Source: Deuterostichococcus epilithicus
Taxonomy: Eukaryota; Chlorophyta; Trebouxiophyceae; Prasiolales; Stichococcaceae
Assembly (NCBI GenBank): GCA_033439295.1
Contig: JAVTLE010000023.1
Coordinates: 372,001-436,000 of the forward strand
Direction of reading: 5' to 3'
Length of the DNA: 64,000 bases
Of the stretch, positions 1 through 64,000 are shown in pieces. The translations under genes and the position numbers were made by a program. The notes under the pieces are model-generated. The model did no database searches. It was not told the DNA's origin and saw only the letters and a program-made list of their open reading frames with translations. Each line of letters begins with the position of its first letter. Positions within the stretch are counted from its first letter, which is position 1.

Positions 1-3000
1 CAGCTGCGCAGCACGAGACGCGGCGGACGCGGGCGCGGAGAAGTATGGCAGCCAGTACTTTGCGCTCTGCCTGGCGGTGAAGGTGGGTCCGGGCAGTGGG
101 GTGTGTTAGGGATGATCAGGGTGCTGCACATTGCCTTGGGGGGGATCACGTTGCGGCTGATGGGCTTGGCTGGAGGCCTGTTGCGCCTGGGCAGAGGGGC
201 AGGCAGGTGTTTTCACTGCTGCATACGAGGTCTCGACGATGGTTTTTGCTGAGTCAACGGCTTTGCTGAGTTGTAGTGGATGATGATAAGAATTGTCTCT
301 GCAACAACTTGCAGGATCAGCAGCGGGACCTGCCGGAGTGGGTGGCGCACCATGCGGCCATCGGGGCCGGTGCGCAACCAGACGAGTTGGAACTTCTGCC
401 AGACTGCAACATCTTGGCTGGTTTAAGATCGCAAAGGCTCCTGTGATGCCTTGCTTGCGCCGCCTCGACTTGAGCGCATGCCTTGTGTGCGGGAGCCCCG
501 CCTCGCAATGCTGCTGGACCGCCCCGATCAACCTGCCAGCATCTGTTGAGAAAACCGCCGCCAAGGGTCAAGCGTTCGCCATGGTGACCGGCCACATGCT
601 TGCAGGCAAGATCTACATCTTCGACACCGGCAGCTCGCCGCCGCTGAACGAGACGCTGCAGGTAGTGTAGCCCCATGCAAACCCCGGTCAGAGAATCCTT
701 GTAGGTTGGTCATGCTTTGCTGGGCCTGGGATGTCAGGCCCTGAAAAGCAGCTTGTGGACTCGGCTGCCCGGTGTGCATACCACGCCTCGCACAAGCAGG
801 GTGACGCAACATGGCAACGGACCTGACCTGCCCTGCGGCAGCTCCCTGACTTGAACATGCCGCCCCACCTCAGCAGCGCAGGGCTGCTGGGGTTCAGGGT
901 TTAGGGTCTCAGACATGTGGCACAGCCTGCCGCCGCCAGATGCGCGGGGCCTGTCGCGCAATTTCACAAACCCTGACTGATGTCCCATTGGGCGCATCGC
1001 CTGCAGGAGCATATAGAGTCGGGTTTGGTGGAGCACATCTGGCGGAGGGCGGACTTTGGCTCCCAAAAATTTGGGCGGTGAGGCGCTTCTGCCCTTTCAA
1101 CCCTACAAGTCGTATCCAGCACAGCTGCGCAAGTCAGCGAACCTTACACAGGGCACGAAGCCGGGGGCCTGCTGCGCTGGCTGCGACACCGTGTCTAGGG
1201 ATTTTGAGTACTTCCTAAGCTCGCCGCACCCTGCCTGCGGCGCTCCCCGGCTGTGGCCGCTGCCTCCCTGTGGCGGAGCCGCCTGCTGCGCAGCTGCGGC
1301 GGCTGTGCACTCGTGTGCGGGCGCCAGCTGACTGCCGCAGCCGGGGGCAGCTCTTCATTCTTGCCGTTCCGCCCCAGGGCCGGTGTCCAGCAGCGCCGGG
1401 GGTCAACAGCGGGGCAGCCGCACGACACACGCAGGGCGAACTGCTCCTGTGACTGGGCTTCTGCCCCGTTCGACACATTTCGAAAAGAAAACACCAACAT
1501 CATATAAAAAGGTTTTGCCTGCCCACCCGGCCGCAGGAGGTATCCGCAGAACGAGATCTACGCGGAGTGCATGCGGCGGTATGGGCGGAGGCACCAGTTC
1601 CTAGGTGCGGCCCATGCCTGGATGAGGGTTAGGGAATCGTGCTTCAGTGCCCGAGGGGTCCATGCCTCAGTGCCTCACTGCCCAGCTTGCAGTGGATGCT
1701 CGCACCGTCGCTGGCATGCATCTCCAGCTCCGATCGTGGGGGTGGCCCCCCCCGCATGCCCGCGTGCCACATCAGCAACACCGCCCCGCAGCCGCGTGGA
1801 CGGCCGTGCTGCTTCGTGCTGCCGGCTCCTTGAACCCAGGCGTTGCTGACCCTGAGCAACCCGTCGCCCGCAGGGTTCATCGACTCTGATGAGGTGCGCG
1901 GGCGGCGCGCTCTGTGCTCGCGAGCCAACTGAAGTCTGCGCAGTTGGGATGCTATGCGTTCTGCACATCGACACCTGGAAGCTGATTACACAGCTGATCA
2001 TCGCACTCGCTGCGGTGCTCTGGCACCGTACGACTGCCCTCTTGGCTGTGCTGCTGTGCACGATTCTAAAGGGCCACACCCATCCGCTGCGCACAGTTCC
2101 TCATACCCATGGGCGGCACCACGAGCGTCCCTGCACTCCTCCAACACCTACAGGTGTGCACCCGATGTGTATTTCCGGAACGGACATTTCCTGTTCTGAG
2201 CCGTAGGATGTCGGATCGCTGAGCTTGCTAAAGAGCGCAGGAAGCTCAGCTGCGGCTGACTGGCCCTGCCACGCAGTCTACCGCTCTGCGCTGCATTCTC
2301 CCCCTTTCAATAGCGGCACACCGCTTGACTTTCAGCGCGCACGTGCAAGAGTGTCGGCCGCAGCCGCTGGCAGACCATTGGCTCATTCCCGGCGCGTTGC
2401 CGCTGGCATCTGCTCATTTCACACACGTCATTGCGCGCCCCGCAGGCGTTCGAGCCAATTGGCGGCCTTGTGGTCAACTGGGTGGTGTTCGGCTCGGGGC
2501 ATAAGACACGGCCCAAGGCGGGCGTGCTCCAGGCAAGGAATTATTTAATAAATGCTTTAAAGAACTCTTTGTTTAAGTTGTCAAATGTGCTGTTGGCTCT
2601 CGACCCGGGTTTCCGAAGCTGAAACACACCGTGCTCCGTGCCAAGTTGACGGCAGTCCGAGCCGCGGCGCTGCGCACGCGCGGCCCTGGACTCTGCTGCA
2701 GCCAGCCACGCCGCCAAAGCTCTGCCGCTGCAATGCGCTCGAGCGCTTGCGGAAATGCATCCAGTGAACCCACTCTCGCAACCTGAAATTCAACATGTGG
2801 GCTGCTGTCCCCACAGGCGTACACAAAGTGCATGCCGTTCATGAACTCGCACAGCATCCACATCAAGTCCATCGTCAACACCGACTTTGGGGACCGGCCC
2901 GATGGGTAAGGCGTTGCTTCCGGCGCCCCCTGTCATCGCGCCTCTGCGTAATGGCGTACATATGAACGTGCATCGCAGGCGAAACGTCTCCTTCTGGGCT

Positions 3001-4063
3001 GTATGTCGATTCATTGCCCTCGGCAGTACCCCCTGCACCCGCCCATTGTAGCGCTGGTCAAAGGGCGTGCACCAGCGCAGCCGCTTGACTAAGACGCTGG
3101 ATCTGCACCCGCCGCCCCCGCCGCCGCGTGTCTGCGGCTGGCCCCACGACTTTGGCGGCTGCTGATTTGACTGAGCTCCATTTGTGATGGCAAGATAACG
3201 CGGGGTCAACTACACCCTGAAACCATATGCACCATGGCTGCTCATCTCTTCGAGCGTCTCGCCTCGGCTGAACCTTGCAGCCCAAACAAAGGGAACTAAG
3301 GGGGCGCTCGCTTGGCGCCGCCGCAGGCCGCACCACTGGCTGTACCGGGAGCCCTTCTTCGCAGTGAACGAGCACTTCCAGCGCGTCGACGGCCCCCGCA
3401 ATGTCAACATCACGTTGGACAAGCTGGCGCTGCACCACTACGTGCTGAAGTCAGAAGAGGTAAGCTGAGGGTTCAGGGCCCCGTTCAACAACACCCATGC
3501 TCTTCGTTCTGCCGGTCTCTTGATGGTACAATCAGTCAAGCCGGCGCTGCATCACCATGTGCTGGAGTCGGAAGAAGTGCGGGTGCCGTTTTCCGCCAAC
3601 GTGGGGTGAGCTGCGGTGCACCATTGTATGCCCAGAGCAGAAGGGGTAACGGCGCCAACCTGCTGGTCCCGGCATCCCCAGACTTCAATGAGTACAGCCA
3701 ATGCATCTCCAACGTGTGCGGCCTGTTCCATATGATGTCAGATAGCAGGGCGATCAGGTTCCAAGGGCAATCCAGTTGCAGAGCACTGTGCCTAGTAAAT
3801 CTACTCATGCGTCCCTTCCATTGCTGCAGGAATTCAGGGAAAAGATGGAGCGCGGCAGCGCAATGGGTGAGCTGCATGTGCTGCCTGCACGACAGTGCAC
3901 TGCCGGTGCGTGGCATTGACGTGCCCTCATGCTCGTTTCATGGGCGCCCAGTCTTCGGTGGGTGAATGCAGGCAACCACAAGCCGTTTTCGTTCTACCAG
4001 AGCATCGACGCGTTGTCTACAGAGAAATGTGTGGCCGGCACGCGGTTTGGGCCATATACTTGA
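1..4063 (+). CDS. GT92 glycosyltransferase, copy 1 (5' end outside window)
   Basis: Glycosyltransferase family 92 (DUF23) enzyme; by family, a Golgi transferase that uses a nucleotide sugar. Exons seen: 1-82, 315-369, 606-661, 1007-1077, 1537-1604, 1874-1893, 2097-2153, 2446-2532, 2817-2905, 3327-3459, 3830-3866, 3972-4063. In order they encode the family blocks YGSQYFALCLAVK, EWVAHHAAIGAG, GKIYIFDTGSSPP, RRHQFLG, then FIDSDE (the D-x-D metal/nucleotide-sugar motif), FEPIGGLVVNW, IHIKSIVNTDF, AVNEHFQRVDG, and end in FGPYT and a TGA. Exon lengths match copies 2 and 4 or differ by multiples of three, so the gene looks intact. The intron after base 2532 starts with GC, not GT. The N-terminal anchor and stem lie upstream of base 1. 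The intron that splits ERFQ from RVDG in copies 2 and 4 is absent. Family confident; acceptor substrate unknown. Confidence 0.88.
3535..3578 (+). repeat. Degenerate copy of a GT92 exon end
   Basis: These 44 bases match 36 of 44 bases at 3418-3461, the 3' end of the exon ending at 3459. They still read HHHVLESEE, against HHYVLKSEE in the true exon, and are followed by a GT. The copy lies in the next intron, 117 bases downstream. No acceptor is obvious, so it is probably not spliced in. Confidence 0.75.
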
Positions 4064-5370
4064 TGCAGCTTCCCTTTGACCTGGATCCTGAAGACCGCCG
4101 GCGCTGGCAATCTCCGCAAGTATGCAGTAGTGGCTGCAAACATAACCCAGTGTGGTCATGATCTTGACGCCATGTTGAGATGGCTCACCCTTGCGGCCCT
4201 AACTGATGCGTGTTACTAAGCCGCACACTTCGGAACATACCTTGGAATTCCTGTCTGTTGCACCCAGTGCAAACACATTGCGTGTCATATCCAGACCATC
4301 AGCTTTATGTTGCATCAGCTCTTATGTTGCGTTATGCTGCTTCAACCCTAATCAGCCTGAGTGAGGCTGGAAAGGTGTAAACATCTCTCTCTCCATCTCG
4401 CTCTTGAAGAGAGTCTTCTGCGCTTCTCTGTAATGATAATGGGGGCAGCCGGAGCATCCGCAGCCAAATACAGACATTGCGATCCCGTCCGTGTCATGTA
4501 AAAGGTGCATTGCCGCTGCATTCGCACATTATATGGCCTGTTTGACTTAAGTCAAAGCTTTCGACTTGCTTAATTCAACTAATGTCGACTTGCTTAAAGA
4601 AAGCTTTCGACTTGCCCGCTTCAAAGCCGCAGCACAGCCTTGGCATCTAACACAGACAATCATCCAGATGAGCCGCCCTCCTAAGGACCTTAGGCTAAGG
4701 TGACCTACCATACCCTGTTGTGAGGTCTGTTGTGAGTGCCTCCGCAGCCGCCGCCGCCGCAGCACGCATCCGCCCTCCAGCCGCAAGCAAGGCCTTCTCA
4801 AAGCCGCCACCCTTCACAATTGTCACCGGTTTTTCAGTAGCCATTTGCTAAGTCTCAATAGTGTCTGAAGGGTCGAAAGTGTTTATTACGCTTGGCACGA
4901 AATCACAGATGAAGCTCCCTGTTGCGATTGTTGATATACGTAAACCACCGAGGAAATCACCGGCGGCATGCTGCTCCAGCTGAGGTTCATGTCTGTACTG
5001 GTTCAAGACGCGCCCTTGAAATCCAAAGTTAATTCCATCGCTTCAGAACTTATCTTCTTCGCGTTGTTGTTCGCGCACCACAATCCAAGCGGGCAAGGCC
5101 TCGGAGTATTCAGCAGCTGTAATATTTAGCCCAACGACCTTTGGCAGCATCTCCACTACCTTGGCCAGCCTGGAATGTTGTCCGCACTTGCTTTATCATT
5201 TAGAAGGAAGCGACAAGGTAGCACTCGGCCGGCAGTGAGATTCCTTGTTGGCTGACGGTGCCCGCAATGCTGACTGAATGCTTCAGGTCACTCCATCATC
5301 ATCTTTTTTTCGAATTTGCACCATGATGCGAGAGGCTGCACATTAGCTTGTCAGCAGCGGCAGCTCTGCT
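4064..5370. other. Intergenic region with short AT-rich repeats
   Basis: No convincing coding sequence. A TGTAA at about 4375, the usual chlorophyte polyadenylation signal, may end copy 1 transcripts. At 4553-4616 a 16-base block (AAAGCTTTCGACTTGC) occurs twice, 48 bases apart, with a related TCGACTTGCTTA block between. The region should also hold the promoter of copy 2. Confidence 0.5.
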
Positions 5371-8300
5371 ATGCATCACGTAGGCAGGACCAGCGCGGCC
5401 ATGCAGAACGGGGCGTCAGCGGACCGGGTTGGCGGCGGCTGCTCGCTGCCGGCGGCCCTCTTCTTGGCGGCCCTTGCGGCTGCGACGCTACTGCTGGTGG
5501 TGGCCACCCCAGCACACTTTGCTGCTCGCAGCTCGCCGGTGCACCTCGTCATGCTCACGTAAGCTCGCCGTCTATGTGTGCCATGTTTGCTGCACTGGCA
5601 GTGGATGGCATCTCGGAAATACAACATCGTAGCCTGAATGCTCAAGCAGTGCCTGGTCATGCATCTAGTGTAGAATCTCAGCCTAACGTGAACAAGTCAT
5701 GGTCAATGAAGTCGTAAAAAACTGCTATGCCCCTGCCCTACGTAACGTGTAATGGCCACACTGCAACCACCATCGTTCATAGGCCGCAGCAGGCGGCCGC
5801 AATCGCGCGGTCGGGCCTGCACCCCGGCGCTCTGCCGCCAGACGCCGCCGCGGCGCTGGCGGCGCACAGCAAGGCGTCTTCATGGTCTGAAGACGCCACC
5901 GTCGCCCAGCTGCTGGGCAGCGCCGCGCTGCCGATCACGCACCTGAACGACCACCCGCACATGCTCGGTGAAGCGGACGAAGTTGCCGCAGCTTTTGCCG
6001 AAGCGAGCAGCACAGCTGCACTGCTCGACAGCAGCGGCAGCGCAGGCGGCAGCGGCGAAGGCGGAGGCAGCAGAGGCAGCGGAGAAGGCGGCGGAGGCGA
6101 CAGTGACGACGTCGCAGCAATCCGACGGTCGTTCGCTGTTGGCAGGCGCGGCGGTGCGGCAATGTTTGGCGACGCAGCGGCCGCTGGCCGCCGTCGGGCG
6201 CTGCCTGCCGTGGCAGCAGCAACAACAGCGACAGAACAAGCAGTGCACGTCAGCAGTGATGGCGCTGGTGGGCTGTTGGGACCCACCACTGCCGCAGGCG
6301 TCACACTCCCGCATGCCGATGAGGTGCCGCCTTCGCTCGCCGACGGCAGCGGCGGTGAGTTGGTCGCCAGAGTGCCTGTCAGACATCGGAAGCCAGCAGC
6401 AGCATGGGCATGAGCGGCGGCAACACGCTCGTTCAGAATGTCAGCAGCAGCCCTGCGGTGTCAGCGATGGGGCCTGAATTCCAAAGCTAGGAAAAGGAAT
6501 TCCCTCCTGGTAGACTGCAGCCAGCTAAACTTGGCTGCACGTCCTTGCGAATCGAAGGAAAGTCTGTGTCCAGCTCCGGTCCTGTGCAATGGCGGCGCAG
6601 GTGCCGACCATGTGCTGCCCAGACCGTCGCCACCCTTTCCTATGTCACCGGCTGGGCCCGACGCTGCCGGCTCCGGCGCAGGCGGCGCCAACGCCCAGGG
6701 CGTCGGCTGCTGCCCCTGCCCGGCGGTGGAGCCGGCGGAGCCTGCCAGCGAGGCCGCGGACAGCGCACCAATAGGCGCAGCGGCGACTGGCGACAGACGA
6801 CTCGGAGACCAGTACCTTGCCCTCTGCCTCTCGGTCAAGGTGCGGGTCTGGTTGCAGGCTGAGGAGGAAAATTCCTGCTGCCTCTGCACGAGCTTCATTG
6901 CAGGCTGGCCGCTCAATGCGCTGGCTTTTGCATCAAACTTCTCTGGCTGCGGGTCCCAGACTGGTCGGCAGCGAGACGTGCGCTCACCTGAGGACGCGGG
7001 CCTATGTTTCTTCAGGGTGCAAATGTCGGCCATATTGAGTGGCATGGTGTCACTAACATCGACCAGGGGCGGCTTTCCCTTCTTGTCCACACAGGACCAG
7101 CACGAGGACCTGCGTGAGTGGGTCGCCCACCACAGGGCACTGGGCGTTGGTGCGCCCACTTTTATTTCAATTGATTGATATCTGTCCATTGAAGAAGAGG
7201 TGCTGCCTACGACTTGTGCAGCGTCAGGCACGCAGCCGTCCCTTTGTGCATCTTGTTCGCTGTTTTGCCGCATTGGAGTAGGTATGAAGCAATTCAATGT
7301 TGAGCTGGGATTCGACGCGTCTGTGTTTGCGCGGAGCAGTTCATTTGCAGTCCTGTCGCTTCTCGCAGGCAAGATCTATGTGTTTGACAACCGCAGCAAC
7401 CCACCGCTGTACCCGCTGCTGCTGGTGGGTCCAGCCTTTCTCCAGCTCATGCGTGTTGCTGGAAGGGAAAGCTATGATCAGCTCCGAGCTTGGAAATTTC
7501 GTGTCCTCCCTGCCAACCCTAAGTTGGGCAGTAGTGCTGACCAACGTGCTGCTGCAGGACTTCGTTGCGGCAGGTCTGGTGGAATATGTGTATTGGGATG
7601 GCGCCTACTACAAGCGAGAGTGCGTCTGATGACAACAGTATGCGAAACTTTGCACGTCACACCAGTACCTGTGTACTGTGATGCGGCTGAGGGGGGCGGC
7701 ACGGCCATGGATGATCCTGGTGGTGGGGTCTGGCAGCAAATGGTGTTTGCACGATGACCTAGCTGGGGAGCGTGCTGATCCCATACTCGGATGCATGCGC
7801 TCTGTCTGCTAAAACCTGCCATACAAGCTGTCAGCACACATCGTCCGCAGAGGGCCGACCCAGCTCGAAGTCTACGAGGAATGCCTAACACGGTTCCGAA
7901 GTCGCCACCAGTTCATGGGTGATGAGCCTATTTGCCCGATGCATGCTTGACGATATGATGTCATTTCCAACGAGTCGGTTGAGCTACCCTGCCGGCGTCA
8001 CATGTATGTGCAAGACAATCATGTGGCTGACACCTTGCTCACGCTCTTAGCCGTGGTCCTGGCTGCAGGGTTCATCGATGCAGACGAGGTAACGCCACAA
8101 ATTCAAGGTTCCCCCAGCACCTGCCACGCACCTCTGTCAGTGCACCCACCTGCTCATGCTGTGCACATGCCAGTGTCATGGGGTGCAAGCTACGACAGAC
8201 CATACATGCACGATGTCCGCTGACTGCCAGTGACGATTTGTCGATGCTTGATTGCCCCTGCTGCTGGTAGTTCTTGGTGCTTAAGGAGGGCATCGAAAGC

Positions 8301-9643
8301 GTGCCGGCACTGTTGAAGCAGATGCAGGTGATGACCCTCTATGAATGGATTGACTACTGGAAACACACTTCTCGAAGGAAGACAGAGATGGAAGTGCATC
8401 TGCTTCAGTGCATCCCTGCCAATGCATGGCAGTGCTGCACCCTGCTGGCGTGTCAGCAGCCTGCTGGTATCTGCAATAGCAGCGATGATTTGGGCTGCGG
8501 TGCGCCGTCTTCAGTATGCCTCGGCCTTCATTACGGCATGGGAGTTGGATTGTTGGCCATTATCCTGTGCCTTTGAATTGCCGCGCTGCAGCTGCGCCAG
8601 CCGCCAGGTTCTGATCGGCCTGTGCTGCAGGCATTCGAGCCGATTGGCGAACTAGCGGTCAACTGGGTGATGTTCGGATCGTCTGGCCATGTCAAGCGGC
8701 CAAAATCCGGCGTGCTGCAGGTAAGTTCAGATGTTAGCAGCAGACCTCGATTGTGGAACAACATCACGCAGTGCAATCCTTGTATAATCTGACGTGTGTA
8801 AGTTTGGGTCAGCACCTGTAAGCGTGAGAATGGAGTGCGTGCTGTCATGCTTTGCATGCGCGTTTGGTGGTGCATGCAGGCATACACGAACTGCCTTCCG
8901 CAGCTCAACCCCCACAGCGTGCACATCAAAAGCATCGTCAACACCGACTTCGTCATTGGGCCCTTCATGGAGTACGTCAGAAAGTCAAGAGCGGTGCCCG
9001 CTCCGGCACTGCATCAGATACTGAACTAACACAACACCTGCAATTACTCAACAATATGCCTTGTTTTCGGCCGCAGCCCACACACCTTCGTATACAAGGA
9101 GGGCTTTTATGCTGTCAACGAGCGCTTCCAGGTGATTTTGCCTCACGTGATGCGCAATTGCCTGGCCTCACTGACTCTGGTGCTGGTCGATCGATTTGGG
9201 GACTTCAATCCAGGTGCCTGGCTTGTGCGTGCCGTGGTTGTGTGCAGCTGCTTTGTCTGCGTGCCAGGGCAGCATGAATTTCTGACAGAGGTTTGCCGGT
9301 CGGCTGCAGCGCGTCGACGGGCCGCGCAGCCAGGAAGCCTCACTGTCCAAGATCGTGCTGCATCACTACGTGCTGAAGTCGCTGGAGGTGAAAAGGGGCA
9401 TCACCCGTGTGGCGTCAGGTCACATGTCAGCATAAGTACTGCCGTCGCAGGATCGCTCGTAACAGGTTTCTTGATGGTCAGTTGCTGTACTTAGCATTAC
9501 ACGTCACTGCGCCGCAGGATTTCAGGAAGAAAAGCGCTCGAGGCGACGGCATGGGCCTCGGCAAGCCGCCGGAGTTTTTCCAAGCCATCGATCGGCAGGC
9601 CACAGAAAAGTGCACAGACGCGGTGGGGTTGGGACCGTACTGA
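5371..9643 (+). CDS. GT92 glycosyltransferase, copy 2
   Basis: Complete GT92 gene, 14 exons: 5371-5558, 5783-6354, 6574-6839, 7095-7149, 7369-7424, 7558-7619, 7851-7918, 8069-8088, 8271-8327, 8631-8720, 8880-8971, 9077-9131, 9310-9387, 9518-9643. They sum to 595 codons in one frame. The N-terminus has a hydrophobic signal anchor (about residues 25-50, with LFLAALAAATLLLVVA), typical of a type II Golgi protein; ATG 5401 is an alternative in-frame start. Exons 2-3 encode a stem of about 280 residues rich in Gly, Ala and Ser (GGSGEGGGSRGSGEGGGG), far longer than in copies 3 and 4. The catalytic part has EWVAHHRALGVG, GKIYVFDNRSNPP, FIDADE, FEPIGELAVNW and FGSSGHVKRP. All introns are GT-AG. The last two exons of copies 1 and 4 are fused here. 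Acceptor glycan unknown. Confidence 0.9.
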
Positions 9644-10204
9644 AGACAAGATCGCCCACTCGCTCGGGCGTGATGATAAACCTAACATTAATCACCTAAC
9701 GCGTCGTCATGGTTGAGATGTTAGTCGCAGCTGACGTGTCCGTCTGAAGCAGGACCGACGAACAGACCCCCAGCCCATCAAGCATGCAGAGATGCCGAAA
9801 GGAGCGACATCAGCGGTAGGCTGCTAGAGGGGCAATCAAAGTTTTCGGACGGCGGGATTGACTGAAGACGCAGACAGGCTTGGAGGCTGGAGTCAGCTGC
9901 CTGACATACATCAACTTTGTGGCAGTTGGTATTTATGTCGGTGCCAGTACCGATACCTTACCGCCGCCGGCAAGGCAATCATCATAATGTTGCTGTCAAG
10001 CTTCCGTCCGGTGGTCTGCACCGGTGTGCATCCTCTCTGCAGTGCATCTTGCTTGCACCAGCATCCAGGAGCCAGGACCATCGTCTTGCTCATCGACAAA
10101 CCAAAGCAGACAGATCCAGTCATCTGCATATGCTCCTACCTCTGCTAGGTGCTGCACGCACGACGCTACATCTGGCGATCCCTGGGGCTGCTACCACGCA
10201 GCAC
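9644..10204. other. Convergent intergenic region
   Basis: Separates the 3' ends of GT92 copies 2 (+) and 3 (-). I see no gene, structured RNA or notable repeat. It must hold the 3' UTRs of both genes. Confidence 0.6.
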
Positions 10205-12868
10205 TTATGTCATTGTGTCAGAGCCACCAGGCTCATCATACGGGCCAAAGCGTGTGCCGTCAAGGCAGACTTCGGAAGCCTTTCTGTCCAAGTCCTCGAA
10301 CCAATACGGTGGCCGCGTGATGCCGGACGCGCTGCCGCGCCACAGCTTCTCCTCCCATTCCTAACATCATGCAACTTGTGTGGTGCACGCCAACTTGCGA
10401 TGCGGTCATCCGATAATGGGTGCTGGGTGTGGTGCAGCCGGTGTTCATTTTCTTGTCAATATCATGATTGGATGCCATGCCACACACATGGTGCTGACCC
10501 AATGGTCGCGCCTGCTTGCTGCGCGTGATGTAGTGGTTGGCAACGACCCAGCGGCCGGTCTGGGGGTCCGACCCCTCCGCGTCGACCCGCTGGAAGCGCT
10601 CGTTGACGGCGTACATCGAGGAATTGTACTTGAAATGGTGCGCGCTGTGCAAAACAGGGTGTACCAAGCGGTCAGGTTTACATATGCCGATTCCAGAAAC
10701 GCAAGGGAACTGATTCGTGCATTGCAGCAGGGAGCTACTGCTGCTGTCACACCTTACTTGCGTAGCTTACGTTGTATGTCATTCACAGGAGGCGACAGTA
10801 GCAGGCATGGCTTCCCTACCTAAGACAGCGCTCGGCGTACTTCGTGTTAACGATCGACTTGATGAGGCGGCCATTGGCGTCATGGTTGAAGGGTATGCAC
10901 TTCGTGTATGCCTGCAGCCGCAGAACCGCCAGCGTTGCATCACCGCTTCGCTGGAAGCTCAATGAAGTTGGCAGCTCGTCAAGCATTATGCGATATGCAT
11001 GCCGGTTTTAAAAAAGACAAGCACGCATGCGGAAACGATGCCCTGTGCACCGTAACGTGAATCAGTTGCCTGCTTCAGCACCACACCAGGGCACCCCGAG
11101 GAGCACGTCACCTGTAGGACGCCGCCTGCAGGCCTTGTCACGTGCCCATTGCTGCCGAACAGCTGCCAGTGCACCGCCAGGGCGCCTAGTTCGTCAAAGG
11201 CCTGGAAGTGGCGCAGCAGCGCTGGAAGGCTGGCACTGACGGGTGCCTCCGGCTTGATGACGAGGAACTGCAGAGCACGGAGCAGGTCAGGCAAGGAAAC
11301 CCTTGAGACGAGACATTCCGGCTTGTAGAATTCAGAGGTTTTCTCAAATGCTAGCAGCGCTGCCAAATGCACACGAGCGGGTGCAGCGGGGCATACACAT
11401 TGCTGGGACGAATCATCGAAAGCACGCGGGCAAAGCGCCTGGCAGTGCCGGCAGTGCCGGCAGACGATATATCGAATGTGGAATGATGGCCCACCTCGTC
11501 GACATCAACGAACGCCATGAAGTGGTGTTTGTGGCCATGTCGCCGCAGGCAGTCGTCATACATGTCCATCTGAACATAGTGCTCCGGCACATGGCTGCAG
11601 GCATGGCAGCCAGCAGTCAGGGTCAGGACATAAACAGTCCGATGTCAGCATCTTGATGCGGGCGGCAGTCCACTACTGCAGCTAGGGGCCAGCAGTTCTG
11701 GGTGACAGGACGGATGGGGAGCCATCAGGTTGCGCCTTGGAACTGCACACGCCAGCATTCTTGAGGGTCGCCTGAAGCCGCGCTGGCCACACAAAGGTCG
11801 CATCAGAAGAGGCACCTGAGCACGGCGGATGTAAAGTTGCCTGGATCCCACCAGGAATACTCCACCAGGCGTGACGCCATGTGCCGCCGCAGCACGCCAC
11901 TCAGCGGCGGGGTGCTGCCGTGGTCGATGACATAGATCTTGCCTGCACACGCGGCAGAATGTCAGCTGCATGCCTGTTGTGCATGTTCAGCTGATCTGCC
12001 GGGCCCTCGTGGAGCAAGGCAGGGTGGCACAATTGCAAGGGGTGCGGTGTGGATGGATCCATGAGAGTTCCTTTGAGTGTCACACGCCCACATCAGCCAC
12101 GCACTGCAGCCGCTGATTACCGGGCAGTGCGTCCTTCGTGCAAAGGGCAAGCTGCACGCATGCGGTATGAGCAAGGAACCAGAAACAAAGCGCCGCGCGT
12201 CTGGTGCACCTCGAGCGACTGGTGTCATGCGACTATAGTCTGAGCACCGCACCTACACCCATGGCCTTGTGGTGGGCCAACCATTCGGACATGTATGGGT
12301 GCTCGTCCTGCGGCAAGATCATCCATGAAGCATGTCAGCACCTAGTGCCCTCTGTTTGGCGCTGCTGCTGCGTGAGGCCTGCCTTGATTCCTGTCGACGC
12401 CATCATGCTGGTACACGGTGCATGTCTGCAATCCACATCAGGGGCGCTGCCAATGGAAATCAAAGGCGTCATGCAGAAATATGTATACAACTGTTATCAC
12501 GAAACTGAATGATGAATGCATATGGCCGCCTGCACAGCTTGCACCTTTGCCACGACGCACAGCGCCAGGTACTGGTCTCCGAAGCCTTTGTCATCAGCCA
12601 AGAACGAGGCGACATCTGATGCGGCGGGGCTGTTGCCTGTCGCATTGCTGCCGCGGCAGCTGCGGGAATACTCAAAGAAAGTATTAGTACCAAGCACCAC
12701 ATTGGACCGTTCTGCTGGCTGTAAGATGGCAAAAAGCACAGCTAGCAGCCCTACACTTCTCAGGCAGCGTTGCCGCCAAAGGGGGTTTGCTGCAGTCGCT
12801 GGCGTCACGCAGTTTGAGAAGCACGAACGGGAGCACAGCCTCGGATGCTCTGGCGTCTCAGCTTTCAA
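10205..12868 (-). CDS. GT92 glycosyltransferase, copy 3
   Basis: Complete GT92 gene on the minus strand, 380 residues in 8 exons: 12868-12545, 12307-12253, 11942-11816, 11594-11495, 11267-11112, 10911-10820, 10644-10512, 10360-10205. The first exon holds the ATG and a signal anchor around SVGLLAVLFAIL. Then come FGDQYLALCVVAK, EWLAHHKAMGVG, GKIYVIDHGSTPP, FVDVDE (D-x-D motif), FDELGALAVHW, FGSNGHVTRP, YAVNERFQRVD and the end FGPYDEPGGSDTMT. It is the most intron-poor copy: five introns found in one or more paralogues are exactly missing. The last intron has a GC donor (bases 10511-10510). The C-terminus extends about 10 residues beyond the usual FGPY. It lies opposite in strand to the other copies. 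Confidence 0.88.
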
Positions 12869-13729
12869 GCCGAGACCTACCTGTGCTGTTCAAAGGCTTG
12901 GTATGCCCTGCAGCAAGAGGCATGCCGCCACACTAGCCGTGTCGTCGCCACCAGCAGCAGCAATGCAGACACTGCCGCCAAACAGACCAGAGCCGCTAGC
13001 CGGCTGCGCAGCCCTCTGGCCTTGATGCCCGAGCCGCTGCTGCCTCGCATGTCTGCATTCGTTGCCCACTGAGCGCTCGTTTCACTCCTAGGTGGCAAAG
13101 CCGACAAAACACCTTGAAACGTTCTTGCATACAAGAAAGCAGGCATGTAAGACGAGGGTGCCTGTTAAACAGTGCCTCTCTGATGCTGCTGGGACAACTT
13201 TGCTTGCTGTGATGACCTCCGTCACGCCGAATATGATCAGTCGATGCCTGGGCCAAGTAACACGATCGTTAGACAAGCTGCGGGTAAAGTGGCGGCGATA
13301 CTTGTAAGTGGTCACCGCACGACCCTACGCGGGGTCCCTCAATGATTGTCGGTCATCAATTTCAGTGTGTGCATGCGTAAGGACGCACATGCGCACATGC
13401 ATGTTGCACCTGCACGCCATCGCACCTCCTAGATACAAACCGTTCGTCGTTATGCGTTTGAACGTCCACAGCGAATACCGGCTTGGTAGCAAATTCGTGG
13501 TTGTGCATGCCGCAATTGATGTTAATCTTAGACTACCGCTTGCGTTTCGTCAATATAGAGTCAGCCCTCGCTGACACTAGCTGCCTGTCTGCCGCCGGCT
13601 CCTTCTTACTTGCAAGCGTCTTGAAACTAGAATGGTACATGCAACAAATTTTGGCAGGCAGTCCAGTGTACTTGATGAGAGGTCTAAATTTTGAACTGCA
13701 ACTACAACGAGCCCGCCTGTGTCAGGCGG
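12869..13729. other. Intergenic region upstream of GT92 copy 3
   Basis: About 860 bases between the copy 3 start (-) and the 3' end of the FkbM gene (-). Short ORFs lie here on both strands, but none shows a known motif or consistent splice phase. It probably carries the copy 3 promoter and the FkbM 3' UTR. Confidence 0.5.
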
Positions 13730-16700
13730 TCACATGAATGCCCGAAAGGACATTCGGTCCAGAACGGCATGCATGAAGTGGTCCTGCGGCGTGCAAACCA
13801 CGTTGGACCACAGCTTGAACTCGAAGATGTCGTCCCAGCACCCGGTGATGCGAGTCAGCATTGGCTTGCCTGCAGCTGGCAGCGGCTACTCAGCGGGGAT
13901 CTTAGCTTAGTCACATAATGCTGCTGCCAGTGGCGCATCAGTGGCGCAGAGACTGACCAGAATGGCCATCAACATCATGAGCAGGAAGCGGTATAACCAA
14001 AGTTATCAAGGGCATCATCCAAGGGCCCAAGGCAGGCTATTTCAGCAGCAACAGACGGAGCTGCATGAGATGAAGAGCATGACCCACCCTCGAAGTAGCA
14101 CACATACCCCGCCTCATCAAGCTTCTGGACGGCGGCCTTCAAGGTTGTGAACCGCCACATCTCGATGCCATGATACTCAAAATACACCAGGGCGACAGAC
14201 TTGGTCTGCATCGCCTGCTTTGCACCCTGCAGAAAGAGCGCTCTGGCTATGAATGAATCATCACAGAGCTTTCGACGATGCGAAACATGTTCTGACGTAA
14301 GGCATCTGCTGCTAGAGGCGGCCATGAGAGCTGCTGCCACGTAGTGCCATGACAGGAAGACACTGCGCCTGCCAATACCAATGCGGCAAGCACCGGCATG
14401 TCACCTGCAATACGGCGGGGTCGTTGCCTGCAGCACAGGCACAGGGCTCAGCGATCTTATAACCAGACCGAGGTAGTAGGACACCTATGCATGGCAGACG
14501 GAATAGGGCTGGCATTGCAAAGCGGCGGTCCACCTTGAGCTTGCAGCCTCATGTACAACTGCCGAGTAGCAGGTGGCCCTTACATGCACCTTCTGTGTCG
14601 ATCTTCAGAATGTCAATCGCGGTGGACGATACAGCATTATCAGACGCCGGCAGGGATGCCACAAAGTCGTCGACCGTTATCATGGGAATGGTCGTGTTGC
14701 TGTCCGGCGCAATGCGGCACAGCTCCGTAGCGCAGTCTGTGGGAATATTGGCGGTTCCCGAGACATTTGACACTGCCTACAACAGGAGTACGCCGGAATG
14801 GTTTCATCACGCAGCAAGCCGGTTGGAGATGCAAGAGGCAGAATGGACGCAGGCTCGCAGACAGCAGGTGGTTTGCATGCGACGCGGCAGTGTCATGTCA
14901 TGCCTTCCATTGCACTTGCAGCTAGCCACTGATGTCCACCAAGCACAGTGCTCACTTGGTTGTGCAGCCCCCAGCGAAGCTGGCTGGAATTGGCTGTGAC
15001 AATATTCTCTTGCAGCTGGATGAGGAAGTAGCAGGCAGCACATGCAGCCGTCAGGAGCTACATATTTCAGACGCCTTTGAGAGTGAAAAGCCGCACAAAT
15101 GCCAAATATGTCAACAAGCGATGCATGCACGAGGGCCAGACAACAGCTGCAGAACCCATCTGCTTCACCTGCTGCAGGTGTGAAAAGTGCACCCGCGACG
15201 GCTCGAAGCTGTGCACTTTCACGGGCGGCGAGTGCGGCACAGCATCGGGTGCAGGCCCAGGATCCAGGTCCCTGCATGTGGCGGCGGGGTGTGGGGGATC
15301 AGGGCAGGGCTTTGTCAAGGAGCCCACAGCGTATCTTTGCCGGACAGTAGCTCGCTGCATGCCTGTGGCCAGGACCAGCGCTCGGTCGAACAGTTCGTGG
15401 CAAAGGGCCCTTTATCGGCACAGGCCGTTTTTCGGCAGTTTTCGTGCAGTCTGGGGCTCTGGGCATCATATCAGAGGGTCACTGTTGGCAACCGTGGCAG
15501 TCGTAGTAGGCGGCGTCAGCCTGCCAGCAATGTGCACGCTGTGCCTACATCATGGGGGCGGATGGAAAGGCGCACTGCTTGCAGTCGCCGCAGTTGCCGC
15601 AGGCATCGTCGGCCCCCCAGCTCTTGGCATGCTCAAAGACGCGATTGGCGCTGAAGTTGAGCTGCGGCGCAAACACGCTGAAGAATTCGCTGGCCATGTA
15701 GCCTACATCATGGAACCATGACGCCGAGAGGTCAGGTGTCCATCAAGCGGCGCAGCACTCTGACTGACTGGTCCACAACATATCAATTCCAGGATCTTTA
15801 TGCGCCAACTGGGCAAGTCTTGCACTTTCGGCACATAATGGCAGCAAGGAGAAGTGGCACCTTTGTTGCCGCCAATATCGATCAGCAGCTGCGGGCACCG
15901 TGAATAAAACCAACCGTCAGCAGTTGGACGCTTTCGTCCTGGATTGTCCAATCATGTAACACCACAGTGCAATCACGGGCCCGGTCAAGGCAGCCGCGGC
16001 GCGACACCGTCTACCGCTGGTGATGCCCAAAAAGGCTAGGCTTGGCGATTCCCCCCAGTCACAAATTACGGGCCCTGTGCCAAAATCTCAGGACTTCATC
16101 CTGGATCCACCTTTGGGCTGTCTGGGCTGAGCTGCTGGTACCTCCGCATCCAGGCCGTGGAGCCGCAGGCACTGAATCTGGTGTCCTGACGCATGCGCTG
16201 CTGGAAGTACCGCGCCTGCAGCGCTGCTTGCCGGGGCGAGCAGTCGCGCAGCCCAGCGGCCTCGCGGGCCAGCGCCGCCTGCCTGGAGGCGCCCTGTAAC
16301 GGATCGGTGGGTCTGTTGAGGCTGAGGACAGGACTGCATGATGGCACAACGAACTCACCAGTCAACGAGGCTCCGCACATAGTGGCTCGGCTCTCGAGAC
16401 AACCTGCACCCTGCCGCCCAGCTGTACGATGATCAAGGCGCGGTGAGTGCCACTGATGCTCTGCAAAGGTACATGCGGAGACAGGCACCGTCTGGCGCGG
16501 GGGATTAGCTGCTGGGGCCACTGCAGCGCCGCCGCCGGGACATGGTGGCATCCTAATGATGAGAATGGTCTGGAGGATGATGCCGCCATGCACGTAGGTG
16601 TGAATCGCGCACCTGACCGAGGCACTGTACATGCAGCGACGGGTGCGCTGGGTCCGCGCGCAGCGAGGCGACCCATAACACACTCAGCACAGCCGCAGTG

Positions 16701-16753
16701 GCCACCGCTGTACCGCTAGCCAGCAGCCGCTGCGGGCCACTGAAGCGGGCCAT
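13730..16753 (-). CDS. FkbM-family methyltransferase, membrane-anchored
   Basis: S-adenosylmethionine-dependent methyltransferase of the FkbM type; such enzymes often O-methylate sugars. Exon 1 (16753-16613) encodes a type II anchor starting MARFSGPQRLLASGTAVAT, followed by GAVLSVLW-like hydrophobic residues. Exon 2 is about 16293-16142. The SAM-binding motif LLIDIGGNKG is at about 15885-15860, and a cysteine-rich insert (GADDACGNCGDCKQ, then PFATNCSTERW) follows at 15700-15370. VKVHSFEPSR is at about 15205-15180, and the FkbM hallmark IDILKIDTEG at about 14620-14590. YFEYHGIEMW is near 14165, and the last exon 13869-13730 ends DRMSFRAFM and TGA. Two junctions are unresolved: exon 2 to LLIDIGG, and IDTEG to the next exon. 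Between GT92 genes it may methylate the glycans they make; this is inference. Confidence 0.78.
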
Positions 16754-17315
16754 CCTGCCTGGTGTCCTGAAATGACAGGGCTGTGCCCCGAAGATTTGAG
16801 CAGATCCGACTGGCCTGCGTGCTCTGGCCACAGTCGCCACTGCTGATCGTGCTTCCAGCGCCTGAAGCGCGCTGTGACTGCTCGTCCCTCGTTGTATGTG
16901 AGGCAGGCAACCGAGCAGGGTGCTGCACAGTCACGGCGGATGCAACACCATCTCCGTGCACCGATGGCTGCGTTGCCCTCGTTCAGCAAACAATCAGTCT
17001 CTGAATGATGAACTGAATGCGAGACAACGCAGAGCGTGGTGTCAAGTGGAAGGACCACCGCCACGGAATTGATTGACGGACAGTTTGCCCCATCCCAGTC
17101 TGAGTCAGCACGTGACACTTGGTAGACCTGTGGAATCCACAGCGGCTAGCATGACCATGTACAGGTTGACCTTTGCCCCACTTTGAGTTGACGGGGTAAG
17201 GAGGCTGCCCGCCTGTTATTGACCCGGCCCTTTCCTCCAGACTGCAGTTGAATTGGCAATGATTCAGAAGCCCGCATTTTATTCCCGCTCAAGGGCCTGC
17301 CTTGAAGTCTCCGCC
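16754..17315. promoter_or_regulatory. Divergent promoter region
   Basis: The FkbM gene (-) and the putative glycosyltransferase (+) start 562 bases apart and head to head. This stretch must hold both promoters and may co-regulate them. I recognise no specific factor site. Confidence 0.4.
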
Positions 17316-19303
17316 ATGCCGGCCGGGCAGCCCATCATCGGCTCGTTGGTCCTGCTGCTCCTCTTCTGCTTTGGAGTGCAGTTCATCCAGCCGGACCAGC
17401 AGCTCCGTGGATGTCAAACGTTGCTCGCCCACGCCAATGCCACGACCGATCCTGCAGCCCTGCCGCCGCTTGCGCACAGTGTCTTTGCATGCGTCTCGTT
17501 CCATCTTGATGTGCAGCGGCTGGCTCACCTCAAGCTGGTGCGCCCGCAAGAAATTTTAGCATGCCGTGGATTCGGTTATCACCGGCAGCTGAAGGACTTG
17601 CTCAGGGTGATTGTGGGACCGACGACATAGCGCAACAGACAGTGCACCAGCGCTGATGGTCCCTGGTCGACGCCGCAGACTCTGGCAACACTGGCGGCAT
17701 ACCCAACACGGGTCGACGCCTGCATCCTGACTGACCAGCCGCAGCTGCTGGCACCGCCGCTGGCGGCCTGGCGGTTTCCAAACGTCTCGGTGTGCCCGCC
17801 AGACGCGGCGCCAGCGGCCCTGAAGGGCAAGAACATTGCCCGGTGGTCCACCACTTGGCAGCATCACGCGGCCTTCTCAGCGGCAGCGGCACGAGGCACG
17901 TCCTGGGATCCGTTGGTGCCTTAATAATTCCCGCTTTCACCCGCCACTGACACGTCTGTCTCCATGGAGTCTGCCAGCCACACTCCGGATGCCATTGGGT
18001 GATCGTTGCAGACGTCTGACTTGGGAGCTGTGTGGCGCCACTCACGAGTCTGCTCGGAACACGCTGCTTGAGACAGCACGCACTGCGCACTACTGCTGCA
18101 GGATACAGTGCGTACCTGCTGCTGGAAGACGACCTGGCGCTGAGCTGGCCGGCGTTCCTGTCGTGGGCCGCTGACACGCCGGCGCTCGAAGCGTTGCGTT
18201 TTCAGCGCTGCTTTTATCGGACGGAGTGGCTGCCCGCGACCGGTGGGGCGGTCATGCAGGTTGGTTGGTAGGCGCCATACGAGACCCGTGTTTCTGTTGC
18301 TGAATGCTCTATTTTGAGGCATGCACCGTCCCTCTAGGAGGCAGCGCAGCGAGGGAACAACTCGATTCTCATGCAAACACAGACACAAGAAGACAACTTC
18401 TACTGAAAGCGGATGCAAAGTCGCTCCCACACGATCCTCGATTATGCAGGACCAGCAGAAGAAGCTCAACGTCACAGCCTGGCCGCACAAGCTCGAGCTG
18501 GACGTCCCTGCCGCCGAGGCCTGCTCGTTTGTGCGACCTGGCACCGCCGGCGGCAGCAACAATTCGGCTTCTGACGGCGCGGACTCGCCGGCCTGGCAGT
18601 TCGGCAGCGCTGACAGCCTCGCCTGCGGCAACGGCTCGTCGCCAGCAGCAACGGCCGCCAGTGTGGCACCATCGGCGGCAGCGTTCCTGGCGCTAGGGGA
18701 GGCGCCCTGGGGCTGCCGCCACCAGCACTTCCTCCAGATGCCGCAGCCATACCAGGGCATGTGGGCCGCCAGCCACAGCCAGCTGATGGCCTACATGAAC
18801 TCCAGGTGCTTATTCCTTGAATCCAGATGCTGTCCTGCTGTGATTTGGCCTACTCGCCAGGCTGACATATGTGAAATCCGTGAGGCAGCGGCTCTGCTCC
18901 AAGCAAGGCAGCCGAGGTGCCTGCAGCCACTTTCACTTCCTGGAGGTACTGCACACGATGCAAGCTCGCCCAGGGGCGAGCACGCCCAGGGGCGGCAGAG
19001 TCGTCAGCAGTAATTACATTCAGTGTTCTATGTGAGTGCAGTTTCTGGGAGCCCGCCACGGCTTTGGCAGCAACAGGACCAATGCTAGACAAATGGCACA
19101 CGCCGGAGCGCGCAAATGCCGTCATCCAGGTAGTTGATCCTCCGGAGGGCTGGCACAGCGCTTGTGTGGTGCCCTGGTACCCTGAGGCGAGCCTGCTGGC
19201 GGCCATCGCCCACATTGAGCACGAGCGTGTGGTTTACTCAGTGAACACACGCAAGCTGCCCGGCGCGTCTGCAATACCAGTTGAGCAATTCCTCACCTCG
19301 TGA
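17316..19303 (+). CDS. Putative GT-A-like glycosyltransferase with EDD motif
   Basis: Complete 404-residue model in five exons: 17316-17537, 17679-17895, 18102-18259, 18450-18805, 19042-19303; all phases close. It starts MPAGQPIIGSLVLLLLFCFG, a signal anchor after CCGCCATGC. VDACILTDQPQL and a TTWQHHAAF block precede YLLLEDDLALSWPAFLSWA, a likely acidic metal-binding EDD, then RCFYRTEWLPATGG. Exon 4 contains a Ser/Gly/Ala-rich insert and MPQPYQGMWAASHSQLMAYM; exon 5 starts SFWEPATALAATGPMLD and ends VEQFLTS. I do not recognise a named family; the anchor plus EDD plus neighbours suggest a Golgi glycosyltransferase. The second intron must use a GC donor (17896-17897) to keep ARGYSAYLLLEDD in frame. 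Confidence 0.72.
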
Positions 19304-20144
19304 TCACACACCTAGCAGCGAGCAGGTTGCTTCAGGAATGATGTGCAGAATTTTGAACCGGACGGATGGGGACGTTGATTCAGGATGTGGGGGATGTGAT
19401 GCAGGGGTCTGCCAGCTCCGAGGTTTGTGAATTGGCCTCCTGTCGTTGCAAGATCGAACTGCGGTTCTCTCGTAGGTAGAGATTTCGCTCCGCCATTGAT
19501 GTTTATGGCTTGCCCCTTCAAACAACAGCGCTTTTCGACTGATAGGTTCCCGATTTGCCTTTCTTTGACCAAAACAATTGTTATCACGTGACCCATCCCT
19601 CAGTCCCAGATAATCTCGGTCTCGTTACTTGGCGCTTTTGCAGTGCGTTGGCAAGCCCGGAGTGTTCCGAAATCTGTGTGCCTTTCCGCCGGTTTTCCCG
19701 ACGGCGCAAACCGCCAAAAGATCCGCCTCCTTCGCCCAACCTCGAAGTCCAAGGGCATTGCCCGGCAGTGGAGGTCCAGGAGAATGGAGGGACACCGGTT
19801 GATCTGAAGCAGAGGGTTACAATCTGGTGATTGTGATACGCAGTGGTAAGCAGCCCAAACCTGTTGGCCCTTGATAGCAAAGCAACTGTGCACGCTTATA
19901 GACATCACGACCTCCTCGAGCACAGCCCGAATGAAGCGGGCTCTCAAATATCTCTGAAGCCTTGCTTGATCCAACCAAGCCGTCTGCAGATAGATGCGCT
20001 GTGTCAGCCAGCCACGGAATACAAACCCATACTCGAGCGAGAAGCTGTCTGCGCGCTGTGCAGCCTGTATCAACATCCCTGTGTGTCCCGAATGCAGCCT
20101 CGAGCAGCTCGTGACTGCTGGAATGCAGGATCCGGACAGGCAGC
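19304..20144. other. Intergenic region upstream of GT92 copy 4
   Basis: No supported gene. A 198-codon open frame on the minus strand (20196-19600) has no motif and cuts across the copy 4 start. The region should hold the 3' UTR of the upstream gene and the copy 4 promoter. Confidence 0.5.
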
Positions 20145-23100
20145 ATGCGCAATACCAATGGCGCTCGCGGCAGTGCTGGCGGACACAAGGGACCATCGCA
20201 TGTGCTGCTGCTGATAGCTGTCAGCCTCGCGGCCGTCATGGCAGCACTGCTGAGCCTCAGCCCCCGCTGGCAGGCCAGGTAACAGCATCATTGGAGTGGT
20301 TGCAAACGCAAGGGTTCCCAGGCGCGGAGGACTGCCTCCCAAATTGCAGATGCCAACGCAAGAGCTGCGCTGACTGTGTCCCGTTCTGTTGCTGCTGGGG
20401 CAGTTCATTGTCACTTCGTCAGACAAGTATTGCTAGTAGCGAGGGCACCTGGGCACATCAATGGGCCTGGCCCCTCATATCATGGCTTGGGGGGCGTAAG
20501 GAGGGCTCTAGTAGCGCTTCGCCACAACCTTCTACATTCATTCCTTTCATCCCTCTGCAGAGGCCAGCAGCCGCTGCAGCTGGTGACTCTCAGCTCGCAG
20601 CAGGTTGACTCCCTGGCGGCCGCCGAATTTGAAAAAGGCAGCCAGACGGTGGCACAGGTTCTGAGGGAGAATGTCTCGGGTGTCTCGGGCGGCTCAGCGG
20701 CAAACAGCACTGCTGACACTGCCACCGCTCTGGCCAAGTTTCTGGGACTGTCCAGGCTGCACAGTCTGCTCGGCTCCAGTAGCGAGGGCGGTGGCGGCAG
20801 CAGCAGCAGCGGCGGCAGCGGCAGCGGCGACGGCAGAAACAGCACAGGGTGGCCCGCGGCGTCAGCCTTGCAGCCTGCCAGCCGATCCCCACTTGTCGGA
20901 GACGGCGGTGCAGGTGGCGCGGTCGGCTGTCACTGCAATGGCACGGAAGAGGCCGCCCACACAGCGGCAGTACATGCGAAGTATGGGGATCAATACTTTG
21001 CACTGTGTCTGGCAGTAAAGGTGCGCATCCTCTGGCGCAACTGTGTCTACTAGCTACCGATTGGTACTATCCTGGGAACTGCTACGTGCGAATTGTGACC
21101 TGCCTTTCAACACATCCAGGACATGCCACCTCATGCGCCCATGTGCACTACTACTGCATTGCTGTTCAATTCCACGCGCAGGACCAGCACAAGGACCTTC
21201 GCGAGTGGGTGGCTCACCATGCGGCAGTTGGCGCCGGTGAGCGCTCTGTTGCCTAGAGTACGACTGAGTACCAACACCTGCTGGCGCAGGAGCAGGCATG
21301 CCAAGGCGCATACCGAGCGCCGTGCGTGCGCAGCACAGCTTGGCGAGTCCAGCCAAGGCATGTTGTGACGTTGAGCTGATCCTCATGGCCCGCAGGCAAG
21401 ATCTACATCTACGACACTGGCAGCGTGCCGCCCTTGAATCAGACAGTTCAGGTACAACGTGGCAGGGACTCTCGCCCGTGGCGTATATGCTCACCGCACC
21501 AAGCTGACTGCAGCTGAGTCCGATTGAGTGCGAGCTCGCAGTTGCGTGGCTGTCCATCAGCTTCCGTCAGCTGGCATGCTCGATGTAATGCCGTCTCCGA
21601 GATGGCAGCAGAGTCCGTAGGCAGATGCCGACTGCCGTGCCAATGCCATTGTTTGATATGCACAGGATCACATCGATTCGGGTCTCGTACACTACACCTT
21701 CTGGGACGCCGACTTTGGCAATCAGACGAGAAGGTGTGCCATAATTGCACGCTGCCATCCACAGCAGGCGCTGCACTGGGGCATTCGCAACCTATGTTGG
21801 TTGTTGCACGGCTTTGAAAGCTGCAAACTCGATCGTCACCAGAGGCAGCGAGCCATTCTCGAGTTTGCAAGATGCATGCATCATGTTGTGGCTATTCCGA
21901 ATACTGAGTCAGAGCCTCGCTTCTGTGAACCAGGCGGTATCCTCAAGAGGACATATACAGGCATTGTCTGAGGCACTTCAGGGACAGGCATCAGTTCATG
22001 GGTGTGTCTTTTCTGTCTGTTGATACATGTAGCTTCCGCTGCCTGCTGCAGCAACACGAACACGGTCAAACGGGTTACTCCCTGGAAATGTGGCATGCCA
22101 GACAATAAACTTTGCGTTTATTGCCGTTTTGCTGGCCTGCAGGCTTTATCGACTCTGACGAGGTTTGTAGACAATGTCCAGCGCCAACAGCTACCCTTCG
22201 GATGCCCGTGTCACTGCACCGGCTGCATGCTTAGTGCTCTTACATATTGCCATGCCTGCGTCTGTGCAGTTCCTCATCCTGAAGGGCGGCACTCGCAGCG
22301 TCCCAGACCTTCTGAAGCACATGCAGGTCGGTGGCTGCTGTTTCACTTCTTCCACAGCTCAGGCAGCGGTCCACTGTCCACCCTTAGAATGACTTACTGG
22401 TCGGTTGTGTTGTTAACCTGCAAAGTGTGCTCAACGGACATCCGAAACCCTAAACTGTAGCTATTCGTCTGCCTCCAGTCAGCCAATGCCGGACAAAAGC
22501 CGCCATGTACATATTTTCTTTTAATGCAGGCATTCGAACCATTTGGTGGCCTGGTCGTAAACTGGCACGTCGACCCCGCCCCGCTGGCATATTCCATTGC
22601 ATTAATGCAGCTGCTTCATTCAAGCGCACGTGTGCTATATCGCTGAAGTAAGATGGCAACGAGTCCTTTGGCACGTGTTTGTCCGGAAATTGGCTTGGCA
22701 TGACGATCCATCCTGCGGATGCATTGCAGATCGTCTTGCAGATCCATTGCGCTGGGTTGTGCATACAGGGTGATGTTTGGGTCGTCAGGACACATCAAGC
22801 GGCCAGGATCAGGAGTGTTACAGGTGCTGTCTTGAGCAGTTCATTGGCGGATTACTGAATGCGACTACCATGTTGCAGTGTCAGGAGGGTGACGTAGCTG
22901 CCTTTGCTTGAGAATTCTTCAGTGTGCTCCAACAAGCGCTGACAGCCTCTCGCCGCAGGCCCCACATCCCTGGCACACTCTACGACATCATGCGTGCGTG
23001 GTGTGCTGCTGCAGGCCTACACGAAGTGTCTGACATTCAAGAACGCCCACACGATCCACGTGAAAACCATAGCCAACACAGACCACGTTGAGCAACCTGC

Positions 23101-23887
23101 AGGGCAAGTCCGTGCTGCCGTCATTGATGACTGTCATGTCAATCTGCTTTGAGCTGCAATGAAGCCTGCCCATCTCATCGTCTTCATCTCGCGTGTCCCA
23201 GCAGACGCTCATTGTTTGACGCTCTGTGGCCGATTACACATACAGGCCACACCATTTCAGATACAGGAACGGCTCCTATGCCGTCAACGAGCACTTTCAG
23301 GCATAATCTATGACAAGCATCTGGACATCCAGTCATGTGTTCTTCTGCATCGTTGGATGCTGCGAAAGATGCACAAGTGTGATAGCACTCGTTGACTTGC
23401 TGGAACATAAGATCTCAGGCTTTCCTCTGTGCAGCGTGTCGACGGTCCGCGCAATCCTAACATCACGCTTGACAAAATTCAGCTGAACCACTATGTCCTG
23501 AAGAGCAAAGAGGTGTGTTTGCGGTCCACTTGCACTCCTGTTATCAGCGCGATCAATCACCTCCCTTGGTTTTACTATTTATTGCAGCTGTGCACTGGTG
23601 CGATTGCCAATATGCAGCTCAGCCGTTGTCGTAGCCGATGCAGGAATACGAGCAGAAAATGGCGCGGGGTTCGGGCCAGGGTGAGCTGTCAAAATCGCAG
23701 GCGCAGCTTGCGGGCAGCACAAGCATTGCCACACCCATGATGCCTATCAAGTAGGTCGATGGCTGAATTGTCTTCTTGTGCAGGCAACCACAAGCCTTTC
23801 TCGTTTTTCAACTCAATCGACAAGCAGGCGACAGAAAATTGCACCGATGCGTTGGGCGTTGAGCCTTACACTGCAGCAGCTGCATGA
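20145..23887 (+). CDS. GT92 glycosyltransferase, copy 4
   Basis: Complete 456-residue GT92 model, 15 exons: 20145-20278, 20561-21020, 21182-21236, 21396-21451, 21666-21733, 21934-22001, 22143-22162, 22270-22326, 22530-22564, 22769-22823, 23015-23103, 23246-23300, 23435-23512, 23644-23680, 23784-23887. Exon 1 encodes a type II anchor (VLLLIAVSLAAVMAALLSL). Exon 2 is a Ser/Gly-rich stem ending YGDQYFALCLAVK. Family blocks follow: EWVAHHAAVGAG, GKIYIYDTGSVPP, FIDSDE, FEPFGGLVVNW, FGSSGHIKRP, HVKTIANTD, YAVNEHFQRVDGP, and the end GVEPYTAAAA. Exon lengths equal those of copies 1 and 2, or differ by three, only if three introns use GC donors at 22565, 23104 and 23301. Stem aside, it is closest in layout to copy 1. 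Confidence 0.88.
22565..22768 (+). other. Copy-specific GC-AG intron in GT92 copy 4
   Basis: A 204-base insertion splits the codon for W in VVNW|VMFG. Copies 1, 2 and 3 have one uninterrupted exon here. Its boundaries read CTG|GCACGT...CATACAG|GG, and removing it restores AACTGGGTGATG and an exon total of 90 bases, the same as copy 2. No GT donor gives an open frame. Confidence 0.8.
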
Positions 23888-24348
23888 AAGCGGCCCCACC
23901 ACTATGGAGTGGACGGACACATTAACACGGTTGCTCATTGCAATGGACACTGCAGCCTAGACTTAATTGAGCTCGCTTGGTCAAACTTTCAGGAGAGGCA
24001 GTTTGTCAGCCAGTGGCAGCTTCTCTCTCGCTGATGGCGCCACTGCGCTGATGGAACCTCGTTCCGTCATCGCCGCCTGTTTCATCGTGAGTAGGCAGCA
24101 AGCGTTGCCATTTTCCAATCCAACTGAACTTGCTGGGGTGGCAAGTGCATCTCACTGTTGACACGTTTTGCTGGTAGTTCTGGGCCTGGCACCAAGTCCT
24201 CACTCTCTTCCTGCCTATACCCAATGACTGTGGGTGCAGCACTAAGCAGCACGATGTACTTTAATCAACGATGTACTTTAATCAACTTACAGCTGCGCAA
24301 AACTGGGGAATCAAGTCGAAACGTTTCAGGCGTCAGGGTGATGCCTCG
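23888..24348. repeat. Convergent intergenic region with a 17-base tandem repeat
   Basis: This lies between the 3' ends of GT92 copy 4 (+) and the GT61 gene (-). At 24252-24285 the 17-mer CGATGTACTTTAATCAA is repeated twice without interruption. I see no gene. Confidence 0.6.
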
Positions 24349-27300
24349 TCAGCCAACGCGCGCGTCACGCTGCCGCCGCCCTCCTCCTGTTGCGCCATCA
24401 ATTTCACTGCCCTGTCTGTCAGCAATTAAGGGCGGCCTGTCCTCGATCTGTTCTGCACGTCCCAACTGCTGGCCACCTCCCCTCATTTCCATCCACATGG
24501 AGCTACAGCACCAGCGGCTGGACCGAAAGGTTACCAGACTGGACTTGCCGTTCGAACACAGCAATCTCGGCAAGGTCCAGCGCTTTCTGTACTGCGCCCG
24601 CCAGCTCGTCGAGGTCCAAGACCATGTCAGAATACTTCACATACCTGCACATTACCACTATTACCATCAAGTAGCACCTGGGACGATGAGCGCTCTATCC
24701 AGATGGAAGCGGCATTGGTGGCAGCTTATTAGTAGGGGTATGCTGAGTGAAAGGCTCCTTGCAGCCGCACAGGGCCGTAACAGGGTTGCACAATCACCCT
24801 CCGACCTGACATGCCCTGCCCCTTCTGCCGCCTGCAGCGCTGCGTCTGAAGCCCTCATACTGCAGGGAGGTTGCTGCCCTGGCTGCTCAACCTCTGCAGC
24901 CGCAGTTGCGTTCCAACGCAACCATGTGAAATGTACTTTGATCGGCATTATAGACTCACCACATGACGCGGCAGCGCTCCTCCAGCTCTCGTGGCGCTGC
25001 CGGACAGTCGCCAAACTCCCAGAGATCCAGCCGCTCGTTCACTGTCATCGTCTCGTATAGCGGGTCGTTCACAATCACCTGCAGATGCATGGTGTTTTTG
25101 CAGACCGAGACTGATGTTGTTTCGGGGAGTACGGAAGGCTCAGCCGCTAGCCCAGTGGCAGTGCCTAATTATGATCCGGACCCTACAAAAAACTACTTCG
25201 CATGGGCAGCGGCTGCTCCTTGTCAGCCGTGTATCAGAGCTATTGGGACACTTGGACACATATGCAAAGGGCTGGTTGCTGCCTGGTGTCTTGGGGGTGG
25301 AGCTCCACGCACGCCATGACGTTTCGTAACCACATGACCTGGCCGGCCTGCCCTGACGTGCCATCGCTGCAACAGCTGCCCAACAGCCAGTGCTGCGCGC
25401 GGCATATGAGGGGGTGCAGGTCGTGCAGGACCACCGATCAAAGCAGCACGGACACCTGCTTGGTTTCGAATGGCAGACTCTGGAGCGCAGCACTTTCAGC
25501 GTGCGCCCATTGCTACTGGAATGTCCAGCAGCGCACCTGCCGCTTCAGGACGGCGGCTGTTGCGCTCGCCGGCGTCAGCCGCACGAGGCCTAGCCGCTGC
25601 GGCAGGTCAGCGGCCAGGTCGATGGCCCAGTCGTGCAGCCCGGTCTGGCCGTCGGGCCCTGCGTAGCCTGCCAGGACGCAGCAGGGCGAATGTCTTTTCA
25701 TTTGTTCTGTTGCGAGGACAGTGGGATGCGGTCAGGTAGCCCCTGTTCGTGTCACTGCAGGCAACGCGGTCATGCGGTGCCGAGCGCAAAACACTCGTGT
25801 CAGCGATGTACATGCCAAGTGCAGGCGAATGGCCGCACCTGGCCAGGGTATGATGTGAACCACGGCGGCGCCCTGCAGGCAAGCATGTCGCCGGCGTCAG
25901 GTGATGAGCAGCAGTGCCGACCGGTCTGATAGGCGCCAATGTGCACACAGGGCCCCACAGCCCATTTGGACAGCAGGCCGGGCATGCCAAGAGCAAAGCT
26001 TGGGATGCAGGTCAGAGGCTGTAGAGACAGCCGTATCATGCCCGCCATGATGTACTGTCGATGTGACTGGAAGCACACTGTGCGTCTAAACAGGTACACC
26101 ATGCAAATCACATGTCATACATGATGGCAGGATGCTCGACAACGTACGTGCTTTGGCTCTAGCGGCACGTTTTCCGCCCCACCTGCGGCAGGAACAGCCA
26201 GTTGGCCATGGATGCGCCGTGCATCTGCACCAGCACAGTGGCGCTCGCTACCAGGGCCGCCTGCTGCGCCAGCGATAGTCCCTCCGGCTGCGCGAGCGTC
26301 ACCCTGGCTTTTGGGTGCAGCCGCCTGCGGCAGCAGTGAGCTACATCTCATTCCGGCACAGCCTTTCGGGCTGTCATGAGTTCTCGGCGACCCCAAATTG
26401 ATGAGCTCCACGATTGTGTTGAGCAGGTGATAAGGACCTGAAAGCAATCGCCGAACAGAGGTGTGCCTCATGTGCGGTGCATCGCCTTGGCACAAAATGC
26501 GCTGCTGCAACCTTGAGAGCCCACACGGAGAGAGCTCACTACACCCAACATTGTTTAGCACGGCACCTGAGGTGCTCGACGGCGGCGCCACCATTCAGCA
26601 TGTGCCGCCCGGCGTCGAAACTGCGGTCCAGTAGTAGAATGTGTGGCGGCGCAGTGCTGACGACTGCCTGCGTATCAAAGCCCGGCAAACAGCCCCCCAG
26701 GCGGGCGCGGAAACCCTGCACGGCCGGAGGCGGCAGCGGCTCGCGGCGGTAGTGCGGGCGGCAGTAGTGGAAGGCGCGGCACTGGGGGCCGATCCCTGCA
26801 ACCGTCTTCCTCAGCACGACCACCTGCACAAGATTTACATATCATGTGAATGCATTCTCAATCTGCTGCTTTGCCTAAGCAGAGCGCGATCCATCAGGTT
26901 TCGCAGGCGCTTGTCACAGAGCACCAGCCTACCCCCTCCCACTCACAGCTTCTTGTCTCGATTGAAACCCCATGCTTCTGCATGTCCCCAGGTGCATGAG
27001 CACCAGATGCTGTGCAAAGCAGTGGATTAGCTGGATGCAGTGCGGAAACGAATTCAACAGGAAGATTACAGCTCCTTCAAGCAGCGCGTTATTAGAGCAG
27101 CCGGGTGGAGGGAACCTTTCTGTGCACCTGCTTCCGCATGTCGGGGTGCCCCAGGTGGAGCACCGGGTGCTGCGTGAAGCAGGGGAACAGGTCCCGGGCC
27201 ACCAGCGGAGGGAATGGCTGCTGCTGCGCAGCGCCCAGCGGGTCCAGCCGCACGATGGAGAAGTCGCGCCAGCCGCTGTCAGCGGGGTTGTGTGAGCACC

Positions 27301-29734
27301 TGGGCGCCGAGAACATGCCTGCTCTGAAACCCAACCTCTGCGGCCGCTCCACACAACTTGAGCACATCTTGACGTCGAAATTAGTGCAGGCAATTGGCTG
27401 GGCGCCTTTGCCTGGTGTGACGCGAAGCAGCTGAGGAGGCCCCAGACCGCCAGCACAAAGGACTGCAGTGATTGGCTCACATGGAAAGGGGTCAGCAGCG
27501 CTCGCCTGCCCAGGTGTTGGCATGCCAGGTGATGGACCGAGACAGCGTACTCCCCAAGGTTGTGATACCAGTTGTCGGCGGCCTCAAAGTACCACAGCAC
27601 CGACTCCGGCAGGTCGACGACCGGCGAGTCTGGCCGCCAGCGCCCGCTGGCCGCCAGGTGCTGCCGCAGCTGCGCCTCCGTAATGCTCTGCGGCCAGGGT
27701 CGGGTTCGTGTATATGTTAGTCGTGCCACAAGGAGGCACTGCGCAACACGTCAGCGCACGCACGGCGCTGCAACACCCGCTGGCCGCCAGCAGGTGCTAC
27801 CGCAGCTGCGGCTCTGTGATGCCCTGCAGCCCCGGACTCATTGATCCCCACATACGTGCTGCTGATGTGACGGGGAGCCAGTCCATCTGATTAGAGGCAC
27901 CAGGCGTCGCCAGCGCCCACTGGCCGCCGGGTGCCGGCGCAGCACTGCGCCTCTCATCAACACCGCGTGGTGCTCTATTGCCAATTGGGTTGTATGATCC
28001 ATTGCACCCACTGAACCGTTCGAACACCTATCAGTTGTGCAATCATCTATCATCAAGTGGCCACGGTGATGAAAGGGTACATGATGTGGCTGTGGGTCCG
28101 GCAAGGGCGAAGGCTGCAAGGCAACCGCTATATACCTCTTGAAATCAGTATGAAGGACATTCGTCACGTGCAGGCCAGGGACATGCTTGGCACCTTTTTT
28201 TGCTTCAAATTAAAGTTGAAACAAGTGAGAGGCAGCCGGCCTGAAGATGATCGCCTCAGGCGCTGCGCTACGCAGCAAGACAGAAGACAGCGTGCCTGCA
28301 TCCTGACCCACTTGAGCCCTTCCACATCGTCCCTCCAGCTGGTTTCGAAGGGGTCGATGGAGACCGGCACATCTGCAGTGGGTAGCACACCTGTTCTGCC
28401 TCACCCGCTTCTGTCCGTGAGGGCGATTTGCGGTGGTGTGCGGCATCGCAGTCGCGTGAACGGTCACTGGTCCGCTTGCAGCTTGAATGACCATACATTA
28501 TTGAGTTCGCCCAACCGTCATGCTGTGACAACGGTGCTTGTAAGTTGGAACACAAAATGCAGGCGATGCGACATGGGTTCTGTTTCACGCAGCATTGGAG
28601 ACACACGGCTCAGGCTGCTCTGCACCTGAAAGATAGAAAATCTGCCCATCGATGAGGTACATGTCGTGCAGCATGACCACGTTCTGGCTCTCAGTGTACC
28701 CCCTCTCGACAACCTGCAGCGAACATGGAGGTGGTTGACATTGCTGCTTGCGTTCAACGGTGCTCGAACTAGTCCCTCCAGCTAAATACGCTGTTGCACA
28801 TCCGGAGTTGCGCGCCAGCATCGCCGAGCCAATGTGGTGCCCACCTCATGCGCTGAGTGCGTGAGTTGCTGTAGCAGCTGCCCCACTGTCAGGGTGGCGT
28901 CCCAGAAGGTCACCACAGGCGGTCCGCTGCGGTTGCGGTACCTGTTTCCGGCCAATTGATCGATTGATGCCTGCGTCCCTGGGCACTAGCAGGGAGATGT
29001 TTTAGCCGATGCGTGGCTTGACTATATGGCATCATGAGATATGCAAGCCATCTATTGCAGCGGCACAAGGTCAAAAATGCTCCAGCATTCAGCAGCAACG
29101 ACTTCCTGCTGCCGTCAGCTGCCCGGAAAGACGCCGCGTCGCCTTCGCTGATCGAAGACTTGGTCGCAGCGGGCATGGCGACCGCGCTGCCGCCGCTGAC
29201 CGCCACCGCCACCGGCTCTGGCGTTGGCGCCTGCATGTCTGCTGCCCGTTTGGACCCACCGCCTGAGTGCTGCCAGGCGCCGCCGCCGCTGCTGACAGCC
29301 AGGCGGTCCCTGACGCTGATGACAGTCGCGTCCTGCACATATCAGAAGCAGTGCTGTGCTCACTACCTCACCTGCTGTTTTTGGATGTGCAGGACAGATC
29401 AGGCAGCAAGGGAATCCATTGATATGTGGCTGGAACATAGCGGAACAACGCCTGATCGACAGTCGCCGGCCCAGGCGCACTGGTAGGGTAGGGGGTCTGT
29501 CACACATGTGCGGAAATCTTACTGGCAGCGTAACGGTCATCAAGTGATTGCGCATCCACACCCGAGCATCCTCACCACTGCTTCAACTAGCATCAAATGT
29601 GCACTTACCTGTGCGCTGTCTTCTGTGGGCACGCGCGGCAATAAGCCTAGCTGCTGCCATGGCCCTAGTGCGAGGGCTGCCGCGACCAACACAGCCAGCC
29701 CGAGCCTGAGACAGCGTCCACTACGGCACAGCAT
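24349..29734 (-). CDS. GT61 (DUF563)-type glycosyltransferase
   Basis: Golgi glycosyltransferase of the GT61 type; plant members include xylosyl- and arabinosyltransferases. Exon 1 (29734-29609) carries an anchor, MLCRSGRCLRLGLAVLVAAA. Coding blocks downstream, in order: a low-complexity stem (about 29338-29110), SGPPVVTFWDATLTVGQLLQ (28930-28870), MLHDMYLIDGQIFYLS (28680-28620), ESVLWYFEAADNWYHNLGEY (27600-27540), SGWRDFSIVRLDPLGAAQQQ (27285-27220), then a block at about 26820-26560 with PPHILLLDRSFDAGRHMLN. Next come LVQMHGASMANWLFLPQ (26233-26183, the GT61 HGA motif), GAAVVHIIPWPG (25878-25843), GQTGLHDWAIDLAADLPQ, VIVNDPLYETMTVNERLDLW (25084-25025), a block at 24640-24530, and a stop at 24349. 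Intron boundaries were not all fixed, and the gene carries extra exon copies (see 27637-27961). Confidence 0.75.
27637..27961 (-). repeat. Three tandem copies of a GT61 exon segment
   Basis: A segment of about 55 bases occurs at 27690-27637, 27830-27766 and 27961-27907 on the minus strand, about 135 bases apart. The downstream copy reads ITEAQLRQHLAASGRW and joins the exon with ESVLWYFEAADNW. The middle copy reads GITEPQLR, a stop, then HLLAASG; the upstream copy reads VLRRHPAASGRWRR. The copy next to the downstream exon is taken as functional; the others look like decayed duplicates. Confidence 0.7.
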
Positions 29735-31333
29735 GCACCGCGCCTGCTTATGGTCAGTCCGCTGTGCTGCAGGAGCGCCCAGCAGGGGAGCAGAGATCGA
29801 TCTGATTCCCATTCTGCCGAGAGGCATTCGAGCTGCCGCTGCAAGGCAGCCTGCCCGAGGCAGCGAGTGCGGCTCAGGCCATTGCACTCCCTAGATAGGG
29901 CCTCCGTCGGACTGACGTAGTGCAGGCCTCGGACCACGGCTTCGAGGGCACGCAGCCTGTCGCTGGCCGAGCTAACAGGCATGCAGTAAGGTGATTGCTA
30001 TAGCTAGCTGCCGAGGACGCTGTTGCGAACTATCACAGGTGGGTGACGTCGATCAGCGACGAAGGAGAAGTGCCCGCATGCAGCAAGTTTGGCGGAAAAA
30101 GGAAATCAATCTCGCAGCAGTGCTCAAGGGAGTACAAACAAGCCGCATCTTTCCAAAAACCAAAAAGAAAGATGTTGCTGCTATGATCAGACTGGAGAAA
30201 GAGAGAGTGTGGGGGCACCTGAGTCGAGCTCTTGGCACACCCTTAATCGAGGAACCTGCACCGAATCCAGCATTCAAATGTAGCTGTCAGCAGCCCAGCT
30301 TGCACTACCGTTGAATTATGTGGGAGCCGAGCGCGGGCAGAGGCTGACGAAGCATATATACATACACATGTTCGTGGCATTTCGTTCCCAGTTTGCAAGC
30401 AAGGAGTAGAGGTGAGGGTCATGCCTGAGTCGTCTGGCATTATTCTTGATCGCCAGAGCTGCTCACTAGCAGGCGGCAGTGGCCAAGCTTCGGCAAATGA
30501 CAATGAAATGGCCACACCCGCAACGCACCGAAGGCCCGCGCTACCTTGCCACGACGCATCGGGGCAAGCGGCGGACTTGCCGCCGGTCGGACTTGCCGTC
30601 CGGCATGTCCGGCAACCTTGCTCCTCATCAGCGGATTGCTTGGCGGGTGGCGTCTCGCAATCTGCTGAGGTCTTCGAGCTGGTATGCACCAGAAGCAGAG
30701 AAGCCTGATTTGCGAAAGCGTTGTAGACGCAAACTTAGTTTGAGCCAGATCCACCAGGCGGAGGTAAGATTGCCTGGGACGGTTCTCCGTCGGTGGTCCA
30801 CTCTCTCAAGACATATCTGAAGCACGCAGCCGTGTTATAGTGCGGGTGCAAAACGGCCATCGACTTTCCGAGTAATGCCTCGGTAGCGAGCGCGCGTGTC
30901 GCTGCGCAAAGGTGCGAAGCCTCTGACACCGCCCTGCTTACAATGTCTGTCCTCGACAGCTTGATGCGCGATACCTCACTCGGCAGGTCCTGAGCGAAGT
31001 GACAGTCAGCGTTCGTTGCATTACTAGACATGTCCCTATATATCCTGCAAGTTCTAGATCGCATGGTCTGGTATGCCTCAGACATAGCAGTGGAGGAATT
31101 AAGTGGTGGTATCACGCCAAGCAGTGTCTGCAAACCTGTATTCTTTGTGCAACTTCGGTGTACAACTTCGACAAGCGACGTAGACTGTAGAGCCCTCGTG
31201 AGCTACCCTCCGCTAATGTACTCTAGAAATACGTATGCCGCCACGCGTATCAGCCAATGAGATGAAACGTGTCACAGTATACGAAAATGCATCAGCACGA
31301 GCTGCTGATTCCAGGCTGCGCCTGGTCCGCAGG
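29735..31333. other. Divergent region between GT61 and PCC13-62 genes
   Basis: About 1.6 kb containing the small ORF at 31031-30735 and a lysine-rich plus-strand stretch at 30079-30314 (reading VWRKKEINLAAVLKGV) that could be an exon but has no partner. The rest shows no gene. Promoters of both flanking genes should be here. Confidence 0.4.
30735..31031 (-). CDS. Small unassigned ORF, faintly histone-fold-like
   Basis: The frame opens at an ATG (31031) with MSSNATNADCHFAQDLPSE and continues VSRIKLSRTDIVSRAVSEA, then ATRALATEALLGKSM and AACFRYVLREWTTDG. The spacing of hydrophobic residues faintly recalls a histone fold of the DNA polymerase epsilon small-subunit/NF-Y type, but no diagnostic motif is certain. 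The frame runs to a stop at 30735; it could instead splice after DGEPSQ, where the sequence is CAG|GC. It lies between the divergent starts of GT61 and the desiccation protein. Confidence 0.3.
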   Translation of the reverse strand: MSSNATNADCHFAQDLPSEVSRIKLSRTDIVSRAVSEASHLCAATRALATEALLGKSMAVLHPHYNTAACFRYVLREWTTDGEPSQAILPPPGGSGSN

Positions 31334-34300
31334 ATGGCGAGGCGGCTGGTCCCCCCGCAGCTGGCAGCAACCATCTTTTGGATTGCCGCCAGCTGCATGG
31401 TGGCGAGTTGCGGCGCCGCCCAGCCCGGGCAACCGGGGGCACCGCCCATGCCGGTGCCGCCGGGCTTTCCTCTGATGCCGCCGGCAAAGTTGCTTGGACC
31501 GCGGGCGCAGCCGCCACCGGCCAGAACTTCCTCGGTGCGCAGATGAGGCTGTTGACATGATCGACATAAATGTGCAGTTGCCACCTGCTGGTACCCAGCC
31601 GGTCGGCTGCTGATGGCCCAGCCTGTGTCGACAAGCACGATGTCGAGCTGCATCTATCATGGCCAAGCTGTTGTGTGCTCGTCTGGCCCGCTGTTCATAC
31701 TGGACCTCTGCAGTTGGCTGCCTCCGGTTTGCATGTGCCGTCCAATCCTACTACCCCTCCTACGCACGGACGCACGTCACGCTATCCTTCCCTGTTCTCA
31801 TTTGTCGCAGCTAGACACTGCCATTCTGAATTTCGCTCTACAGCTGGAGTATTTGAAGGTGAGTGGTTGACAGAAGAAAAGGTTAGAATGCTGTGCACGA
31901 TTGATTAAAGATGTTGCATGCTGATGTTGCAGCATGTGATATATTTTTTGCAGCGAATGGAGACACCGCACCGCCTGATGCCTTTTCAAGTGGACCCTCA
32001 TGCAAATAGCAACCGCGGCTTGACATATATAGATGAATACGTATTGCTGGCCGACACACCATCAAGTGGTTGTTTCAGGCCGAAACCTACTCGTGGGCGG
32101 CCACCGGCGCGCCACTGCCGCCGCCTCTGCGCGGTGGCGGCCCTCGGGCACTGGGCTCGCCCCGCCGTGCCAGCCTGTCCGCTTCCGTTCAGGCGCGGCT
32201 GCACACAGGAGCAGCAGGAGTGATGACGTTCTGTATGGTAGACTTGAAGAGTCGCCATGGATCGTTTCGGCCGTTCGATTGCCGCGCCGTCAGTGCACAC
32301 GCGCCTGCGCCAATCAACAAATTTGCAGTTCATTCGGCGAAGCAGTTGCTCTGCTGCAGGTTGCCTGCGTGTCTGCAGGCTCACATATTCCGCAGTGTTA
32401 TTCCTGTCCTCGACTGCAGGGACTTTCAGAGCAAAATCCTCGAAAGATGGTTCCAATCACCTACCTGCCTCTAAACCGGGGATGGGATGGCAAACGACAG
32501 GTGGTGGCGGAGGAATTCGCCGCCAATGATAAGCACCACGTGGCATTCCTGCGCCGCCGGCTAGGTGTCGCCGCGCTGCCGCTGCCGCTCCTCAACATTG
32601 GCGATGCGTTTTCCAATTTCGTGAACCTTGGAGCGGGCGTGACACTCAGCCCAGCGTTCCTGTGAGCGCTCCTCATCCCCTCGTTGAAGTGGCATGCTAT
32701 GCATGTTCTGCTCTGCTCGCTGCTGCCTGTGCTGTGAGCTGCGCTGTTGCCATTGCGCTTCGTCTGAGGAGCCCTGCTGCAGCTTTGCTACCAAGGAATT
32801 GTGCAAATATATAGAATGACAGTGAAGCAGTGGGTTGTTGGCTGCCAGCTGCCGCCGGTCCGCTGAAAGCATGTGTGCTAGTGTCTGAAGCGGTCCGTCC
32901 ACTGGTTCGGGTGCAATCAAATGCAACCATTCCCACTTCATCCACCTGTGCGCAGGCCGTACACCGACGACATATCCTTCTTGCTGAGCGCTTTCATCTT
33001 TGAGGACCTCAGCGTTACCCTGTACAAGGCGCGGTCTGAACCCTACGGTTTCAGCAGCCACCAGCTTTCATGCCCTCGCATCCCAATGATTCGATCGCAA
33101 CTGGCTTTGAATTCAACACCTACACGTGAAGCAATTGCGATGCCTGCCAGCAACAGGGTTGATGGGTCACGTCTGCAGGGCACGGTCACCAGCCTGCAGC
33201 TGCCCACAAACGTGGCGGCGGTGATGGGCATTCTGGCGGTGGAATCATATCACGCAGCCATCCTGCGCACCAAGCTGTGAGGATTATTTTGCAACTTCCT
33301 CTACCTCCTCGTCGTTTTGGATTTCTTCTCACGTATCATGCATGCGATGGATGCATAGACTATGCTGTGCGATGCATATACGATGTTATGCGCTGGACTT
33401 GGAAGCATAGGGTGCTTGGTGAAATGCGCAGATGAGTGCACCGCAAGCTAGATGAACTATTGTGTTGGACCCAATCCTGTGTCAAAAGGAGGCCTCTCTT
33501 TCCTGCAGGCTCGAAGTGGCGGGGCAGGAAATGGTGAACTATGGCATCACCGTCAACGACATCGTCAATGTGTGTGCGCCATGAGCAAATCGTCAGTCCT
33601 CAATAGCAGCATCTCGATGCCTTGGTGCTTAGCAACCTTGCCCCTGCCCTTGTACACGCATACGCACAGCGAGCCTTTGTACACTGCATCCAGTGCACTG
33701 CAGCGTCAGTGCTGCCTATGCCTGTGGGAAGCAGCACCTGTGCTTTGCTCCTACTTCGCCGTTCCTGATGCAGCAAAGATTCGGCCAGGCCGGCGCATGC
33801 CGTCGTATCAGGGTATCCTGTGTTGCGCTGACCACTGTGCTCTGCTGACCGCCTCATTCATTGCTCAGCGCTCGTCACTACTTCCTCCCGCAGATCATAT
33901 CGAACCTGCGCAACCAGCTGTCGACCGCAATGGCGGGCGCGCGTCTCGACCAGGGAATTCTTCTGGATGGCAGGGTCAATTTGGTGAGGATCATCCCGTT
34001 CCACTTCACAGTCGAGGGCATCTGCCCATGACCTGTACATCGGACCTGCAGCCGCTTTGCTGACCGTAGATGGTATCTCCGCTTGTATCCGCCCAGAGAG
34101 CATGCCGAACTTCGGTTGCTGCAAAGCATCGGGATTCTGCCTAAATCGTGCACTGACGGTAGCAGGGCACATCATGTACACCTTGCTGAAGTGCTGTGCC
34201 GATACGCACAGGTCCCAGCCAACAACAACTCCATCGTTTTTGGGCGTGTGTCCAGCCAGGTGCTGTTGATTTCGCCGCGCTTCTCATGGAACGCTACTGT

Positions 34301-34568
34301 TGTGCCTTGTCTGAAAACTTCCGGCCGACATGTGCAGTTTTTGGCGGCGCTCCTACTGAGCCGCCCGTAATCGGCAAGCAACGGGTGTCATTGTTGACTC
34401 TGCTCTCGGTAACAGAGTTACAGCATAGTTACTTGGTTGGTGACAGATACAGGTCGTCAGGCATTTGACCTGCTCTCAGTGTTGCCGCAGGTGCTGAGTG
34501 TCGTCTACCAGTCAGTCGGCGCAGATAAGGGAGGGTTCTACCCTGCCGGGATCAACATGGTATCCTGA
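31334..34568 (+). CDS. PCC13-62-like desiccation-related protein (ferritin-like)
   Basis: Secreted ferritin-like protein related to the PCC13-62 desiccation protein of resurrection plants; biochemical role unknown in the family. Ten exons give 323 residues: 31334-31534, 31811-31858, 32079-32192, 32501-32661, 32956-33028, 33179-33276, 33509-33569, 33894-33983, 34212-34259, 34491-34568. A signal peptide (MARRLVPPQLAATIFWIAA) and Pro-rich spacer precede LDTAILNFALQLEYLKAETY (helix 1), VVAEEFAANDKHHVAFLRRR (helix 2), IFEDLSVTLYK, NVAAVMGILAVESYHAAILR and VLSVVYQSVGADKGGFYPAG. The Glu and His of E-x-x-H and ESYH are in place to bind metal. Introns 3 and 5 need GC donors (32193 and 33029, both followed by GCGG). 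Such proteins are numerous in lichen and soil algae. Confidence 0.87.
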
Positions 34569-35180
34569 ACAGCGCCTGTGATGGCCGTGGTTCCCCGGGG
34601 CGCATCGATGAGAATTGAATGAGTGATGACAGCCGTTGTATGTGTTCTTCCCTGTCAGCATCCCTGCACACACGCAGTGAACGGACACCCACATCATACA
34701 TGGATCGTATATCCGAATCCCAGTAGACTTGTATCAGCGCGCAACATCAGTCTGTCGGCAGCTGGCACTCGTGAGGGCTCAAACTGGTTTCTTCACAATG
34801 TCGCCGTCCGTCACGACAGCCTGCTCCAATCTGCGACAGCCTGCTGCCCGCCATGTTGGTGTGGATCCCAATTCAAATTGCTGTCGACAGGCACTCATGC
34901 CTCTGCCGCAGTGCAGTGCACGTCTTATTGCCCCCGGCTGCACCGTTGGCTGAGGTCAACTCCACCACTCTGTCAGGTATTGCTGCTGCTCCTAGCACTG
35001 CGACAGGGACGGGCTCTCTATTCTTCTCCTGAAGCTGGCATCTCGCGAGGGCATGCGGCTCACCCAGGGCCGCCGCCGCCGCCAGCAACTTACGGCCATC
35101 GGCCGCAGCCTTGGTCTAATGCCGGTGATGGCGATTGTCACAACAAACTCTACAGCACCTCTGAAAGCGTCTTTAGTTCC
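34569..35180. other. Convergent intergenic region
   Basis: Lies between the desiccation-protein stop (+) and the CFAP298 stop (-). No gene or notable repeat is seen. Confidence 0.55.
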
Positions 35181-38137
35181 TCAGAAGGAACTGTACGACC
35201 GCGTGGGCTGCAGCTGGATGGGACCGATGCCGGTGAGCGTGCTTTTTAGCGACCGCGAGTGCGTCCACGGCGAGTTGAAGTAGACAAGGTCCATGTCCTC
35301 GTCCAGGCGCTGCACGGCAGGACAACGGATCTGCTGGATCTGCTTCACGCTGCGCATCATGTCTCTGCCAAAAACCCGTCAGGGTGAGTTGAAGCTCCCA
35401 AGGTCCGTGCCCTCGTCCAGCGTCCACATCAGACCAGGGGCGGCTGCTCAATCATCTGCATTGTTCAGAGGTTTTCAACTTCCTGAGCTGAGGCGCCCGG
35501 AAAGCTGAGCAGAGCACATGTGTGTGCCGCCGATCAGGATGTTGATGGCATTGTCAAGGCCGATGGCTGGCTGCCAGACCTATCAACTCGCAGACGTCGA
35601 AGCAGTCCTCATGATTTGGATTGTAAACAATGCAGCAGCACCGCTGGCTCTCAACTTACGGTACCCTGGCGCCTCACCTTTTTAGTCTCCTGCCGCTTGT
35701 AGTACCATGCCAAGAGCTGGGCGTGCTCCTTGCGTCCATCTTCTGCAGCGGGCATCGACATGTAGTCATGATTCATTCTTCTTGTAAATGTTCACCTGTA
35801 TGCCAGGATCAGTTCGAGGTCTCTGTCGGACGTTTGTGTGGCGGCTTCCTTGTCCGTCCTCAGGCTTTTGTGGCAAACAGTTCGGGCAGTTGATCCAGCA
35901 CATGAATGCAAATTTGCCGGACGCAATGGGATGCCATAGGTGCACTTCGCCTCTCTTTGTCCTTCAGCGTCTGCGGCAGAGATCCGAGGGTGTCAGACAT
36001 CGGTAGTAGTGTCGCTTTGATGCCACAAGCCCAGCCGACTGCCGGGGTTTGGGGCCTCTGCCGCCCGCACCGCGGCGCGTGCTTCAAGACGCCGGAGCTG
36101 CATCCCGCCCTCGCCCTGTTGACTAACCGCATGCAAATGGTGTCTCACAGAAATGACAGCCACAACGACTCGGGGTTTGAAACGAATTTCCAGTGGCTCT
36201 GGCAGTGCCACACATTGGGCTTCGGGCGGCGCGCCGTCGCCTTGCTGGACCAGCCAGACGACCGCGCGGCTCTTCCCAGCGACAGGGTCTCAGCAGGGTT
36301 CACTTCAGTATCAGCCTCACGTTGCTTTTGGGGGCGTGCCCTCACCCTGCTGCACCAGCCACACCACAGCGCGCGTCTCCTCGTGGCGGCCCACGCACTG
36401 CGCCAGGGTCTTGTCGCCGTCCAGCGGCTTGCCCGCGAAGTAGAAGGCCGCCGCCTCCGGCGGGATGTCGATCTGCAGGCCCTGCGCAGGAAGCAGTGCC
36501 TCACCATGCTGTCCTGATCGGCTGACAATACACGCGCCTGCGCTGCGCCAGCAGCTTTGCGACATAGTCCCACATTGTCCACTGCATATGCAGTGAACTG
36601 TCCCACTGCATATGCAGTAACCTGTCCCACCCCTGTCTTGCGTCACCGAGCTGCTGGCAGGCAGGGCTGCTGGCGGGGGTAGAGGCTGATGTGTACGGTA
36701 CCTGGCCAGGTGACAACACCATAAACAACGCAGGCAGCACTACTGTCACACAGCACTGTCACACAGAATCCGCACCTGCGCCGGAAGCTGCCTGGTGCCC
36801 AGCACCTCCTCGCTGAACGGGTCCCGCTCCAGCAGGCCGCCAGGAAACACGGCGGCCGCAGCCGCCTGCACCGCCGCGATGGCGGACTGCAGCGCGGCCA
36901 GCGTCAGCAGCTGCCGCTCCGCCGCTCGCTCCTGCAGCATGCGGCCATGGGTGGGTCCCGATCTGCAGGTTTCGTTTGCACGGCCAGTGCGAGCACCTGT
37001 GTCTCTGCTGCCCGCTCCTGCGGATGGTGCACGGCTGGCCTTGTCTGCGAAGAATTGTCTCCGACCGCAGATCGGCTCAGCCGAAGCTAGCACAAAGGTT
37101 TGACCGTCCGCTGTGACAGCCGGAAAAGAAGCCACCCATTCCCACAGAGTGTTCTTCGGTCATCTTCATCCCTGCAAGCCTTCCAGAAATCGTCCAGACT
37201 GCAGCACAACCTGTGCAAGCAGCCAGCTTAAGGCGGCGATCCACCCACTACGTGAGCTGCGCAGCGGCAGCGTCGCCATGCATTGCTAAACGACAGGTTG
37301 TGCGTAGAGCAGGATGCATGCGGAGAGTCTGCTCCAGGTGGAGCACCTTGTCAGTGAGTGTCACGGCCGCCAGCAGCGCAAGCTGCAGCTGCTAGGCAGG
37401 TCCCACCTTGGCTGATGCCTCTGCCGGCGGCAGCGCCCAGTCCACGTCAGTGCGGCATGCGGCATCAGCGGGCAGCGCCTTGCTCTGTGCCGCGGTCGCT
37501 GCCACAGGGCTGGATTCAGGCTGCCGGTCTCCAAGCGACAGGCCGGCCTGCTCTGTCATCGGCGCCGATGCCACCGCCGCCAGTGGTTAATGGGCGCCTT
37601 TCGGCCCAACTGCCTCTGCCGCGTTGGGGACAGCATCATCCGCGCCGCCGTCGCCGGCCGGCAGCTCTGCATCTGCAGCATGCTCGTCGCCGCGCAGGAC
37701 TGCCGCAGTGGCCGCCAGCAGGGTCTCTGCCGCCTCGGCCTCCGCCGCCGCAGCCCGTGCTTCCTCCTCGAATTCGGGCTGGATCGGGCCGTGCTGCACT
37801 AGACGCAGCCCTTCCTCGCACATCCTGCATCAGCAAGCCAGGATGAGCTCAATGGTTTCAATGTTTAGTGTAAGTTCAGGGTGCCAGAAGCAGCAAGCAG
37901 GAAATTGGGAGAAAGCGGTGGGCTGATGTGCAGCGCCGCGCGGTGCTGGAAACGAGATCGTGATTGGACGTGCGCGTCAGCGCATGCTCATATCGGGAAG
38001 CAGTGAGCACATGAGGGCGAACGGAGTGGCCTGTGGATGCGGCGGACCAGGTTGTGCATTTCTGCGGCGCTGGCAGCGGCCTGGCCGACCGGCGTGGCCG
38101 CCGGCGCCTCGATGAGGAACTGGACGCTCTCCTCCCT
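35181..38137 (-). CDS. CFAP298: CFAP298 (FBB18/C21orf59) homologue; first exon not found
   Basis: Cytoplasmic factor needed to assemble ciliary dynein arms; in Chlamydomonas it is FBB18. Exons on the minus strand: 38137-38031, 37824-37611, 37520-37407, 36931-36776, 36472 (or 36481)-36346, 35742-35678, 35309-35181; all phases join. Recognisable blocks are EESVQFLIEAPAATPVGQ (human ESQFLLQAPGSTE), MCEEGLRLVQHGPIQP, AVQAAAAAVFPGGLLERDPF (human VMIVYPMGLPPYDPI), DGDKTLAQCVGRHEETRAV (human KKLSDYVGKNEKTK), EHAQLLAWYYKRQETKK, RLDEDMDLVYFNSPWTHSRS (human RLEENDDDAYLNSPW) and the C-terminus ending SYSSF. An Ala/Glu-rich insert follows block two. The exon with the start codon was not identified. The first listed intron appears to have a GC donor (38030-38029). 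Confidence 0.82.
35287..35430 (-). repeat. Duplicated CFAP298 last-exon segment
   Basis: The start of the last exon (35309-35287, reading RLDEDMDLVYFNSP) has a second copy at about 35425-35389, which reads TLDEGTDLGSFNSP. The copy lies in the preceding intron, about 113 bases upstream of the real exon. Confidence 0.7.
36230..36400 (-). repeat. Duplicated CFAP298 exon end
   Basis: The real exon end at 36393-36335 reads ETRAVVWLVQQGEGTPPKA across its donor. A copy at 36286-36230, about 107 bases downstream in the intron, reads KSRAVVWLVQQGDGAPPEA. Confidence 0.72.
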
Positions 38138-38193
38138 CTGCATGTGCTAATTCCAGCTGGATGCTCTCCTGCCTCTGCATCTGCTAATTCCAG
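38120..38193 (-). repeat. 37-base tandem duplication at a CFAP298 splice acceptor
   Basis: Units 38120-38156 and 38157-38193 differ at three bases. Each carries a candidate acceptor (ATGCAG) and the start of the EESVQF exon, so the acceptor and exon start are duplicated. The inner unit is taken as the real exon start because it continues in frame. Confidence 0.8.
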
Positions 38194-38859
38194 ATGTGAG
38201 CTGAGTGTGATTGCATTGCTGATGCAAACTGCAGACAGCACTCCATGTGCGCAACACACGCCTTGGCGATGTGACCTTGACGTGCAGGAACACCATTGAT
38301 CCTAGATGACAGTTTGGTTCGTCGACCGTAATTCGAGGCCAGAGTCACGTAGTGGTTACTGAGACAGGGCACGCAAAGTGACTGCCATCAGGAACGGATC
38401 TGATGGAATGCAGAGAACGTGCGAACCTGCCAAGCTTGAAACATTTGATAAAGAATACAAACCGATGTAAACCCACTCGAACGGCCTCCAGACCGAAAAG
38501 TGAGGAAGCGAGGCGAGCGCGCGCGCCAGCTCTACGGTAGCCGGAAGCAGCTGCAGGCACAACTGCTTCTTATTGTGATGCGAAGCAATCGGGCCAACGA
38601 GCTCACAACCTATTTGTATCACATCAAGAGCGTTGTGGATGACTTTTGGCGGCCTCAGCCCAGCAGTTGATCATCAGACCTTTGCATCATCTCGGATTCT
38701 ATGTCTGTCTGCAAGTCTTGATATTGACAGATGCTGCACGAGCTTGATCAACTGGCTACTGTCTGAAGCTTCTAAGGCGATCCGCCGATCCCTGCTTCGA
38801 GACCTCAGCACGACACAGCGCAGTCCACTGCCGGCCCCACAAGCATTCTCGCAGCACGC
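38194..38859. other. Divergent region between CFAP298 and ACBP genes
   Basis: The missing first CFAP298 exon and both promoters should be here. A minus-strand open frame (38622-38356) has no recognised motif. No other feature is supported. Confidence 0.4.
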
Positions 38860-41800
38860 ATGGCGTCCTCGCACAGATCAGGCACGCTTGCCAGCCACCC
38901 AATTGCTGCAGGATCGGAACCACGCTCAGAATGGGACGCAGCGGCGCTTGACGCCTGTCGCAGCGGCGCCACCGTGGCGGGCGGCGCGGCGGAACTGGAC
39001 GCTCGATCTGACGAACCGCAGGACACCGGCAGACTGGAGGAGACCTTCCAGGCGGCGGCCGACAACGTGGCGCTCCTGCAGACCGCTGCGGGCCACCACC
39101 TCAGCCAGGACGACAAGCTGCTGTTGTATGGACTGTACAAACAGGCGAGTCCCTGTGCATCCAACTAACACCTTCCGGGGGCCTTCTCCTGTCTTGGCTC
39201 GTCCTCTCCTCTGGCACCTTAGCAAGCAAGACCAGCTGCTGCTGTAGCCTCTGCGCAGAAAGGCAAGGCGCCACAAATCCCTTGGCAATGCCCTGCCCAG
39301 TTGCCGGTGCTGCAAACTCATCTGCGGGGTCCGTTGTCGGTCAACTGCGTCGGGTGCCAGCCCATGAGGCATAGCTGCGAGGCGTGCCTGAGCAAGGCAG
39401 CAATGCCGCACGTCTGCGTGGCGGCAGTATGTTCTTAGCTCACAGCCTGACAGTCACCGCCTGCACATCAGCTCCTGGGCTGTGACACTGCTCTCGGCAT
39501 CAACCCGCAGCTGGCGATTACGGCGGGGACAGGTCCTTGAGACATCAATCTTCAGCATTCCGGCTGAAGGAGCACAAACTGCTGACATTCGGCTATGCCT
39601 CGCAGGCGCTGGAGGGACCTTGCCGCTCAGCAAAGCCGGCGTTCTGGGATGTCAAAGGCCGCGCCAAATGGTCAGTGGGTTGCCTGTCTCCGCGCACACC
39701 TGTCTGCCATGACTACAAACGGAAATGAGCTCACTCGGTTGCTGTTCTGCGCACACAGCACTGCCTGTTGTTACAGCTGCCTGCCGGATGTGCTGCCAAC
39801 ACGCAAGGCGTGGACGCTTCCCCAGCACCTCGATCAAGTTTGCGTCTGGCCCTGCGCGCTGGCCAAGAAAACCACAAGCGCTAGCAGAATTCTTTGCACA
39901 GCCAATCACACTCTCTATGCAGGGAGGCCTGGCACCGTTTGAGACACCTGCCGCCTGACGCCGCCAGGGCAGCATACATTCAGGTGGGATAACACTTGTG
40001 TGCGCCCGTCATGCCTAACGCTTTGGTCGAGACGACTCTGTTGAGCTGAGCAGCAGAGTGCGTGTATGGATGGTAGATGCGGCACATGCATCATCTGCGG
40101 CCCTGCACCAGTAATCGTGATTGCCAGAGGAACCTCATCTGAGGGCGCTCTTTTCATCAGCCTATTACCAGTCGCACGGGGATACTGCACAGGCAGTGGT
40201 GGATCTGCTTGGCTGGGTGCCGCCGGGCGGAGGCGGCGACGCTGAGGGCCGGCAGCAGCAGCAGGGCGGCAGTGGCGGCAGTGGAGGCAGCAATAGTAGA
40301 GACGGGGGCATTGGCGGCAGCTTTGGGCCCGTTGTCAGCACCCTGGCTGCCGGCGACAATGCGGCTCCAGATGAGGTGGGATGCCCGTGTTAGGAGTCCC
40401 TCTGAGAAAGACACGTAAACGTCCCTGGAGCCTGCCCTGCTGGCTTCAGTATGAGCACTCGCACGCTGCGGGGGCTGGTAACTTCTGAGATAACCCTGTA
40501 CACCCAGCAGGACCGCTCAGTGCTGGCTATCCTGCAGCCATGGCCCTGGAACTGGCGGTTGTGCCGGTCCGCATGAAGACATTCGTGCAATCTCGGCGGT
40601 CGAGCTCAGCAGTCCTTGCTGTCATCCTGACTGCAGGCGCCGTCGTCGCCGCTGCACGCCGCCGCCGCTCAGGATGATTCCGCTGCGGCAGCTGCAGCGC
40701 TTGATGCCGGCGCGGACGTCAACTCGATGGACGGCGAAGGCGCAACGCCGCTGCACTGGGCTGCGGACCGAGGATCTCTAGAGGTGTCTTGACAATTTTG
40801 TTCGCCACATGTCACGATCTCGAATTGGGGTGTCAGGCTGCCTGGAGACACGACCAAGCTGCTGAAGCACGTCCCGCTGCGCATGTGATGTCGAGACACG
40901 ATGGCAGTGCGCTCCTAGGCACGCAACCAAGGTGCCGAAGCACGTGTCGCTGCGCCTGTGCTTTCGAGACGAGATCGCTGTGCGCGCTGCTTGCTGCGTC
41001 TGCCATTGCGCTGCCCGCCACAGTCGTTTGTCAGGTGCTGGACTCAGACAGCAGCCGAAATTGCCGCGCGGCAGGATTGCCGCAGCGCTGCAGCTGTCAG
41101 TTTGCCGTGACGTCTTGCCAAGACTGCAGCCGACCATTGTGGCGCTGCCTCGGCTGCAGCTGGATGCTGGAGACGTGCACCGGCGCAGCTGTCGTTAGAG
41201 TGTCGAGTCGGCCACTGCCGCATGCAGAGAAGGACTGCAGAGGCGCTGCGCACACGGGTAGCATCCCAAAGCCGACCGCCTCCTTCGTGCAACCTGCACC
41301 ACAAAACGCATAGCCGGCGACCACGTCTTGTCGTGATGCATGACCATGCCTGCACGCAGGCGCTGGCGCTGCTCATACTTCGAGGCGCTCACCTCAATGC
41401 GGCCGACGCCGACGGTCAGACTCCGCTGCACTATGCCGCCCTGTGCGAGCAGGTGTGCATCCTGCTTCCGCCAGCCTGCAGCCAGCGCTCTGCGCTCGCC
41501 ATGCGCGGCGCTGGAAGCCGCTCCTCATCCACCCGCGGCTGCCGTTGTTGTGAGTACAGGAGGCCGTTTCGCATCGGGGGCGCACTGAGCTGGGTCGAAC
41601 GCACGTGGACTGCATTGTGACGTGCCCGCCAACAGCCCCTGTGCGCGCTCTGCACAGCTGCTGAGCGTGTGCTGGGGGGAGCAAGCCCCGGCGCCTGGGT
41701 CGCATGCCTGCGCGGCCTCTGCTGCGGCGGCTAGGGCAGTTGCAAAGCCTCTGGGTGTGGCACCCAAACGCGCACCGGGGGCGTCGCGGAGCAGCTGGCC

Positions 41801-42223
41801 GCAGCTGGTGTGTGTCCTCGGGCGACTGGCCGCAGCCCAGAACCTGCGTCATCCGTCTGCATGCCAAAACAGAGCGCAGTAGGGTTCATATGGGGCCCGG
41901 TCGGTGACAGTGCGCCGGCGCCGGAGCCAGTCACGAAACCAGCGCCCTGCTGTTGCAGCTGGTTAAGCTTGTTCGGGGTCTCGAAGGGGTGTGAATAACA
42001 CGTTTGCTGTCGTCCGTCCATCCTGCAAGCAAACAAACGGTTCCGCCGTGTTCGGTTTATCGAAGGTGAAACGTCGAAATTTCACGTGCAGGAGGGTGCG
42101 GCCAGACTGCTGCTGGAAGCTGGCGCCGATCCGGCTGCGCAAAACGGCGGCGGCGACGCACCTGCGGCGCTGGCACCCGCCGCCTGGGCGGCTTTGTGGG
42201 GTTCTGGCCAAACAGAGGGCTGA
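38860..42223 (+). CDS. Acyl-CoA-binding protein with ankyrin repeats (ACBD6/plant ACBP-type)
   Basis: Binds long-chain acyl-CoA esters; the ankyrin part likely recruits partners, as in plant ACBP1/2 and animal ACBD6. Seven exons give 321 residues: 38860-39144, 39606-39670, 39923-39983, 40193-40375, 40637-40783, 41360-41452, 42092-42223. The ACB domain (about residues 55-145) shows LEETFQAAADNVALLQ, LLLYGLYKQALEGPC, KPAFWDVKGRAKWEAWHRL and AAYIQ, with the ligand-binding Tyr, Lys and Trp in place. A Gln/Gly/Ser-rich linker follows, then ankyrin units ending DAGADVNSMDGEGATPLHWA, RGAHLNAADADGQTPLHYAA and RLLLEAGADPAAQNGGG. No transmembrane segment is seen, so it is probably soluble. Intron 1 uses a GC donor (39145, CAG|GCGAGT). 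Confidence 0.9.
40850..40992 (+). repeat. Imperfect tandem repeat in an ACBP intron
   Basis: Two units of about 70 bases (40850-40918 and 40920-40992) share GAAGCACGT, CGCTGCGC and TCGAGACACGAT-like blocks. They start just after the exon ending at 40783. They do not resemble the exon itself, so this differs from the exon copies in other genes. Confidence 0.55.
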
Positions 42224-42795
42224 GCGCTGTGACCCATTAATGCGGTGGCATTCGGGGTTCACCAGAAGTTTGCGTGCAAATCGGCGAGATTTTTAGGCGC
42301 GGCGGCTTTGCTGTCGGGGCCAGGAATCCGCCCGGGAAGCTTGCATTGTCATGTTTGTGGAGCGCTCGGCTGAGAGACGAGGAGTGATACCTGAAGTGTG
42401 CCCCAATACGTACATAGGTATTCAAGCTACAGGGTACCTCCCTACCCCAATCTCAAGAACGTGCGCAGCCACATGTGTTGCTCCAATGATCATCCACTTC
42501 CGTTTCAATCCATACTGGTTGCAGCAGTTGCAAGGCCAAGTACAGATGTCAGATCTGACTAGTCAACTGCCTGATAACATGTCCGTCCTGGCGATGTAAT
42601 ATACAAGATCGAGCAGCATGCAGTTGTCGCGGTCTGTTGTGGGTGTCTGTCACCAGCTGCCGGCAGGCACCCAACCTTCTCCTTTTCGTTCCACTGATCT
42701 GCTTCTGATGAGCATGCTTGCGCAAGACATAGCTGCTGGTGGCGCTGCAAAGGCGGCAGTAGATAGCAGCAGTCGAAGACCGCGGGCGACATTCA
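42224..42795. other. Convergent intergenic region
   Basis: Between the ACBP stop (+) and the cysteine-rich protein stop (-). A TGTAA at about 42594 could be an ACBP polyadenylation signal. No gene is seen. Confidence 0.5.
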
Positions 42796-43696
42796 TTAGC
42801 CAAACCTCGGGTCGAAAGGGTTCAGCACCTCGGGGTGGAGGCCGCAGCAGGCGCAGATGCCGGCCGTGCAGATATTGGTGCCAAAGCAGTCTGATGCACA
42901 GAACCTTGAGTGTCAGCGAATCAGTCAGGAGTCACGCTACAGTCAGGACGGGAACTTTGCTCACGAGCAGCATCAGGCGCCAGCGGTTGATGATCCAATC
43001 AGCAGGGCAGGCCATGGTCCGCAGCCAAAGACGCCAGGATGGACACACCGGAGTCCATGACGCAAGGGGCAAATTCACGCAGCCTGCAGCCCCGTACAGG
43101 GTCGCACAGCAGGTTCACATCTGCAAATATGAAAATCAATCGGTGAGCAGGCCCCTCTGCAGGGATGTGATGCATGGCTCGATGGTTACTACTGGGTATA
43201 TCAAGCGTTAGCGTGCATGGCTGATGCGTAATGCATGATGCATCTTCCTCAAATCTGTATGCGACACATTCAACAATCGGCAGACTGCTGGTCAGACTGC
43301 TGGTCTGACGCGCTTGGCGGAAACACATGCAACTGCGGCAAGCATGCACTGAGCAAGCTCGGTCTCTGCATGTGCTGCTTTCGCACTGCCAAGGCAGGGC
43401 TTATTCTCGCACCACCGCAGTCGTCGTCCTGGCCGCACTGGCCGCCTATGGGCCTCTGCGCAGCAGGTGGTGCAGCGGTGCATCAGAGCCGGGCTTTGCA
43501 GCACGACCCGTGCCTTGGAGGGTGTGCTGTCAGTAGATTGCAACTTCCAAGACGAACAGGAGCAGGAGCAAGGCAGGGGACAGCTGCGCACCCCGTTCTG
43601 TGCTGCCGATGGTAATGCCAAGAGAACGGCTGCAGCCAAAAGCACAAGCAGCCACGACTGGACCGAGGTGCAGTTGGGAATGCCCGATTTTGACAT
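42796..43696 (-). CDS. Small cysteine-rich secreted protein, unassigned
   Basis: Exon 1 (43696-43592) encodes a clear signal peptide, MSKSGIPNCTSVQSW, then LLVLLAAAVLLALPSAAQ. A later exon at about 43121-43005 reads VNLLCDPVRGCRLREFAPCV then ASLAADHGLPC. The last exon at about 42891-42796 reads CFGTNICTAGICACCGLHPE and ends NPFDPRFG and TAA. Spaced cysteines (C-x5-C-x8-C and similar) suggest a disulfide-bonded extracellular protein. The middle of the gene is unresolved: exon 1 ends in phase 0, whereas the next exon needs phase 1, so at least one exon is missing from the model. I recognise no family. Confidence 0.45.
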
Positions 43697-45301
43697 GATG
43701 CAAGTGATAACGCCTACAATTTGGATTCTTGGCTGTTGCATCGATGAGCATGCGTGCTGCTGCCGAGGTGAGATCTGAAAGACCTGCATGAGATCCCACT
43801 GTATATTATTTCCTCCTCGACACATCCAAGAGATCGCCGTTCGGGTGGGCCAAGATGCTGCTGTACGCTTTGGCAGGCAGATCTACTTCCTTGGACGACG
43901 CAGCGTGAAGCGGTATAGGTGCTCGGCCGTCATGGCACCGCATACACCCAGCATAAGATCGCGGCAAGTTGTAGCCTGAGGATGACTGTACTGGCATGGC
44001 CTGCGGCCTGCGCCTGCGTGAGTGCAGTGCATAACGACAGAATCAAACGGTCACGCCGCACAGCGACGCTCGGTTAGCCGTAGCCGCATCGCCGCTAGTG
44101 ATGGCGCCACAGCGTGGCGGGGCGTCGCAGCCATACCCAGCACAGCGCAGCAGCAGCAAACTTACGTCCCCGCACCCGAGCTCACTGCACCTCTAGCGCC
44201 GGGGGAGCACCAGACAAGCGCCTGCGCCCTGCCGACGACGGATGCACCCCTGCCAGCGGCAGCGCTGCAGCACGGCGGCGGCGCTGCTGCGGCAGCCGCA
44301 GCACTGCTTGGCAGCCGTGAATCCTGCGATCAGGCACTTTCCGATGCACCGGTGGCAGGGTCAACGGACGGCATCCATGCGACCAGCGCCGGTGCTGCCC
44401 GCAGTCGCTCTTACCCCCGGTCCGGGCCCACCCGATCTCGGCGAGCTGTGTGCTGTCGGCGAGGTGAGAAATCCAGGTCGCGCGCACCACTATTGGCAAT
44501 GCACACATTGTCCGCGCAATGGTCTCTGCCGTTGAGGTCGAGCTGTGGGCGGCCGCAGCAGCTACTGCCGCCCGCATGAGCAAAGCCACCAGCCGCCGGC
44601 ATTCCCACAGTAGCAGCTGCAGCAGATGAGCAGCAAGAGCAGCAGCAGCAGCAGCAGCAGGAGTGGCGCCTAATGGTGGTGGGACGTCTGGATCATCATG
44701 CTTAGGTAGCAGGGGGTGGAGCGGGGGGTGGGCGCCTGGTGTGCAAGCAGCCCTGTCCGACATGTACTATGGGCGCAGGCTGGTGGCCAGCCGCATCCTG
44801 GATAGGCAGCAGGCAACGCCGCCGGGGCCGCAGCTACCCAGCAGGTGCAGAGGGCGGACGTGGCGCACTTCTGAAGCGTCCTATCGGCGTCTTGTACGGT
44901 GCAAGCGGCCCCACAGGGGTGAGGGGGTCCACCGACGCATCCGCGTCCAGCACGCAGGAACGACAGGTGACCGTAAAAACAACAACAAACTGGCGTTTAG
45001 CTGCACACCCGCTTCACTTTGCCATAGTCCTTTGACGGTCGATCCAGATCCCAAACCAATCTGACAAAATCTATCATTTGTGTCCGAAGTCTAGAAAAAG
45101 GCACAGCCGAGCGACAAGCTGAGTACACAATGCTCGATTGTGAATGGAGAGCAGGTGCATGACGGACTGTACTTACGACGATCACGGCTGCTGATTGGAT
45201 GCTCAATGCTGCGTTGTTTGCTTGAGCTCACTGTAGCAGGAGTCTTTCTGCCCCATCTAAGAACGCGCTGACGCAAACATGAGCGCGGTTGGCTGCGGGC
45301 A
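43697..45301 (+). other. Region with possible unassigned plus-strand gene
   Basis: Plus-strand stretches with coding-like composition occur at about 44160-44400 (rich in Ala, Pro and Thr). A possible exon ending GPPDLGELCAVGE (44459) can join by a short intron to VELWAAAAATAARMSKAT (44535-44590). LSDMYYGRRLVASRILDRQQ lies at 44755-44814 and LLKRPIGVLYGASGPTGVRG near 44870-44930. A (GCA)n run lies at 44637-44660. I could not connect these into one phased model and recognise no domain. Confidence 0.3.
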
Positions 45302-48300
45302 TTACATGCCCGCCGTCGGCAACATGAGCGTCGAACCAGGCTGAAAAGCAGGAAAAAAAGTTGCTTGAGCACCACCACGGAGTCTACAATCTGAATACAG
45401 GCGGCGTCAACGGCAGCAGTAGCGGCAGCAGCAATGGAATTGATGAACACACGTACCTCTCCAATGTAGGCCGGCGAAGTCGAGGTGGAAAACTGGACCA
45501 TGGTTGGATACTCCGTGCCATTACGAACCGGCACGGTGATGACGCTCCTGAAAGCCGGAGGATAGATGCGAACGATGGACACAAAGCATCGAGAGGAGGT
45601 TGCTCTTGCTTCAGGCAGGACGGGCTCGAAGGAACCCGTCATGAAGCACTGCTACCAGGCGTGTTCCAGGTCTGACACATGCATGGTGCTGGCTCTCAAA
45701 CCTTCAAAGTGGTGGTGGTTGCTGTCGACGATGCTCGACGGAGCAGGCAGCAGCACTTGGCGCAGTAGCAGAAGTGGTGCCGCTGAGATCTGGGGCATAT
45801 AAATCTGCACCTGGCAATCAGCTGCTCAGAGGCCGCAGTGTTGGAGATGCGCAGCGTCCACGGCAGCAGCGGCAGCCCGCTCAGCTGCCACACAGCGCCT
45901 GCGAGTTGACACCTCGGGACTGTGTGGCGGCATCACACAAGCTCACATATTCGAGCGTGCCAATAAGGATCATGGCACGCGGACGACGATATGGGACGGC
46001 AGCAATAACATGTGCACAGCCCAGACCATGTCCACGCCATGTGGGATGCGAGAGTCGCAACATGCTGGCTGCATGCCGCGCAGCAGCGCACCATAGGCAT
46101 TCTTCATCTGGCTCCATGTGCTGTTGATGACCGTGGAGTGCTGCACAAAAGACAGCGTACACTTTTGTGTATTACATATGCAGACAGCAAAAGTGAGCGG
46201 TGCCTACAAAGTAGGCAGCAGGCACTACGAATAGCGGCAGCAGCGAGGTGGGAAACTGAGTCGCCAAGCAAACCGTGGTATGCCGTCGTAGTAGCCGTCC
46301 CCCAGTGCAAGCATGTGGCAAACTGGGCCCACCATAATGGAGGAGCGCAGCTCGACGCTGGTGACAGTGCCGCTGCCGGCGACGCTCTCAAGGGCGACCT
46401 CCAGAAAGCCGCCGTCAGAGGGCCGGTAACTGACGACCTTGGCGACGATGGGGCCGGGCGGCTTGCATTCAATCTACACAGGGGATGAGGAAGGGTCACA
46501 TTTTGCCTGCGGAGAGGATGCTGATATGTCTGTCTCCACACCCTGATTGCACACACGCATGCGCACAGCCAGAGTGTATGACAGCTGATGCTGGCTTCCT
46601 GCATGCGTCCAGCTTGCACTCGTCAGCATGCATGCCGTGCCCAGATAGGACAGTGCAGCTTCATGCGGATCAAAACGCAAGCCACAATGTACGGCGGACC
46701 TGCTGCCAGGTCACGGACACCGAGCCGAGCGCTGGGTTGGCGAGGAACCGGCTGAAGGTGAGGTAGTGCACGTTGATCTTGCTGCGCGAGCAGCGGGCGC
46801 AGGAGTCCACGACCTGGACCACCGCTGGCTGCGCATTGCGCGGGCAATTTGCCTGCGAATATGCGTACGCAGCAGATTGGGTTGGAGGTATGTTCGGTCC
46901 CAGAGGTTGCAATCAGGGAATTGCATGGGCTGCACAGTCTGACGAATGTCATTAGAAGTCTGACAGGCAGCAGCATCGCCTCTAGCGGGTGCGCTGGCTG
47001 ATGACCACATGTTCACACTCACAATGATGCTGTCACAGCGGCACCGAGACTCAGAGCCGCACCGCATCGCTGCATGTAACCTGGATGCATTTGCCGCAGC
47101 CGACCTTGGGCGAGGTCTGCAGGCAGAGCGGCACACAACCACTGTCAGAGGCATGGCAGCAGGTTTGTTGACAGTTCAAGAGATGCAAGTCCCCAGCAGC
47201 AGGATGATGGTGCCAAGGAGATCGTCCTTCCTGCAGGTCAACTGACGCTGCACACACGCTCATGCAGCAGTGCATGCGGTTTTGCGGAGCAAATTCAAAC
47301 AGCACAGGATACTAAACTATACTGTGTAGCCTTGCGTACATGCGCGCCGGCGGCGCCGGTGGCGAGGCTGCTGTTGGCACTGATGCCAGCGACGGCCCAG
47401 TAGGGCCACTCGTCCGCCGCCAGCGCGCCATAGCCGCATGCGCCCTGTACTAGGCTGCCTGTTGCGTTGTATGGGTTGCTGTGGTCCTGCAGGCAGGCAG
47501 TTGGGGGCGCAAGGTTGCGGTTAGGCAGAATCGTGAAAACTTGGAAGGCGCTCAACATCGTATGTGTGTCGTGCCGATATTGCGTGCAGCACGAGAGCCA
47601 TGTGATGCACATGAAGTCGATCTGCAAGCCTCAAAGGCCGGATCTTCGCACGGTCAGTCCATCTGATGGCACACCGCCGGCAGCGCCTGCATGCGCCGCA
47701 ATGTTGCCTGTGGTGTTCGTGAAGCTCGTCTGCCACTCAGGCATACCTGAGTGCTTGCACTCAGCAGGCTAACCAGAGTCGCCTGAAAGCATTGATCAGT
47801 GAGGCATACATGCAAACAGTTCCATCAAACAAAGCTGCTTCGACCGCAGTCTAGCAGGGCAGTGGCAAAAGCAAAGCTAGCATGCAATGGTTCCCCTTGT
47901 CGCGGAAGGTTTGTATCAGACTTGCGCCAGCCCCGCCTCTTCTACCAAGGCCGAATAGACACGTGCTTGTGCTGTGTATGCTAGGCAATAGCCTGATGTC
48001 AATCACACATCATCGCCAGCACCACACCTGCGGGCCGCCGAACATGGAGGCGGTGCCGCTGACAGCAGGGCCGAGCGCTGCGCCAGGCGAGCGGCTGCCG
48101 TCTGCAGTAGTAGGAATTGCCATCAGCAGTCAACCGATGAAATCAAAGAACGGCGTAAAACGAAGAACGCGGCACATTCTTCTTGTCGAGAGCAAATGCA
48201 GCAGCTTTGCCGCAATCGCTCGATCAGCGCAGGTTGTTACAGCTGCGGCCCTCGGCAGTGACTGGCACACCAAAGGATTTGGGATAGCAGCAGTAACCAC

Positions 48301-48383
48301 GCACAGGGCTCGGGGATGGCCGAGCAGGCCGCCAGCAGGCCGGCAGCGAGCAGAGCCGCGAGCAGGCGGCCACCAGGCGCCAT
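45302..48383 (-). CDS. Expansin A
   Basis: Secreted wall-loosening protein with a six-stranded double-psi beta-barrel and a C-terminal CBM63-like domain. Exons: 48383-48305 (signal peptide MAPGGRLLAALLAGLLAACS), 48101-48028, 47782-47747, 47486-47340 (QGACGYGALAADEWPYWAV), 47116-47063 (GCGKCIQVTC), 46852-46700 (VVDSCARCSRSKINVHYLTF, ALGSVSVTWQQ) and 46473-46333 (IECKPPGPIVAKVVSYRPSD). These seven join in phase. About 45890-45825 follows with WQLSGLPLLPWTLRISN, then SVITVPVRNGTEYP near 45550, and 45340-45302 ending LMLPTAGM and TAA. The phases around the 45.9 kb exon are unresolved. The barrel has DSCARC where classic expansins have the HFD triad region, so lytic residues are uncertain. Confidence 0.8.
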
Positions 48384-49359
48384 GACGGCTTCAAGCAACA
48401 AGCGGGTGCGCAGAGCAGGCGCCGCCGGGGAAGCTGCGAAGTCAACTGCTGGCGGGCGCCAAGGCGATGCTAAGGCTTAGTCTTTTCGGAGGGCGAGGCG
48501 ACCTAGGTGAGGCTGCTGTGCACACTAACGTGGCGCCAATGGAAGGGGAAAGCGACCCTTCAGTGGCGCCTGGCGTGCGCCAGGGTGTGCAGGCGGTCAG
48601 CAGGGTTTAGCAGGTGTGTACCTGCTATAAGTGCGCCAGACAGACTGGTCGGCTTCACAATCGCCGCTTGCAGACCTGCACTCCCCTCTGCTTCTCACTC
48701 TTCATTCTCAGCTTGCCTCGCGCAGCCCTCGCAGCCGTCTGTTAATCCGCCGCTGCTGCCCTCTATCTGCGACCGACGCCTCCGCCAGCGAGCCGTCCGA
48801 CCCGCTGCACAGCGCGAACCGCCGACTTGCGTGCTCCACGAAAAGGTGAGGCGACCACTCGTCGTCGCGTTCTGCGGGCCGCGCACCAGTCCTGGCGGCT
48901 GTTGTGCTGCTCCTGGCGACCAGCCGACTTTGGCCGCAGTCTGACTGGCTGCACCTGACGTCGACTTGCACGGATGCGCGCGCGCTGGCGGCCGTGCAGT
49001 GCTGCTGAATGGCCTGAATCGCATGTGAAAGCATCCTCATCGTGAATTGGCCGCCGGCGCCCAAGCTGCTCGAGCAGTCTGTTCAGACCCTGCCTGAGGC
49101 GGCTCCTAGCTGCTCGTCAAGTGCCCCTCAACAGCCAACAACGACTCGGCCGCCTGCCTAGGAGTGACTGCCAGGACGGCACGCAGAATTGCTTTCTGGT
49201 TGCTGCTGGATGTGTTCGGGCTGCCAGCAGTGCAGGGCAGCTCGTGATGCATATTTTCGGTGCCATTCGAAGTGCTCTGCTGAGAGCATCCTGCTGTGGT
49301 CCTGCTGCAGGACTCGACGCAACTCAACCCTTCCACTTTCAACACCTCCTCCGTTCGCC
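48384..49359. promoter_or_regulatory. Divergent promoter region of the expansin pair
   Basis: The two expansins start 976 bases apart, head to head, so this stretch should contain both promoters and may coordinate them. I see no gene inside and no specific factor site. Confidence 0.45.
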
Positions 49360-50168
49360 ATGACGAAGATTCTGCACGTCCTACTGCTGGTGGCCGCGCT
49401 CGTTGCGGCCATGGCGCCGGCCTCAGCCGCGAGGGCGGCACGGCACCTGAGCCAATGTGCGCCTCGTTCGGTCCAGCCCACACCTGCAGTTGGACACAAC
49501 CTGCAGTCGGACGCAGCCTGCAGCCTGCTCTGCTGGGAAATTTGTCTAGACGGCGCCAAACGAAGCCGTGCTGCACAATCGTTTTGCTGCCTGTGACTTC
49601 ATGCCCGATGACAGCGCCGCTCGCTGCAGTTCATGCTGTCAAGTGACTGTGCAGCGCTGGCTGCACGGCGGAACTGGTGCAACCAGTTGTCCGTCGAGTG
49701 ACCGGCAGAGCTGGCTGCATGGCAGCTCGCTCTGTGACTGGGCCCTGCTGGCCAGACATCGCCGATGCAGCTTGTGTGTCAGGGCGGGCGCTGGCGGCAT
49801 GAAAGCATACAGTGCTGCAGCACCTTTCCAAAAGACTGGACAGTGTCATATGAATACATCAGCGCTGCTCGTACGATGCCACTGCTGCAAACTCGCTGTG
49901 AGCTGACCCTGTGCTCGTTCTGAAACCCCTGCAGACAACCCGCTGACGGACCCCAACTGGCCAAACCGACACCCGCAGCGCGGCGCCACCAACACGACCA
50001 CCATCGGCGAGTGGAAGGTCGGCCGCGCCACCGCCGCCTACAATCATGACGGTGTGCATGCACTACTCCTTCAGGGATGGCGGTTTGTTTCTGCTGTCTG
50101 GCGACCGCTTGTCTGTAGGTCAAGGCTCGTGCACAGCCTGCTGAGCACTGCTGTTGCACTCTGCAACG

Positions 50169-50211
<43 letters not shown>

Positions 50212-52550
50212 GCAGGTTCTCGGGCTTGCGGCAGCACACCATGCTGAGCATACATACGCGGCATATGCTCATGACGCTTTCTTTGACGCTTGGCAAACTG
50301 AACTTTACCCCCTTACCTGGCTGCCATGCAGGCATGGACCTGGCCCAGGCCGCCTGTGCCTTTGGGCCTGTCGACCCCAACTCCTGGGGCGGCAGAGGCC
50401 TGCAGGTGATGAGGCGGCATTGCCGCACTTATGCTGCTGCTCGTGTGTCTGCGCCTGGAGTGCAGCCGCTCGCTGATTGCGTGGCACCAAATCGAGGGAA
50501 ACTCCACCAAAGCACACTGGCCGTTGGCCTGTTCTGTTTGCCCTCCCATGGCGGTGTTTGGGTGTGAGTTCCTTCCCGCATGTCTCATGCAGATCGTTCA
50601 AAACCGCGCAGGTTGCCGCGCTCTCCGATGTCAACCCTGAGTACACCGGCAGCTGCGGCCGCTGCTACGAGATCCGCTGCGCCAACATGGACTTCTCGGT
50701 GCGTTTTGAAAACCACAAAGTGGAACATCTCTGGTCGGCAGCCGCGGCCCTGTTGGCAGCCTGGCAGCCGTTTGGTGAGGCTATTAAATGCTGGCAGTGT
50801 TCTTGCGACTCAGCAGCATGCCCCATCTTTTGGGCAGCCAGCACCGGCTGTCTGCCACGCATGCATGCCGCTGCGCTTCGCTTTAGCAAGCCGAAGGGCA
50901 GCCCGGAGTCAGGACAAACTCTTATTGCTGAAGTTGAGAAGGCTCATGGTTGGGCTACACCTTTGATGCAGGATGCCTATGGCGCGCAGCTGTCTAGGAC
51001 CTCCGCATGCATCAACCCAAGCGCTTCCATCGTGAGCGCCCCCTGCTTGCACCGCTACCGTCATATGCATAGGATACAGCTTTGCATGTGCACGTGGCAG
51101 CCGTTGCTGTGGCGTAATCCTGTCCTGTGCTCCCGCCTGCCTGTTCACACTTCCACGTGATATTTCAGCTGATTTTGCAGCGTGCATTTCTGCACGCCTA
51201 CTGCACCCTTTGCCGTATAACATGCCATGCTGCCGCGGCTCTGGTGCTCCTCACAGCCCCCAGAGCAGCGCTGTGCTTTCTCGCATAATGCTGCCCAACT
51301 GGCGCTGTGCTGCGGGCTGCTCCTCTCAGCCCATTGCGTGCCTGCATATGCAGCTGGTCAAGATCGTGGACACCTGCCCGTGCAACTACCCCTCCAACCA
51401 GTACGCCAACGGCCGCTGGTGCTGCGGCGACATGACGCACTTCGACACCTCCTACTGGGTCTTCAACCTGGTACGCGTGTCTTCTCTGACGCTCATCCTT
51501 CTGTGCATGTAGCATCATGATGCCGCGCTTCCTGTCTGGAGGGAGGTTCAGCCGCTGAGACTGAAGCGCTGCAGCGGAAGGCAGCGTCGGAGTGCACCGT
51601 GTTGTCGGACTTCTGACGTTGTTTACCACCCTCTCTCCTGTGCAGCTGGCCAACCCACGAGTCGGCGTCATCGGCATCAACTGGCGTGTGGTGCCCTGCG
51701 ACTACGAGCCCGCCCACGATCTGGGCCCCGTCGGAATGCCGCCCGGCTACCCGGATGCTTCATATTGTGCGTTGATATAATTTGTCCCTGCGAATCCTGC
51801 TGTTTCTGCGTGCTGCTGCCGCTGCCGCTGCTGCCGCCACCTCATGCCGCTGCTTTTGTGATTGCCGACATCATGGCTGTACGTTTACCCTGCCACTCGA
51901 GCCAACTGACGAGCAGTCGTGTCCCGCAAACCACAGACCCAATGCCCGGCGGCTACCCCGACGACCAAGTTGACTTCAACAGTTCTGCGACCGCAAGCGC
52001 CGCCTCCACCGCCGCAAGCGCCTCGAGTGGCAACGCCACGGCCTCTGTCAGCACGTCGGCTGATAACACACAAGGTCTGTGGAGCGGCATGAAGAATGCT
52101 GAAACACACACAGATCACGAAATCTAGGAGCTGCGCATGAGCCGCATGCACAACGGGCTGGATGAGGGTCCTGCAGTTCTAACAAAACCAGCTGTCCTGT
52201 GAAAGAAGCCAGTGCTGGCGTCAGGACTTCGACTGCACCCTGGCACCTTGGTCTGTGTCGCTGGCCGCAGGTCCCTCGCAGCCGCCGCCAGCGACGCCCG
52301 CGCAGGGGCCTCCTATGCCCCCGATGATGCCCCCGAGCTCCCCGATGGCACCGCCGAGCTCTCCTCAGGCGGCGCCGCCGCCAAGCTCGCCTCCCGCAGG
52401 CCCCTCGCAGCCGACGCCCGCGCAGGAGCGGCCCATGATGCCCCCGAGCTCACCGATGGCACCGCCGAGCTCGCCTCCATCGCCACCGCCGCCTCCCCCT
52501 CGCCGCCGCCGCCTCCCCCCTCGCCGCCGCCGCCCACCAGCTGGCGATGA
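49360..52550 (+). CDS. Expansin B with Pro-rich tail (apparent frameshift)
   Basis: Secreted expansin-type double-psi beta-barrel protein with a hydroxyproline-type tail. Exons: 49360-49456 (MTKILHVLLLVAALVAAM signal peptide), 49935-50051, 50332-50405 (LAQAACAFGPVDPNSWGG), 50612-50698 (SGSCGRCYEIRC region), 50972-51031, 51354-51470 (VDTCPCNYPSNQ, RWCCGDMTHFDTSYWVF), 51646-51766 (GVIGINWRVVPCDYEP), 51937-52074, and 52271 onward; phases match throughout. GDMTHFDTS is the expansin HFD motif. The tail has repeated PSQP/PAQ units, then SPPPPPP. The frame breaks at a C-run near 52493-52499: as read, it goes to an Arg-rich end at 52707, while the +1 frame continues SPPPPPPSPPPP and stops at 52550. 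Unlike expansin A, I see no CBM63 domain. Confidence 0.8.
50174..50209 (+). repeat. (CAG)12 microsatellite in an expansin B intron
   Basis: Twelve uninterrupted CAG triplets lie within the intron between 50051 and 50332. They could serve as a length-polymorphic marker. Confidence 0.95.
52272..52486 (+). repeat. Pro-rich coding tandem repeat in expansin B
   Basis: Two units (about 52272-52368 and 52402-52486) encode PSQP...TPAQ, then MMPPSSPMAPPSSP. They make the linker/tail and are probable sites of proline hydroxylation and arabinosylation. Confidence 0.75.
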
Positions 52551-52707
52551 GCGCCAAGGGCCAGGGGCCAACGTAGTTGCGCTGCGTCAAGCGCAGCTGG
52601 GCACTGGGAAGGGGCTGCCGCGCTGCCGCCGGTGCCCCTGGCGTTGTGTGGTTCTGCATTGCGACGTGTTTCAAGAAGCAGGCAGAAGAGGTGACAGGAA
52701 CTTCTGA

Positions 52708-54115
52708 GTGAACGTGTATCATTGAACCGCTTAGGAGTCTAGCTATGGTCTGATCGGACCGTAGGGTCTGATCGGACCGTTACCTATTGGATTGTGGTCG
52801 GGCCCATTAGGAGCAGCGCTTCATTCAGCATTTCTCAGCCGCATCATTCTTTGAGTGGGATTGCAGTGCCCGCCTGTGTATATTTCCTCGCCATGCTTTG
52901 CAGGTTCTGCTCGAAGTCGAATGTAACAAGAAGAGCCACACAAAGTACATGCTTGCACGTGCGAAAGATTTCCCCTGCCCTTCCAGGAGCCCGTGAGCGC
53001 CCGCGGCGCTGTGTGCTGCTGCGTCCAATGCCCTGGAAAGGCCTGCAGAACAGGACTGCTTGGCATGTTACATATATATAGATCCGGCTTTTGTGTCGCA
53101 GGCAAGATATACATGGCTCGTCAAACCTGCGCAGATCGAGTGCAAGTTGCGCAGTCCGATCGTCGCCAAGGTCACCAGCTTTGCCCTCGGGCGGCGACTT
53201 GCGTTCTGGAGGTCGCCCTTCACAGCATCGCCGGCAGTGGCGCCATCACCAGCGTTCATGGCGCTGGCTGCTCCTGCCGCCCACCTCAATAACAGAAAAC
53301 CACGAAGCGGCCAATGGTGCACTGCGAGCAATGGTGCATGCGGCCCGGGTTCTTCACCTCAGCTCGCCGAGCTCGGGCATGCCTAGACAGGGCGGTAGGA
53401 TGGCTGCTGGCAATGCCGCCCGCCGCCCTTGCCGTTGGCTCATCTAGTTGCGGCTGCTCACGGCGGCTGGGCAGTGCGGCGGCGGCCGCATCAGCGTCAC
53501 CGCCATGTTGCGGCGGGGTGCGGCTGCTGCCGGCTGGGCGCTGGCGCCCATCCGGTCCCTTGGCGCCCGAGGCGCCACAGGCCCGAGCATGGGCGGGGGA
53601 GAGGTTTGATGCTGCTGCGCTGCGGTTGGCGTGGCTGCGACGCCGCTACACTGGGGCACGATCGTCAGCGGCGCTGCGGCTGCAGCTAGCTGAGCGCCGC
53701 CGGCGCCGGGCTGGCCAGCGCCTGAGGTAGGATAGGAGCGCGCTGCTGCGGAGCGGTGCCGTTTGCTCGCCGCTGGGCTGTCACTGCCATGTGCCGCCGC
53801 TCTGCCGTCGGCAGCCCATCCAGGATCCAGGACGAGCACAGCAGCGTCACCACTCACCAGTAGCTCCCAAATTGAATGGCTCGAGCATGTCGTGCCGCCC
53901 CGCTCCAGCTGGAACATCTGTACAAGGATCTGTACTAAAGGCTCGGCACGTGCCGAGCCTTACGAACGTGATCCCGACCTTCCTGCTTACGATCCGGCTT
54001 GCCGAGAGGCTTCATATTCAGCGATCATGCAGTTGCAACCCATTCTGCTCGTTTCCAGCCTCTCCTTAACGCTTTCCGTCTCCTGCACCGCTTTCAGAAG
54101 GCAACCTCCGAAGAC
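52708..54115. other. Region downstream of expansin B
   Basis: Apart from the broken expansin fragment at 53135-53262, this region has a 16-base direct repeat (GGTCTGATCGGACCGT) at 52747-52785 and a GC-rich stretch at 53440-53760 that is open on both strands without a recognisable product. The reductase promoter should be near 53.9-54.1 kb. Confidence 0.4.
53135..53262 (+). pseudogene. Expansin C-terminal domain fragment, frameshifted
   Basis: After an acceptor-like GCGCAG the sequence reads IECKLRSPIVAKVTSFA, matching IECKPPGPIVAKVVSY of expansin A. It then continues as VLEVALHSIAGSGAITSV only in another frame (expansin A: FLEVALESVAGSGTVTSV). The segment between has 32 bases where expansin A has 30, so the frame is broken. 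No barrel domain is found beside it; the only neighbour is expansin B, which lacks this domain. Either a dead copy, or a lost C-terminal domain of expansin B. Confidence 0.6.
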
Positions 54116-56345
54116 ATGGCGCACACGGCAGTTGTGACCGGCGCGACTGGCTATGTGGCCACTGAGATCGTCTCGCAGCTACTCCAGAAGGTGATGCACC
54201 GGTGCAGTGTTCGGCTGCATTGTATATCATGTGCGAATCTCCACGCATTGCGGCCTAGACGCAGCGACCCTGACGCTTTGACTGGCTTTTGCGTTGCACA
54301 GGGGTACAACGTGCGTGGAACGGTGAGGTCAAAGAGCAATCCTGCCAAGTATGCCACCCTCACCGCGCTGGCAGAGGCCCTGCCAGGTGCGACAACACGT
54401 TGACGAAACCAAATCTTCTAGTGTTTGTCTGAGCACTCAACGGAGTGCAACCATGAGCCATGCGACACGCATGGAGGCCCTCCGATGTGCTTGCCGCCGC
54501 AACGGCACCCTGCCTGCTGCCCGTCAAGGCGCAACAGCTGACACCGATGATCAGTGTACTCGCCACTGACTTTATCACCGGTGACCTTCCTCTGCCGTAG
54601 GCAACCTCGAGCTGTTTGAGGCGGACCTGACGACGCCAGGCAGCTATGATGCCGCAGTCAAAGGCGCCGACTACGTCTTCCACGTCGCCTCCCCGGTGGT
54701 CTTCGGGGTGAGCGCTGCACTCCCTCGACTGTCTTGCCACCTGACTCTGAAATTTCTGGCAGTGCGCTGCAGCCATCTGTGTGGCCCGGCTCCTTCATGC
54801 ATGGAAGCTGTGCTGCGGCGCGCTGGAGGACGATGGATGCTCTGCCGCAGGGAGACCCGGTGCGCGACATCATAGACCCGGCCGTCAGTGGCACCAAGAG
54901 CCTGCTCAGCAGCGTCGTCAAGTATAAGGACACCGTAAAGCGCGTCGTGCTGACCGGCTCCGTCGTAGGTGAGGCCACATGCGCAGACAGCAGTGTATAA
55001 TGTGTTTGGCGCTGCTGCAGAGAAGGCTGCGTGGTGCCTCCTGCACGACATATTCGAGCCACATGAACAATGTAAGAACACACACGATAATGGGGGATCA
55101 TTCGTTGTGAGGCTGAGCTGTACTGATCAGGCGCCGCTGCTGTGCCTGCTCTGCAGCGGTTTTCAGCACCTCAAACCCGGCGCCTCCCCTGAATGGGACT
55201 GCATACACGGAAGCCGACTGGAACCGGACGAGCGAGCTGCCGGCGGAACCGTACCATGTGTCCAAGGTGAGCTACATAGTGACGCCTAATATTTCCCATC
55301 ATGTGCAGGCCCTCCTATCCCCTGCCGCGCTGCTCTGCGGGTGTAGTGTGCTGTGTGGATCAAAGCTCGAGAGCTTGTGCACTGATGCATCGTTAACTTG
55401 TGCAAGCACAGGTGAAGGCGGAGGAGGCTGCCTGGGAGATCGCTAAGGCGGAGGGCCTCGACCTGGTGGTGGTCCTGCCGTCTCAAGTGCTGGGCCCGGT
55501 CCTGACCCCCAGCGATGCCACCTTCAGCGTCCAGTGGTTCAAGGTGAGCAGGATAAGGGTTTCATTCTGTAGATGCTTGATGAGTGTCGAGTGGCGCCGA
55601 TGCAGCGCCACTGCTACCTACTACTGTACTGGCAGCGCCTCCCACTGCTGCTCGGTCTGCTATGTTACAGCAATGCTGACAACGCATGATTCGCCTAAGC
55701 TCGAGGAGGTCTGCTGCATGCACCTGTGCACGCGCTGGTGGCATCGTACCAGCAGCCCGGCAGCCGCACTGGCATGGCTGCACTGATTGAGGCAGTCGTG
55801 ATCGTGCTCTTTTTGCATGCCGCACGCAGAGCCTGCTGGAGACTGGCACGGTGCCGGCACAATTCAGCGCACAGATCGACGTGCGGGACACCGCCAAGGC
55901 GCACATCCTGGCGGCGGAGGTGCCGACCGCATCCGGCCGCTACATCATCTCGCTGAACCACTCCCCGAAGCTGTCTACAGCTGTCAAATGGCTGCAGGTG
56001 CGGTCTGTGCATGTTCAGGTTTCTGGCTTGGACGGCGAACGGCACATTGCGCATGCCATCAGCGTTTCATGGCGGTGCCTTGCTCCGGGGTGGGCATCGC
56101 TGTTAGACAACATGTGGCATTTGCTGCCGCTGACGCACACGTGCGCGCTACAGGAGCGCTTCCCGGAGTACGACCTCGCGGCGGTGACCGAGGACGCGCC
56201 TGCGGAGGCGCCCGTCGACAATAGCAAGGCGGCCAAGGAGCTGGGGCTCAGCCTGACGCCGGTTTCCACAACGTACATCGACATGGCCGTCACACTTATC
56301 ACAACGGGCATTGCCCACCCGAAAGCGAAGGGCTCGGCTGCTTAG
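54116..56345 (+). CDS. NAD(P)-dependent reductase, DFR/CCR-like extended SDR
   Basis: Short-chain dehydrogenase/reductase of the extended (dihydroflavonol 4-reductase/cinnamoyl-CoA reductase-like) class; probable cytosolic carbonyl reductase. Eight exons give 328 residues: 54116-54190, 54302-54386, 54601-54707, 54851-54968, 55157-55266, 55412-55543, 55830-55997, 56154-56345. The N-terminal nucleotide-binding loop is VVTGATGYVATEIV, where the third glycine of the usual TGxxGxxG is Ala. GYNVRGTVRS, GADYVFHVASPV, RVVLTGSVVG and EADWNRTSELPAEPYHVSK follow; YHVSK carries the catalytic Tyr and Lys. Later blocks are LVVVLPSQVLGPVL and IDVRDTAKAHILAAE. The protein ends HPKAKGSAA. All introns are GT-AG. 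The substrate cannot be told from sequence; a flavonoid role is not implied. Confidence 0.9.
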
Positions 56346-57384
56346 AGACAGCTGCCACGGGTGCTGTACGCCGCAGCCTGGCTGCTGTATGGCTTGTGCT
56401 GTTAACAAGAGTTCCCAAGAAACTTGGCGGCACAGCTCGCAGCCTGTACCTGCTTTTCACTTGCGATATTCTGCGCACTATTATTTCTGTGCTGTCATGG
56501 TCACCAGCGGCAGACTCACGACTGCTTTCTCATTAGCCTTTTCAGGTGTTTTTAGCGTGTTGTGACGAAGGTTTGTTCGGACATTGGATCTACAACTGAG
56601 TGTATATGGCGTTTGTAAACGGCGTGAGGGTGTTAACACTCAGAGGAAAACCAAAAACCATAGAGCACTTTCCTGGCCTTCAAGTCAGCTTGGAAACATA
56701 TATTCCTCAAATAAACCAGGATCATTGATGCGGCTGCTCCGATTAACAAAGCAGCAGCGTCAGCATCAGCAGCAGCAGCAGCAGCGGCGGCGACTATCTC
56801 CAAGATGATGTAGTTGTGGCCCTCTCGTTGATTCAGCCACCAACTTCATTTCTCGAAGATAGAAGTGCGGCTGCCTAGGAGCCCTTGCTAGCCGCCTATG
56901 CTTCCATTCGCGCAACAGGTGGTGCGCAAGTGCATGCCATCAGCCGTCACCTGCAGAATTGGCTCGGGATCACTGACGCAGGCTTGAATCCAGTGAAACG
57001 CTGCCTGTGACAATACATGCCGCCGCCCCACGCACCGACGATCTATGAGTTTGCAGTATCGTGCGGCACTGCGGCGGCGCTGCATGCTCCCATTCATACT
57101 GCCACTGCAGCTATCAACATAAGCATCTCAGCTGGTGGAAATCAATCTGTCGTTGTGTCTCGCACAATGTGTGCTTTCCCGAAGGACACCTTTGCAGCTT
57201 TTGCTATAAATTTGGCAGATTTGGCGGGAGAGCCCCAGCAACGCAACAGCTTCCCCCGGATGCAATGGACAAATTTGGTCTCCGTTGAGCCGCGGTTGTG
57301 GTCATATTTGGTCCAGTCTGAGGCATTTCGACATCTGCTCCGTACTAGGGGGCAGTTGCACTTACTGTGCGCACAAGTACCGAG
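56346..57384. other. Intergenic region with CAG-type repeat
   Basis: A TGTAA at about 56611 may end the reductase transcript. A degenerate CAG/CAT run lies at about 56748-56788. No gene is seen; the phosphoglucomutase promoter should be here. Confidence 0.5.

Positions 57385-64000
<6,616 letters not shown>

Follow-up and report, generated by a model that had tools for sequence, protein, structure and literature searches.

Decayed exon copies in introns of the green alga Deuterostichococcus epilithicus as probable remains of small local duplications

Introduction

A 64,000-nucleotide stretch of the Deuterostichococcus epilithicus genome (hereafter the window) holds short, decayed copies of exon pieces in the introns beside their parent exons. 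The question raised is whether a recurrent process copies exon edges, as an earlier note on this sequence had proposed, or whether such copies are the visible part of something broader.

Materials and methods

The sequence sampled comprised 234 kb from nine contigs, a small and non-random set. Local direct repeats were scanned at start-to-start offsets of 40-299 bp, with a background rate taken from distances of 1-3 kb. Low-complexity windows were masked, and events with offsets differing by at most 8 were merged. Removal of near-identical alignments reduced 110 events to 102 and, in the 234-kb set, 121 to 113. Single cases were compared with 2000 single-base shuffles of one partner, a score above all of them corresponding to P ≤ 0.0005.

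Exons were mapped with a home-made gene finder as the consensus of 18 model runs, in which nine settings were each used once with a single retraining round and once without retraining. The agreement of these runs was used because five rounds of self-training lost known exons, the exact recovery of hand-made exons falling from 28/32 to 24. These 32 exons were mostly also the training set; the last two in phosphoglucomutase (PGM) were out of frame and were dropped afterwards. Gene identities were assigned through the Pfam families given in Table 1 (CFAP298, GT61, GT92) and, for PGM, through alignment to solved PGM1-type enzymes (including 6sno) over the affected exons.

Exons were compared with their own introns for 520 predicted introns, with one replicate per control (intron reversal, shuffling and foreign exons); a foreign exon could be shorter than the intron's own exon. 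The array test excluded a coding minisatellite and a VNTR in an independent 100-kb block of contig C1 (hereafter the C1 block) and was limited to a single array at each locus, so that 12 rows remained of 23 chains; in the window, the PGM and GT61 arrays fell below its thresholds. The pair test for spacer homology covered 33 of 48 exon-intron matches, chosen by spacer length, and the edge-matched telomere test covered 76 of 84 spacers, exon-free events being left out.

Exon copies in the window

The decayed exon copies reported in the earlier note proved real, the CFAP298, PGM, GT61 and GT92 cases each scoring above all 2000 shuffles (Table 1). All three CFAP298 cases and the single GT92 case were recovered, and PGM, for which three or perhaps four cases had been claimed, possessed copies in four introns. 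The three-unit case in GT61 was also found again, although it is not the only one in that gene, which carries an extra pair. The decayed status of the CFAP298 copy at 36207-36289 is less certain, as the gene finder also calls it coding. In GT92, the splice site was placed by eye at 3461/3462; the gene finder puts the exon end at 3449 and the intron at 3450-3643.

Decay in PGM was star-like, two copies matching the exon (scores 46 and 37) without resembling one another (score 15, P = 0.67); the shuffle test found no significant likeness between the copy at 62429-62484 and the next one at 62558-62590. Within the copy at 62908-63012, the best block paired 62908-62953 with 62723-62767 (40/45 identical). 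The intron concerned lies outside the 6sno alignment and is spanned by another PGM1-type alignment. Two tandem duplications complete the list: the one at 40841-40985 lies outside exons, showing that the process reaches beyond them, while the first unit of that at 38120-38193 overlaps a predicted exon (38090-38135) called in 10 of the 18 gene-finder runs.

Table 1. Parent exons, exon copies and tandem duplications in the window. Identities are given as identical over aligned positions.
Feature	Position	Strand	Remarks
GT92 parent exon end	3420-3461	+	35/42 identical to 3537-3578; Pfam PF01697
GT92 decayed copy, following intron	3537-3578	+	offset 117 from 3420-3461
GT61 extra pair, decayed intron copy	26973-27026	-	matches 27129-27186
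GT61 extra pair, parent exon	27129-27186	-	offset ~160; 44/51 identical to 26973-27026
GT61 parent exon, three-unit set	27607-27695	-	Pfam PF04577
GT61 decayed unit 2	27749-27831	-	67/80 identical to 27607-27695
GT61 decayed unit 3	27908-27995	-	63/74 identical to 27607-27695
CFAP298 parent exon	35262-35340	-	predicted coding 0.93; Pfam PF11069
CFAP298 decayed copy	35377-35453	-	offset ~114; 57/76 identical to 35262-35340
CFAP298 copy	36207-36289	-	offset ~105; 66/81 identical to 36314-36410
CFAP298 parent exon region	36314-36410	-	predicted exon 36346-36481
CFAP298 parent exon end	36892-36954	-	predicted exon 36776-36931
CFAP298 decayed copy	36978-37038	-	offset 86; 45/61 identical to 36892-36954
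Tandem duplication	38120-38193		two units of 37, 92%; first overlaps weak exon
Tandem duplication outside exons	40841-40985		two units of 72, offset 73; 78% of 72
PGM decayed copy 1, 3' splice site and exon start	58648-58732	+	62/80 identical to exon region at 58878
PGM decayed copy 2	58743-58825	+	57/67 identical to exon region at 58878
PGM parent exon	58878-59061	+	aligned to PGM1-type enzyme 6sno
PGM decayed copy, 3' splice site and exon start	61675-61706	+	offset 88; 26/32 identical to 61763-61794
PGM parent exon	61771-61865	+	alignment to PGM1-type enzyme
PGM decayed copy	62429-62484	+	offset ~213-218; 44/56 identical to exon at 62656
PGM decayed copy	62558-62590	+	offset ~105; 27/33 identical to exon at 62656
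PGM parent exon	62656-62762	+	alignment to PGM1-type enzymes
PGM copy, exon end and 5' splice region (62723-62832)	62908-63012	+	offset 185; 77% of 103

Density, orientation and offsets

Overall, 121 local direct repeats at 40-299 bp were found in the 234 kb, or 5.2 per 10 kb compared to 0.12 expected from distances of 1-3 kb, where 22 events were counted. The Escherichia coli control, intron-free and of lower GC, gave one event in 50 kb, and local dinucleotide shuffles gave 0.4 (window) and 0.6 (C1 block) events per replicate. The direct orientation described earlier held both in the window (21 direct events at offsets of 20-399 against one inverted at 32-399) and in the C1 block (83 against 7). 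These duplications are thus not specific to the window but occur on several chromosomes.

Start-to-start offsets peaked between 80 and 140 bp, the range of 59 of the 113 events in the 40-299 bp scan, in rough agreement with the distance of 40-135 bp first given, although some window cases reach 185-273. Offsets divisible by three were too frequent, both among all events (about 59 of 110) and among exon-intron pairs (22 of 48), part of which may be coding pairs wrongly classed; they accounted for 11 of 13 pairs with both copies called coding. An offset set by exon length was rejected, the two being uncorrelated (Spearman 0.10, P = 0.52).

Exons, introns and splice sites

The comparison of introns with their flanking exons proposed in the earlier note gave a clear excess: 40 of 520 predicted introns possessed a copy of a flanking exon, compared to 9 with the intron reversed, 3 with shuffling and 1 with foreign exons (one replicate each), i.e. 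7.7% of introns before subtraction of the 1-9 of the controls. The statement that most copies include a splice site was broadly borne out, 30 of the 48 blocks copied from exons reaching to within 5 bp of an exon edge when even placement in the exon predicts 21%.

Exon edges were nevertheless not the sole source, so that the proposed local duplication of exon edges stands as a recurrent process, extending beyond the window, but not as one confined to edges. Neither copy lay in a predicted exon in 16 of the 113 events, and both did in 15. Exon-free events were rarer than expected from a shifted exon map (37.4) and, depending on the exon rate assumed, from a visibility-weighted one (25.0 or 30.3), whereas the excess of both-exon events over the shifted map (7.5) vanished after weighting (12.1-20.0). 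Much of an exon excess is to be expected, as selection preserves the parent exon while its copy and the intron diverge, and this accounts for the focus on exons largely, though perhaps not wholly. Since exon-free events remain below the weighted expectation, a residual preference for exons may persist after the visibility correction.

Copies in exon-intron pairs had diverged from their parents by about 7-30% on several contigs. Of 27 copies, 12 (44%) retained the splice dinucleotide, fewer than the 63% predicted by neutral decay, and differences between exon and copy fell on the three codon positions at 21%, 19% and 28%, as would suit a parent under constraint and a copy mostly free of it. Both results speak against a functional duplicated exon in exon-intron pairs, and these tests revealed no sign of a use of the copies as new exons, as had been suggested. 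In 15 of the 113 events, each of the two copies is called coding.

At 78661-78774 of the C1 block (578661-578774 of contig C1), a predicted intron lies between two copies of the same exon segment; its 114 bp equal the length of its duplication, with 20/20 identity beside both splice sites. This is a probable intron gain by duplication, and the only clear one among 548 introns; at ≥15/20 identity, 5 were seen compared to 1.4 expected on each side. Introns as general products of duplication, with intron length equal to offset, were therefore rejected, as was intron gain for the duplication class as a whole; most copies would sit in pre-existing introns.

Origin of the duplications

The observations are best explained by ordinary direct duplication on a small scale, through break repair or slippage, in some cases as true tandem units and in most as short spaced copies, the copying step in two-copy pairs being one that we infer. 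The exon copies are thus probably the remains of small, local, same-strand duplications, born of repair and revealed by exon conservation. Blocks of about 30-100 bp would be duplicated at many sites of the genome, mostly at offsets of 80-140 bp, through the repair of breaks or stalled synthesis, either as a whole tandem unit or as a short stretch copied from the nearby sister or same strand and joined in. A duplication over a splice boundary that leaves one exon intact would be tolerated because splicing removes the extra copy. Selection would hold the parent exon while copy and intron drift, so that only the exon-derived part would stay recognisable. Rarely, the copies would provide both splice sites and the duplication would become a new intron.

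If the duplications were whole tandem units throughout, their spacer homology would have been erased by fast intron decay. The three-unit arrays fit this reading, as they keep their period (their two spacings differ by a median of 10 bp, compared to 49 bp in random pairs; P = 0.0004) and have alike spacers in 8 of 12 (one a coding repeat); partial flank matches in young pairs of the C1 block (19670, 78611 and 96704, by eye) and the residual homology of all pairs combined (P = 0.0015, Fisher; P = 0.012, KS) point the same way. Only 6 of 33 two-copy pairs, two of them from arrays, however, showed homology beyond the copied block at P ≤ 0.05, whereas simulated whole units gave 10.7-27.1, so tandem duplication alone is insufficient. 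Moreover, other young pairs of the C1 block, such as those with 93% (35875-35932/35965-36022) and 92% (70998-71036/71096-71133) identity, had no flank similarity visible by eye, and among the 62 events tested with 25-base flanks, exon-intron pairs showed none (mean z -0.30, n = 40), although seven exon-free pairs reached 1.18. Whole units throughout therefore seem rather unlikely. Somewhat less likely still is a true targeting of exon edges, in which breaks or template switches would favour exon-intron boundaries owing to transcription, to R-loops or to nucleosomes bound at exons. The deficit of exon-free events and the many blocks reaching an edge favour it. Against it, the both-exon excess disappears on weighting, the offset is independent of exon length, duplications outside exons do occur (e.g. 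40841-40985), and coding-like copies may attract the gene finder. In addition, with an offset near 115 bp and exons of about 130 bp, a copy would land in the intron only from a source close to the edge, and geometry would thus favour edges.

An inserted element common to the spacers was rejected: in a 204-kb set no shared spacer family was found, the three non-local matches spanning 17-25 bp. Longer dispersed matches formed 14 rows in the same 204 kb. For the copies, as opposed to the spacers, 104 weak non-local matches were counted, of 16-71 bp among the 25 listed. About one spacer in ten looks telomeric, and some or all duplications could be the fill-in of a staggered break around a telomeric-repeat insert, with a flanking duplication on each side. 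Of 84 spacers, 13 were telomere-like at P ≤ 0.05 and 8 at P ≤ 0.01 (11 and 7 of 76 with the edge-matched control), and the telomere unit CCCTAAA ranked first of 1169 seven-base units by non-coding excess (66 against 2.6). Two of these cases had prompted the test, however, some nine in every ten spacers do not resemble telomere repeats, and exact telomeric 9-mers lay near an event at just 2 of 12 loci, event neighbourhoods making up 10.5% of bases. Under looser scoring, the 24 introns obtained were unremarkable beside the 8-86 of 19 permuted control units. Telomere-like insertion was accordingly rejected as the main cause and remains a weak, minor and partly post hoc lead in which the exact-word counts stand out; as an account of the duplications it is quite improbable. 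The wider scheme, in which breaks in or near exons are filled as long staggered ends, often around a short telomerase-made insert, exon edges are true hotspots, and introns grow, and now and then arise, out of duplicated exon edges that lie about 115 bp from each other and bracket telomere-like filler, is hardly more probable. Even more doubtful is a role of the copies as functional alternative exons from tandem exon duplication: splice dinucleotides are kept in part of the copies and the both-coding pairs mostly have offsets in multiples of three, but splice retention does not exceed the neutral level, exon-copy differences fall on all codon positions, and the PGM alignment is unbroken over the three exon junctions covered. 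An assembly or sequencing artefact, for which no support was found, is the least credible of all, since errors would leave near-identical copies and not the divergence seen on several contigs; the assembly also reaches telomere repeats at an end of at least C1, C3 and C5.

Significance and comparison with known systems

If the density of this small, non-random sample holds genome-wide, small same-strand duplication would amount to about 24,000 events in 46.8 Mb and would steadily supply this alga with intron sequence, the fraction of introns given above (before control subtraction) still bearing a piece recognisable as part of a flanking exon. New introns may be observed while still forming, and exons offer a slow clock for dating duplications in fast-changing introns because the parent exon is conserved. 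The offset near 115 bp calls for a physical cause, such as break geometry, nucleosomes or synthesis tract length.

Mammalian doublets have a distance peak near 1 kb, and Thomas et al. reportedly described them in 2004 as same-strand; Vaughn and Bennetzen are said to have found small tandem duplications at double-strand breaks in rice in 2014. The copies in the alga are likewise short, near each other and mostly direct (21:1 and 83:7), but they are decayed and their offsets peak at 80-140 bp, with 59 of 113 in that range, instead of near 1 kb. They are of a known kind, with unusually short spacing and high density, and the earlier remark that no standard element does this overlooked the precedent of doublets, i.e. 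short local duplications near each other, and of repair-mediated duplications, both treated by Pace et al. 2009 (PMC2671141). That work describes human captures of proximal DNA that pick up whole or partial exons as well as splice sites and land within introns, including two full-exon cases without later constraint and one exon copy in reverse orientation, at a mean distance of 1.2 kb and with a median length of 147 bp. Capture of exons and splice sites is thus common to human and alga, whereas the algal copies are closer (about 115 bp), shorter and mostly direct. Small tandem duplications at double-strand breaks, as outlined by Schimmel et al. 2021 (PMC8355091), are also direct, small and local; the three-unit arrays fit these, but such duplications abut, whereas most two-copy cases in the alga seem to have an unrelated spacer. 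The intron at 78661-78774 of the C1 block resembles intron gain by tandem duplication as summarised in PMC4974935, a process clear in the alga in just that one intron.

Introners, according to PMC9860276, are mainly reported from fast-evolving lineages such as green algae and, like the duplications, add intron sequence genome-wide; they place one sequence at many loci, whereas the algal spacers share no family in the 204-kb set. One narrow literature query, of little weight, returned no paper on exon-fragment tandem duplications in green-algal introns. TTTAGGG is a known algal telomere unit, and short telomere-like stretches inside chromosomes, as present in the alga, are the subject of a review of short interstitial telomeric sequences (PMC6410037); those in the alga mostly consist of one to two units and lie in introns, with a weak link to duplication.

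Excess, orientation and offset of local duplications

Local repeat pairs, in which a block of about 30-100 bp occurs twice (the offset being the start-to-start distance of the copies), were counted over 234 kb from nine contigs of the 46.79-Mb, 21-contig genome, comprising the window (C19:372001-436000), a 100-kb block of contig C1 (position 1 at C1:500001), and 10 kb each from C3, C7, C12, C16, C5, C10 and C14. Its genes, among them CFAP298, phosphoglucomutase (PGM) and an expansin-like gene, and its short introns point to a green alga. The decayed exon copies reported earlier in CFAP298, PGM, GT61 and GT92 were all recovered, together with one extra GT61 pair. In an annotation-free count of 32-base windows with at least 24 identical bases, the window yielded 18 matches and the C1 block 64 for every 100 offsets in the range of 100-150 bp, compared to 0.1-0.3 and 0.4-1.5, respectively, at 1-3 kb. 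Across the 234 kb, 121 events were found at 40-299 bp and 22 at 1-3 kb (5.17 per 10 kb versus 0.12 scaled from the longer range). E. coli, a weak, intron-free control, had 1 event in 50 kb. The 10-kb C5 stretch contained zero events.

The direct orientation described previously held in the window and in the C1 block: merged events in the window were 21 direct (offset 20-399) and 1 inverted, and those in the C1 block 83 direct and 7 inverted. Shuffles preserving local dinucleotides gave 0.4 (window) and 0.6 (C1 block) events per replicate (ten replicates). Offsets peaked near 110-120 bp (204 kb); in the 234-kb set, 59 of 113 events fell at 80-140 bp.

Gene identities and exon-intron matches

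In a set of ten hand-picked proteins, Pfam confirmed the identities of CFAP298, GT61, GT92 and another seven genes of the analysed stretches that carry copies or repeats of this kind, one of the ten (IF3_C) falling under the Pfam cut-off. Over residues 11-417, the hand-built PGM model aligned with short gaps only to 6sno, a PGM1-type enzyme of solved structure; no gap fell at the junctions preceding exons 58878, 61771 and 62656, and the junction following 62762 was spanned by a separate alignment. As the alignment is unbroken at these junctions, the PGM copies sit in introns. The event list held no event in DFR (7 introns) or in an expansin gene (6 introns as modelled), and the pattern is therefore absent from some genes.

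The test set by the earlier note was whether matches between exons and their own introns exceed those in shuffled introns and are enriched at 80-140 bases, and both were found. Among 520 introns predicted by a home-made gene finder and aligned locally with their flanking exons, 40 had a match (score of at least 42), compared to 3 of 520 when shuffled (one replicate). Reverse-complemented introns and foreign exons gave 9 and 1, respectively (one replicate each); since the reversed control exceeded the shuffled one, inverted copies or stems may be present in small numbers. Matches scoring at least 40 numbered 48, of which 27 lay at 80-140 bp, the source being the upstream exon in 21 and the downstream exon in 27.

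Possible exon preference and probable selection on the parent

According to the gene-finder map, the 113 events had one copy in an exon (52), both (15), neither (16) or a mixed assignment (30), the numbers expected by sliding the exon map being 42.2, 7.5, 37.4 and 25.9. Exon-free pairs fade sooner because both sides drift, whereas exon pairs drift on barely more than one. Under a simple visibility weighting, the expected exon-free count fell to 25.0 or 30.3, still above that observed, and the expected both-exon count rose to 20.0 or 12.1, in agreement with observation. Selection on the parent exon is supported by exon-copy differences by codon position (174/828, 161/830 and 229/822) and by the PGM copies at 62.4-62.6 kb, each of which matched the exon while their mutual match was not significant. 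Of the proposed recurrent process copying exon edges, the recurrent duplication stood, often with one copy in an exon; the exon-free events show that it is not limited to exon edges. Selection on the parent is probably the main cause of the exon excess, and a real preference for exons may add to it.

Across all analysed stretches, about 59 of 110 events had an offset divisible by three, above the third expected. Such offsets made up 11 of 13 both-exon pairs, because of in-frame survival, and 22 of 48 exon-intron pairs, which points to some coding copies among those assigned to introns; those among exon-free pairs (7/14) are without ready explanation.

Tandem units, short copies and spacers

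Twelve three-unit arrays were near-equally spaced (median difference 10 bp versus 49 at random; P = 0.0004) and had similar spacers in 8 cases, one a coding repeat, in line with true tandem units. Two-copy pairs differed: of 33 testable matches, 6 showed similarity (P ≤ 0.05) between the spacer and the DNA beyond the copy, two of the six coming from arrays (Fisher P = 0.0015 over all 33), whereas simulated whole-unit duplication predicted 10.7 to 27.1 of 33, depending on the rates assumed. Of 17 young events inspected, some had 91-93% identity without visible flank similarity and others partial flank matches. Given this contrast and the mixed flanks, whole tandem units and short copies probably both occur. 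A non-local match search of the 204-kb set found no family shared by the spacers; the copies had 104 weak non-local matches.

Two young C1-block duplications bracket almost pure telomere-like sequence. In a test run after these were noticed, and including both, telomere-like spacers numbered 13 of 84 at P ≤ 0.05, of which 8 reached P ≤ 0.01; with edge-matched introns as the control, the corresponding numbers were 11 and 7 of 76 spacers. Among the matches listed, CCCTAAA repeats occurred at one end of C1, C3 and C5 and in a C4 stretch. In non-coding DNA, the telomere unit ranked first in excess among 1169 seven-base units (66 versus 2.6) and the variant AACCCTG second (96 versus 13.0). Looser scoring did not single out the telomere unit, and 2 of 12 exact telomere loci fell in the neighbourhood of an event, a share not far from that of all bases in such neighbourhoods (10.5%). 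Telomeric filler at breaks would be compatible with a repair origin, as a lead only.

Vertebrate doublets and repair-mediated duplications, and the small tandem duplications of human and plants, are likewise short and local; the pattern has precedents among them, where the earlier note knew of no standard element. The alga differs in its short, peaked offset, few inverted copies and density; the enzyme-level mechanism is one that we infer.

A probable gained intron and other repeats

A predicted intron in a mitochondrial-carrier gene was probably gained by duplication: a 20/20 match lies beside both splice sites, which occupy corresponding places in the two copies, and its length equals the duplication offset. 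Equal length and matched splice sites are the textbook form of duplication-derived intron gain (compare PMC4974935). It was the one clear case among 548 introns, weaker matches numbering 5 versus 1.4 expected on each side.

Coordinates of the probable gained intron and of other repeats
Feature	Position	Matching position	Remarks
Predicted intron, mitochondrial-carrier gene	C1:578661-578774 (C1 block 78661-78774; fetched stretch L009:8661-8774)		114 bp, offset 114
Inverted matches	window 53126-53255, 53604-53700	window 46355-46482, 44063-44171	76-78% similar
Distant match	window 602-664	window 21392-21454	82-85%
Distant match	window 2442-2496	window 8627-8681	82-85%
Two 24-bp units, CFAP298 gene region	window 36571-36613		palindrome-like CCACTGCATATGCAGT
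Tandem repeats, proline-rich stretch past expansin-like exons	window 52258-52507		offsets 111-129
AAACCCT/AGGGTTT and AACCCTG words away from contig ends	e.g. window near 899, 22447, 48602

The inverted matches are possibly a broken reverse copy of gene parts 7-9 kb off, and the distant matches agree with the presence of several GT92-like genes.
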